Origin: Ctena decussata
Taxonomy: Eukaryota > Mollusca > Bivalvia > Lucinida > Lucinidae
Assembly: GCA_963989385.1 (NCBI GenBank)
Contig: OZ022499.1
Span: 77,861,903 to 77,925,902 of the forward strand
Direction: 5' to 3'
Length of the DNA: 64,000 nucleotides
The position numbers were made by a program, and so were the translations under genes. The notes below the pieces were generated by a model. It was not told the DNA's origin and searched no databases. It worked only from the letters and a program-made list of their open reading frames with translations. The stretch's first letter is position 1. Each line of letters starts with the position of its first letter. Below, piece after piece: positions 1 through 64,000 of this stretch.

Positions 1-9
1 TTTTTTCAG

Positions 10-64
10 AAGAGCCTGGTCAACTACACATTGGCAACCCAGAAAATCCACCCATCACTATAAG
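10..64 (+). CDS. R1 exon B (linker, putative)
   Basis: A short exon at the window edge between a T-rich tract ending in AG (8-9) and a weak donor, gttcgt, at 65. It codes about 18 residues ending in PPITI. Joined to the next exon it reads PITISYFIDK, which matches KIRYTIDK across the same junction in R3. It is 55 nt where other separate B exons are 43 nt; the extra 12 nt keep the one-to-two phase. The weak donor and atypical length make this the least certain exon. Confidence 0.5.
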
Positions 65-3000
65 GTTCGTTCGGAGCTTTGTTTGGCAATAAACATTGTT
101 ATCATAAGACGTGGCATCTGAGAGTGTAATGAAGCCATGCATTAAAAGCGATAGTCCACTAGTGGATTAAATATGCAAAAAAGGTTGTAACGTTACGTGT
201 TTACGTCCATAAAAAGTCGTGTTTTCTAATTGCGAAATTGTGACGTTTTAGTGCAAAGTTTGCTAATAAAATGCAATTTTAATGTCATATGATAAATAGA
301 AGCTTGCATTTGTGCTTCTGTATTATTGAATTTATTAAACTTGTTGGTGAAAACCGATAAGATTCTCGGCGTAGCCTCACATCTTATCTTTTTCCCCAAC
401 TTGTTTAATAAATTGAATATACATGAGTGCTCATGTAAGATCTATGAAAAAAAACTGACCATAGACATTGGGAAATAGTTTCTTGACCTGTATCTAATGA
501 AAAAAAACAACAACCCTCTTTGACTTGCAAAGTTAATAGCCATACAGTATTAATCCTTATAAATGCCCCTGCTGTAATAAATACCCCTGCCTCTTTTCCT
601 AAAATAATGTTATATAAACTTGCGCGCGGGGCCACGTAGCCCAGTCGGTAGGGCACCTGACTTATAAGTCAGAGGTCCTGGGTTCGAAACCCGGTCTGGC
701 CGCACACTTTCGTTTCTCCTTCCACTGATTCAAGAAGGGCAGTTGTCAGTTACTGGCGAAAGTATGTGCACTTAGTACTGGTTAACCGCTTAGGAGGTCT
801 AAGCCTGCCCAGGAATAGTGTGGTTAGGTTAACTGACCATCCCGACATGACCTTAGCTGTTTACCGTGGACGTTAAGCAATAAATCAATCAAAATCAATT
901 ATATAAACTTGCATGAATTCCTGTTCGCTTCTCTGGATGGGGTTGCTCTTTGACATGGGGTATAATCTTAAAGGAAAGATTTTGCTCTTAGAGAAGCAAG
1001 AGTTGAACCCTACTGAAAAGGGACACAAAATAGTAGATCTGCTTCCTCTGCAAGTATATTCATTTGCCTTTATACTGTTTATTTATTAACTCTATAAGCA
1101 CCGAAAAGCAGACGACAAAATTTACATCTGCAAAAATTAAAAAAATGCCTTGTCCAAGACATTTCATATTGAGAATTCAAAGACTACAGGGCAAACACTG
1201 TAGATCTAGATGAGGCGGCTCATTATGAGCTGCCTCATCAGGATCTACACTTTTTGCAAATTTAGCTAATTTAATCACTGGGGCTTAAAGAGTTAAAGGT
1301 ATTTAGCAATGTAATGAAATAACTGTTTTTTGGGGTCCAGTTGTAAATGACATAAATAAAGGACTAGGTTTGGCATCAGGCTATACAGCAGCCTCAGGCT
1401 ATAACAGCAAACCTCAGACTTACACAGCAATCCCCAGACTTACAACTGAGCCCAAATTACTTGACCAATAAACTAGACCAATAACATAATGTTCATGTAC
1501 ATGTATATTCCAGCTACTTCATTGACAAGTATTCTGCGGGTTTCATTGTGGATTTAAGCCTTACTATCTGCATTCCTATTGGTGATGAGCTCGTCTGTTT
1601 CCCTGATGAGGGTATTGTATTGTTGGAGCAGCAAGACATACCAGCATGCAACTTGACGGCAATAATCAATGCTGCAAAAAGCAGTAAGTATGCACTGTTG
1701 TGTAATTAATATAATGATGTTTGTCTCGCCTGCGAAGCAGAGGTGTCGACGTTGTCGGCGTAAACTTTTGTCGAGTTTTTGCGTTTAGGTCATTCTCTAT
1801 GAAACTATAAGGGCTAGAGCCATGAAACTTGGGTCATGCATACATATTGTAATAGACTGTCCCTGACTTAATGAACCTAACCCGAAACAACTGGGGCTAT
1901 TTCTTTCATTCAGTCATTGGCTCGAAGTGATCACCCATACTGTTGATGAGCCGAAGAAACCCACAAAACATTCTCAACACGCAAAATGTGTAATCAACTT
2001 ATAACTGAAGAACATAGAAAGTTTGATCAGAACTCACCAGTGTATCTGAACCCATGCTCCCTGTGTAAAGTCACTGATATCTACTAAAACTCCTAAGAGG
2101 AACTGTCAATTTATTGAACTTGCAATTCTGCATGTGTATTCATCCTCAGACTTGCTCAGAAGCATCCTCATGTAACGCCAATGTTATGTAAAGTCACTTT
2201 AATTACCAACTTCCCAACATGGAAGTGTGGTTTTGAAACATCGGCAGCCATATTGTTTACTTATTTGGAGAGCCTGGTGACAGTGTAGACATATTTTCTG
2301 CCTTAGCTATATTTATCCTGTGTAATTTAACATGGTCTGAGTTTACTTGCACTATGGACTACCTCCAGCTTCAACCTTCGGTAGCGATAGTGTTTGTAAA
2401 CTTCTAAAAATAGTAATTTAATTGATTTGTTATGTCGTCGCAACTGGCGTCTGCAGTCCGGTACGCCTGGTCACCGGACTTTCAGCATTTAGAGCTAAAT
2501 GTCACGTCTCAGCCACTGAATGTGGTATCTAAATATTCTGTAGCTTTCAAGGAATCAAGTCTTTACCACATAATTCATTAACATAGTTTACATTTTAAGT
2601 ATTTTGAAACTGAAGCTGACTTCGGACGTGAGGGTGGCCTGGCATCCTGATTTCCAAATCGAGGCGCCTGGAATCCGGGCTGCTTTTGATTGGGTAATCG
2701 GGTCACTTGGCTTCCCCGGGCTGTGAGTCATTGGTCAGTTTCAATCATGTGGGCACAATAACGCACCTATAAATAAAAGTTTGTTGCAACGTTTTGAATC
2801 TTCGGATCACGTACAGGGCGGGACGGTTTACCTGTGACCAGTACTCGACGTCACGTCAGGTTCGGAAGGCGCCAATCTTCAAATTTGTCTGGCTGATTGC
2901 CTGGCTGTGTTTACCCAGCCTAGCTCTACTGTGATAAAGTAATTATAACCTACCGTGGGTTGGGACAAGCCCGGCCTTCTATTAAGCAATACCAAACCAG

Positions 3001-6000
3001 TTTAATGTACCTGTCCATTGCCAGGCATCCATGTCTGACATTCTTGGGAATGCTTTATGAACAACAGCATACTGAAGTTATTGTGCCCAACATGTACGTG
3101 CGGCGATAAAGTTATGCACCTTGATGTTTGAATGCCAGTCTACATGAACAAGTATAATTGAGAATTAGAAATGCAGTTCTACATTTACCTTATTTATGAA
3201 TAATTTAAGCTATATACTACTTTACTTTATAAACTTAAGTTGCCATCCTGACGTCCATTATTAGTTAAACTTTCTGTCTGTGATATTTTGTTGAACTTCA
3301 AATAACTTTGAATGCATGTTTGGTATGTCTGTTAATAAGAGTAAATGCACTGTTAATAAGAGTAAATGCAATGTTCACTGAGTATTTGTTTTAATTGTTA
3401 CTGAGATCCTGTATCACAGGCCGGGGTGAGTACAATATTGAGGAGTAGAGCTCAAAGCTATCATCAGTATTGAGTCTTGACCTACATTTTAGGGTTCACT
3501 GACTGCAGTATTTTTCGACTTTTCACGTTTAGGTCATTTTCTCAGAAACTAGAAGGGCTAGAGCCATGAAACTTGGTTCATGCATAGATCTCAAAGAGTA
3601 AAGCTATAAGTCATCAACAATAATGAGTCTTGACCTACATTTTACAGTTCACTGACTTTACAATTTTTTGTCGAGTTTTCATGTTTATCTCAGTTTCTCA
3701 TGAAGTATAAGGGCTAGAGTCATTAAACTTTGGTCATGCATACATCTGGAAGAGTTAAGCTCAAAACTTCCATAAATACTGAGTCTTGACCTACTTTTTT
3801 ACGTTTCACCATCTTTGTAAGTTTTGGTCAAGTTTTCACGTTTAGTTTCTCAGAAGTTATAATGGCTAGAGCCATGAAACTTGGGTCATGCATACATCTG
3901 GAAAAGTAAAGCTCGAATCCAACTTCGATACTGAGTCTTGACCTACTTTTCGGTCCCTGGAAACACCCCAAACCACCCCAAAGCATCCCAAACCACTTTC
4001 ATACCATCCCAAACCAGCCTCTCTGGATACAAACTATAACCCCATCCCCTCCCCCACCAAGACACCAACATCTCAGGTCAATTGGCGAGTATTATTCAAC
4101 CTATTGTTTCTCCCCCCCCCCCCTCCCCCCCCCCTCCCCCCCCTTCATTCTTTAATTAATGTGCCGCTGCGCGAGCTGTGGGATTATAGTTTGTATCCAG
4201 GGTGGCTGGTTTGGGGTGGTAAAAATGGTCCTCTTGTCATCTTCAACAGTTTCAAACATCTTCTCAGAAGCTACAGAAAAGATTGAATGCAAATGTCATA
4301 TGGAGCCTCTATGGATTTGGAAAGCGAAAGTTCCTTTAAATGTTCTTGGTCACAGAAGTGTATTGAAATGTAACTGGAATAGGTTAATATCTTCATACCA
4401 TACTTTTTAGCTCACCTGAGCCAGCGGCTCCGGGGGAGCTTATAGGATGGTAAGGCTCCGTCGTCGTCCGTCGGTCCGTCCGTCCGTCAACAATTTCAAA
4501 CGACTTCTCCTTTGAAACCGCTGGGCTGATTGTAACCAAATTTCATATAGAGCCTCCTGGGACCTTAGGAACAAAAAGTTGTTCAAACGGTCCTGGTCAC
4601 ATGACCAACATGGCCGCCATGCCCATATATGGTAAAAACCTGAAAAATCTTCTTCTCCAGAACCAATAGGCCGATGGCCTTGAAACTTGGTATGTAGCAT
4701 TGGGTACGCAAGTACTACCAAGATTGTTCAAATTATGACCTTGGGTTGACCTTGACCTTTTTTACGGTAAGGTCAAATTTGCTTCCTTATGCTTTTATAT
4801 GGCAACATGCTACAACATAAGATATCTTGGAAACTGTTGAAGATTTTGGGCTAAAAATTGGTATCTATAGTCATCTTAATGACTACATGAAGATTTACGA
4901 GTATAAGAGGTCAAGTTCATTCTTTGACCTTTGACCCTGAACTCTTATATTTTGACAAGTTCTAACAATCTTTTCAAAAGCCACTTAGCCAATTGAAACC
5001 AAATTTCATATAGAGCCTGCAGGGGTTGAGGGAACAAAAATTTATTCATACCGTTTAGGTCACATGACCAACATGGCCGCTATGCCCATATATGGTAAAA
5101 ACCTTTAAAAATCTTCTTCTCCAGAACCAGTTGACCGATGGCCTTAAGTTTTGATATGTAGCATTGGGTACTTGAGTACTATCAAGATTGTTCAAATTAT
5201 GACCTTGGTATGTAGCATTGGGTACGCAAGTACTATCAAGATTGTTCAAATTATGACCTTGTGTTGACCTTGACCTTTTATACGGCAAGGTCAAATTTAA
5301 GAAAATGCTAGAACATGAGATTTCATGATAAGTTTTGAAGATTTTTTGCCTAAAAATTGGTATGTACAGTCATCTTAATGAGTACATGAAGGTTTGTGAG
5401 TACAAGAGGTCAAGGTCATTCTTTGACCTTTGACCCAGAACTCTCATATTTTGACAATTTCAAACAATCTCCTCAAAAACCACTTGGCCAATTGTGATCA
5501 AATTTAATATAGAGCCTCCAGGGGTTGAGGGAATGAAAAACATTTCTAACGGTCATGGTCACATGACCAACATGGCCACTATGCCCATATATGGTAAAAA
5601 CCTTTAAAAACCTTCTTCTCCAGAACCAATTAACCGATGGCCTTGAGACTTGGTATGTAGCATTGGGTACTTGAGTACTATCAAGATTGTTCAAATTATG
5701 ACCTTGTGTTGACCGTGACCTTTTTAACGGCAAGGTCAAATATGGGAAAATCCTAGAACATGAGATTTCATGGAAAGTTTTGAGGATTTTGGCCTAAAAA
5801 TTGGTATATACAGATGTCTTAATGAGGTCATGAAGAATTATGAGTACAAGAGGTCAAGGTCATTTCTTGACCTTTGATCCATATTGCTCATAGTTTGACA
5901 TTCATAACCATTTCCTCAAAAGTCAAAGGGCCAATTGTAAACACATTTCATATAGAGCCTCCAGGGGTTGATTGAATAAAATTTGTTCAAACAGTCGAGG

Positions 6001-9000
6001 TCGCATGACCAACATGGCCGCCATTACCACTTATGGTATAAATCTTTAATATGTTTCTTCTCCAGAACCAATACACCTATGGCCTTGAAACTTGGTAAGT
6101 AGCATGGAGTACTACAGTACCACCAAGAGTGTTCAAATGGTGACCTTGGGTTTACTCTGACCTTTTTGGCGGCATGGTCAAATATGGGAAAATGCTAGAA
6201 CATAAGATTTCATGGAAAGTTTTGAAGATTTTGGCCTAAAAATGGTATATATGGTTGTCTTGATGAGTACATGAAGATTTATGAGTACAAGCGGTCATGG
6301 GCATTCTTGACTTTTGACCCAAGACTCATATTTTGACATTTCAGACATGATAAGATAAAGCCACCTTGCCAATTGCCCAGGTGAGCGATTCAGGGCCTCA
6401 TGGCCCTCTTGTTTCAGTTCTAAGATGGGGCTTTCCTTTCCAAAACCATATCGAATAATCTAGATCCATCTTATCAGACTGATCAAGATTTTATGAGTTG
6501 TTTTCGACAGGAGAATCCTGTCATATAACAAAATCATACAGTATTCCGGTCAGGCCACTTACTTTGATTTCCCTTTCTGCTGATTCAAGAAGGGCAGTTG
6601 TCAGTTACTGGCGAAAGTATGTGCACTTAGTACTGGTTAACTGCTTAGGAGGTCTAAGCCTGCCCAGGAATAGTGTGGTTAGGTTAACTGACCATCCCGA
6701 CATGACCATAGCTGTTTACCATGGAGGTTAAACAATAGCACAACACACAATATTAATTAAGGCATTTTTGGTCATTCTAAAGGAGGATAAACCCCATCTC
6801 ATAGCTGAATTATCACGGTAGAATAAAGCATTTCTTGGTTCTTGTAGATTTCTCTCTGACTGAATATGTCTTGGAGAAAGGTGGAGACATTGGTTCCCAG
6901 CTGTCTGAGGCAGGATTGGAGGGTGTCATCAAGGCAACAGGACTTGGGTCCTTCCTGAATGACAAGCGATGTGACAGAAAGAAAGCCCCCTACAGTCCTA
7001 ATGTCCTCAACTGGAATAACAGTATGTCAGAAATAGCAATTTGAAACACTATGAAAGTAGGAACATGCATAACCAGTATGATATAGGACTTGTCTGTGTG
7101 TGGTGAATTTAAAACTTCATGAACAGGGGCCGTATTTATAAAACAACTTAAGTCGTTGCTATGCTGTTGCTAAGGCTAAATTTCTATGAAGGAGATTCCT
7201 TACAACTATGAAATTTGCTCTGGAGGAACAGTCAGAAAAAGACTTTTCCTCCAGAGCGACGTGGACGTTAAGCATCAAACCAATCAATCAATCAATCCTC
7301 CAGAGTGAATTTCATAGTTGTAGTTGTACAAGTCATATCATGGAACGTTCTATGAATGTTTAAGCTAAAATGTAGATTTTGATCTGAATGGTTTTATTCA
7401 GACTTGTGCACAGGTATAAGTTATTTTTCAGATACATTTAAAATAAGATTTAAATTGTTGACCTACTACCCCAAGAAGGGCTGAGTTGTTAATTTTTGAG
7501 TTATATTGATTACAAGCTCACATACTTCTACTCAGTTATTTCTTTGTTTGCTTGTTAACTAAAGCTGAAAATGCAATAGAGCTTTTTCATTTTCACTTGC
7601 AAACTTCTCCATCATTCAATGATGTCTAAAAATTTCCAGCTGTTGTACAAAAGTTAAGTGCACAGTGTGCTAATGGTCTAATATTTTATTATTATTCCCT
7701 TTTTGTTTTCAGGATGTCACCTTAGTTTTGTTGACCTACCACCTCTTCCTGAGATGGTATCATGTCATATACCAGAGCATTGTACCGGCATATATTGCTG
7801 TGTGGATATACCAAAGCTAAGGCTGTCCATTGAGGCATACTTGGACATTGACCTCTGCACTTACAGGGTGGCAGGAGGAATTGAAAAAGAAACCTTTGAC
7901 CAAACAATGTTTGAATATGAATGGGGTAAGTGTATATGGATCTGTTTATAGAATAAACTTTTATAGTGAGTTCATTTGGTTTCTGCAGTCAACCCTTTTA
8001 AAATACGTCATTTCATGGCCTCTGCATTTTGGGTCAATTGGTAGTTATTTTATTTTAGGTGATTATTTTACATTGAAAACATTTTGAAAAAAAAAGAAAG
8101 AAAGACAGTTCTAGCAAAATTCCAGGTGAAATTAACCGCAATTGGTGAGAAAAAGTGTCAGTTTGGTAACTGGTTTACTATATTTTTGCCATATCTAGAG
8201 TACAGTGTTGTAAGATTTCCATTCAGGGCCGATTTGTTCAACACTGACAGCATTGTTAGTTAATGAGACATTCTATTTTCAAACATACACAAAAACACTG
8301 CAGTTTTTGCGGAAAAAATGTGAGGAGCTTTTGCACTGCAAAAGTAGTGCAAAAACTCCTCACATTTTGTCCGCAAAAAATATAAGCATACTTGATTTTA
8401 TGTGTACCAGAAGACTTAATATGTCCTTGACTAACATCTTGATTAAGCTAACCATGCTTTGAACAACTGGGCCCAGATTTCTAACATACAGACAAGGCTG
8501 CCATTTCAGCTGACGTCCACAGTCCTCATGAAACACTGACCATTTGACATGTCTGGTAAACATTCATTCAGTCCGGTAATTTCAAGTACATTTTAATCCT
8601 ATTACCAAAATTGGGTCCCATAAATTCTCCCAGACTCTGCATTCATCTGATATCTTGTAAATGGCTAATTTTGTATTGCTATATAACTGCTAGAGTACTA
8701 ATGCTTCTTTTTTTGTGCAGGAAAACCTGAAAGTGTTTCCATCCTGGGACTGTTGGATTTTAAGTAAGTACATTTAGAGAGGTGGGAGGGGACATACATC
8801 TGGCTTTGTCATTTAGACAAGCTCATTAATGAAGGTAGTTATTCAGGGAAGGCCGCTCATAGCAGATTCTTTTGCTTAAGAGTAGACCCCTTTTTGGAAG
8901 GTTTTTGACTCCCAGGGAAGCAAATAAACTTCTTAATGCATAAAATAAATACATTCAGAGTTAAGCTAATTGTTAAAACTGTGCTTGTAGCTTGTTTATG

Positions 9001-12000
9001 GGTAAATTTAAGATTAGTCAGGTTCCATGAATTTCCGTCTTTGTTCCACAAAATTGGAGACTATTTGAGCCACGACATGACAAAACCAAGAAAGTGGCAT
9101 GTGCTCTTAGCGAAGAATCAGATGAGCCTGGGCATTTGCCCAGTCTAATCTGAGTCTTTGTTGTCAGCATGAATGTAGCTTAGACTCTTAGCTACCTTTT
9201 TAAGCGCACTGCTAAGACTCTGATCAGTCCTGGAAGGATGCCAGGCTGATATAAGTCTTTGTGTGGTGCTCCTGCAACTTAGTTGGTTACGTTATGTTGT
9301 GGCTCATTTGGTTCAGTTTAAATCATTGAGAAAGACCGCCATGAACTGTTGAGTGTTCTAGCAGGTCAAGGCCATTGTTTAGGCTATTCCCTTATTAAAG
9401 TATTTTTTCTCCAAGAAAAAAAAAACAATGGATGAACCACCTGAGCCTATCAGCATGTCGTTATGATCGACAGTTTATGGTTAGTAGAATACAGAGTTGC
9501 AAGAGATTGAATTTTTTCAGTGCTGTTCAAGGTATTTATTAAAGCTCTCTCACAGAGTGCAAATACTTTCCTGTAAGCACAACCCCCACTGGATTCATTT
9601 ATCAGGAAAACAAATAGTGTCCCACAAAATTTATTTGAGACTCATTATGTGACTTCCGACAATGTGGCATTGGTGACAAGCAAAGTCTCTGATCAGACTG
9701 CACATAAGTGCAGTCTGATCATAGCCTTTGCTTGTTGCATCAGCCATCTATGGAAGTGACCCAAGCCATAGAGCCAACAGTGAAGTCTCTAATTACCCTG
9801 TATAATTGAGAAAGATGATCTGAATATCACATGACAAAATTGCTACATTATTGGCAGTCACATGACATAGCTCAGTTATTTTAAATCTACAGATTCTCCA
9901 TCAAGAAGCCCCCCAATGAGAAGATCTTTGTGATTGACCTTGATGTTGGAGCCTGTTTTGATAATGATGGCTCCTGTTTGATTGAGGTACCACTGATGAA
10001 AGGATCAGAAGTTCCACAACCTGGTTGTGATATGTCGGCAACAATCAATTTTAAAGGTATTTTTGTTATCTCACCTACTACCAGCATAAAGATTTTTTAT
10101 TGCCAACGTTTGTGGCAGTGTCTACTGAATGACCCTAAATATTCGGACAGAAAGGTCTGAGCAGACATTGTAGACCCAGATCAAACTGAAGGAGCAGTTT
10201 GATGAGAGTCTACAGTGTTTGCCATTCACTAAGCATCATTTGGATGCATTAACGGGTGTAAGATTCACTTTCTAAGAAGCTTTTAACAATAATTGTGCGA
10301 CTTTCGGGTGTCCGAACTGTTAGGGTCATTTCGGTAATATTTAAACAATGGAACTAATTACTGTTATTATTCTGAAAGAGTAATTTGCTGCTTTTACTAT
10401 CCATTGTTGTTGTGAAAAATTCCTGGCAGAATAGCAAACAGTGCAGATCCTGATCAGTCTGATCTGGATCCATGCTATTTTTCCAGGCTTTTCTGTCCCT
10501 GTCATGATGATATTTGTCTTGCCTGGGACTAGCCAAAGTGACACATTTGTATTACCTTTCAGGTGTCGTCGTTGCTGTCAGCATCGGCAGTGCAAACTTT
10601 TGTCGAGTTTTCAGATTTAGCTCTGTTTTGTGACAATGTGCTGACTAGTGAGACACAGCAGTTGACGGAATTCTTTTTTCTAATTTCAGAATTTTCTCTG
10701 AGTACTATGTTGTCAAACAATGGATTGACTGGTATCACCTCCGAGAGTGACATTTGGGGTGAAGTACTTGATTTTGTCTCTGAAACTCTCGGATTGAAGA
10801 AATACTACCTGGATAGACCCTGTGAGCAGACTCTTGCAACGTATTATCCTCCTACTGGGGATAATCACTGGAAAGATGGTAAGTGATAGATGGGCAGTGG
10901 TGTTTATGGGCACTGATAAAAGATAATTAAAGAATAAATTTTCATGCAGTCATTTCTCTCTATAATGTTTTTCAGTATCACTGAAAAATTCTGTATAACA
11001 GTTTAAATCATGCCAGAGATTTTTATTCTGAATTTAGCTAGGTTATTTAGATTCATTTCAGCTGAAATGTAAAATCTTTGAGAATGAATGCTGTTGTTTC
11101 CACTGTACTTCTTTGCAACGAACATGTTACAGCCCATCATCAGAACTGCTTTGATAGGCAGTTCTAATGAATCCACTGTAATTTTGTTGTCATGGAAAAA
11201 TATTGCCACTGCTTGATGTTCCTTTATGTGTTGGTAAAAAGGGTGTACTTTGCTAGATAAAGGAATTGATTGATTGATCACAATTCTAGGAAAATTTTTG
11301 TTTATTCTTATGTATGTTGTGATTCCTCATAAAAGCCACGTCACAAAAAATGACTGCTTCACCAAGGTGGTTCTGATTAGGAGTCACAACATACAATGTA
11401 CTTTTATATGGAAAGTAAAGAAAATGATGGAGCTTTGATATCTCCTTATCTCTAAGTCTTTACATATACGAATTGATTGGGATTAAAATCATTTTATATC
11501 TTACCAAGTAATGTGCTGCTACTCTAGTCTATGTGTTATTAATGCATAATATTTCAGAATGTGGAAAATTCCTGTCGTCGCTGCCAAAACTACCTGATAT
11601 TGCTGTCGGTGCCTTGAAAGACAGCTGTACAGCCGTTGATTGCTGTGTTGATGTTTCGTGGCTAAGAAAGACACTACAGATGGGATTCAACATTGACTTC
11701 TGTGATTTCTCAATTTCTGGCAATTTAGAAAAGCTTGCATTTAGAATCAATGTGATAGACTTTGAGTACAGTAAGTATTATGATAGCACCTTTGATACTG
11801 ACTAGATGTTGGAACAGAAGTGGCTGATCAAACATTGTAGACTATGATCAGACTGCTCTACAAGACCATTCTGCTTGCAGTTTTTGTCTCGCCTGTTACT
11901 AGCAGAAGTGAGACATATGTATAATTTTTCTAGTATCATAGACTCATCGGTGACATAAACTTTGTCCATTTTTCATGTTTAGCTCTTTCATGTGACTATT

Positions 12001-15000
12001 CACTGACAGGTCAGACAGTGAGTATTTGGTTTAGCTCTTTAGCCCCTCTTACCCCTCTCAATTTGTTGCTGATCACTTTTCCAGAGGTCCAGAGAAAGCC
12101 GAGTTTGTAGGATAATTATATGATTATTTCTGTTCAGTCTCAGTAAAAACGTAAATTGCGAACGCTCATAGCACCTCAGCAAAATTGTAAATATCGAACC
12201 CTCATCACACAGCCTCATCAAGTCTTTTATAATTGAGAGTCATGACATTCGTTTTGGTTAGAAATAAGAGAACTTATCCTAGAACCCCATGCTGCTCACA
12301 GTGCTCCAGTTAAGAAGGGGTACAGGGATATTTTGTGGATGATTTTCCTTGTTTTTCATTAAAAAGATATGTTGTGACCCCTCATTAAAACAGTGTCGCA
12401 GAGACGGTTCCAATGAGGGGCCACAACATATTTCTTCACTGAGAAATAAGAAAAATTATCTCTGAATTGTCCATTCTTATCTGAAGCTCTGCTGAGTACC
12501 TACATCTGGACCAATGTAACTTATATGTATTTCAGATGTTCCAAGAGAAGAGACAATACAGGAACTGCTCAAAATAAGGTGAGTGACTGTTTTGGTTTGA
12601 AATTACAGGGCTGCCATGATCAGAGTGAACTTACTGCTAGGTTGTTTTTGTAGCAAAACTGGGCCCCCTTGTTCAAAACTATCAACGCCGTTAGTTAACG
12701 TTTTGTTAAAATTTCAAATGTTAATATCTCAAATACTCCAACATTTTTGTTGAAAAAAATGTGACAAGCTTTTGCAGCTCGTTAGGCTAACGATGCCTTG
12801 AACAACTGGGCCCAGAAGTATACATAAGGACTTGACAGCAATACAGGGCAAGTGACAGTGCTGTGATTTCCTTAAAGAGTGGGGTGATTTCAGTTGCATT
12901 GGGAGGCAGGGGACTAGAGCAGGGCACTGACTCAGAGGTTGTCCTCATGTGCAAGGTATTTAGCAGGACTCATAGATCCTGCAGTTCAACAGGCTGGTGG
13001 GACTGTGGTTAGAAATGACTAGTGCCTTACACTTAAGTTGAACAGAGTTTCATTTAAGGCTGTATTTGATACTAATTCTGAAATAATTTGCATATGTTGA
13101 TGTAAAGGGATACACCTTAAAGGGAAGCAATTCTGCCATTTTGATTTTGGCCTCCCTTTTCAATAGGGTCAACCCTTAAAGGAAAGAATTTGCTCCTCTA
13201 GGAGCAAATTCTTTCCTTTAATGGTAGACCCCATTTAAGAAGGGTTTGATTGTCCAGGGAAGAAAACAGGAAGTTGCAAAAGTTGTCAGCCTTTGTAAAA
13301 ATGGCAGAAAACATGGCAGTGTACCCATTCATCTGGAATCTCAATAAAAACTTTTTTATGGCCACTTATTTCTGAGACAGTTCCAGTGAGGGTCCACAAC
13401 TTAGGTTTTAAGGAGACTTGCGTAAATTGTCATACATTTTGGCTGTTAACACGATTAAAAAGTCTGGTAATTAAAGATGAAATACACTTGTTAATACTGA
13501 TTGCATGATTTAGTTTTAAAAAATTTGATGAAATTACATACATGTATATTTACATATAGCATATACATATTTGCATACATACATAAGCCATAGGATTGGA
13601 CTTTAGGCTGGGTCTATATCAGTCCTTTCCTCTTAGGCTAGGCCTATAATTGCATTTGCAGTACAGTCAACCCTCTTTATAAAGGCACTCACTACAACAG
13701 CAAAATTCTTTTTTATGTCATTTTGATTTGCATGGAATGGCTAAATTGTTCTAAATATGCATTCTTTACAACAGCAAATTCAGTTTAACGTCAAAATTTT
13801 TGGGAACAAATGCTGTCGTTGTAAAGAGGGTCCACTGTTTTCTTAAGAAGAGAGCCATATAGACATTGTTTAATTTTTAGTCCTATGGCCCAAAAAGTAT
13901 GTATGTATTTACATGTATATGGAAATAAACTAAACTTCTGATAACTGTTTATTACTAGATACACCATTGACAAGGCAGCAAAAGACTTTATTGTTGATCT
14001 GAGTATTGCTGTATGTATGGAGTCTGCTGGTCCATGCCAGTTTGAAATGGAGATTTTCAACAAAATGCTTATTCCTATCCCAATATGTAACACAAACATG
14101 GGATACAAAATAGATCGTAAGTATATGAGCCACGACACAGCAAGACCAACAAAGTGGCATGTGCGCCCAGCAAAGACTCAGATCAGCCTGGGCATCTGCC
14201 CAATCTGATCAGAGTCTTTGCTTGTGCTTAAAGGGTAGCTAAGGGTTTAAGCTAGCTTCATGCACACAGCAAAGACTCTGATCAGACTGGGTAGATGCCC
14301 AGGCTGATCTGAGTCTTTGCTACGCGCACATGCCACTTTGTTGCTTAGGTGGTGTCGCGGCACATATGAAGATTTTTTAGCTGTGGTTTTTAAGTCAGTC
14401 TAGCTGGACTGTATGAAGATCATTTGTGCACATATGGTTTGAATGGTAGTTATTAGAAAGATGGGGAAGTTTGAGACCTTAACTTATTCCATTCGGGAAA
14501 CCCCTTTAGGGGTATCTGAGCAAACAGTTTGGATCCAGATCAGGCCCCACATTTGTGGGGCCTGATCTAAGATCCAAACTGTTTGCTGCCTACACATCAT
14601 TTCTACAAGAGTTAGTTAGACCAATATTGTCAAAATCTTTTTGATTTTTTGATGCAGACGACAATTTCAGCAGACGACAAAAAATACCCAGAACGCAATG
14701 GGTTAAGGTATATCATACACCATGTTTTCCATTACTTTCACAAAGGGACAAAACTTGTGACTTCCTGCTTGCTTCCCTGGATGAAGAATCCCTTCTTTCT
14801 TTCTTTCTTTCTCTTTCTTCCATTTACGCCTTAACCCCCGAAGGGGACACAGACGGTGTACTTTGTACACTCCAGTGTTGCAGGATGAAAGCCTACGTAT
14901 AGCCATGTAGCTATAGTAGGGATCTTTAACCTGCACAGGGGATGACTCTCCCTGCACAGGGGGCCTCCATTTAACGTCCTGATCCGAAGGACGGCACACT

Positions 15001-18000
15001 TGTTAGCATCATCCCTGCAAATGATGCTAGAAAAACGCGTTCGGACATAGGAAGATTTGGCCTCGGGCGGGATTCGAACCCACGACCTCTGGCTTCAGAG
15101 TCAAGTGCACTAACCACTGAGCCACCGCGCTTCTCCTTCTAAAATGGGGTCTACTCTTTAAACAATGAATTTGTTCTTAGGGGAGCAAATTTTATCCTCC
15201 GAAAGTTTACCCCCATTGAGATGGAATGTAAAGCAGAAAATGGTAGAGTTGCTTTCCCTGAAAAAATACCCATTTAGCTTAAATCTATAAATTACCATAA
15301 TGGCTCTAAATTGGAGACCAGAAATGGATCCTCAAACAATGCGGATCCAGATCAGATGTTCTTAAATTCTAGCAATAAGATAAATCATTTCTACCTTCCA
15401 TTTTATTCATTTTGCAAGTTTTGTACACATGAAGTTTAATTGAACCTTTCTTTTGACCAAGTCCAGGCTTTAAGTCAAACTACCCCTAAAATGAAAGTGG
15501 TATGAATTCCCATAGAGAACTGATAGTGTTTCAGTTTGGTTGGGCATAACTTCTAAAATTGCTATAAGTTTTACACTTGTTACAGCTTGCTGACCTTAAA
15601 AAAGGTTACATTTTATGACTATCAAACAATTTTGCAAAAAAATTATTTTGATTTTGAGGGTAGTGTAAATTGAAGCCTGGACTTGGTCAAGACAAAGGCT
15701 AAAGGTTCAAACTTTATGTGTACAAAACTTGCAAAATGAATAAAATGGAAGGTAGAAATAATTTATTTTGCCAAATGTTTGAAATGATCGAGAAATCACA
15801 GGGTTAAAGTTTGACTCCTTAATTTTTTAGCTCACCTGAGCCGAAGGCTCAGAGGTGAGCTTATAGGATGGGAGTCGAGCCGTCGTCCGTCCGTCCGTGG
15901 GTGCGTGGGTGCGTCAACACTTTCAAACATAAATATCTCAGAGACCAGTGGGCCAATCGCAATCAAATTTTATCTGAAGCATCATTTGGGTGGGGGAAAG
16001 GCTGCATTAGGTTTTGGTGCCGATCAGCTCAGAACTCTGGTTTCCATGGCAACAGATAGCCCCCATAGGGTTATAATGGGGAAAACGGCGTCATCACGTT
16101 TTCTCGACTGTTTTTGATTAGATCCTTATCATACTTGCAGGTAATGATGACATACACAAGAGCTTGGATGAGTTCGAAATTTGGTCGGATTCGATCACAG
16201 ACTACGGAGTTAGCTGCCCTTGAGCGTTTGAAAAAAATCCCATAGGTTATAATGGGGAAAATGGCGTCATCACGTTTTCTCAACTGTTTTTGCTTAGATC
16301 CTTATCATACTTGCAGGTAATGATGACATACATAAGAGCTTGAATGAGTTCGAAATTTGGCCAGATTCAAGCACAGACTACGGAGTTAGCTGCCCTTGAG
16401 CGTTTGAAAAAATCCCATAGTGTTATAATGGAGAAAACAACGTCATCACATATTTTTAGAAAAACTTTGTCATCGCTCTATTGCCTACATTTCTCAACGG
16501 ATTTTAAAATAACTTCACACAAATGTAGGGCATGGCATTATCTCGAGCAAGTTTGACTTTCAGGATGCTGCGCCCAAGGTCAAGGTCACTGTGGCTATTT
16601 TTAGAAAAACTTTGTCATTGCCCTAGCACCTTCATTTCTCAATGGATTTTAAAATAACTTCATACAAATGTAGGGGATGACAATATCTCGAGCGAGTTTG
16701 ACTTTCAGGGTGCTGTGCCCAAGGTCAAGGTCACTGTGGCTATTTTTAGAAAATCTTTGTCATCACTCTAGCACCTACATTTCTCAGCAGATTTTAAAAT
16801 AACTTCACACAAATGTAGGGCATGACAATATCTCGAGCAAGTTTGACTTTCAGGGTGCTGCACCTAAGGTCAAGGTCACTGTGGCTATTTTTAGAAAAAC
16901 TTTGTCATCACTCTAGCGCCTACATTTCTCAACCGATTTTAAATCAAATTCACACAAATGTAGGGCATGACAATATCTCAAACAAAATTGACTTTCAGGG
17001 TGCTGCGACCAAGGTCAAGGTCACTGTGGCTATTTTTAGAAAAACTTTGTCAGCGCTCTAGCACCTACATTTCTCAATGGATTTTAAATCAAATTCACAC
17101 AAATGTAGGGCATGACAATATCTCGAGCAAGTTCGACTTTCAACGTGCTGTGCCCATGGTCAAGGTCACTGTGGCTATTTTTAGAAAAACTTTGTCATCG
17201 CCTTAGCACCTTCATTTCTCCATGGATTTTGAAATAACTTGACACAAATGTAGGGTATGACAATATCTCAAGCATGTTCGACTTTCAGGATGCTGTGCCC
17301 AAGGTCAAGGTCACTGTGGCTATTTTTAGAAAAACTTTGTCATCCCTCTAGCACCTACATTTCTCAACAGATTTTAAAATAAATTCACACAAATGTAGGG
17401 CATGACAATATCTCGAGCAAGTTTGACTTTCAGAGTGCTGCAATCAAGGTTTTTGATTAGATCCTTATCATACTTGCAGGTAATGATGACATACATAAGA
17501 GCTTGGATGAGTTTGAAATTTGGCCGGATTCGAGCACAGACTACGGAGTTAGCTGCCCTTGAGCGTTTGAAAAAAATCCCATAGTCTTATAATGGAGAAA
17601 ACAACGTCCTCACATTTTCATTTTCATCGGATCCTCTTCATACTTGCAGGTAATGAGGATATGCATAAAAGCTTGGATTAGTTAGCATTTTGGATAGATC
17701 CCACCACTGACTATGGAGTACCCGCCCTGAGCATCCAAAAAATCAATGTTGCTACTTTTTCTTGGTTTCTACTGATCCGATCCTTTTCAAACTTGCAGGT
17801 AATGAGGAAATGCATAATATCTTAAACAAGTTCAAATTTTGGCCAGATCAGGCCAACCACTACGAAGTTAGCTGCCCTTGACAGCTCAGTCTATTGTTCT
17901 CTTGATCGGATACTTTTTAAACTTGCATATATTAAATGAGGGCATACATAATGTTTTGGATGAGTTTAATTTTCAGCCTGATTGGACCACTGACTGTGGA

Positions 18001-21000
18001 GTTAGCTGCCCTTGAGCATCTTAAATATCCTTATAGGTTTACAATGTCTCTCAGGTGAGCAATTGTTGCCCTTTGGGCTACTTGTTTTTTTTTTTCGAGT
18101 ATATTTACACTTAATTTTAAACCATATATGCTGCATTTTTTACAACTTGTAAATAAAGTAATACACAAAATTAGTACAGAAAATTTTTAACAACTGTGCT
18201 TTGTCTTTATGTCCAACAGCAGTATACCCATAGCTGGACATCAATGGAATGTTATGACAACCAATTAAATTGGAAAATGCAGTAAAATGGAAAATTATCC
18301 CTAAGTTTTCCCTGCTACTCCTTCTTATCTGGAGCACTGCCATTCGATCAGGCCCCGAGGTTATAAAAAAAAATTTCGTGCTCAAGTCAGCTGAGCATGA
18401 AATTTTCTCTGCTGATAAATACGAAAATGCCAACTAATGTTGGCATTTTCATATATATAAGCAGAGAAAATTTCATACTCAGCTAAACTGACCATGAAAA
18501 CTACTGTGCTTATCAGTAATTTGCTATTTATTAGCAGGTAAAATTTCATGCTCGGCTGAGTTGAGCATGAAAAAAGTTTTATAACCTTGGGGTCAGTTTC
18601 CTATTCCTAATGTTCTCTTTCTTTTTCATACAGACTTTTCATTGAAGTCATATCTTAAAGCCAAAGGACAAGACATTGCTCAGAGTATGACATCAGCATT
18701 GATTGCCACCGTATTTCATGAACTTGACCTTGACAGATATCTCTTGAAACCGGAGTGTGATAGGCATGCTGGTGTATATGCGAATGCAGTTCAGAGTTGG
18801 AACTCAGGTATGATCAGACAAAACATACATGATTGTACAGGTCTACCTCATTATAACGCGATGGGTGGGGTCCATAGATCTCGACCGCGTTATAAGTGAA
18901 ACGCGTTATAGCGATTAGGATGAGGGGGCTACCAACACAAGCTCGACTGACTTCGATTTTGCCCTAACGGTTGTGTGTGTTGGTGGTTTGAGTCAATGTT
19001 TGACGTAAATAATGGTTTTTGATACGTATTATTGTATTGCTAGATAGATAAACACTTACAGCATGTATCACATTGTTCCAATCATATTATTAAACTGTCT
19101 TGTCAATAAAATATGCTAAGTAACACATGTGTTTCGTTTTTAAATTCCACAAGACGCCATCTTGGCAGATTTCCGGTGATCATGTAACCTAACATTGCGG
19201 TGTTGGGGTACAGTATCATCGGACCAAAATTATCCGTGTCTTTCACGGAGAAGGCTTTACGTTTCTTTCTTGGAGTCTCCATTATGCAGTATGGTTTCAA
19301 ATTTACTGAATGAATGAATGATCAAAGTCGGACAATTTTTATCTGCATCGCGCACTTTAACTCAATTAGTCAATTACACATTCTTTTACCCATAAACCCT
19401 CTCGCTCACTCTGATTGGCTGATTGTTAATTTTATGCAACGACAACAATGGCGGCGCCTTCAAACTGCAAGTTCGGCGTGTTTGAAGTGTATTCCAGGTT
19501 TTTAAGGGATAATTATGAAAGTTTTCATTCCTTTAAGCATGCGGTCATCAGTCAATAAATAAGGTAATTATTCAGGTGTTACATAAGTTTTGCTGTCATT
19601 GCAATTTACCTAATTATGTGTGAATATGCTTGGCGTACCTTCAAAACAAAACACAATAATAATGGCTTGTACACGTGGGGCGATCAAGGGTAATTAGGGC
19701 GAAAACAAACAAAGATCAAACAATTATCATGTAAGTACTTTATTCATAATTATTTTTACAAACAACAACATAATTTCTCGTTCACCTAGCAGCTTTGAAT
19801 CAGCGATTTGAAAAAAAAAATGAAAATTTTTTTTTTTTTCAAAGTCACTGAAAATGGTACCTTGGGAAAAATTTGGGGTCCAAGACAGGTACCGCGTTAT
19901 AACGGAAAACGCGTTATGTTGAGGGGTGTTATAATGAGGTAGACCTGTACATTAGAACTTTGTTGGCTCGAACAGGCTTGGGACCATGAAAATTAGTTCC
20001 AATCTAGCCAAGAGTAGTTATAGCCATCCAGGGTTAGTTTCCATATAAAGTAGGGACCAAGAAAAGAGTTCTAGCCAGGCAGGGTGAACAAGCCATCAGG
20101 GTTCGAGCCATTGAAGTTCTACTGTATTATTATTTTACATGAAATTTAGCTAGAACAGCCATTTTTGATAAGACAATATTGGCTGTTATAGGGAGGTAAC
20201 TGTTATGGAGGTTTTGTGTATGAATGGATACACTTTCAGTTTCAGGTTAAGCAACTGTCATTTTGATTTTCACCTCCTTCTGTCTAAGAGTAGACAACTC
20301 TTTGGAAGGGTTTTGCACCCATGGACGCAAATAGGAAGTCACAAAAGTTGTTCGCCATTGTAAAAAAGTGGAAAAATATAGGTGTACCCTATTACCTTTA
20401 GTTGCATCAGAGCCCTAGATAAGAGGGAGTATTTGGTGATAATTAGGGATAATTTTTGTTAATTCTGGATAAAAATGTATGTTGTGACTACTCATCTTAA
20501 CCGTCTCGACTAGACGGTTCAGATGAGGGGTCACAACATATGGTTTCAATGAGAAATGAAGAAAATTGTCCCTCAATTATCATCAAATACCCCTCTTATC
20601 TAGGGCTCTGTTGTATTCCAGTTGATTTCAGATGAGGGGTCACAACATACTTTTTTATTCAGAATTAACAAAAAATTATCACTTATTATCACCAAATATT
20701 CCTGCTTATCTAGGGCTCTGGTTCCAAGGTATCCTCTTGTGATATGGTAACCCATGTTTTGTATAGTGGAACAGATAGTGGAGTTCTTGATAATATTCCT
20801 TTTCTGAATAATTTTCTCTATTCAGAGCTCTAGATAAGAGGGAGTATTTGGTGATAATTAGGGATAATTTTTGTTAATTCTGCATAAAACATATGTTGTG
20901 ACCCCTCGTCTGAACCGTCTCTACAAGACGGTTCAGATGAGGGGTCACAACATATGGTTTCAATGAAAAATAAAAAAATTATCCCTCAATTATCATCAAA

Positions 21001-24000
21001 TACCCCTCTTATCTAGAGCTCTGACTATTTCTCCATGAAAACATATGTTGTGGGTACACATAAGAATTGCCTATGCAAGGCAATTACACATAGTACCAGC
21101 TGTGAGAGTTTTTAAACATGTTATAGGTACTTATTAGAATCGTCTTGGTAAGGCATTTCCAACAAGTGCCAACAACATATGAGCCGCAGTGCGAGAAAAC
21201 CAACAAAGTGGCATGTGCATCCAGTGATGTCTCAGATCAGACTGGGCAGCTAAAGTCTAAGCAAGCTATATGTGGACAGCAAAGACTCTGATCAGACTGG
21301 GCGAATGCCCAGGCTGATCTGAGTCTTTGCTTGACGCACATGCCACTTTGTTGGTTTCCTGGTGGCGCGGCTCATATGGTTTTATGTAGAAATATGGAAA
21401 ACTACCCCTAAATTACATACTGCTTAACATCTGTAGCTCTGTGATTTGACTTGTGAACTTCCTTTTTCTCACCCAATGGACAAGAATATCCCTTTCTAGA
21501 GGTGTCTGAGATTTTTCTGTCGCAGCCTGCTATCTCAGTCTAGGCTCAGAAAGCTGTCTCAAAATGCCAATTAAATACGCACTTTAATTCAAGAAATCAA
21601 CTTGCTGCTACCTCTCCTGTAACTTGCATGCAAAATGAAACTGACAGCCAATGATGTACATGAGATGTAACTGTAGATTAGCTGCCAATCATGAAAAATG
21701 CATGCAAAAGGTGAAATTAACACTCATGTCAGAACTATTAATAGAAAATTAGCTTGAAGTTTATAGGAATGGCTTCAACAAGAAGTTAAGGTATTCAATG
21801 AATATTACTTTTTATAAAATATTATGGGTGAGAAAAATAATCAATGATGGGGTTGAGGGCTCGACATGGAAATCTCAGGCTCGTTTTCAGATCATTTAAG
21901 TCTTATGCTTGGCAAGCCTCCCATAAGACTACCGTAATTCTTCGGCTATTAGGCGAGTCGTTTATAAGTTGGGGGGTAGTTTTTGGAATGTATGGGCAAG
22001 TATTTAGCTTAGCCTCGCCTATAAGACGGGCCTATCTTTTTGCTAATTCCCCAAAGGTCGCCGATGTCTACGTATATTTAAACTGGTTATGCAGTTACCG
22101 TAATATGCATAGATATCTTGGATTACATACCTCATTATGTACCATATGTATATTTCCATAAGTTATCCACATTAAGCTTTGCATCCTAACTCAGATGTAC
22201 ACAACTGGAAAAAATATATTCATGTATTCCAATTTGCAATTTGAAGATGAAACAGATTTTTTCCACAGGCCTAATATTTAGCGTAAATACAGGCAAGCCT
22301 TCCTGTATCCAAACTACCAGCACGTGGTCAGTCTAACACACCAGTACTTCAACAAACAAATTGTGTCACCTTAAGGTCATTGATAGCTTCGATCTTTTTG
22401 TGTACTCTAGTCCAATACCCGCATCTCAAATTACATAATTGAGCCGGGCCGGGTAGCGCAATCGGTAGGGCACCTGACTTGTAAGTCAGAGGTCCTGGGT
22501 TCGAATCCCGGTCTGGCCACATACTTTCGTTTCTCCTTCCACTGATTCAAGAAGGGCAGTTGTCAGTTACTGGCGAAAGTATCTGCACTTAGTACTGGTT
22601 AACCGCTTAGGAGGTCTAAGCCTGCCCAGGAATAGTGTGGTTAGGTTAACTGACTGTCCCGGCATGATCTTAGTTGTTTACCATGGACGTTAAGCATCAA
22701 ATCAACCAACCAACATAATTGAGCCAGACAGGTTTGACATGTTTGGATTACCGATAAGTAAAGAGAAAAAGTGCCTTATGTGTTTACATCTAGGTTGCAG
22801 GAAAATACCTGAGAATGTTAAGGAAAATAAAAAAAGGGATGATATTGTTACACATTGTTTGCGGATTTGGAATTCAAAAGAGGAGTTTAATCAAGGCACA
22901 CAGTAATAAAATTCGGGTTTGCCAGATGCAATCACTGTTTGCATAAGCTATTTCATGTGATCGGTACCTGATGTATTGTTTATGTCTCAACACCTGGACA
23001 AAACTTGCGAGGGGGAATTGACTTACTCATCAGACAGTGACCAGCTGCATTCAGGGACTTTGTTGAAAATAGCCATGGTGTCCAAAGCCTCGCCTATAAG
23101 ACGGGTGCAAATTTTTGGGGTCATTTAGGCGGGAAAAATCCCTGTCTTATAGCCAAAGAAATACGGTAAATAATCTGAAAACTGGCCCGAGATTTCCTTG
23201 TCGTGGCCTCAAACCCATCATAGATTCTATTAGTCTTTTCTTTCTTCTTGTAGAATGCAACATCTCCCTGTCATTACCTGAACTACCTATACCTGAAGAT
23301 GTCACATGTCATATACCAGAGTACTGTACAGGTATACAGTGTTGTGTGTTTGTGGGCTTCATAAGAAGATCATTCCAGTTTCAAGTGTTGCTGAATGGAT
23401 GCTTAAACAAAGTCACTGTGGGAATAGAACGACTGACCAGGAGTAAAGTCTTTCTCAACCCTGATGATGGTAAGGCTGTTTCTTCAGAAGCCCAGATTCT
23501 GTAATATTCTTCACAAATATTCCTGAATCAGTTTGGTCTTGATATATATATATATAAAAAAATGCCTAGTATTATAATGTTATTAATCAAGAAATTTCAT
23601 ATTGGCCCAGTTACAGGTCCGAGGTTTGCTGTATTGGCCCAAGGCCAAAGGCTGAGGGCCAATGCAGCAGTCTGAGGACCTGTAACTGGGTCAGTACGCA
23701 ATTTCTTGATTTATATTGACAATTTTATCAATTAATCTCATTGATATTGGCCGAGTTTGACGTCATTGATATTGGCGGAGTTGTATTGGCAGTGTTTTGC
23801 TTGTATTGGCAGAGTTGGCATGTATTGGCCGAGTTTGTCAAAATACGCCCAGTTTATGATTGGTATGATGTGGACTGATTTTGCCATACAGTTACCTTAT
23901 TACTATTAGTTAATTGATAAAGAACTGAGGCAAACACTAAGCTGGTTAGAGGCTACAGAGAGAAATCTTCACAATTAAGCACCTTCAGCTTGCTATGCTC

Positions 24001-27000
24001 GCCCCAGGATCTAACTTGCAAAGATTTCCCTTCATAGCCTCTAACATATTCATAGATTGAAATGTAGACAAGCAAAAACTGGTTTGAATTATGTTTTGTT
24101 CTATATTTTAGATATTGAAGAAAGTTTCTATCTTCAAGGCATTATAAGAATTCAGTAAGTAGAGCTTTATTTATAAAAAAGTTCTTGACATTTACACCCC
24201 TTTAAGACAGTATATTAGTATATATCAAGCTAGCTTGCAGACAAGGGAAGTAAGACGGGATAGATGGGAGTTAAACAGTCCAGGCAGCCTGTACCTTACA
24301 CCTACTGCAAGCAAAGCAAGCCAGTATTATGCCCCAATGCCAAAATAAAAGGATAGGCGATGATCAGGAACTAATACAATCTACAATCAGATTCCATATC
24401 CCACCATGAAGACTAAAAGGGAAAGAAGTATATACATAAATTGACAATAGTTTATGAAAGGCATGCACGCTAAAATAAACAGCTCTTTCCTAGACAGATG
24501 GTCAATCAGCTATCACAATTAAAAGCACCAACATTGGCAACAAGAACAAGTAACAGTAATATTTTTGTGAAATTTTAGGATGAAGATACTACAATTCACA
24601 AAATTATTATTTAAGCGCTGATTAATATCACGATGATATTCAAATTTCTAAAACATATGTTTTATATGGAACTTAACGGCAAATAAAAGTCCTTTTCGGT
24701 GCCCGAAAGTTCTTTTCGGTGGGGTAAGTCCTTTTCTGTCTTTAGTAGGACCGCTGCCACCCCTGCAAAAACCTTCATAGTTTAAACTAAAATTGCACAT
24801 ATGTTGGTCTAATTTGCTTGATGGTGTTAAGATTTTAGCTAATTATGTGTTATTACTTCTGGATTTCGGATTTAAAGTCTGATTTCAACCTTCAGTATTT
24901 GAAATTCTCTTCTATGCTTGAATTTCGAGGAGTAGTTGACAAACTCCAGACTAGAATGGAAACATTGTAGATCTAAAGGAGATGGCTCAGAATGAGTCAT
25001 CTCCTCCGGATCTGCACTGTTATCAATGGTTTATACTTTAAATAAATGAGATACTGTTGTTTTGTTGTCAGTTTCACCATTGTGAATTTGGAAAGTTCCC
25101 AGCAGTACCTCCTCAATATGGACGTGAGCATATGTTTTGAAGAGGAAGACTGTGAAATTTATATGGATGTTTTTGTTAATACATATCTCCCTAAACCACT
25201 GTGTAACTGGAATAATGACTTCAAGGTACCAGGTGAGTGATGAAATAAATATCCCTGCTCTAATAAACGTCCCCTGCCTCTTTACCAGAAATAATGATAC
25301 GTTAACTTGCATGAATTCCTGCTGGCTTCTTTGGATAGGTCTTGAAAAGGTGTCTACTCGTTAAGGAAAAAATTTGCTCCTACAAGAGCAAATTCTTGCC
25401 TTTAAGAGTTGACCTCTACTTAGATGGGAGGCAAAATAGTAGAGTTGCTTCCTCTGAAAGTATACCCATTCACCTTAATATTGTTTATTGGAGGTACATG
25501 TATTTTGTTAGTGGATGCTTTACTACTTTTTAGGCTCCAATTAATGCCCCCCTTTCGTAAAATCCAGTGCCACCCGGGTGATTAATAGGATTAATATGGT
25601 ATTCCCAAAATGTTTGAGCAGAAATATCTGAACAGTGAACAGCAAATTGGAGGGATTCAGAGACATCCTTTATTTAGAAAAGGGGTATTTGATAGTACAT
25701 GTATGTCAGACTATATATTATCAGTAATGAATAAATAGTGTAGGTAATGATATGCTAGCTCATAATTCCAAAAGATATAAGATTTAGTTCTAGCTTATTA
25801 TTACAAAAGCTTTAGGATTTGAAGACAATTCTTAGTGGTGGACACCACTACTAATAATCATCTTCAAATCTGTATTGTATTAGGCTGATTTGAATGCAAA
25901 ATTGTTTTATACTGCTGCCAGCAAGGGTTCAATATGAAAATGTTTCACTGATAAAATATTGATGAAGCGAAATCGAGTAGAAAAATTCGACTGCTTTTGT
26001 AGATGATAGCTTTTATATGATATGCTACCTGTTTTAAATCATTTTTTTAATTGTTTTTAAATTATAAGATTTGTTTGTTTTGGCAACTTTATTCTGAAAG
26101 AACCATATTTATTTGGATAAAACACAGGGTTTTTCCCCTTTAAAATGACCCAAATATCAAAATTAGTCTTGTGTAATCCTGCAATATGAATCTGATGGGT
26201 TTTTCCCTCCCAAAACAATTCCAAAAACATGGATCCATCTTGTAAGAATTACAGTATACACGGTAATTTTCGCGGGTTCAAATTTTCGCGGTTGAGGGTC
26301 AAAAACATAAATATTAATTTTCGCGATTTTTAATTTTCGCGATTAGCAACATGCTCGAAAAGTAAAACTAAAATTTCTTTTTCACTTGAGTAAGTTCTTT
26401 CATTAACCTGCCGCAGGTTAATGAAAGAACTGGCTCAAGTGAAAAGTACTAGCAAATACGGAAGCAAACACATACAAAATATATGATCACTGTGTCTACA
26501 GAAGACACTTGGTAAGGAACAGGAAATTATACGCGATTTTAATTATCGCGGTTTCTTTGTGACTGCGAAATATCGCGAAAAATGGAACACCGCGAAAATT
26601 ACCATGTATAAGGTATGATATGGTAATGTTTTGTTACAGGCTTGGTTGTTGGTGACTGGCTTGCCTCAAGAGGGGCTGACATAATGAAGGATTATTTAGT
26701 GGAAGTATTCCTGGAAGAAACAGGAATTGCTGAATATCTATTGGGGGAGCCATGTTCAAGACAAGAGTTACCTTTCCGTGATAGTGAGAATGGCTGGGCA
26801 AGTGGTAAGTGCATGATAAGATGAAATTAGAAGGCTCTCTATGCTCCAGATAAGAAGGGGTAACGGGGATAATTCAAAGATAATTTTTCTTTGTTCTCAA
26901 TGAAAGCATACGTTGTGACCCCTCATTGAGAACTGTCTCGGTGAGATGGTTCTAATGAGGGGTCACAATGTATGTTTTAATGGAAAAAAAGTGAAATTAT

Positions 27001-30000
27001 CCCTAAATTATCCCTGTCAGTTACTGGCGAAAGTATGTGCACTTAGTACTGATTAACCGCTTAGACGGACCAAGCCTGCCCAGGAATAGTGCGGTTAGAT
27101 TTAACTGACCGTCACGACATGACCATAGCTGTTTACCAAGGACGTTAAACAATAAATCAATCAAAATAATCCCTGTTACCCCTTCTTATCTGGAACTCTG
27201 GACTCTGTCTCAAAACCATGACTGTTCACAGATTTTCTTTGAATTTGGCATGTGAGTGAGTGAGTGATCTCCAGTTTAACGTCCAACTAATTTGTAGGTC
27301 GTACGGAGATGGGACCTTGTTTTTACCCATTTATGCCTGGTGGACTCTTCTGTCAATGCATCCATTTGTCAATTAAGGGGTGTCTGGTTTTGTTTATTTT
27401 TATCATTTTATCTTCCTTTTAACACTTTGGCTGCCACAAGGAAATTTGTGACTCGTTACAGTTCTGTGTATTTGCTATACTGATATATCCATAGAAGAGG
27501 AAAAACTCCTCCAAGCTTATTCTAACTTGATTGTTGAGATTGTAAGCTACATTTTGATATATAATGTGGAGCTTCTCATTTTTTTGGGGGTACAACACCA
27601 AAAGTAGGAACACAAAACAGGTAGGGCTTATCGGAAACATGCTTGGCACTGGGCTACTGTTTTTTTGAGGGCACTGGCAGCAAAAGTGTTAAAGAAGTCA
27701 CCATTTTTGTTTTACGAACAGTGTAGACCTAAATCAGATGCCTGTGATCTCTGATATATGTCTGCATTGTTTGCCTATGCTCCTTTTGTTGGACATGAAG
27801 TATAAATGGGTTAAAGTCTCATCCAAAAGACTAGAGGAGCAGGGGATTGAATCTGAGACCCCTGGTCTAGTATGTAAACCACTACACTACCGTCACACCT
27901 TACTTTGGTACATTGGGCTATGAAATATCTTGTTGGGGATTGGTAATCCCATGGGTTTATCTGCCCCTGCTCAAACTATATCCATGTATAAAATCATTCG
28001 AAAATATAATTAAAATATGAGATTTATGAAATTATAGTTGAAAGTGACTCTTCTGAACATCTTTATGAGAATTGGAAAGACAAGACAAGATTATTCTGAA
28101 ACTTAGAGTGAATGACTGCAGAGACAAAAGCTTTCAGTATATAAAGAAAGGCAATAAGAAATCTAAAAAAAAGTAGAAGAAAAGGAAATACATAAAAAAT
28201 TGAAAAAAAAAAAAAAAAAGGGGGTAGAAGGTGGGGTTGAATAGAGACAGGTGACATAACAGTGGTGGAGTATCTGTAAAACCTATGTTGTGACATCTCA
28301 TTAGAACTGCCCCAGCAAAGTCCAAATCAGTTTAACAAGCCATCACTTAATGGTAAAGGGAAATGTATAGTTCAGTTCAGCTGTTAAAAAGTAGACAAAC
28401 AGCTGGTGGTGTCACTCTCGTGTCTGCATCCCCAATGACTTCAGGACTATAGACCAGTTGTCATACCCAACAGAAGTTATTCTGTCATCCTAAACACCTC
28501 AACTGTTTCTGTATGGGAATATTCCTCCTTTGAAGTGGACAGCTATGGAGCAGTCTGATATGGGTCTACACAGTTTGATCAGATAGAATTTGTATGATAA
28601 ACACATTCCACTCTTGATATCTCAAACACTGATATCCCAATGTACCTCTTATCACAAAGAATATAGTTTGAACATATTCCCTGTTTTTATTTACATTACA
28701 GCCCCTGTTATCTCAAACTACTGATGTCTCAAAATTTTCTGGGACCAGAAAATTTACTTGGAGATCTCAGTATTTTCGGATGAACTTTGACTTTGAGATA
28801 TCGAGAGTTGACTGTATTGTATACTATTATAGTTGACTGTATTGTATACTATTATTTACTTGTTTTTCTAACTCTTTTAGACTGCCCAGCACTGCCAGCA
28901 GAACTGCTTAGCACACTACGCCCACTTTCGGGACCATTCACCTGCTATATACCGGAATACTGCTCCGGGATCAGCTGTTGTGCGGATGTTGACATCATCT
29001 CCCGATCTTTCAATGCCTACCTTCTGATGAATACCTGCAAGTTTGTTCTCACTGTGGGAATAGAAGATTTCAAAACAGAAATTCCATTGAAGTTTTATAA
29101 ATGGGGAACAGATGAGTCTATTGCTTTATTTGGATTTGTCAGAATTGAGTAAGTATGCTATCTGTTCTTTGTTTCCAGTCAATAACTTCAGTGTTTGGTT
29201 CAGGGCCCAGTTGTTCAAAGCATCGTTAGGTTAACGAGCTCGTTAAGAGGTCAACTCATTAAGTGTTTTAGGACTTTATAGCCAAATACACTGATATTTT
29301 TTGTTGAAAATATGTGAGAAGCTTTTGCAGCTTCTCACATTTTTTGGCAAAAAATATTGGCATATTTGAGTTATTGATGTTAGAAATTTTAACGTCACGT
29401 TAACTAGCGACGTCGTTAGTTTTCAACAATTTGGCTATGGAATATCTTGTTGGGCATTGGTTATCCTGTTTGTTTGTAGAACTGCAGAACTGCCTCATCA
29501 AGGCCATTCAACATACGTTTTCATGCATAATGAACTGACTGTCAAAATCAACTTTAACCTGGGGGCATGCTTACACTTTTTGCCAGCTGGAGAAGATAGA
29601 CTTAAGACATTTTTGTGAAGAATGGGGATTCATGGCTGGCTAATTAGGTCTACATCGCCATTTAATTGTCTCCTTGTAAAACATCAATACAGAATTCCCT
29701 TAAAGCACACTTTATGGTTTCGTGACATTTTCTTGTCATTAAAGTGCATTATGCATACAAATGGCTAACTGTTAACGTTGCAGGGGTGTAGCATACTGTA
29801 AAATTTATAAAAATTTGGATACCTAAAATAATTACCATGATTGGTTTGAAAATGCAGTATTTCATCCAAATGAAAAACAGTGTAGACCCTGACCAGACTG
29901 CTCCTTTTGGAGCAGTCTGATCTGGGTCTACACTGTTCACTTAGACTTACTGCCCCAATACTTAGATTTGTTTTGATATGCCTATGATTTTGAAAGCTTT

Positions 30001-33000
30001 TCTGTCTGTGTGTTCTTTCAGGTACAATATTCTAAACCTGGAGTGGAGCAAGGAGTTTGTTGTGAACTTGAAATTAACAGTGTGTCAGGATTCTAAAACA
30101 TGTCCCATAGATTTTGTTGTCTTCTCAGATTATCATCTTCCAAACATAGCATGTAATGGTACCATCTTTCAAGGTAAGTGAGTCTGACAGTGCCCCAGAT
30201 AAGAAGTGTCAGGGATAATTTAGGGATAATTTTCCATATTTCTGCCTAAAAACATACATTGTGACCCCTCATTAGAACCGTCTCGCCGAGATGGGTTACA
30301 TACATTGTGACCCCTCATTAGAATCGTCTGGCCAGGACAGTTCTAATGAAGGGTCACAATGTATATTTTGGTGAAGAAATAAAAATAATCTTTGAATTCT
30401 TCTCATTACCCCCAATTATCTGGAGCTCTGAGTCAAGCTTATTTTATTCTCTAGCATATGACATATAAGTTAAAAATGTACATTGTTGCTGCATATGATA
30501 AGGGGCGGCAAATTATGTTTCTTTTTGGTGGAAGGGCCCATGGCATAATACATGTCTGTGGCTAATCCAGATAGATTATCACAGCATTATCATCAAATAT
30601 TTCTCTGATCTAGAACTCGCATATAAATGACCTCAATGAGAAAGGAGAGAGATTATTCCAGTCATGCTTGTATAATTTAAAAATGCCTTGACAAGAATAT
30701 GGTTGCAGTAGTTTTTAAAAAAGTATTAACAGGAATTTAAAATAAAAAATTCTTAGGCAAATAGTATAGACCCAGACCAGGAGCAGTCCAATCTGGGTCT
30801 ACATTGCTATTTCACCGAGCATTTTTAGCTGTAGAACAGTGCGTAGTAAGAGATACAGTGTTCAGATTTTTAGAACACTTAGTATATACCATTTGCTTAC
30901 AGGTGTTGACATTGGTGGCCTTGTCAAAAAGCTTCGAAGTGGTGACATGGGCAGTGATTCCAGCGGTAACTGGCCATCATTTCTAGTTGATAGACTGTTT
31001 GAGAGGGCCGGGGCAGCTCAGTTTATGAAGCAAGAGCAGTGTGACAGGTTAGGTGATAGCTATTACCCTGCTGATGGAGGCTGGAAGTCAGGTAGGAATA
31101 GGTTGCTTTGGAAGATGGAAGGATGGAACACTTAGGGTTTTACATGTGTTTTAGCCGTATTTCTGTCGTTTCTGGGTTATGTTGGGAATGGGAGACTGAT
31201 GTAGTGATGATAAAGCTGAAATAATCCATCAGCTAGATGATGATGATTTTTGCATCCCTTTCAACAGTATTTCAGTCATATTGAGATGATGGTAAGATGA
31301 TAATGAAGGAATGTGAGCAGTGGACCCCATTTATGGTGGAAAGAATTCCATCACCAATGGGATTCAAACTTAGTTCTGCAAGCATAGTAAGCCAAATGCT
31401 TCACTGACTGTGCTATGGACTGGAGGCTGTCCAGAGGCTGGAGAAGTATCATGATATGAATCACAATCACTCTCAAGACCTCTGGATTGTAGGTCCAGGA
31501 CTCATGGTTAAGCTTAACAAACTCGTTAGTCAAGGATTTGTTAGGTCTTCTATTACACATAAAATATAATGTACTGATATTTTGACTGAAATAATGTGAG
31601 GAGCTTTTGCTCCTAATAGTTTTTTGCCAAAAATGGCAGTTTTTAGGTACAGTACATTTGAAAATGTTATGTCTTGTAAATTAATGATGTTGTTAGTTTT
31701 GAACGTTCGTGCCCAGAGAGTCAGCCTGTTGGCAAGCTTGATCTGGGCCCGGTTGTTCAAAACTAATGACGTCGTTAGTTAACGTAACGTTAAAATTTCA
31801 AATATTAAAATTTCAAATACACGGATCTTTTTGTTGAAAAAATGTGAGCAGCTTTTGCACTGCAAAAGCTTCTCACATTTTTTCAACAAAAAAGATCGGT
31901 GTATTTGGTTATAAAGTCATAAAACACTTGAGTTGACCTCTTAACGAGCTCGTTAGGCTAACGATGCTTCAAACAACTGGGCCCTGAACATCAAAAGTGG
32001 TATTTTCTTTTAATTGTTGTTACGGCACTCTTATTGATACTGCTTTTGAGCAGTCATGTTCATTGAATGAAACAAAAGTTTATTTTATGCTGAAAGAAAA
32101 TCTCTATATTCTGATTCATTCTGTAACCTTTTAGAAAGCTTCATGGTCAAAATAAGCTATCATATAAACATATTTTTTCCGAAAAATTTATGAAATTTAG
32201 TAATACTGTATTTCCTATGTTACAATTTCAGGCTGTGCTACAGAGCTACCCACTCTTCATGAGTATTTATCTTGCTATATACCTGAAACCTGTATGGAGA
32301 TTAACTGTTGTATCTACGTGCCAGTCATCAACAGAAACTTCAATTTCTACGTCTCACTTGACATCTTCAGCTCTGTCCTAAAGTTTGGCATTGAGGAATT
32401 CACCAAAGAGATTGTTCTTATTGAGGACCTTGACTGGAACTTCAGTAAAACATTTGATATGCTTGGAGTCTTTGAATTAAGGTAGGGACCACACTTTCTG
32501 TAAATGATACAATAAGATGCTTTATTTTGGCATGTTCTTTATTTCTTAAATTTCTTATTGCTGAATTGAAGTGCCAGTAAGGAAAATAGTTGAATTCCCA
32601 AACAGCATAGAGGCAGACGATAATGAGCTACTATGCTATTTGCATTAAGACTCCCTCCTCTATGGTGTCAATTCCTAAGAAAATAATTTGCTCTTCTAGG
32701 AGTAGACCCTTTTAAGAAGGGTTTCAGAATCCAGGGAAGCAAACAGGAACTCACAAAAGTTGTTTCCCTTTGAAAAAATGGCAACAGAAACAGGAGGGTA
32801 TTGCTGACAGATACTGACAGATAAAATGAGCCAGGGCAGAGGTTAACTTGCCTTTTTAGCATATTCAAACAAGGAAGACTGATCAGCCTACACAAGGATA
32901 TGCTAAAACCCTATTGGATGAGTGGAATAAGGTGCAGACCTTGATCAGACGATTCCTTTAGGAATGGTCTGATCTGGGTTTACTGTGCTTGTTCTTTTAT

Positions 33001-36000
33001 ATGATTTTGAACTCTCAGACTTTTACATTATGCTGCCTTTTGTTTTAGAGTTGCTGTAGAGAATTTCCCATCAGAGAGAAAATTTATTGTGTCAATGTCT
33101 GCCACTGCGTTCCCAGGTGTGGATGCTTTAGAATTCCATCAGGATATTGCTGATAATATGATCCTGCCATACAAGACCTTCACTAACTTACATATACCAG
33201 GTATGCAGCTGACTGATCATTTTGAGCTTGTTGTAAACCCAGATCAGTCTCACAAATTGGGTTTCAAATACAGTATTTGTTTTGTTGTAAGACCTGGTTT
33301 TTGTCTTGCCCTCAATCTAGCAGAAGCTAGACATAGGTATTACTTTTTCATTTGCAGTTGTGTAAATGTTAGGCCAGTTTTCTGATTTAGCTGTGATTAG
33401 TGACTATGCACAGACAAGCAAGGCACTGCCTTCCATTAAATTCTTATTCCTCTCTTAAACAACAACAAAAGTCTAGATCCATTTCATAAGATTGATCTGG
33501 ATTTTTGGGATTGTCTCGGAAGGGAAAACACCATCTTATAGTAGAATTACACGATACTGTTTAGATGTTAGGGGTAAACATAGAGGGGGAAACCTCCATC
33601 TTATAACCAAATAGATATGGTAAATTTGAGGTTGAAGTCAATATGCCAAGATAATCATTTCTGTCTTTTCCAGAGTTCTCCACAAAAACATGTGTTGTGG
33701 GTACTTGTTAGAATCACATCATCGAAGTGATTGATTTGAGTACTTCAACACATGTCATTATGGAAAACTGAATGAAATTATCCCATAAATCTCCAAATAG
33801 CCCTTTATCTACAGTAGAACCTGTCTTAGTGGCCACCTGTATTAAGCAAGCAACCTGTTTCAAATAAGCATGTATTCAGTTCCCAAAACAGGCAAGTACG
33901 GCAAATAAATTGAAATGTATTTGTATTAAGCAAGCAGATTTTGATTATTCCTGCTTGCTTAATACAGGTTCGACTGTATTCTGTTGTGGCAGCAAGAGAT
34001 TTTAGAGATGTTTAAGGTGTATGGGTACACTGGCACATTTTCCACCATATTTTCAAAGGAGGACAACTTTTGTTTCATCCTGTTTGCTTCTCTGGATGAC
34101 AGAGCCCTCTGAAAAGGGATCTACTCTTAAAGGAAAGACAGGGAGCAAGTTCTTTCCTTCAAGTGTTGACCCCCATTGAGAAGGGAAGCAGAAACAAAAA
34201 AGCAAAGCTGCTTCCCCTGAAAGGGTATCTATGTGTGTACTGTACATACTCAGTTCAGCCTGTGCAGCTGGGTTAACTGACCAGAGTCCTCACTTCTCAA
34301 ATTGAGATTTCCAAGGATTCTTAGATTCTATATGCAAAATGGAAAGACCTTGATCAGGGTTTGAGGTTATAAAACTTGAGAATAAACTCAAACTCAAAAT
34401 AAAGCACACTGATTGGCTGCTTCCAAGCATGTGCTCGGAAGCAGTCAGTCTGTGTGCTTTATGCTCGGAAGCAGCCAATCAGTGTGCTTTATTTTGAGTT
34501 TGAGAATGTACTCAAGTTTTATAACCTCTGGGCCACACTGCAGATGTGCAGGCTGGTCCAAGTCTTTCCTGTTTGCACATGTAAAGTACTGTTTCATGCA
34601 ATTCAGTTGTGTATTTCTTTGATTCTATGTTTTAAGAGCTATCATTCGATGAAGTAGTGGAGAGTTTAGGAGAGTCGGCGGAAGGAGCATTAACAGATCT
34701 CTTGATCACACAAGCATTTAATGCTTTGGGCATCACACCTTACCTTAAAGAGGAACCATGTTCTCTGTCTGACACACTGTACACTGGACATCAGAATGGA
34801 TGGACAAAAGGTATATACACAAAGCTTATTTTCATATATACTGTAAATCGCATATAATTGCGAGAGCTTTATTTTGCTATTAATATTCACGAATCTACTG
34901 ACTCACGAATTCATAATATCGCCAATATTTTACCAGCTAACGACAAGACATAGTCAGTTGGACATTACTTTGGGGCAACTTCAAGAACTGGCCAATAATT
35001 CCAAAAACACAAAAATCACATAATAAAGAACAAGCAAAAATTGGGCAATGTACAGTATCAGTATACATACTGTTTGCATTGCAACTTTTTGGCACATCGC
35101 TATATAAAACAACTCAATTGTTCAAATGTTTGTATCAGCACCGTAAATGTCCTGATATCTGGGATAAGTAGGATGATGTGTTTATTTGTCTTATTAATTT
35201 GTAGATTGCAATGTGAACTTGCCACCACTCCCAAGCTATCTAAGATGCCACCTTGACAACACCTGTACCAAGGTCACATGTTGTTTGGAAATTGACAAAA
35301 TACGCAGAACCTTCGCTCTTGAACTGTTTCTAGACACCTGCTTGTCCAAGCTGTATTTTGCTATTGAGAATTATAAGAATGAGATCTCCATTGTTACCTA
35401 TGATTTGGGTAAGTTAACAGAGGTTTGTAGATATTTCAGAGCTGTAGAGAAGAAGTGGGTAGGGTTGGGGAGTTAACAGGGGGCAGGGGTTTGATCATTT
35501 GGGCTCATTGTCCATAAAAACATATTCATGCCTCACATAAGAATTACCTCATCATTTTAGTACTGCCTCATTTAGGCAGCTCAGATGACTTATTAGAGAA
35601 TAAAAGAAAAATTGGCCCACAATGTCAGATTCACAGGTTTGAAGTGTTTAACATTTGTTTCGGCCCTTGACCTCCACTTCAAGTTAATGGTTTATGTTGA
35701 CCGAGAGTTTCAACAAATGTTAAACACTAAAAAATTAGTGGTTGAATGTTACTTTTATATTTTAAATTTGTTAAGTCAGTTAATTTGTTTATTCTCTATG
35801 ATGTGATTTATATTTAATTTCCTTTGTGTCATTCCTGTAATACAGAGCATAAATAAGATCATAAACATGTACATGTTACTATCATTCAAGTATCACAGTA
35901 GAGGTCCTGCATGCTTTTTATGAAATCTGCAGGTAAATATGTACAATTTAGTCTGGTTCTTTGCTGTCTTACTTGATAAAAGCAACATTTTTCAAGCAAA

Positions 36001-39000
36001 AAATTGTACCACAGTCAGGGCATAAATACTTGACTGGAGGTAATCAACTCTTGGGATGAGCAATCTTCAGATGAGCCGGGACACGACAATACCAACAAAG
36101 AGGCATGTGCTCCCAGTGAAGACTCCGATCAGCATTAGCATCAGCCAGACCTGATCATTGTCTTCGCTGTGCGATTAAACGGTAGCTAAGGGCTAGGTCC
36201 ATGTGAACAGCAAAGACTCTGATCAGACTGGGTGGATGCCCAGGCTGATCTGAGTCTTCGCTAGGCACATGCCTTTTTGTTATTTTGTCATGTTGCGGCT
36301 CAGATAAACAAAGCATAGTGTTTAAAAAAAATCATTAACATACCCCTGGTTTAGCCAAAAGTTGTATATGCTATATGGGGGCACATGTATGTGAACCAGT
36401 CTGCACACATGTATAGTTTGTCAGGTGTTTCATTCTGTACCAGTTTGAATCTTGGTCAAGTCTGGTGCAAATCACACATCTTAAGACAAGATTTCATGAC
36501 AGAGTTCACATTCTTCCAAATTTGGGAGTATCATTGCATGCTCATACTTACTTGACAAACTATAAATGCCACTTGCTATAATTGGTGGAAATGCAAAATG
36601 TACAGTTAGAAGCTTAAGGATGTACAAGTCTCATTTGCCTTTTGATTTTGAGATTTTATTTGCTTTTATCTTCCTTCCAGATTCAACTTTAGAATACAAC
36701 TTGAAAGGTTTCTTGAAATTAAGGTAATTTAGATTTTTTTTCCTAATATTTTCTATCCATGATCTTCATATGATCACTGTAGTTGTGAACACGTTAACAA
36801 GTGCCTGTTGAAGTTTGTGCTTTTCATGTTCAGAATCTTGGCACCAGTTTCCATGCCTGGCAAATTCATGTTCAGAACCTTGGCTTCAGTTTTCCATGCC
36901 TGGCAAACACTTGATTCCATTCCAACCTTGTAATTATGAATTCAAGTTTCTGCAGATAGTTAGCCAAAATATAAAAATGCTTTTCGACATATATGTATAG
37001 AAAGTGTAATTGAACATGATACAGTAAACTCTTGATATCTCAAAGTTGAACTTCTTCCCAAACTACTGATATCTCAAAGTAAATTTTCTGGTAGCAGAAA
37101 ATTTACTTCGAGACATCAGTAGTTTGAGATAACAGGATTTGAAATACAAACAAAAATAGGAAATGCATCCTTACTTTATTCTTTGATATAAGAATATACT
37201 TTGAGATATCAGTGTTTGAGATGTCGAGAGTTGACTTTGTTTTCTTTGACCCATAAGAACTGGTGGAGTTTACACCTTACTCATGAAAGTGGACCCTGAC
37301 TGGAAAAAGTGGAATGAGCCACGACACAACAAAACCAACAAAGTAGCATGTGTGCCCAGTGAAGACTCAGATCAGCATGGGCATTCATCCAGTCTGATCA
37401 GAGACTTCCCTTTGTGCTTAAAAGATAGATAAGAGTGTAAGCTAGCTCCACGCAGACAGCAAAGGCTCTGATCAGACTTGGAGCATGCCCAGGCTGATCT
37501 TAGTCTTTGCTGGGTGCACATGTCACTTTGTTGTCACCCGACAAAGGCGGAGGGGGACTATAGAAATGACCCTCGTCTGTCTGTGTGTCCATCCGTCCGT
37601 CCGTCCCTCCGTCCGAAACTTTGTCCCCGCAACTCCTCCTACGTCTTGCATCGGATTGATTTGAAATTTTACAGATTGTATTCTTATGATATGAAGATGT
37701 GCATGTGGCTTTTGATTTTTGTTTTGGCCATTTTTATCCCCCGACCGAAAGGTTCGGGGGATATAGCGTTATCCCCCGACCGAAAGGTTCGGGGGATATA
37801 GCGATGAGCCTGGCGTCCGTCCGTCCGTCCGTCCGTCTGTCCGTCCGTCCGTCCGTCCGTAAACACTTTCTTGTCCACTCTATATCTTGAATACCCTTTG
37901 GAATATTTTCATGATACTTCACAGTTATGTAGAACAGGTCATGACGATGTGTCGCGTACAAGAATGGTAACTCTTGCTATTGTACTTTTTGAATTATCTC
38001 CCCTTTGGTGATTTTTTGGCAGATTCGTGTCCGCTCTGTAACTTGAATACCCTTTGGAATATTTTCATGATACTTCACAGAAATGTAGAACAGGTCATGA
38101 CGATGTGTCGCGAACAAGAATGACAACTCTTGCTTTCTTACTTTTTGAGTTATTTCCCCTTGATAGTTTTAGGTGTGATTTTTTGGCAGATTCGTGTCCG
38201 CTCTATAACTAGAATACCCTTTGGAATATTCTCATGATACTTCACAGATATGTAGAACAGGTCAAGACGGTGTGTCGCGAAAAAGAATAACAACTCTTGC
38301 TTTCTTACTTTTTGAGTTATTTCCCCTTGATCATTTTAGGTCTGATTTCGTGTCCGCTCTATAACTTGAATACCTTTTGGAATATTTTCATGATACTTCA
38401 CAGATATGTAGAACAGGTCATGATGATGTGTCGCGAATAAGAATGACAACTCTTGCTTTCTTACTTTTGGAGTTATTTCCCTTTGATGATTTTAGGTGTC
38501 CGCTCCATAGCTTGAATACCTTTTGAAATATTTTCATGATACTTCACAGATATGCAAAACAGGTCATGACAATTTGTCTCATACATGAATGATAACTCTT
38601 GCTTCTAGACTCAGTGAATTATTTCCCTTTGGTAGTTTGAGCTGCTGTTTGAGTCTCTGCTCCATAACTGTATAACCCTGGCCAGCTCCAGAATTTGAAT
38701 AACCGTGTACCTTTTAGAATATTGATGATCATGCTGTGATATCTTATCAGTGTTCCTAACTCTCTCTTACCCCTCCACATTCCCGTGACCCCTCCCGCAC
38801 CCCCCCCCCCCCCCCCCCAAAAAAAAATTTTTTTTTTCCAGATTTGGATTCTTTGTCCAAATTCACTTACTAGAGAGCTCAAAATTAGATTTGTAGGGCT
38901 TGTACTCTAGAAGTTATTCACATATTTTGAAAGTTGAATGTATCGTATGCTATACATTTGTGTATATTGTGGCTGTTTGAGATATTACCTCTTTTTAGCA

Positions 39001-42000
39001 GTCAAGCATACTGTTTTAGTCTGAGTGTTAGATAATCATGCATCTGTTAACAGTTAATGTCAATCAGAAGCATAAAAGAATGACAGTATATTACTAATAT
39101 GTGTTTTGAAGTGCACCCTTTTTACCAAGGCCCATGGGGGTCTTCGGTCGGGGGATTTGCCATCTCCTCTGATGGCTATTTTTGATGGAGTTACGGCCCT
39201 TGCTGACTCAGACTTTGTCCCCACAACTCCTGCCACATCTTGTATCAGATTGACTTGAAATTGTGCAGAATGTTTCATCATGATCTGAAGATGTGCATGT
39301 GATTATGGAATTTCAATTGTCCTATATTTTACAAAGTTATGGCCCTTTGTCGTTTTTGGCATTTTTCCAACTTTTGAAGCATTTGACCGAGAGAGCTGAA
39401 ATTTGGTATGCTATTAGCATTTGGTGAATTGAGTATTCTGATTATCGTTAGGATATGCTAAATTTATTTGTGACAGAGTTATTCCCCTTTCATAGATAAT
39501 AGACATTCAATTAAAGGTAAAAGGATAACTGAAGAACTATTCATATTAATGGGGTGAATTTTCATAAATGCATTGTTCATTTTTCATCAGATTCATATTA
39601 GGAGGATTATGGCCCTTGTTATTTTGTTATTGGGTATACAGTCTTGATGTTTTGGGCATTCTGTAAGGGCCTAAAGTTTCAGTAACCTGATTTTACACAT
39701 ATACGCCCAGATCTGAACTTAAGTATTTTATAACCTCATAGAGGCCCAGTAATTGTTGGGTATATGACAGACTGTTTGCTTATGCTTCAATTATTATTTT
39801 GCTTACCAGGTTCTGTTATGCACATATTTTCTGGTTTTGGCTATACAGTTACTCTGAAATGGAATAAAGGGCTACAGTTTGTGACACATTTCAAACGTCG
39901 GGTGACACTTGGCCGATGGCCTTTTATTGGTTTTGTCATGTTGTGGCTCATATCAGGATGGTGGTTGATGATTGCAGTCTTACTGAACAGCGGAGGTGGC
40001 ATACACCTTTTCAGACAGGCAAAACTGCATATGTGCAGGCAAACCATAACACATGCCTTTCATTATATGGTACCCAGGGATTCTGGCCTGACTAATAAAG
40101 CATGACTGAACAAACAAAAAACTGTTGTGGATATTTCACTATGTCATGTTGATCATTTGTCATACTCTTTACAAAACGTTGGAATATGCCTTAACTAGTT
40201 AACTATTACGTTATAGTCAAAAAATTTGAATAAGCTGGACATGTGCAAGAAAATTCCTGGTAGAATGGAAATGTTGCAGAACCTTGTCAGCTGGCTCCAT
40301 CTGATATGAGTCAGCACAGTTTGCTCATTGAGCCAGATTATATTAGACTGCACATAAGTGCAGTCTGATCAGAGCCTTCGCTTGTCATAGCAGCCTTCTG
40401 TGGAATTGACCCAAGCCAAAACCCAATAGTGAGGTCCCTGTACAAATGACACACATGATCTGACTATCACATGACAAAATTGCTACATCGTTGGAAGTCA
40501 CATAATGAGGCTCATATGGTAATGGGAATTATTCTAAAATATTTCATATACCACCTCTCTCAGAATAATAGTAGAAAAATGTTTTCCAAGATATTTTTCT
40601 CCAAAGACAATTGGTAGAATTGCAAATAGTGTAAGCCCAAAGGAGCAGTATGATCAGGGTGAAAACTGGTTGTCTAGGATTTTTTTGAATGTTTACAGTA
40701 TACAGTGTGCTGTATAATTCTATCCAATTAATTTGGGTCATTATTGTATTTTTTTCGTTCCAGTCTTAATCTTGAAACCCAGGAAGACCGAGGAATAGAT
40801 GTGGTGACTCTGTCTGTCAGTCAGTGTTTTAAACCAAACCAACCTTGCGAGCAAATCAAGATCTTTGACAATGAAGAGTTGCCGAAACCAGGCTGTAATT
40901 GGACACCAAGCTTTAGGAATGAAGGTTTGTGTTTTACTTAATTTTCATTATCACCATTTGCTTAAACTGTAGTTGCTTGTTTCTGATTTTCCAACCTTTG
41001 AATAATGCATCATCTCACACTGTGCTTGACCTCATACTAGCTCTAGGTCTAGATGACCTATTTCATGGTTAAGTGATTTTTGGTACCTCAAACCCTTTCA
41101 TAAATTCACACCATACATTGCAATGATCTATATCTGACTATGGCTTGTCTCATACTAGTTTTAGATCTAGATGACCTACATTTCATGATCCAATGATTCT
41201 TGATACCTCAAACACCATTTCATAGATTTGCATCATTTATGGCTATTATCCATGTCTGATTATGTGGCCTGTATTTACATTAAATGTGCCCCGTTTAAAG
41301 CCAAACTTACATAAGGTGTGCTCCATTATGTTCTTACAGTCTTTGTTTCTTTGCAGGTTATGTCATAGACAACTACTTTTCCTGGGACGATATAAAGAAT
41401 GGTCTTCTTCCAAGCCCGACAGATATATTGAAATATGTAGATTCAATGGGAATATCTAATTTCTTATCAGAAGATCCATGCCATAGGGACAGATATCCAT
41501 TTACCACGAGAGATACGTTCTGGAATAACTGTAAGTCTGCGGATTTAATATCATACAATAAGGTGATATCCAAGAATTAGTATATGTCCAAGAGCCAGCT
41601 GATTGAATCACATCTTCATCACATCTCCTTATCTGTCCAAATACTTCATGGAAATCCTGTCTGCTCTAAAATGACAAAGGGATCATACATGTTTCTTCTT
41701 GCATTAACATTTGCTGGGTTTGGCCGCAGATGGCAGTTAACCAAGGCATCAGCCGAGTGTTTAGACTTCTTTCAGGGGACCTAGTAAGTATTAATGCTAT
41801 GAAACAACAGGTATGCTTGCTTTTCTTGCATTTTGTTACTTTGAAAAACTTGTAGAAAATGTCTTGAAAATCATAAGAATTGTTTATACAATTGCCTTTA
41901 TAGAATTGTGTATCCTGATGTCATTCTGTGAAAAACTGAATGGTTTTGATGCTTTTAAAGTGAAAACAAAATACTGATTATAGGGTGGCAGTATTACATT

Positions 42001-43168
42001 TGGTAATGTCGTAACTGCAATGATCGTTATATCCATAGACAACAAGACATGTCTTGTTGTCTATGGATATAACGATCATTGCAGTTATGACAATGTGTTA
42101 TTGTCAATGGATATAACGATCATTGCAGTTGCATGTCTTGTTGTCTATGAATACATAAGTGGAGGTAACAATGGTTGCATTTTTATCCCCCGACCAAAAG
42201 GTTCGGGGGATATAGCGATGAGCCTGGCGTCCGTCCGTCTGTCCGTCCGTAAACATTTTCTTGTCCACTCCATATCTTGAATACCGTTTTTGAATATTTT
42301 CATAATACTTCACAGATATGTAGAATGACATGACGATGTGCCGCGTGCAAGAATGGTAACTCTTGCTTTTGTAATTATTGAGTTATCTCCCCTTTGGTGA
42401 ATTTTTTGCAGATTCTTGTCCGCTCTGTAACTTTATTACCCTTTGGAATATTTTCATCATAATTCACAGATATGTAGAGCAGGTCATGCTGATGTGTCGC
42501 GAACAAGAATGACAACTCTTGCTTTCTAAGTTTTTGAGTTATTTCCCCTTGATGGTTTTAGGTGTAAATTCGTGTCCGCTCTATAACTTGAATACCTTTT
42601 GAAATATTTTCATGATATTTCACAGATATGTAGAACAGGTCATGCTGATGTGTCGCGAACAAGAATGACAACTCTTGCTTTCTAAGTTTTTGAGTTATTT
42701 CCCCTTGATGGTTTTAGGTGTAAATTCGTGTCCGCTTTATAACTTGAATACCTTTTGAAATATTTTCATGATACTTCACTGATATGTAGAACAGGTCATG
42801 ACGATGTGTCGCGAACAAGATTGACAACTCTTGCTTTCTTACTTTTTGAGTTATTTCCCCTTGATGGTTTTAGGTGTAATTTCGTGTCCACTCCATAACT
42901 TGAATACCCTTTGGAATATTTTCATGATACTTCATAGTTACGTAGAACAGGTCATGCTGATGTGTCACGAACAAGAATGACAACTCTTGCTTTCTAAGTT
43001 TTTGAGTTATTTCCCCTTGATGGTTTTAGGTGTGATTTCGTGTCCGCTCCATAACATGAATACCCTTTGAAATATTTGTATCATACTTCACAGATCTGGA
43101 GATCAGATCATGACAGTTTGTCTCATACAAGAATGACAACTCTTGCTTTCATACTTTTCCGAGTCCCC

Positions 43169-43199
<31 letters not shown>

Positions 43200-43598
43200 A
43201 AAAAAATATTTTTTTTTTTTTTTTCAGATTTGGATTCTTTGTCCAAATTCACTTACTAGAGAGCTCAAAATTAGATTTGTAGGGCTTGTACTTTAGAAGT
43301 TATTCACACATTTTGAAATGTTGAATGTATCATATGCAATACATTGTCTACATGGTTGCTATTTGAGATTTTACCTCTTTTTAGCAATCTGGCATACTGT
43401 TTTGGTCTGAGTGTTAGATAATCATGCATCTAATAAACAGATATTGTCAATAAGGAGCATAAAAGAATGACAGTATACTATTTATAAATGTTTTGAAGGG
43501 CACTGTGTTTACCAAAGCACAAGGGGCCTTTGGTCGGGGGATTTGCCATCTCCTCTGATGGCTATTTTTGTTTGTGAAAGTGGTAAACTGTGAATTTA

Positions 43599-43629
<31 letters not shown>

Positions 43630-46600
43630 CATGCGTGTGTGCATGCGTGTGTGCATGTGTGTAGGAGCATGCATGTGTGTGTGGGTTTTTTAGCTCGCCT
43701 GAGCACGAAGTGCTCAGGGTGAGCTTTTGGGATACCCTGATGTCCGTCGTACGTCCGTCCAGACGTCCGTCAACTTTTGCTTGTGTACACTCTAGCGGGC
43801 GCAGTTTCGATCCAAGCTTAATGAAACTTTGTCAGAATGTTAATCTTTATAAAATCTAGGCCAAGTTTGAAACTGGGTCATGTCGGGTCAAAAACTAGGT
43901 CACTAGGTCAAATCTTAGAAAAACCTTGTGTACGCTCTAGAGGGCACAGTTTTCATCCAAAGTTCATGAAACTTTGTCAGAATGTTTATCCTCATAGTAT
44001 CTAGGACAAGTTTGAAACTGGGTCACGTCGGGTCTAAAACTAGGTCACTAGGTCAAATCATAGAAAAACCTTGTGTACGCTCTAGAGGACACAGTTTTAA
44101 TCCAATCTTTATGAAACTTTGTCAGAATGTTTATCTCCATAAAATCTAGGCCAAGTTCGAAACTGGGTCATGTCCGGTCAAAAACTAGGTCACTAGGTCA
44201 AATCTTAGAAAAACCTTGTGTACGCTCTAGAAGGCACAGTTTTGATCCAAAGTTCATGAAACTTTATCAGAAAGTTTATCCTTATAATATCTAGGATAAG
44301 TTTGAAACTGGGTCACGTCGGGTCAAAAACTAGATCACTAGGTCAAATCATAGAAAAAACCTTGTGTATGCTCTAGAGGACACAGTTTTGATCCAATCTT
44401 TATGAAACATTGTCAGAATGTTTATCTCTATAAACTCTAGGCCAAGTTCGAAACTGGGTCATGTTGGGTCAAAAACTAGGTCACTAGGTCAAATCTTAGA
44501 AAAGCCTTGTGTACGCTCTAGAAGGCAAAGTTTTGATCCAAAGTTCATGAAACTTTGTCAGAATGTTTATCCTCATAATATGTAGGACAAGTTTGAAACT
44601 GGGTCATGTCGGATCAGAAACTAGGTCACTAGGTCAAATCATAGAAAAACCTTGTGTATGCTCTAGAGGACACAGTTTTGATCTAATCTTTATGAAACTT
44701 TGTCAGAATGTTTACTTCCATAAACTCTCGGCCAAGTTTGAAAGTAGGTCATGTCGGGTAAAAAACAAGGTCACTAGGTCAAATCATAGAAAAACCTTGT
44801 GTACGCTCTAGAGGACACAGTTTTGATCCAAAGTTCATGAAACTTTGTCAGAATGTTTAACCTCATAATATGTAGGATAAGTTTGAAACTGGGGCATGTC
44901 GGTTCAAAAACTTGGTCACTAGGTCAAATCTTAGAAAAACCTTGTGTACGCTCTAGAAGGCACAGTTTTGATCCAAAGTTCATGAAACTTTGTCAGAATG
45001 TTTATCCTCATTAATATCTAGAACAAGTTCAAAACTGGGTCACGTCGGGTCAAAAACTAGGTCACTAGGTCAAATCATAGAAAAACCTTGTGTACGCTCT
45101 AGAGGACACAGTTTTGATCCAGTCTTTATGAAACATTGTCAAAATGTTTATCTCCATAAACTTTAGGCCAAGTTCGAAACTGGGTCTTGTTGGGTCAAAA
45201 ACTAGGTCACTAGGTCAAATCTTAGAAAAGCCTTGTGTACGCTCTAGAAGGCACAGTTTTGATCCAAAGTTCATGAAACTTTGTCAGAATGTTTATCCTC
45301 ATAATATGTAGGACAAGTTTGAAACTGGGTCATGTCGGGTCAAAAACTAGGTCACTAGGTAAAATCATAGAAAAACCTTGTGTACGCTCTAGAGGACACA
45401 GTTTTGATCTAATCTTTATGAAACTTTGTCAGAATGTTTATCTTCATAAACTCTCGGCCAAGTTTGAAAGTAGGTCATGTCGTGTAAAAAACTAGGTCAC
45501 TAGGTCAAATCTTAGAAAAACGTTGTGTAAGCACTAGAAGGCATAGTTTTGATCCAATCTTCATGAAACTATGTCAAAATGTTTATTGTCTGTATATCTA
45601 AGCCCCCTATGAAACTGAATCACGTCGGCTCAAGGTCAAATCTTAGAAAAACTTTGTGTACACCCTAGAGGGCACAGTTTTGATCCAATCTTCATGAAAC
45701 TCTGTCAGAATGTTTATCTTAATGAAATCTAGGTAAAGTTTGAAACTGGGTTGTGTCGGGTCAAAAACTTGGTCACTAGGTCAAATATAAGAACGACCTT
45801 GTATACGCTCTAGAGGGCACAGTTTTGATCCAATCTCAATGAAACTGTGTCAGAATGTTTATTCTTACAATATCCAGGCCAAGTTTGAAACTGGGTCATG
45901 TCGGGTCAAAAACTAGGTCAAATGTTAGATGGTAAAAACTCTTATAAATCTTCACCAGAGCCAGTGAACTGATTAATGCTCAGGTGAGCGATTCAGGGCC
46001 ACCATGGCCCTCTTGTACTTCATTAATCAAGGTTATAGACAAACAGCTTGAACGTTATTTTTCAGTGTGCTCCTTTGACTTCAATTTGCCACAGCTACCT
46101 GATCCCCTGTCATGCTACATCGAAGATTTTTGCTCTGGTGTGACCTGCTGTGCAGACATAGGCTTTCTGAGAAGAGGCATTAGTGCTTACGTCTGGGTGG
46201 ATTCCTGCGATGCAAGGCTGATAATTGGTGTGGATAACTTCAAGAGAAATATCTCACTGGGTTCATATGAGTTTGGTAGGTAAATTAAACCTCTGGAAAT
46301 GTTTTCTTTGATAATTCTAACTTCTAATTTCAGTTATCAAAAAAAATAAAAAATACAAAAAACAATGTTGTGGCCCCACATTGGAACAAACTCTGCATGT
46401 AGTTCTGATGAGGGGGTCACATATGTTTTTATGAAGAATGCACAGAAGTGAACTGAGCCATGACACGAGAAAACCAACAAAGTGGTTACGCACAAAGTGC
46501 AGACTCAGATCAGCCTGGGCATTTGCCCAGTCTGATCAGGCTCTTCCCTAAGCACTTAAGGGGTAGTTAAGGCTCTAAGCTACCTCCATGAGGACAGCCA

Positions 46601-49600
46601 AGACTGATTAGACTGGATGAATGCCCAGGCTGATCTGAGTCTGCGCTGGGCACACAACCACTTTGTTGGTTTTCTCACGTTTCAGCTCAACCTCTGCATT
46701 ACATTTGCAGATTTTACCACAAATTCATCTTATTAATATTCAGGAAGCATTTACATCAGCATTTATAGACATCTTATAAGTTCTTGTCACACCTGCATAT
46801 GAAGGCCGCCCAATGAATAAGGTTAGGTTTCGTCTCTTTAATGATAAACTGATGTACGTGTATGCCTTTGGCATTACTTTGAAGTTGTCCCTAAGTACAG
46901 GTGATATTATTCAGAGGTGGACCTCAGGACAGGTTTGACTGTACATCAATAAATGAAGTAAATATTTCAATATTTCTCTTTTCTTTGCAGGTACAAGAGG
47001 TGCACTATCCCTGTTTGGTCTTGTGAGGGTGGAGTAAGTCATATGCTTTGATATATCTGTGTATGAAAGCAGAGAGCTGCAGAAGAGACTGTTTTTTTAT
47101 GATAGCTTTTGATAACGTATACAATATTAATTAGATGGTTAATTACTGTTGTGTCCTATCACTAGACTTTGAGAAAATGTCTAAGTAAATTTGTAAAACT
47201 GTCATGAGGACAAAATTTATGTAAACGTCATGTTAGACTTTCAGGGGTCAGGCTAGTCTGGACTCAAAATTTATGGAGAAGTAACTCCTTCCAGTTGAAA
47301 TAGGGAGAAGTGACAGCCAGGAAGGCAGAAGTAGTAGCACATGATTATGACATTTTTCATTCAATTTTAACAAAAAATAGCTACTATGCTTACTATTGAC
47401 ATTAAATTGAAAGATAACTGAGCTGCAACTGTACTATATTGCCATAACAGCTTGTTTGTGGAATGATTTGATGAAAATTCTGAAAAAAAAAATAAAAAAA
47501 TAAAAAATCCCCCCTGAGGCCAATGCAGGGTGAAATTTCGGCTCCTAGGACGATTATTTCTCCCATGTTGCACCTTGCTTGATCCTGATGAAAATTCTAA
47601 AAGAGTAAATAAAAAAAACAACTCCCCCTTAGCCCAATACAGGGTGAAATTTCGGCTTCTAGGAGGATTATTTCTCCCATGTTGCCCCTAGCTTGATCCT
47701 GATGAAAATTCTAAAAAAGTAACAAAAAAAAAAAATACCCCTGAGCCCAATACAGGGTGAAATTCCCCCTGAGCCAAATACAGGGTGCAATTTTGGCTCC
47801 TAGGATGATTATTTCACCCATGTTGCCCCCTGGCTTGATCCCTGACTTTAATCAAATCTACTTTCAGGTATGAAATTGACAGTGATCCTGATGCCAGGGC
47901 CTTTATAGTGACGGTAGATATTAAATTGTGTTTCAAGGGAGAGGACTGCGAATTTAATCATACCATCATGGACAATGTTGTCATTCCATATCCTATGTGC
48001 CGGTTGGATGCTGGTTTTCTAGATCCAGGTTTGTATTCAGAGCTCAGTTTAAGAGGGGTAGGCAGGGGAGTATTGAGGATAATTAGGGGTATGTTTTATT
48101 TCTGTCGTGACCTGCATTAAAACTGCCTTGGAATCCAGTTCTGATGTGGGGTCACGAACGTAAAAAATATACCCCCTAATTTTCAGTACGCCTACTAATA
48201 ATATTCCAGTAAGAAGCACAAACTTTTCTTTGGTTTTGTCATATCAAAAGAAAGTAAATGATATCCATTCAGGAAGCACATAAATGCCTTAAGCTGTGGA
48301 CAGCAATCTTTGAGATCTGATAAACTGAGATTCTATAACATCAAGCGAGAACATCAGATTTCATGGAAAGTTTTGAAGATTTTGCCCTAAAATGGTATAT
48401 ATTGTTGTCTTAATGAGAACATGAAGATTTATAAGTACAAGAGGTCATGGTCATTCTTTGACTATTGACCCAAGACTTCTATTTTGACAGTTTCAGACAT
48501 AAGAAAAAGCCACTTTGCCGATTGCTCAGGTGAGCGATTCAGGGCCTCATGGCCCTCTTGTTCTGATTGTTTTGAAAAGGAAGCACAATCTCAAAAATCT
48601 AGATCCATCTTGTGAGATGGATCTAGATTTTTGGAATTGTTTTGGAAGGCAAAAACCCATCTTAAAGCAGAATTTCATAAGACTGATTTAGATATTTAGG
48701 GTCATTTTAGAGAGGGGAAAATCCCTGTTTTATAGCCGAATGACTAGCATATACCGTTTATGCTGCTCTTGTTTGTATTTTCTTCGACTGTAAATTGGAT
48801 GAAGTGAAAAGTTCAATTTTAAAGTAAGATAAGTCGCTTTTTGTGAGTGATAGTCTATTTGCACCCAGAAATGAGCTTTTCTGTTTTTATCCCCCGACCG
48901 AAAGGGGGATATAGCGATGAGCCTGGCGTCCGTCCATCCATCCGTCTGTCCGTCCGTCCATCCATCCGTAAACATTTTCTTGTCCGCTCTATATCTTGAA
49001 TACCCTTTGGAATGTTTTCATGATACTTCATAGTTATGCAGAACAGGTCATGATGATGTGTCATGTACAAGAATGGTGACTCTTGCTATTGTACTGTTTG
49101 AGTTATCTCCCCTTTGGTGATTTTTTGGCAGATTCGTGTCCGCCCTGTCACTTGAATACCCTTTGGAATATTTTTATGATACTTCACAGAAATGTAGAAC
49201 AGGTCATGATGATATGTCGCAACAAGAATGACAACTCTTGCTTTTTATCCCCCGACCGAAAGGTTCGGGGGATATAGCGATGAGCCTGGCGTCCGTCCGT
49301 CCGTAAACATTTTCTTATCCGCTCTATATCTTGAATACCCTTTGGAATATTTTCATGATACTTCACAGTTATATAGAACAGGTCATGACGATGTGTCGCG
49401 TACAAGAATGGTAACTCTTGCTATTGTACTTTTTGAGTTATCTCCCCTTTGGTAATTTTTTTCGCAGATTCGTGTCCGCTCTGTAACTTGAATACCCTTT
49501 GGAATATTTTTATGATACGTCACAGGTATGTAGAACAGGTCATGACGATGTGTCGCGAACAAGAATGACAACTCTTGCTTTCTTACTTTTTGAGTTATTT

Positions 49601-52600
49601 CCCCTTGATGGTTTTAGCTGTTATTTTGTGTTGTTTCGTGTCCGCTCTATAACTTGAATACCCTTTGGAATATTCTCATGATACTTCACAGATATGTAGA
49701 ACAGGTCATGACGGTGTGTCACGAACAAGAATGACAACTCTTGCTTTCTTACTTTTTGAGTTATTTCCCCTTGATCATTTTAGGTATGATTTCGTGTCCG
49801 CTCTATAACTTGAATACCTTTCGGAATATTTTCATGATACTTCACAGTTATGTAGAACAGGTCATGACGATGTGTCGAGAACAAGAATGACAACTCCTGC
49901 TTTCTTACTTTTTGAGTTATTTCCCCTTGATGGTTTTAGGTGTAATTTCGTGTCCGCTCTATAACTTGAATACCTTTTGGAATATTTTCATGATACTTCA
50001 CAGATATGTAGAACAGGTCATGTTGATGTGTCGCGAACGCGACAAGAATGACAATTTTTGCTTTCTTACTTTTGGAGTTATTTCCCTTTGATGACATTAG
50101 GTGTCCGCTCCATAGCTTGAATACCTTTTGAAACATTTTCATGATACTTCACAGATATGCAGAACAGGTCATGACAATTTGTTTCATACATGAATGATAA
50201 CTCTTGCTTTCATACTTTGTGAGTTATTTCCCTTTTTTAGCTCGCCTGAACGAAAGTTCAGGAAGAGCTATTGTTGTCACCTTGGCGTCCGCGTCAGCGT
50301 CAGCGTCCGCGTCCGCGTCCGGATTGGATGTTTTGGTTAAAGTTTTTTAAAGACCTATATCTCCCTAACCCATGGATGGATTCTTTTGATACTTGCACTG
50401 TAGTTAGATATTGGTCCAAAGTTTAACAGGGTACCACCCCCACCCCACTTTGTGACCTTGATGTCAAGGTAATGGACTTAGAAAATTGGGAGTTTTTTGG
50501 ACTGGATGTTTTGGTTAAAGTTTTATAAAGCCCAATATCTCCTTAACCCATGGATGGATTCCTTTGATACTTGCACTATAGTTAGATATTAGTTCAAAGT
50601 TTTCCAAGGTACTACCCCCACCCCCCTCAGTGACCTTGATGTCAAGGTCATGGACTCAGAAAATTGCCCTTTTATTGATTGGATGTTTTGGTTCAAGTTT
50701 TTTAAAGACACATTTCTCCTGAACCCATAGATGAATTCTTTTTATATTTGCACTGTAGTTATATATTAGTATAAACTTTTACATAGTACTACCCCAACCC
50801 TGCTCAGTGACCTTGATGTCAAGGTCAGGGACTTAAGAAATTTGGTCTTTATTAAAGTGTTCTAATTGCATACTGATCCATAATGCTTGACAGAGATTTA
50901 GTTTACACTTGAACTGATGTTAGACACTTTTGAGTTTTTACAAAACACTATATACTTACCCCACTGGATGACCTTGAAGTCAAGGTTATCAACTTTGAAT
51001 TTTGTCTACAAGATTTTGGTTAGAGTTATAGTATTTATAAGACATAATTTCACAGTGCCACAATGGACTCAGTTGATACTAATACTTGGACTGATATTGG
51101 ATAATGGTTCAAGGTTTTGATACATCCTAGCCCCCCCCCCCCCACACACACACACCCCACCCCTTACCCCTCTACCCCTTAGTTCTTTGTCCTCAAGCTC
51201 ATGGACTTTGAAATTTCATGTGGATTTTTTTTTTTTTTTTATTTTATTTAAAGACTTATTTCTGAGATAGCGTTTGTTTATAAATGTGTTGTCATTATGG
51301 ACATGCTTGTTTGAAGTTTTATGCCTAGCAGTCTACACCACCATAGCAACTGTGTCATGGGCAAGCACTTATTCAGGCGAGCTATGCTGTCAGGCGACAG
51401 CTCTTGTTGTAGTTTGAGCTGCTGTTTGAGTCTCTGCTCCATATCTTTATAACCCTGGCCTGCTCCAGAATTTGAATAACCGTGTACCTTTTAAAATATC
51501 GATGATCATGCTGTGATATCTATCAGTGCTCCTACGCTCCTAACTCTCTCTGACACCTCCAAATTCCCGTGCCCCCCCCCCCCTCCCCCCACCCCACCCA
51601 AAAAAAAATTATTTTTTTTCCAGATTTGGATTCTTTGTCCAAATTCACTTACTAGAGAGCTCAAAATTAGGTTTGTAGGGCTTGAACTTTAGAAGTTATT
51701 TACACATTTTGAAAGTTGAATGTATCGTATGCTATACATTTGTGTATATGGTGCCTGTTTGAGATATTACCTCTTTTTAGCAGTCAATCATACTGTTTTA
51801 GACTGAGTGTAAGATAATCATGCATCTGTTAATAGCTGGGCAGATATGTGATATAATTGTGCACTTTTTGATAAAAGCATGAAATTTGGCACAATGCTAG
51901 ACAAAGCTATTCTAAGCATTTTCAGGGTGGATGCCAAGCCGAAAAATTCCATTTATGGCGGCCATCTTGAATTTCAAAATGGCCGCCACTGAAACTGCAT
52001 TTTATGACAAACAGAATCGGAAATCATTAGAAAGACCAGTTTTGTGTTTCTGAACATGTTTAGCTGAACTTTCGCCATGATTTTCTCAAACTTGTCTGTT
52101 ATTCGGCATTTCTGATCTATGCTCCTGGGCGTAGACATGACACTAATCGATAATTACATGTTTGTAAGTATAGAAACGGAATACAGTGAATCATAATTCC
52201 TCACCATCTGGTGAACAAAACCTATCAAAATATCATTGTTTTGCAGATTTAATTCTTTTTCTAGTGAATAAAACCTATTAACTGGATGACGATAGCAATT
52301 CTTTTACTTGTTATTTTTCTTGTTGCTTTAGTCTACATAATAAATCATTTTGCCTTACTCATAATTTATTAAAGGAGCAAAAAACATAGTTTAATCCTTA
52401 AATGTATTTGAGTTTATTTTAATGCACAAAGTTATATAATATATAAGGATTTAAAAGAAAAAAAATCATATTCGATGTGTAACGTACATAACAGTAGAAA
52501 GGTACCAACAAACAACAATAATCTAAATAAACCAAAATTGATGGTCGATAAATGTGGTCCTTACTGAACTAACTCTATTATTCGTTTTCAAATTATGCAC

Positions 52601-55600
52601 ATATAAGAGAGAACAGATTGGCTCCTTTTGAATTAGTCAATACAGCACTGAAAAGTTACTTGAATCTAGAACGAAACATTTTTGTAAGAGACCATACAAT
52701 TTTGAAGAATGACTTCGAGAAATAGATACACGTGTAAATGGTAACTAGTGTATCCTCAGTTTGATCTGTATATCATCTTAAGTAGCCAGAAGCATATGCC
52801 ACTATACTGAAAAACCATCGTTGTATGTTTTTAACTATAATTATATGATTTAAACATGTACATGTATCTGAAGGTAGGTTTAGTGGTAACGTTGAGTTAC
52901 ACAATTGTAGTTTGTATATAATTGTTAGTGGTGTCAGATAATTAGAATTGCAAACTGTTGTAAAGAGTCAGTTTCAGACTGCAGCTAGGCTGTCAATGCT
53001 TTAAGTGTTAACCTGTAAACCATATTCAGATATTCAGATACATGTAGTAAACGTAGATTTTCAATATTTCCTGTAGTACAACAGGAAAAACAAAGGTCTT
53101 TACGAATGGCATACTCTGGCTCTGACTCTTTTAAAATATAGTTTTCCAGCAGCTTCACTATAATAATCTTTTAATGACACATTCAACAAGTAAATATGTT
53201 GATCAGGCTTAAGGTTGAATATCACGTTAAATGTGTACCTGACTGGTAATAAACGTTATCTGTTTGTATACATGTAGCTCTCGTTATTTATACTGTCGCA
53301 TATTACTGTAAGGAAAACGAAAAAAGTGCAAATCTTTATAGTGAGACATGGAAATAAGAGCTTTCCCATCATTTTCTGTTCACGAAATATAACTGTCACT
53401 ATAAAAAGACATAATCTTTCCTGATCAGGTAATTTTGCACCACCATCTTTGCATATTACGGCTTACTATTATCAACACCTAAAATATTACAACAGCATAA
53501 TTACTTTCAAACAACTTGTAATAAATTATTTATTGTATTAGTATATTCTTTTATATTGTCAAGTTGTATTGAGAACACTGTTCATAAGCAGTAGGACTTC
53601 ATCATCAATAAATTATTTACTCCCCTGCCCCACCTCCCATACCTCTTTCCCGACATGATTACAACAAACTAGGCAAAAGGATTAATTAGAATAACATTTA
53701 ATTTGGTTAGTCCTTGATATGTATAGGCATAACTTGTTTAATTTGTTTCTGCCCTATACATAACGTTTTACTATATATAAGGTGTGTCTAATTAGTAAAT
53801 TGCCCAATAAAATGGTTGTATACATTACTTGTTATGTTTGTTCTTGTTTAATTTCTAGTCATACTGCAGGTTCATTTAGAAGATGAGGAACTGAGATTTG
53901 CCTTTAAATCCCTAAGTAGTTACATTGATGTTGATTAATATATGTAGTCTTTTTTCATTTGCCATTGCATTTTGTGCAGTTGGAACACTGCAGATTATTA
54001 TTACTTGTAAAAAGTCTTACAAGTCAATAACAACTACTTAAGTTCCCATATTTAGGCACCCCTCAAGAAACTGTTAAATATATAAGCATTGATAAGGTAA
54101 GAAAAAATAATAAAACAAAACTGGGGCATAGAATGAAGATTGTCGTAAAAGGAAGAATTTATCGAAACCAGTTTCAAATATCCACTTAGTCTATTACTCA
54201 ACTCCTCGTATCATTAGCTTTCAGTTCATGTTTCGATATTTTATTCCCAAAGTCCTGCTTAAGGCATCACAGTCAGGAGCATTACAAAATAGACAACGTA
54301 AAGCTGTGTTGTAAAACTTGTAGTATTTTGGCATTATGCAGTATTTTTTTAGCTCACCTGAGCCAGGGGCTCCGGGGGAGCTTATAGGATGGTAAGGCTC
54401 CGTTGTCCGTCGTCTGTCGTCCGTCGTCCGTCCGTCGTCCGTCCACACTTTCAAACAACTTCTCCTCTGAAACCGCTGGGCCGATTGTAACCAAATTTCA
54501 TATAGAGCCTCCTGGGACCTTAGGAACGAAAAGTTGTTCAAACGGTCCTGGTCACATGACCAACATGGCCGCCATGCCCATATATGGTAAAAACCTGAAA
54601 AAATCTTCTTCTCCAGAACCAATAGGGCGATGGCCTTGAAACTTGGTATGTAGCATCGGGTACAAGAGTACTACCAAGATTGTTCAAATTATGACCTTGG
54701 GTTGACCTTGACCTTTTTTACGGTAAGGTCAAATTTGCTTCCTTATGCTTTTATATGGCAAAATGCTGCAACATAAGATATCTTGGAAACTGTTGAATAG
54801 TTTGGCCTAAAAATTGGTACATACAGTCATCTTAATGAGTACATGAAGATTTATGAGTTCAAGAGGTCAAGGTCATTCTTTGACCTTTGACCCAGAACTC
54901 TCATATTTTGACAATATCAAACAATCTCCTCAAAAACAACTAGGCCAATTGTAATTAAATTGCATATAGATCCTCCAGGGGTTGAGGGAATGAAAATTTT
55001 TCATACAGTCCCGGTCACATGACCAACATGGCCACCACGCCCATATATGGTAAAAACCTTTAAAAATCTTCTTCTCCAGAACCAGTAGACCGATGGCCTT
55101 GAAACTCGGTATGTAGCATTGGGTACTCAAGTACTATCAAGATTGTTCAAATTATGACCCTGGGTTGACCTTGCCCTTTTTTACGGCAAGGTCAAATATC
55201 GGAAAATGCTAGCACATGAGATTTCATGGTAAGTTTTGAAGATTTTGGCCTAAAACTTGGTATATACAATCATCTTAATGAGTACATGAAGATATGTGAG
55301 TACAAGAGGTCAAGGTCATTCTTTGACTTTTGACCCAGAAATCTCAAATTTTGACAATTTCAAAGAATCTGCTCTAAAACCACTGGGCCAATTGAAACCA
55401 AATTTCATATAGAGCCTCGAGGGGTTGAGGGAATGAAAAAATTTTCTAACGCTCCTGGACACATGACCAACATGGCCACCATGCCCATATATGGTACATA
55501 CCTTTATAAATCTTCTTCTCCAGAACCAATTGACCGATGGCCTTGAGACTTTGTATGTAGCATTGGGTACTTGAGTACTATCAAGATTGTTCAAATTATG

Positions 55601-58600
55601 ACCTTGTGTTGACCTTGACCTTTTACAGCAAGGTCAAATATGGGAAAATGGTAGAACATAAGATTTCATGGAAAGTTTTGAAGATTTTGGCCTAAAAATT
55701 GGTATATACAGTTGTCTTAATGAGTTCATGAAGAATTATGAGTACAAGAGGTCAAGGTCATTTTTTACCTTTGATCCAGATCGCTCATATTTTGACATTT
55801 TCAACCATTTCCTCAAAAGCCAAAGGGCCAATTGTGAACACATTTCATATAGAGCCTCCAGGGGTTGATTGAATGAAAAATTTGTGCAAACGGTCCAGGT
55901 CACATGACCAACTTGGCCGCCATTACCACTTATGGTATAAATCTTTAATATTTTTCTTCTCCAGAACCAATACACCTATGGCCTTGAAACTTGGTAAATA
56001 GCATGGAGTACTAGAGTACCACCAAGGCTGTTCAAATGGTGACCTTGGGTTTACCTTGACCTTTTTTGCGGCATGGTCAAATATGGGAAAATGCTAGAAC
56101 ATAAGATTTCATGGAAAGTTTTGAAGATTTTGGCCTAAAAATGGTATATACAGTTATCTTAATGAGTACATGAAGATTTATGAGTACAAGTGGTCATGGT
56201 CATTCTTTGACTTTTGACCCAAAACTCATATTTTGACAATTTCAGACATGATAAGTAAAAGCCACCTTGCCAATTGTTCAGGTGAGCGATTCAGGGCCTC
56301 ATGGCCCTCTTGTTTTATTTTATATGATGGTTTTAGTTGAGAAATGGCATTTCTTGTGTAACGTATACTACCCATAGAACCTTAACTAAAGTAAATGTGC
56401 TCTGCAACCCAAGTTTACATGTAACATTCTGTTAAAAAATCTTCAAATGTCTGTTTATATTTCTCTTATCAACAGTCTTTCTTTTGTTTGCACTTAATAT
56501 GCTACATCTTTTCAATAAACACTGTAAGGCAATGCTCTTGTATATTTTGTAGATTACATGTCATACTAGACACTATAATGCTGAATTAATGCTTTTGGGG
56601 CGCTATTTTTTAAGACTGACTGTTGACTGCTTATCTCTTGACTTTACTTCTACATAAAGTGCTGTCCTACTACGGCAGGGCTTTATTTTCTCTACAGTGA
56701 TGTCTCTGTTTTTTTTATTTAATTTAACTTTTTAGTCATTTTTTATAATAAATATCATGTATGCTAGTATCATTAATAGGTTGACAAAACAGTTAAGTAC
56801 ATGTAGTTAGGCAAGTAAGTTATTAATAATGTTAATTTAGGTACATGTAATAAAATGCCAGAAAAGAGTGAATGTCCTCAGAGCTTTTTCATGTCTAGAA
56901 ACATTATTAGTTTGCAGTATCCTATTTTTCGTAACGTATAAAACACACGTTATGTCACCTTTAACCTAACTATTAAAGTGTCAGAGGTCTCAAGAAGCAA
57001 CGTTTCTTAATAACTGAAAGAATGTCATATTTATAATATTTTTGAGACACAGTGAAGAAAGTTCATAAGTGGTATTATAATGGACTTTTATAACTAAATG
57101 TTATTTACGTTACCTCCAGTAGTTGAAAATGATAAGAAAAATCATGCAGACTGTAATTATTCCACTATTGAAGATAGGAAAAAAGGGTGAAGGGCTGACA
57201 GAAACAAAACGAAATGTTTCTGCATTCAAATTATATGGTTCTATGGAAATATAAATATGTAATTTACATATGTGGGCTTAACCCATGATCAGAGGGTTTA
57301 CAGGTATAAACCAACACAATTTTAATAGTAACTTCTGCAAACACTTCTCTCTAGAGTTCCTCCATATGACAGGGGGTCTTTTTTTCAGCTCAAAGTCTAT
57401 ACAAAATGTAATGGGCTCTGATTAGTATGAAACTTACCTATAAGGCAGACGCCATTTTGAAAAATCAAGATGGCCGCCGAAATAAGCACAATTCAGCTTG
57501 GCATCCACCCTGAAAATTCATATTTTGGTCCAATCTAACTATGTACCAAATTTCATGCTTTTATCAAAAAGTGCACAATTCGGCCAAAATTTGTTACATA
57601 TCTGCCCCACTATAACAGATAATGTCAATCAGAAGCATAAAAGAATGACAATATATTACTAATATGTGTTTTGAAGTGCACCATTTTTAGCTCACCTGAG
57701 CCGAAGGCTCAGAGGTGAGCTTATAGGATGGGAGTCGAGCCGTCGTCCGTGCGTGCGTGCGTGCGTGGGTGGGTGGGTGCGTGGGTGCGTCAACACTTTC
57801 AAACATAAATATCTCAGAGACCAGTGGGCCGATCGCAATCAAATTTTATCTGAAGCATCATTTGGGTGGGGGAAAGGCTGCAATAGGTTTTGGTGCCGAT
57901 CAGCTCAGAACTCTGGTTTCCATGGCAACAGATAGCCCCCATAGGGTTATAATGGGGAAAATGGCGTCATCACGTTTTCTCGACTGTTTTTGATTAGATC
58001 CTTATCATACTTGCAGGTAATGATGACATACACAAGAGCTTGGATGAGTTCGAAATTTGGCCGGATTTGAGCACAGACTACGGAGTTAGCTGCCCTTGAG
58101 CGTTTGAAAAAAATCCCATAGGGTTATAATGGGGAAAATGGCGTCATCACGTTTTCTCAACTGTTTTTGCTTAGATCCTTCTCATACTTGCAGGTAATGA
58201 TAACATACATAAGAGCTTGGATGAGTTCGAAATTTGGCCGGATTTGAGCACAGACGACGAAGTTAGCTGCCCTTGAGCGTTTGAAAAAAATCCCATAGTG
58301 TTATAATGGAGAAAACAACGTCAACACATATTTTTAGAAAAATTTTGTCATCGCTCTATTGCCTACATTTCTCAACGGATTTTAAAATAACTTCACATAA
58401 ATGTAGGGCATGACAATATCTCGAGCTAGTTCGACTTTCAGGATGCTGCGCCCAAGGTCAAGGTCACTGTGGCTATTTTTAGAAAAACTTTGTCAGCGCT
58501 TTAGCACCTACAATTTTCAGCAGATTTTAAAATAACTTCACACAAATGTAGGGCATGACAATATCTCGAGCAAGTTCGACTTTCAGGATGCTGCGCCCAA

Positions 58601-61600
58601 GGTCAAGGTCACTGTGGCTATTTTTAGAAAAACTTTGTCAGCGCTTTAGCTCCTACATTTATCAGCAGATTTTAAAATAACTTCACACAAATGTAGGGCA
58701 TGACAATATCTCGAGCAAGTTTGACTTTCATGGTGCTGCACCCAAGGTCAAGGTCACCGTGGCTATTTTTAGAAAAACTTGGTCATCGCTCTAGCGCCTA
58801 CATTTCTCAACGGATTTGAAATCAACTTCACACAAATGTAGGGCATGACAATATCTCAAACAAGTTTGACTTCCAGGGTGCTGCGCCCAAGGTCAAGGTC
58901 ACTGTTGCTATTGTTAGAAAAAACTTTGTCAGCGCTCTAGCACCTACATTTCTCAATGGATTTTAAAATAAATTCACACAAATGTAGGGCATGACAATAT
59001 CTCGAGCAAGTTCCACTTTCAGGATGCTGTGCCCAATGTGAAGGTCACTGTGGCCACTTTTAGAAAAACTTTGTCATCGCCCTAGCACCTTCATTTCTCC
59101 ATGGACTTTGAAATAACTTGACACAAATGTAGGGTATGACAACATCTCAAGCAAGTTTGACTTTCAGGATGCTGTGCCCAAGGTCAAGGTCACTGTGGCT
59201 ATTTTTAGAAAAACTTTGTCATCGCTCTAGCACCTACATTTCTCAACCGATTTTAAAATAAATTCACACAAATGTAGGGCATGACAATATTTCGAGCAAG
59301 TTTGACTTTCAGGGTGCTGCAATCAAGGTTTTTGATTAGATCCTTATCATACTTGCAGGTATGACATACATAAGAGCTTGGATGAGTTCGAAATTTGGCC
59401 GGATTCGAGCACAGACTACGGAGTTAGCTGCCCTTGAGCGTTTGAAAAAAATCCCATAGTCTTATAATGGAGAAAACAACGTCATCACATTTTCATTTTT
59501 CATCAGATCCTCTTCATACTTGCAGGTAATGAGGATATGCATAAAAGCTTGGATTAGTTAGCATTTCGGCTAGATCCCACCACTGACTATGGAGTACCTG
59601 CCTTGAGCATCCAAATAATCAATGTAGCCACTTTTTTTTGGTTTCTACTGATCTGATCCTTTTCAAACTTGCAGGTAATGAGGAAATGCATAATATCTTA
59701 AACAAGTTCAAATTTTGGCCAGATCAGGCCAACCACTACGAAGTTAGCTGCCCTTGACAGCTCTGTCTATTGTGCTCTTGATCGGATACTTTTTAAACTT
59801 GCATATATTAAATGAGGGCATACATAATGTTTTGGATGAGTTTAATTTTCAGCCTGATTGGACCACTGACTGTGGAGTTAGCTGCCCTTGAGCATCTTAA
59901 ATATCCCTATAGGTTTACAATGTCTCTCAGGTGAGCAATTGTTGCCCTTTGGGCTACTTGTTACCAAGGCCCATGGGGGTCTTCGGTCGGGGGATTTGCC
60001 ATCTCCTCTGATGGCTATTTTTTACTTTTTGAGTTATTTCCCCTTGATAGTTTTAGGTGTGATTTTTTGGGCAGATTCGTGTCCGCTCTATAACTTGAAT
60101 ACCCTTTGGAATATTCTCATGATATTTCACAGATATGTAGAACAGGTCATGACGGTGTGTTGCAAACAAGAATGACAACTCTTGCTTACTTACTTTTTGA
60201 GTTATTTTCCCTTGATCATTTTAGGTGTGATTTGGTGTCCGCTCTATAACTTGAATACCTTTTGGAATATTTTCATGATACTTCACAGATATGTAGAACA
60301 GGTCATGAAGATGTGTCTCGAACAAGTATGACAACACCTGCTTTCTTACTTTTTGAGTTATTTCCCCTTGATGGTTTTAGGTTTGATTTTGTGTCTGCTC
60401 TATAACTTGAATACCTTTTGGAATATTTTCATGATACTTCACAGATATGTAGAACAGGTCATGATGATGTTTCGCGAACAAGAATGACAACTCTTGCTTT
60501 CTTACTTTTGGAGTTATTTCCCTTTGATAGTTTAAGGTGTCTGCCCCATAGCTTGAATACCTTTTAACCCTTTTTAGACCGGATACCCGTTTTGGGGACA
60601 TTATGCAAACAGTGCAGACTCAAAACGCGGCGTCTGATCAGGGTCTACATTGTTTGCTTACAGGAATTTCTATGCAAAGTACAATAAAAGTGAAAATATT
60701 CACCAGAAATCCCTAAAACTAATAATGGGATTATCTGAATGATAAGAATAGACAAGACCACTGGTCAAAAAAGGGTTAAAATATTTTCATGATACTTCAC
60801 AGATATGCATAACAGGTCATGACAATTTGTCTCATACATGAATGATAACTCTTACTTTCTTACTTTGTGAGTTATTTTCCTTTGGTAGTTTGAGCTGCTG
60901 TTTGAGTCTCTGCTCCATATCTGTATAACCCTGGCCTGCTCCAGAATTTGAATAACCTTGTACCTTTTAGAATATCGATGATCATGCTGTGATATCTTAT
61001 CAGTGTTCCTAACTCTCTCTGACCCCTCCACGTGCCCGCGCAACCTCCCCCCCCCCCCCCCCCCCCCCCCCCCACGTGCCCGCACAACAAAAAAAAAAAA
61101 TCCAGAGTTGGATTCTTTGTCCAAATTCACTTACTAGAGAGCTCAAAATTAGGTTTGTAGGGCTTGTACTTTAGAAGTTATTCACATATTTTGAAAGTTG
61201 AATGTATCGTATACTATACATTTGTGTATATGGTGGCTGTTTGAGATATTACCTCTTTTTAGCAGTCAAGCATACTGTTTTAGTCTGAATGTTAGATAAT
61301 CATGCATCTGTTAACAGATAATGTCAATCAGAAGCATAAAAGAATGACAAAATATTACTAATATGTGTTTTGAAGTTCACCCTTTTTACCAAGGCCCATG
61401 GGGGTCTTCGGTCGGGGGATTTGCCATCTCCTCTGATGGCTATTTTTGTATTTTCAGACTTCTCCCTGGAAGATATAATGACAGGTCTTTCATTAGATCC
61501 TGCTTTGCCCCTACCCCCAGAATTTCTGGACCAGGTCATGCATACTCTTGGAGTATCCAGTTATCTTCTACCGGTGCCCTGCTCACAAGATGAATATCCT

Positions 61601-62932
61601 TTCATGCGGTCAGATACAAACTGGAATATAGGTATGGGCCCAGTTGTTCAAAGCATCGTTAGCCTAACGAGCTTGTTCAGGGGTCAAATCGTAAAGTGTT
61701 TTACAACTTTATAGCCAAATACACTGCTATTTTTGGTTGAAAATATGTGAGAAAAGCTTCCCAGATTTTTTCAACAAAAAATATTGGCAGATTTGTGCCA
61801 TTAACATTTGAAGTATTAACAAAATGTTAGCTAACGACATCATCAACTGGGCCATGATATTTTATTTTGTTTATTCTTTATTTTGTTTATTTATGGTGTT
61901 TTGATACACTTTCAGGGGAAACAACTTCACAATTTTCATTTTTGCCTCCTCTATCATTAGTGGAAAGAATTTTGCTACTCCAAAAGAATATTCTTTCCAT
62001 GAAGAGTAGACTCAGATTTAGAAATGCTACGTTTTCTAGAGAAGCCAATAGGAAGAAAAACAAAAGTTATTCCCCTTTGTAAAATGGCAGAAAGTCTTTG
62101 AGGTGTACCCATACACCTTAAGATGTCACTCAGATATGCAAATTTTTGTCTCCCTTTTCATTGGGGGGTGGGGGGGGGGGGCACTCTTAATAGAAAGATG
62201 TTACTAGAGGACAAATTCTTTCTTTTAAGGTTCGCCCCTATCAGAGTAGTGGTTCGCTTGCCAGGGAAGGGAACCTCACTCACCTTAAGTTTTCTTTCTT
62301 GTAATGATTATGTCCTTGGTGAATTTTAAACATCTTTTATTTCAGAATGGTTATGGCTGGTGTAGTAATTTCCCTTTCAGAAATGAAAATAATATATCAT
62401 TTTTATCATAATTATGATTGTGTGAAAAAGTTTCCATTACATGTACATCTACTCAACTGATCAAAGTCTTCCCTTTTGCATATACAGTCTGTGAACCCTA
62501 GAGTATCTAAAAAATTGGAATAAGACTGATCTGTTTGCACAAATGTTCAGACTGATTAAAAGTAGACACCATTTCTGAAGAGCTTCATTGTTGAGGGAAG
62601 CAAACAGGAAGTCACAAAAGCTGTTCCCCTTTGTAAAAATGGCCGAAAGACATGAAGGTATGTACCTTAAAAATTTGCACCTTTTTTCCATTTTACAGTA
62701 TTGGGTTGAAATGGTTTATTTTCAGAGTGCCCAGGAGTCAGCCTCCCACCCCTGCCAAGCCCTGTCGTCTGCAATCTCAAGTCCTCATGTGATAGTTACC
62801 AGTGTTGTGTAGCAGCAGATGCCATTGGTAGAACATTCTATGCCTCAGCTTCAATTAACATGTGCGAGTACAAAATTTCACTAACGATAGAGAAGTACAC
62901 GCATGACCTATCATTTGCTGAGGTTACATTTG
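10..62932 (+). CDS. Interior of a giant tandem-module cysteine-rich gene (30 exons, R1 to R9)
   Basis: Thirty exons, listed separately below, join into one open frame of 4743 nt. They follow a fixed order of four exon types. A starts after one codon base and ends after one; B goes from one to two; C from two to one; D from one to one. Every exon length fits this rule, which chance ORFs would not do. Each A-B-C-D set codes for a module of 192-203 residues with ten cysteines (six in A, three in C, one in D). A has the CxIPExCxGIxCC signature, C ends LPxPxCN, and D carries LGxxxYL...PC and a final W. Cysteine density and sequons suggest a secreted or surface protein. No signal peptide or membrane segment is visible because both ends of the gene lie outside. 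I do not recognise the family. Exon and phase structure is seen directly; the extracellular location is inferred. Confidence 0.9.
624..898 (+). mobile_element. RUDI/V-SINE-like tRNA-derived SINE, full length
   Basis: A tRNA-like head with box A (tagcccagtcggtagggc) and box B (gggttcgaaacc) is followed by a conserved body and a tail ending in ggacgttaagcaataaatca, typical of L2-type LINE 3' ends. A perfect 14-bp target duplication, ttatataaacttgc, flanks it at 610-623 and 899-912. The anticodon stem encloses a six-base loop, so it is a SINE head and not a working tRNA. Naming as RUDI-like is from remembered features and unverified. Confidence 0.88.
1514..1683 (+). CDS. R1 exon C
   Basis: Acceptor ttccag, donor gtaagt. 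It codes YFIDKYSAGFIVDLSLTIC, then two more cysteines (VCFPDEG and IPACNLT). This is the longest C exon at 170 nt, because the loop between the first and second cysteine is extended. An N-glycosylation sequon, NLT, follows the third cysteine directly, as in R5 and R7. It enters with two codon bases and leaves with one. Confidence 0.85.
1720..1870 (+). repeat. Relic of a tctcgcctg-headed element
   Basis: Starts tttgtctcgcctgcgaagca, followed by a gtcgacgttgtcggcg stretch and one body segment (ttttgtcgagttttt, actataagggctagagccat). Related heads or body pieces recur at 10505-10675, 11882-12035 and 33296-33410, and the body is tandemly repeated at 3470-3960. Confidence 0.6.
1900..3420. other. 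Intron sequence with no recognised feature
   Basis: I see no exon-like open segment with matching phase, no RNA gene and no clear element ends here. It may be an old insertion within the tandem-repeat element on either side. Confidence 0.5.
3470..3965 (+). repeat. Tandem array, about 150-157 bp unit
   Basis: Degenerate units start with gagtcttgacctac near 3473, 3624, 3781 and 3933, and contain ctagagccatgaaacttggg. It is probably the body of the element whose head is at 1720. The intervening sequence at 1900-3420 has no clear assignment. Confidence 0.7.
4404..6414 (+). mobile_element. HC-1 element, copy 1
   Basis: Begins tttttagctcacctgagcc with a short 5' hairpin, then a ccgtccgtccgtc stretch, then three to four degenerate units of roughly 440-500 bp, and ends caggtgagcgattcagggcc followed by atggccctcttgttt. 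The ends gctcacctg and caggtgagc are inverted repeats. The units contain tgaccttgacctttt and aggtcaaggtcatt. Local ORFs in it are not conserved and I call it non-coding. It fills the R1 C-D intron. Confidence 0.85.
6550..6736 (+). mobile_element. RUDI/V-SINE-like SINE, 5' truncated
   Basis: Carries the SINE body from the ttctgctgattcaagaaggg region to the taaacaat tail, but the tRNA-like head is missing apart from a few bases (aggccac). It interrupts a palindromic MITE that starts near 6415. No clear target duplication seen. Confidence 0.8.
6848..7021 (+). CDS. R1 exon D
   Basis: Acceptor cttgtag, donor gtatgt. It codes a helical-looking stretch, FSLTEYVLEKGGDIG through KATGLGSFL, then the single conserved cysteine in DKRCDRKKAPY and the closing NWNN. 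Length 174 nt, the commonest D length. It joins R2 exon A without a frame change. It lies about 110 bp downstream of a 5'-truncated SINE. Confidence 0.92.
7135..7345. repeat. Hairpin MITE split by a SINE tail
   Basis: Left arm includes actatgaaatttgctctgga and right arm includes tccagagtgaatttcatagt. The SINE tail fragment lies near the turn. Confidence 0.6.
7258..7300 (+). mobile_element. SINE tail fragment in a hairpin repeat
   Basis: A short gtggacgttaagcatcaaac plus caatcaatcaatc piece matching the SINE 3' end. It lies between two arms of an inverted repeat (tcctccagag on the left, tccagagtgaatttcatag on the right), near the hairpin tip. Confidence 0.65.
7713..7925 (+). CDS. R2 exon A
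   Basis: Acceptor gttttcag, donor gtaagt. It shows the full six-cysteine A pattern: GCH, LPPLPEMVSC, then CHIPEHCTGIYCCVDI, then a sixth cysteine in DIDLC, and ends in EYEWG. It enters and leaves after one codon base. This exon is a good reference copy for the A domain. Confidence 0.93.
8226..8474. repeat. MITE family H3 (ggcccagttgttcaa ends)
   Basis: An inverted repeat ending in ttgaacaactgggcccag, with a strong inner hairpin around ctttgcactgcaaaag. Other copies are at 12661-12814, 29203-29437, 31743-31985 and 61635-61854. Confidence 0.75.
8721..8763 (+). CDS. R2 exon B (linker)
   Basis: A 43-nt exon after the acceptor tttttgtgcag, with donor gtaagt. It codes GKPESVSILGLLDF and takes the phase from one to two. 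It has the B pattern of an acidic start and a hydrophobic end (LGLLDF), comparable to LFGLVRV in R8. Too short to be found by ORF length; supported by position, phase and splice sites. Confidence 0.87.
9067..9307. repeat. MITE family H1 (tgagccacgac ends), degenerate
   Basis: Ends tgagccacgacatgac and ttatgttgtggctca are inverted. The interior has the family's cagatgagcctgggc and cagtctaatctgagtc blocks. In the R2 B-C intron. Confidence 0.75.
9635..9875. repeat. Palindromic repeat H11, copy 1
   Basis: Contains cagactgcacataagtgcag as a near-perfect palindrome, with flanking tcacatgacaaaattgctac. A second copy at 40328-40520 also lies just upstream of a C exon. Confidence 0.7.
9893..10056 (+). 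CDS. R2 exon C
   Basis: Acceptor ctacag, donor gtattt. It codes FSIKKPPNEKIFVIDLDVGAC, with cysteines at GAC, GSC and PGC in the QPGCD ending. 164 nt. The acceptor lies about 20 bp downstream of a 240-bp palindromic repeat (9635-9875). Confidence 0.92.
10143..10226. repeat. Short palindrome H4 (gcagtctgatctgggtctac type)
   Basis: Inverted arms cattgtagacccagatcaa and gatgagagtctacagtg. Similar 50-60 bp palindromes are at 1198-1252, 14527-14586, 24964-25022, 29878-29942, 30765-30814 and 32936-32985. Confidence 0.65.
10690..10878 (+). CDS. R2 exon D
   Basis: Acceptor taatttcag, donor gtaagt. Starts EFSLSTMLSNNGL, continues through SETLGLKKYYLDRPCEQ, and ends in DNHWKDG. At 189 nt it has five more codons than the usual D exon, in the first helix region; R5 exon D has the same length. 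Its single cysteine is in the conserved PC. Confidence 0.93.
11558..11770 (+). CDS. R3 exon A (second cysteine missing)
   Basis: Acceptor atttcag, donor gtaagt. Opens ECGKFLSSLPKLPD and continues with KDSCTAVDCCVDVSWLRK. The position of the second conserved cysteine, the first C of CxIPExC, is a glycine here (GALKDSC), so R3 has nine cysteines in all. The sixth is present in NIDFC. Frame and length (213 nt) are otherwise normal. Confidence 0.92.
12302..12492. repeat. MITE family H2 (gctctagataagagg ends)
   Basis: A hairpin with core atgttgtgacccctcat and its inverse. Other copies are at 20409-20610, 20824-21023, 26843-27200 and 30190-30430. Confidence 0.75.
12536..12578 (+). CDS. R3 exon B (linker)
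   Basis: A 43-nt exon after atttcag, with donor gtgagt. It codes NVPREETIQELLKI, then AG joins the first base of exon C to make R. It lies about 45 bp downstream of a hairpin MITE. Confidence 0.87.
12661..12814. repeat. MITE family H3, internally deleted
   Basis: Inverted ends gggcccccttgttcaaa and ttgaacaactgggccc, about 150 bp. In the R3 B-C intron. Confidence 0.7.
13105..13340. repeat. MITE family H5 (gaatttgctcc hairpin)
   Basis: Central perfect hairpin around gctcctctaggagc, flanked by tttcctttaa arms, with outer ccctttt and aggaagt blocks. Other copies lie near 950-1090, 20225-20393, 25355-25475, 32650-32800, 34015-34240, 61905-62115 and 62560-62665, and at the right edge of the window. 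Confidence 0.75.
13671..13845. repeat. MITE with acagtcaaccctcttta ends
   Basis: Left end acagtcaaccctctttataa, right end gttgtaaagagggtccactg; a TA precedes the left end. Probably a Tc1/mariner-type MITE. Confidence 0.65.
13959..14116 (+). CDS. R3 exon C
   Basis: Acceptor attactag, donor gtaagt. It codes YTIDKAAKDFIVDLSIAVC, with further cysteines in GPC and PIC. 158 nt. A hairpin MITE begins only about nine bases into the following intron, just past the donor hexamer. Confidence 0.92.
14126..14367. repeat. MITE family H1
   Basis: A well-preserved inverted repeat: tgagccacgacacagcaag on the left and ggtgtcgcggcacata on the right. It starts nine bases past the R3 exon C border. Confidence 0.8.
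14527..14586. repeat. Short palindrome H4
   Basis: Near-perfect palindrome with arms agtttggatccagatcaggc and gcctgatctaagatccaaac around ccccacatttgtgggg. Confidence 0.75.
14795..15133 (-). mobile_element. Second SINE family, minus strand, tRNA-derived head
   Basis: Read on the minus strand it starts with a tRNA-like head: gcgcggtggctcagtggtta (box A) and gggttcgaatcc (box B), at about 15060-15131. It ends near 14795 in an AAAG-repeat tail, seen as cttt repeats on the plus strand. It splits a MITE whose halves are at about 14705-14794 and 15134-15270. It is unrelated to the RUDI-like SINE. Confidence 0.82.
15824..18085 (+). mobile_element. HC-2 element, copy 1
   Basis: Starts with a T-run and agctcacctgagccgaaggc. 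The perfect hairpin gctcacctgagcc/gaa/ggctcagaggtgagc is followed by ccgtccgtccgtg. A first repeat type covers about 16080-16440. Then an array of 145-bp units follows: gtggctattt starts at 16591, 16736, 16881, 17026, 17171 and 17316. It ends caggtgagcaattgttgccc plus tttgggctacttg. Each 145-bp unit carries an aaggtcaaggtcac block. No coding capacity seen. Confidence 0.88.
18353..18594. repeat. MITE H9 (ccgaggttataaaa ends)
   Basis: Left end ccccgaggttataaaa, right end ttttataaccttgggg, with nested palindromes of the type atgctcagctgagcat. It ends about 40 bp before R3 exon D. A related element is at 34363-34529. Confidence 0.75.
18634..18807 (+). CDS. R3 exon D
   Basis: Acceptor tttttcatacag, donor gtatga. 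It codes FSLKSYLKAKGQDIAQSM, then LDLDRYLLKPECDRHAG and SWNS. The final codon is completed by the next A exon (SWNSEC). The donor is followed after about 30 bp by a pogo/Tigger-like element. Confidence 0.92.
18838..19947 (-). mobile_element. Pogo/Tigger-like non-autonomous element with a transposase N-terminal relic
   Basis: Inverted ends caggtctacctcattataac and gttataatgaggtagacctg, flanked by TA at 18836-18837 and 19948-19949. On the minus strand an ATG at 19282 opens METPRKKRKAFSVKD, which resembles the start of Tigger/pogo transposases (CENP-B-type DNA-binding region). The similarity stops after about 15 residues, as expected if the rest was deleted. 1110 bp. Fits a deleted Tigger relative; the family call rests on the TA flank, the end structure and the peptide. 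Confidence 0.72.
19951..20135. repeat. MITE with ttagaacttt/aagttctactg ends
   Basis: Left end attagaactttgttggctcg, right end gttcgagccattgaagttct, abutting the Tigger-like element. Short inverted-repeat element. Confidence 0.65.
20225..20393. repeat. MITE family H5 copy
   Basis: Has the family's outer blocks (atggatacactttcagtt at the left, aaaatataggtgtaccc at the right) but has lost the central hairpin arm. Confidence 0.6.
20409..20610. repeat. MITE family H2, well preserved
   Basis: Ends agagccctagataagaggg and ccctcttatctagggctct. The centre ccgtctcgactagacgg lies between tgacta/ctcatct-type arms, making a hairpin of about 200 bp. A half copy follows at 20634-20721. Confidence 0.82.
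20824..21023. repeat. MITE family H2, well preserved
   Basis: Ends agagctctagataagaggg and cctcttatctagagctctg, with near-perfect arms around ccgtctctacaagacgg. Two copies within 0.5 kb, both close to intact, suggest recent activity. Confidence 0.83.
21178..21378. repeat. MITE family H1
   Basis: Ends tatgagccgcagtgcgag and ggcgcggctcata, with the interior gatcagactgggc blocks. Confidence 0.8.
21932..23166. mobile_element. TA-flanked element with ccgtaattcttcgg ends
   Basis: Left end ccgtaattcttcggctatta, right end tatagccaaagaaatacgg, both flanked by TA, so the insertion is mariner-like. 1235 bp, including the SINE at 22446-22712. Shorter relatives with the cttatagc...cggta end occur near 33470-33620, 48595-48745 and 62960-63160. 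No transposase ORF seen. Confidence 0.7.
22446..22712 (+). mobile_element. RUDI/V-SINE-like SINE, full length
   Basis: The same SINE as at 624-898, with box A, box B (gggttcgaatcc) and tail taagcatcaaatcaaccaac. A 13-bp target duplication, acataattgagcc, lies at 22433-22445 and 22713-22725. It sits inside the TA-flanked element at 21932-23166 and is therefore younger than it. Confidence 0.87.
23254..23469 (+). CDS. R4 exon A
   Basis: Acceptor cttcttgtag, donor gtaagg. Contains ECNISLSLPELPIP, then CHIPEYCTGIQCCVFVGFIR, a sixth cysteine in LNGC and VGIER. 216 nt. The acceptor lies about 85 bp downstream of the right end of a TA-flanked element (21932-23166). Confidence 0.93.
23583..23714. repeat. 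Palindromic repeat H8
   Basis: Arms aatcaagaaatttcatattg and acgcaatttcttgattta, with inner cagttacaggtccgaggttt and its inverse. A hairpin of about 130 bp followed by a degenerate tattggc-rich stretch to 23835. Confidence 0.7.
24112..24154 (+). CDS. R4 exon B (linker)
   Basis: A 43-nt exon after ctatattttag, with donor gtaagt. It codes DIEESFYLQGIIRI and joins exon C as RIHFTI. Phase and length agree with the other B exons. Confidence 0.88.
24964..25022. repeat. Short palindrome H4
   Basis: Arms gtagatctaaaggagatggc and catctcctccggatctgcac; it ends 50 bp before R4 exon C. Confidence 0.65.
25072..25232 (+). CDS. R4 exon C
   Basis: Acceptor gttgtcag, donor gtgagt. It codes FTIVNLESSQQYLLNMDVSIC, then EEDCEIYMDVF and LPKPLCNWN. 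This is the cleanest example of the LPxPxCN ending. 161 nt. Confidence 0.93.
26253..26612. repeat. TTTCGCG-rich inverted-repeat element H7
   Basis: Left end tatacacggtaattttcgcg, right end cgcgaaaattaccatgtata. The arms are filled with ttttcgcg or cgcgaaaa repeats, and the centre has the palindrome cattaacctgccgcaggtta. It ends under 30 bp before R4 exon D. Confidence 0.75.
26640..26804 (+). CDS. R4 exon D
   Basis: Acceptor ttgttacag, donor gtaagt. It codes VVGDWLASRGADIMKDYL, then TGIAEYLLGEPCSRQELPF and NGWASG. The shortest D exon at 165 nt. The acceptor sits under 30 bp from the end of a TTTCGCG-rich inverted-repeat element. Confidence 0.93.
26843..27200. repeat. MITE family H2 split by a SINE
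   Basis: Left part tgctccagataagaagggg with a hairpin around ctgtctcggtgagatgg; the right arm is interrupted at 27017 by the SINE and resumes at 27165 to end in cttatctggaactctg. Confidence 0.8.
27018..27164 (+). mobile_element. RUDI/V-SINE-like SINE, 5' truncated
   Basis: Only the 3' half of the SINE is present (from gttactggcgaaagtatg to the aataaatcaatcaaa tail). Flanked by imperfect copies of aattatccctgt (27005-27016) and aataatccctgt (27165-27176), consistent with target-primed insertion into a hairpin MITE. Confidence 0.82.
28611..28832. repeat. MITE H6 (cttgatatctcaaa ends), copy 1
   Basis: Left end actcttgatatctcaaacac, right end tgagatatcgagagttgact, with an inner palindrome aaattttctgggaccagaaa. 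It ends 50 bp before R5 exon A. A second copy is at 37024-37235. Confidence 0.75.
28881..29148 (+). CDS. R5 exon A+B fused
   Basis: Acceptor actcttttag, donor gtaagt. A 268-nt exon containing both A (CYIPEYCSGISCCADVDIIS, sixth cysteine in NTC, VGIEDF) and B (DESIALFGFVRIE) with no intron between. All six A cysteines are present. The A part has a longer spacer between the first and second cysteines (PALPAELLSTLRPLSGPFT). Confidence 0.94.
29203..29437. repeat. MITE family H3
   Basis: Left end gggcccagttgttcaaagca and inner hairpin agaagcttttgcagcttct; it starts about 55 bp into the R5 B-C intron. Confidence 0.78.
29878..29942. repeat. Short palindrome H4, near perfect
   Basis: Arms agtgtagaccctgaccagac and cagtctgatctgggtctaca around gctccttttggagc. 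Confidence 0.75.
30022..30173 (+). CDS. R5 exon C
   Basis: Acceptor tctttcag, donor gtaagt. It codes YNILNLEWSKEFVVNLKLTVC, then KTCPIDF and IACNGT. A sequon, NGT, follows the third cysteine. 152 nt, the same length as R6 exon C. Confidence 0.93.
30190..30430. repeat. MITE family H2 with a partial internal duplication
   Basis: The core acattgtgacccctcattag is present twice in direct orientation before its inverse, so one arm has been duplicated. Confidence 0.72.
30903..31091 (+). CDS. R5 exon D
   Basis: Acceptor tgcttacag, donor gtagga. Starts GVDIGGLVKKLRSGDMG, with AAQFMKQEQCDRLGDSYYP and GGWKSG later. 189 nt, with the longer first helix seen also in R2. The cysteine follows Q rather than P. 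Confidence 0.92.
31743..31985. repeat. MITE family H3, well preserved
   Basis: Left end gggcccggttgttcaaaact, right end tcaaacaactgggccct, with a near-perfect inner hairpin of 35-40 bp per arm around ttgcactgcaa. A degenerate relative lies directly upstream (31500-31740). Confidence 0.8.
32232..32481 (+). CDS. R6 exon A+B fused (sixth cysteine missing)
   Basis: Acceptor acaatttcag, donor gtaggg. It codes CATELPTLHEYLS, then CYIPETCMEINCCIYV. The usual sixth cysteine is replaced (SLDIFSS). The B part, TFDMLGVFEL, follows without an intron, as in R5. 250 nt and fully open. Confidence 0.93.
33049..33200 (+). CDS. R6 exon C (all three cysteines missing)
   Basis: Acceptor tgttttag, donor gtatgc. 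Aligns with other C exons (ERKFIVSMSATAF, DNMILPYKTF) but has no cysteine. The first two cysteine positions are alanine (SATAF, DALEF) and the third is lysine (PYK). Frame and splice sites are intact, so this is divergence rather than decay. 152 nt. Confidence 0.9.
33811..33980. repeat. MITE with cagtagaacctg/caggttcgactg ends
   Basis: Left end acagtagaacctgtcttagt, right end taatacaggttcgactgta, with direct or inverted gtattaagcaagca blocks in between. Confidence 0.7.
34015..34240. repeat. MITE family H5 copy
   Basis: Left end aaggtgtatgggtacactgg; arms around gacagggagcaagttctttc. Ends before ctgaaagggtatct. Confidence 0.65.
34363..34529. repeat. Palindromic MITE H9, copy 2
   Basis: Left end gaggttataaaacttgagaa, right end ctcaagttttataacctc. 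Contains a direct as well as inverted repeat of tgctcggaagcag. It lies about 105 bp upstream of R6 exon D. Confidence 0.75.
34637..34810 (+). CDS. R6 exon D
   Basis: The acceptor choice follows phase: AG at 34635-34636 gives ELSFDEVVESLGES; the next AG, two bases on, would break the frame. Continues FNALGITPYLKEEPCSLS to NGWTKG. Donor gtatat. Its PC cysteine is kept although R6 has lost four others. Confidence 0.9.
35205..35408 (+). CDS. R7 exon A
   Basis: Acceptor aatttgtag, donor gtaagt. Six cysteines: DCNVNLPPLPSYLRC, then CHLDNTCTKVTCCLEIDKIR, then LDTC. The shortest A exon at 204 nt. The IPE motif is changed to LDN, showing that the cysteines are held more tightly than the intervening residues. 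Confidence 0.93.
36071..36304. repeat. MITE family H1
   Basis: Ends atgagccgggacacgac and tcatgttgcggctcag; interior tctgatcagactgggtgga. Confidence 0.78.
36681..36723 (+). CDS. R7 exon B (linker)
   Basis: A 43-nt exon after a strong pyrimidine tract (cttccttccag), with donor gtaatt. It codes DSTLEYNLKGFLKL. Length and phase match the other B exons. Confidence 0.87.
37024..37235. repeat. MITE H6, copy 2
   Basis: Left end aactcttgatatctcaaag, right end tgagatgtcgagagttgact, with an inner hairpin tttctggtagcagaaa. Confidence 0.75.
37533..39906 (+). mobile_element. HC-5 element carrying a nested HC-4
   Basis: Starts gtcacccgacaaaggcggag and ends gtcgggtgac, an inverted pair. A ccgtccgtccgtccctccgt block follows the 5' end, then actttgtccccgcaactcct. 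That segment recurs at 39214 as actttgtccccacaactcct, on the far side of the nested HC-4 copy. Confidence 0.78.
37731..39183 (+). mobile_element. HC-4 element, copy a, nested in HC-5
   Basis: Opens with tttttatcccccgaccgaaa. The hairpin segment is duplicated in tandem (37736 and 37770). Then come ccgtccgtccgtccg, four to five units (tgtccgctctataacttgaa, acaggtcatgacgatgtgtc), a poly-C/poly-A/poly-T tract at 38802-38839, and the end tcttcggtcgggggatttgc through gatggctattttt. The ends atcccccgaccga and tcggtcgggggat are inverted. Confidence 0.85.
40328..40520. repeat. Palindromic repeat H11, copy 2
   Basis: Contains agactgcacataagtgcagt and atcacatgacaaaattgcta, as in the copy at 9635-9875. 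It lies about 245 bp upstream of R7 exon C. Confidence 0.68.
40764..40924 (+). CDS. R7 exon C
   Basis: Acceptor cgttccag, donor gtttgt. It codes LNLETQEDRGIDVVTLSVSQC, then QPCEQIKIF and LPKPGCNWT. A sequon, NWT, follows the third cysteine, although the next residue is proline. 161 nt. A palindromic repeat related to that before R2 exon C ends about 240 bp upstream. Confidence 0.93.
41357..41530 (+). CDS. R7 exon D
   Basis: Acceptor tctttgcag, donor gtaagt. Contains YFSWDDIKNGLLPSPTD, SMGISNFLSEDPCHRDRYPF and FWNN. 174 nt. The last base, T, joins the next A exon to make leucine (NNLC). Confidence 0.93.
42012..42087. repeat. Perfect 37-bp inverted repeat with a 2-nt loop
   Basis: Arms 42012-42048 and 42051-42087 pair without mismatch; they contain tgatcgttatatccatagac and its inverse, with loop AT. 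A third, direct, partly diverged copy follows at 42102-42150. Confidence 0.85.
42181..43569 (+). mobile_element. HC-4 element, copy b
   Basis: Starts ttttatcccccgaccaaaag, ends ggtcgggggatttgccatct through gatggctattttt. Body units repeat at 156 bp: tccgct or its variant at 42420, 42576, 42732, 42888 and 43044. A run of about 27 C, then A, then T, lies at 43166-43224. Confidence 0.87.
43598..43685. repeat. CT/GT microsatellite
   Basis: A ctctctctct run followed by gtgtgtgtgtgtgtg and gcatgcgtgtgt variants, lying between an HC-4 and an HC-3 element. Confidence 0.9.
43686..46015 (+). mobile_element. HC-3 element with a regular 145-bp array
   Basis: Starts tttttagctcgcctgagcac with the hairpin gagcac/gaa/gtgctc, then ccgtcgtacgtccgtccag, and ends gctcaggtgagcgattcagg through tggccctcttg. 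The array units start (ta[ct]gctctag) at 43931, 44076, 44221, 44367, 44512, 44657, 44802, 44947, 45093, 45238 and 45383, a spacing of 145 or 146 throughout. Each unit ends with aggtcactaggtcaaat. R8 exon A starts 51 bp after it. Confidence 0.9.
46066..46275 (+). CDS. R8 exon A
   Basis: Acceptor atttttcag, donor gtaggt. Six cysteines: CSFDFNLPQLPDPLSC, then CYIEDFCSGVTCCADIGFLR, then VDSC. A sequon, NIS, lies near its end. The donor was set by phase: GT at 46276 keeps the one-base ending, a GT four bases later would not. The HC-3 element ends about 50 bp upstream, so the branch point lies at or next to the element's end. Confidence 0.93.
46453..46688. repeat. MITE family H1
   Basis: Ends tgagccatgacacgagaaaa and ttctcacgtttcagctca, in the R8 A-B intron. 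Confidence 0.78.
46991..47033 (+). CDS. R8 exon B (linker)
   Basis: A 43-nt exon after ttctttgcag, with donor gtaagt. It codes GTRGALSLFGLVRV and then joins as VEYEID. It closely resembles the B part of the fused R5 exon (ALFGFVRIE). Confidence 0.9.
47468..47850 (+). repeat. Tandem repeat of about 113-118 bp
   Basis: Units start at tgatgaaaattct (47468, 47586, 47699), each with an A-rich run, agcccaatacagggtgaaat, a tcggctcctaggacgatt-type block and cccatgttgcccc. It ends 18 bp before R8 exon C. Confidence 0.82.
47868..48028 (+). CDS. R8 exon C
   Basis: Acceptor tactttcag, donor gtttgt. It codes YEIDSDPDARAFIVTVDI, then KLCFKGEDCEF and IPYPMCR. A sequon, NHT, lies between the second and third cysteines. 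161 nt. The next exon is 13.4 kb away. Confidence 0.93.
48350..48563 (+). mobile_element. HC-1 element, 3' fragment
   Basis: Matches only the right end of HC-1 (cagatttcatggaaagtttt to caggtgagcgattcagggcc). Confidence 0.75.
50233..51407 (+). mobile_element. HC-6 element, copy 1
   Basis: Starts ttttttagctcgcctgaacg with hairpin cctgaac/gaaa/gttcagg, then gcgtccgcgtcagcgtcagc in place of plain CCGT. About three units follow (tggatgttttggttaaagtt, agtgaccttgatgtcaaggt). It ends attcaggcgagctatgctgt, caggcgacagctcttgtt. Confidence 0.83.
51990..54345. other. Interior of the TTAA element, no gene seen
   Basis: AT-rich sequence without long ORFs, tandem repeats or exon-like segments. Confidence 0.55.
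54346..56316 (+). mobile_element. HC-1 element, copy 2 (nested in the TTAA element)
   Basis: Same as the copy at 4404: tttttagctcacctgagcca, a ccgtccgtcgtccgtccac block, units with gaccaacatggccgccatgc and tgacctttgacccagaactc, and the end caggtgagcgattcagggcc. Confidence 0.86.
56317..57440. other. Right interior of the TTAA element, no gene seen
   Basis: AT-rich; nothing recognisable apart from the inverted end that starts near 57440. Confidence 0.5.
57684..59961 (+). mobile_element. HC-2 element, copy 2
   Basis: Same as the copy at 15824, with a longer cgtgcgtgcgtgcgtgggtg array after the hairpin. Array units (gt[gt]gc) start at 58469, 58614, 58759, 58904, 59050 and 59195, a spacing of 145-146. 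It is inserted in the T-run just before the right end of HC-4 copy d. Confidence 0.87.
60568..60775. mobile_element. piggyBac-like MITE
   Basis: Ends ccctttttagacc and ggtcaaaaaaggg, flanked by TTAA at 60564-60567 and 60776-60779. An H4-like palindrome (cagtgcagactc, gatcagggtctacattg) lies inside. It interrupts a body unit of HC-4 copy c. Confidence 0.78.
61458..61631 (+). CDS. R8 exon D, bracketed by mobile elements
   Basis: Acceptor tattttcag, donor gtatgg. It codes FSLEDIMTGLSLDPALPLPP, then TLGVSSYLLPVPCSQDEYPF and TNWNIG. 174 nt, correct phase. An HC-4 element ends about 10 bp upstream and a hairpin MITE begins about 4 bp downstream, so almost nothing of the original flanking intron is left. 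Confidence 0.93.
61635..61854. repeat. MITE family H3 abutting R8 exon D
   Basis: Left end gggcccagttgttcaaagca starts four bases into the intron; right end catcaactgggcc. The donor's outer bases are therefore next to or within the element. Confidence 0.78.
61905..62290. repeat. Two adjacent MITE family H5 copies
   Basis: The first (61905-62115) has gaattttgctactccaaaag with its inverse; the second (62120-62290) starts with ttttcattgggg and a G-run and has a tagaggacaaattctttc arm. Confidence 0.6.
62726..62932 (+). CDS. R9 exon A (last exon seen)
   Basis: Acceptor ttattttcag, donor gtatgt. Six cysteines: ECPGVSLPPLPSPVVC, then CNLKSSCDSYQCCVAADAIG, then INMC, and TIEKY. 207 nt. I could not find its B exon in the remaining 1.07 kb, so the gene continues beyond the window. 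Confidence 0.92.
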
Positions 62933-62959
62933 GTATGTTAGACATTTTAATTATATACT

Positions 62960-63160
62960 GTATTTCTTTGGTTATAAGATGGGGGTTTTACTCTCCAAAA
63001 CAGTCTAAAAAACCTAGATCCATCTTATAAGATGGGCATAGATTTTCAGGATTGTTGTGGAAAGAAAACCCCACCTTATAGCAGCATTTCATAAGACTGA
63101 TTTAGTTATTCGGGGTCATTCTAGCAAGGAGAAAATGCCTTTCTGTAACCAATGAAATAT
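62960..63160. repeat. MITE of the cttataagatgg type
   Basis: Contains tagatccatcttataagatg and a cggggtcattctagcaagga block, matching 33465-33620 and 48595-48745. Confidence 0.65.
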
Positions 63161-63305
63161 GTTTTTATAATTCCAAGCTAAACTAAACAGTTTTAAAACC
63201 TTTAATTTGGTATTTGTATGCAAAAAAATTGAAATGATAAATAAATAAATAAAAATGATATTTAAAATAAAAAAAAAAATGTTAAAGCATGCAGTTCTTG
63301 TTCAG

Positions 63306-63459
63306 GTTTTAGCTTGCCTGTAGGTAAGTACAGATGAGCTATTGTCACCCTGGTGTTGGAATTGGCATCCGCATAAATGGATGTTTTGGGATAAGTTTTT
63401 GTGTGATGAGCAAGGCACTGTCAGGTGAGCTATCCTGTATGCCGACAGGTCTTGTTTTT
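63306..63459 (+). mobile_element. HC-6 element, internally deleted (about 150 bp)
   Basis: Has the HC-6 left end (ttttagcttgcctgtagg, gagctattgtcaccctgg), a short middle (aatggatgttttggg) and right end (gtcaggtgagctatcctgta, gccgacaggtcttgtttt). The tandem array is gone. Confidence 0.75.
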
Positions 63460-63775
63460 GCTCTTTTGCCAAAATAACACCAAAAGCTTGAACATTTATA
63501 ACTGCCAAAGTGTCAAAATTTCAACTCACAAACTTTTTCTACAAAAAGATGAATAAATGAATTCAGTTGCAACTTTTTCTGTTCACAGGAATTTAAGTTT
63601 GGGCAAACATGTTAAGCCCAAAAGCTGCTAACATTAAAACAAGTAAAGCTTTTGTATTCAATAAATGTATATGGAGCCATGAAAAATTGGGATCATGTGT
63701 TTGCCTCAACAAATATCCCAGGTTCCAGATAAAGTGAGTTTTGATGATAGTTCTGAGATCAGGTGCTAAAGATGA

Positions 63776-64000
63776 ATTGGTACACTTTCAGGAAAGGCAA
63801 CTCTGCCATTTTCATTTATTTGCCTCCCTGCTCCATAGGGGGCAACTCTAAAAGGAAAGAATTTGCTCCACTTGGAGCATATTCTTTCCTTTAAGAGTAG
63901 ACACCTTTTTGAAAGGGTTTCTTTGTTGTGGGAAGCAACCAGGAAGTCACAAAAATTGTTTCCCTTTGTAATAGTGGCAGAAAATTATGGGACTCTACCC
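63776..64000. repeat. MITE family H5, cut by the window edge
   Basis: Left end ttggtacactttcaggaaag; perfect hairpin gaaagaatttgctccacttg with its inverse; the right end reaches the window edge. Confidence 0.72.

Follow-up and report, generated by a model that had tools for sequence, protein, structure and literature searches.

An undescribed ten-cysteine module repeated in a likely giant multi-domain gene of the bivalve Ctena decussata, with a possible role as an extracellular stalk

What kind of protein is encoded by the long series of small, similarly patterned exons on contig C2 of the 1.66 Gb Ctena decussata genome, and is this series a gene in its own right? We analyzed a stretch of 64,000 nucleotides (C2:77861903-77925902, hereafter the window), for which a sequence-only reading had proposed a gene of 30 exons and 1581 codons at 10..62932, made of seven complete and two partial copies of a ten-cysteine module with a fixed A-B-C-D exon order, and had suggested an undescribed repeat family. 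Our independent gene model, built from stop-to-stop ORFs and splice-site scoring, arrived at the same 30 exons on the + strand (10..62932, 4,743 nt) and the same modules, seven complete (M2-M8) and two partial (M1 without exon A, and M9 consisting of exon A alone). The frame is free of stops over 1,580 complete codons by our own count. All 29 introns are of the GT-AG type, with lengths of 394 to 13,429 nt. The exons and the basis of each call are as follows.

10..64 (+), exon B1, 55 nt, of the "special module 3" variant type; by eye like the longer B segment that this special module has in relatives; weak donor GTTCGT
1514..1683 (+), exon C1; gene model, tblastn
6848..7021 (+), exon D1; gene model, tblastn, other-species profile
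7713..7925 (+), exon A2; gene model, other-species profile
8721..8763 (+), exon B2, 43 nt; phase, length and splice sites only
9893..10056 (+), exon C2; gene model, other-species profile
10690..10878 (+), exon D2; gene model, other-species profile
11558..11770 (+), exon A3, without the second cysteine; gene model, other-species profile
12536..12578 (+), exon B3, 43 nt; phase, length and splice sites only
13959..14116 (+), exon C3; gene model, other-species profile
18634..18807 (+), exon D3; gene model, other-species profile
23254..23469 (+), exon A4; gene model, other-species profile
24112..24154 (+), exon B4, 43 nt; splice-site scoring, gene model
25072..25232 (+), exon C4; gene model, other-species profile
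26640..26804 (+), exon D4; gene model, other-species profile
28881..29148 (+), fused exon A5+B5; splice-site scoring, gene model, other-species profile
30022..30173 (+), exon C5; gene model, other-species profile
30903..31091 (+), exon D5; gene model, other-species profile
32232..32481 (+), fused exon A6+B6, without cysteine 6; splice-site scoring, gene model, other-species profile
33049..33200 (+), exon C6, cysteine-free (without cysteines 7, 8 and 9); gene model, module-exon search; under the other-species profile threshold
34637..34810 (+), exon D6; gene model, other-species profile
35205..35408 (+), exon A7; gene model, other-species profile
36681..36723 (+), exon B7, 43 nt; splice-site scoring, gene model
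40764..40924 (+), exon C7; gene model, other-species profile
41357..41530 (+), exon D7; gene model, other-species profile
46066..46275 (+), exon A8; gene model, other-species profile
46991..47033 (+), exon B8, 43 nt; splice-site scoring, gene model
47868..48028 (+), exon C8; gene model, other-species profile
61458..61631 (+), exon D8, preceded by a 13.4 kb intron; gene model, other-species profile
62726..62932 (+), exon A9, the last in the window, module exons running on to about +224 kb; gene model, other-species profile, module-exon search

Exon phases are constant throughout (A, 1-1; B, 1-2; C, 2-1; D, 1-1), with the A-B, C-D and D-A borders in phase 1 and the B-C border in phase 2. Stand-alone B exons are 43 nt long except for B1 (55 nt), and in modules 5 and 6 the A and B exons are fused into a single exon with unchanged phases. 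B1 (donor GTTCGT), B2 and B3 are the least secure calls, with length, phase and splice sites as their basis.

Each module comprises approximately 195 residues split over three or four exons, and pairwise identity among the seven complete modules is 20 to 36%. Five of these seven contain ten cysteines; M3 has nine and M6 has six, the latter lacking exactly C6, C7, C8 and C9. The signatures given by the sequence-only reading do recur, and the final tryptophan is present in 8/8 D exons; their exact forms are confined to a minority of exons, namely CxIPExCxGIxCC in 3/8 A exons (M2, M4 and M5), LPxPxCN in 2/8 C exons (M4 and M7), and LGxxxYL in 2/8 D exons (M6 and M8). The module pattern is real, if loosely kept. 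With the window rows removed, 36 modules from other species were used to build profiles for the A, C and D exon types, which were searched against 1,668 six-frame window ORFs of at least 25 codons each. At E<1e-3, they matched 8/8 A, 6/8 C and 8/8 D exons, every match lying on the + strand and following the proposed exon order, although the 36 modules had originally been picked by a window-made profile and aligned together with the window modules, and were therefore not independently chosen. The minus strand and a reversed-peptide control yielded no profile matches at 1e-3. This test covered the A, C and D exons, and the two C exons that it missed are C1 (from the variant module) and C6 (cysteine-free).

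The sequence-only reading had also suggested searching the modules against Pfam and protein collections and predicting the structure of one module. The window protein matched no Pfam family up to E 10. When 31 modules of relatives (described below) were examined, 12 Pfam families (best E 0.0057) and three NCBIfam families (best E 0.0016) appeared, each in one member, and module profiles gave no match to PDB sequences up to E 10. In the absence of a fitting family in Pfam, NCBIfam or PDB, the module is, as judged by these sequence comparisons, an undescribed domain, which agrees with the earlier suggestion. DUF4773 (PF15998), considered as a candidate relative, was not among the Pfam matches of the 31 modules. 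The predicted model of a single Ruditapes module (mean pLDDT 82) has nine strands within residues 14-124 and helices at 141-175, with weak spots at the join between the beta part and D (pLDDT 57), in D itself (70-81) and in a pTM of 0.61; a tandem Mytilus module pair was predicted with a mean pLDDT of 84. In this prediction, exons A, B and C together encode a beta domain of nine strands, and exon D encodes a short helical link that comes after it. Foldseek searches with the two predicted models gave best E-values of 1.9e-3 and 3.7e-2, with TM-scores of at most 0.36 among the matches listed. The FAIM N-terminal domain fold (PDB 3mx7), a beta sandwich, was considered as a possible structural counterpart. 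Similarity of the module models to lipid-binding barrels was considered and rejected as too weak.

EGF, fibrillin TB and similar domains are tandem disulfide-rich extracellular repeats. Like the EGF and TB repeats, the module occurs as tandem phase-1, cysteine-patterned exon units in a long array with secreted-type domains alongside; unlike them, it spans approximately 195 residues over three or four exons and has no match to catalogued domains.

A disulfide plan can be predicted from cysteines that are lost together. In a first count of 193 modules (186 from relatives and seven from the window), C2/C4 were lost jointly 19 times and singly twice, C7/C8 16 times and once, and C6/C9 eight and three times, respectively, numbers that shared descent inflates because related modules were counted repeatedly. 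Specifically, 18 of the 19 joint C2/C4 losses and 8 of the 16 joint C7/C8 losses belong to one and the same inherited special module, and 6 of the 8 joint C6/C9 losses to another, the remaining C7/C8 losses being spread over several unrelated modules from flatworm, amphioxus, mussel, Ruditapes and the window. A bridge between C10 and C1 of the following module was also considered; the apparent C1 losses in the column count mostly reflect the ends of alignments. Among 24 hand-scored modules of the Ctena array, joint versus single losses were 4 and 0 for C6/C9, 3 and 1 for C2/C4, and 2 and 0 for C7/C8, and the next-ranking cysteine pair had a p of 0.08. The single C2/C4 case is M3, which has lost C2 and retained C4 and counts against a C2-C4 bridge. 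In the 17 Ctena modules that had not been used previously, C2/C4 and C6/C9 were each lost jointly three times and never singly (p 0.0015 each), and C7/C8 showed no joint loss; without the special modules (n=14), C2/C4 and C6/C9 were each jointly lost twice (p 0.011). The predicted disulfides are C2-C4, C6-C9 and C7-C8. The absence of C6, C7, C8 and C9 from M6 would fit the loss of two of these bridges (C6-C9 and C7-C8).

Such losses could also be read as signs that the Ctena array is partly decayed, either as a former gene or as a pseudogene copy: four cysteines are absent from M6, one each from M3, M15 and M16, and two each from M11, M13, M18 and M19 (hand-coded), and the introns are long and filled with repeats. 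However, the absence of stop codons from all 30 exons, the uninterrupted GT-AG borders and constant phases, and the paired nature of most cysteine losses, as under constraint, make decay very improbable.

Searches of a large protein collection, using queries that themselves contained modules, yielded 37 distinct relatives, 34 of which carry the module at E<=1e-3. Two of these, the sponge protein P0033 and the Babylonia protein P0036, have one weak copy each; no module was found at this threshold in P0034, P0035 or P0037, the last of which is fungal. The relatives include bivalves (Ruditapes, Mya, Mercenaria, Mytilus, Mizuhopecten, Pinctada, Potamilus and Saccostrea), gastropods (Patella, Haliotis and Babylonia), and, outside molluscs, the flatworm Macrostomum and amphioxus with arrays and the sponge Oopsacas with its single weak copy. 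Most of their database names are "uncharacterized" or "hypothetical", or are taken from another domain. The full layout is present in three gastropod proteins (P0027, P0028 and P0029; approximately 7,500 residues and 12 modules) and comprises, in order, a Vitellogenin_N head, a LECT2-like M23 stretch, SAP, the module array, a polybasic site, a PAN/FN3/EGF-like tail and a hydrophobic segment. Ruditapes P0031 has the array and tail without the head, and in the remaining array entries, those of amphioxus and flatworm among them, the array stands with the head or by itself and the tail is absent. P0004 has a reverse transcriptase as its tail. PAN/Apple and FN3 domains come from the domain lists accompanying the relatives, and EGF_CA in a piece of the P0031 tail is just under the cut-off (24.7 vs 27). 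Seven relatives have a hydrophobic segment that begins 30 to 284 residues from the C-terminus and is, on its hydrophobicity, likely a transmembrane helix; the sponge protein P0033 has no such segment near its C-terminus. VWFA domains are listed beside SAP motifs in three Mytilus relatives (P0011, P0013 and P0022).

Pfam places Vitellogenin_N, M23 and SAP N-terminal to the array in relatives. Eleven of them were scanned (P0001, P0006, P0009, P0010, P0012, P0015, P0017, P0023, P0024, P0033 and P0034, none longer than 5,000 residues; thresholds of E 10, 1, 1 and 0.01). Vitellogenin_N exceeded its cut-off of 24 bits in P0024 (40.4), P0023 (31.4), P0033 (30.6) and P0015 (25.8), fell short of it in P0017 (22.2), and was not listed for P0006, P0010 and P0012. 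SAP was over the cut-off in P0006, P0009, P0012, P0015 and P0017, and not in P0024 and P0023. An N-terminal Vitellogenin_N/LPD-N, by which members of the large lipid transfer protein (LLTP) superfamily are recognized, is thus present in P0024, P0023, P0015 and P0033, and the upstream exons of Ctena match the same part. A strict vitellogenin is defined by LPD-N, DUF1943 and VWD together (PMC10799875); Pfam listed no DUF1943, DUF1081 or VWD in the 11 relatives. Also unlike vitellogenin, the head is followed by the M23 stretch, SAP, the module array and the PAN/FN3/EGF-like tail. An alternative is that the modules are lipid-facing beta sheets that widen the lipid cavity of this head, the whole protein being a huge soluble lipoprotein, which we regard as unlikely.

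These components, from the head as far as the EGF-like region, were found around the window, which is an internal piece with matching exons extending far past both of its ends. Within 100 kb upstream, tblastn revealed exons for the head, M23, SAP and special modules 1-3, colinear and on the + strand, and M1 of the window is the end of special module 3. The head exons start at -84.6 kb, and exons for the first ~400 head residues were not found in these 100 kb. Taken alone, the Ctena head exon scores 13.1 bits against Vitellogenin_N (E 0.036) and is colinear with the head of the relatives. The M23 exons lie near -43 to -37 kb; the zinc ligands are intact (QHDGVD for HxxxD and NHLHL for HxH), and the exon alone is under the Pfam cut-off (14.4 vs 28.7). 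For SAP (PF02037), the exon at -13.7 kb scores 24.3 against a cut-off of 23.9, and that at -30.3 kb scores 17.1. In the 100 kb downstream, the A-C-D order persists, which brings the count to 22 regular A exons from M2 onward, in addition to the three special modules upstream, and further A exons are located at +176.6, +189.4 and +219.1 kb. The array therefore has at least 28 A-type exons or modules, with approximately 54 kb (+164 to +217 kb) outside the stretch counted. Over 264 kb, 73 module-exon matches (E<1e-2) are on the + strand and one is on the - strand (E 0.003). The last C exon, at approximately +224.3 kb, is directly followed by KRKRRRR; colinear tail exons with PAN/FN3/EGF-like matches lie at +226 to +257 kb and an EGF-like region at +329 kb. 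It is likely, from the order and orientation of these matches, that the flanking exons and the window form one giant gene, which would span at least 414 kb if single. The sequence-only reading was thus right about the domain and incomplete as to the protein, the repeat belonging to a giant multi-domain protein.

Comparison of module order suggests how the array has evolved. M1-M6 match modules 2-7 of Ruditapes P0001 in order and M8 matches module 9, with M7 and M9 off this diagonal; Potamilus P0030 shows the diagonal for M1-M6. Only M1 is clearly placed in the limpet, and M1 and M3 in abalone P0028; no clear module order was seen in amphioxus and the mussel fragment P0002. The ordered match in bivalves suggests an old, fixed array start in this group and turnover among the later modules. 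Identity among A exons of the array averages 30% and reaches 46% at most (for a stray A-like fragment paired with its neighbour), so that recent mass duplication is not indicated for the stretch read, save for a tandem of C exons near +142 kb. This tandem (window coordinates +142087 to +142463) consists of a C exon and two partial copies of approximately 150 bp, and may be a snapshot of exon duplication. Because A, B+C and D units all have phase 1 at both ends, modules could be gained, lost or skipped in frame, which would explain why their number differs across species.

The same divergence and variable module number would fit another alternative, in which the array is a recognition surface whose diversified modules bind microbial or self ligands, the protein serving as a receptor in immunity or allorecognition that includes a LECT2-like M23 domain. 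The intact M23 zinc motifs in Ctena, the best PDB sequence match of the M23 stretch (LECT2, at a weak E of 0.23) and the four loci with head exons on one contig, that of the window included, are in line with it. The likeness to LECT2 and peptidase M23 consists in the HxxxD and HxH motifs of the sequence upstream of the window; as for differences, P0009 alone among the relatives scanned exceeded the Pfam cut-off, and the first histidine is missing from several of the bivalve relatives. Against a recognition surface, the conserved module order on the N-terminal side of the bivalve array points to the first modules having a fixed role. We consider a recognition surface unlikely.

Our preferred reading, to which we assign a probability of roughly 45%, is that the array of beta beads forms a stiff extracellular stalk bearing a lipoprotein-like head, and that a furin-type protease releases it from a membrane anchor. 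The stalk is deduced from the tandem beads and the disulfides: beta beads closed by disulfides and joined by short helical links would make it stiff, and it would hold the lipid-transfer-type head outward from the cell. The C-terminal hydrophobic segment would anchor the protein in the membrane, and cleavage at the polybasic site, located where the array ends toward the membrane, would free the head and stalk together. Here, we infer that the flanking exons share one transcript, that the polybasic site is cleaved and that the array is extended. The window part of the array is acidic (226 D+E vs 121 K+R), which would suit an extended, soluble stalk; N-glycosylation motifs in the window protein are not enriched (8 vs 9.2 in shuffles). 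The 1,580 residues of the window contain no polybasic motif. Among the nine relatives with more than 100 residues past the last module, five (P0027, P0028, P0029, P0031 and P0036) have a polybasic motif within approximately 45 residues of the array end. However, furin-type motifs are not special to this position: they are also found farther along the tail and in the head of long relatives, amphioxus P0024 has one within the array, and no such motif lies near the array end in P0022, P0025 and P0033. This lowered the probability that we give to the stalk reading and to the broader one below.

More broadly, and tentatively, these proteins may represent an overlooked class in animals, from sponge to amphioxus and greatly enlarged in molluscs, of membrane-anchored lipid transfer proteins, in which a vitellogenin-type head and a LECT2-like domain are carried on a countable, furin-releasable stalk of new ten-cysteine modules that grows and shrinks in frame. 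In the openly licensed literature, including PMC10799875 and PMC1783640, we found no account of this architecture or of the gene identifiers, which is weak evidence of absence. The architecture, that of a lipid transfer protein of giant size and likely anchored in the membrane, is apparently new for the vitellogenin superfamily. The analysis also contributes a domain of extracellular type that is absent from the catalogues searched and has a testable disulfide plan. It accounts for a set of giant proteins that are misnamed or left as "uncharacterized" in the annotations of molluscs, flatworm and amphioxus, and provides a clean example of repeat growth via phase-1 exon units.

Additional family members were observed elsewhere in the genome. 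Head, module and tail exons also occur at three further loci on the minus strand of C2 (approximately 1.70-1.87, 2.09-2.43 and 119.2-120.14 Mb), with head exons near 1.87, 2.43 and 120.14 Mb, which brings the head loci on this contig to four with that of the window. More distant relatives of the tail region, also on the minus strand, were detected at C9:55.53 Mb, C1:29.67 Mb and C1:30.44 Mb, where they occupy open frames of approximately 400 codons, suggesting few introns there.

Several features of the introns in the window were also recorded. A frame at 61340-61457, resembling repeated frames elsewhere in the window, abuts the acceptor of exon D8, and a mobile element thus seems to adjoin this splice site. 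Three tRNA-like stretches with Rfam tRNA matches, at 630-703 (+), 22447-22520 (+) and 15064-15127 (-), are probably heads of short interspersed elements; ARAGORN detected two of them, both without a readable anticodon. Tandem arrays have units of approximately 145 bp (16451-17441, 43780-45920 and 58329-59320) or approximately 156 bp (37868-38633, 42258-43150, 49311-50232 and 60079-60540). Their unit lengths recur and similar units occur at several places, and these arrays are probably borne by mobile elements.
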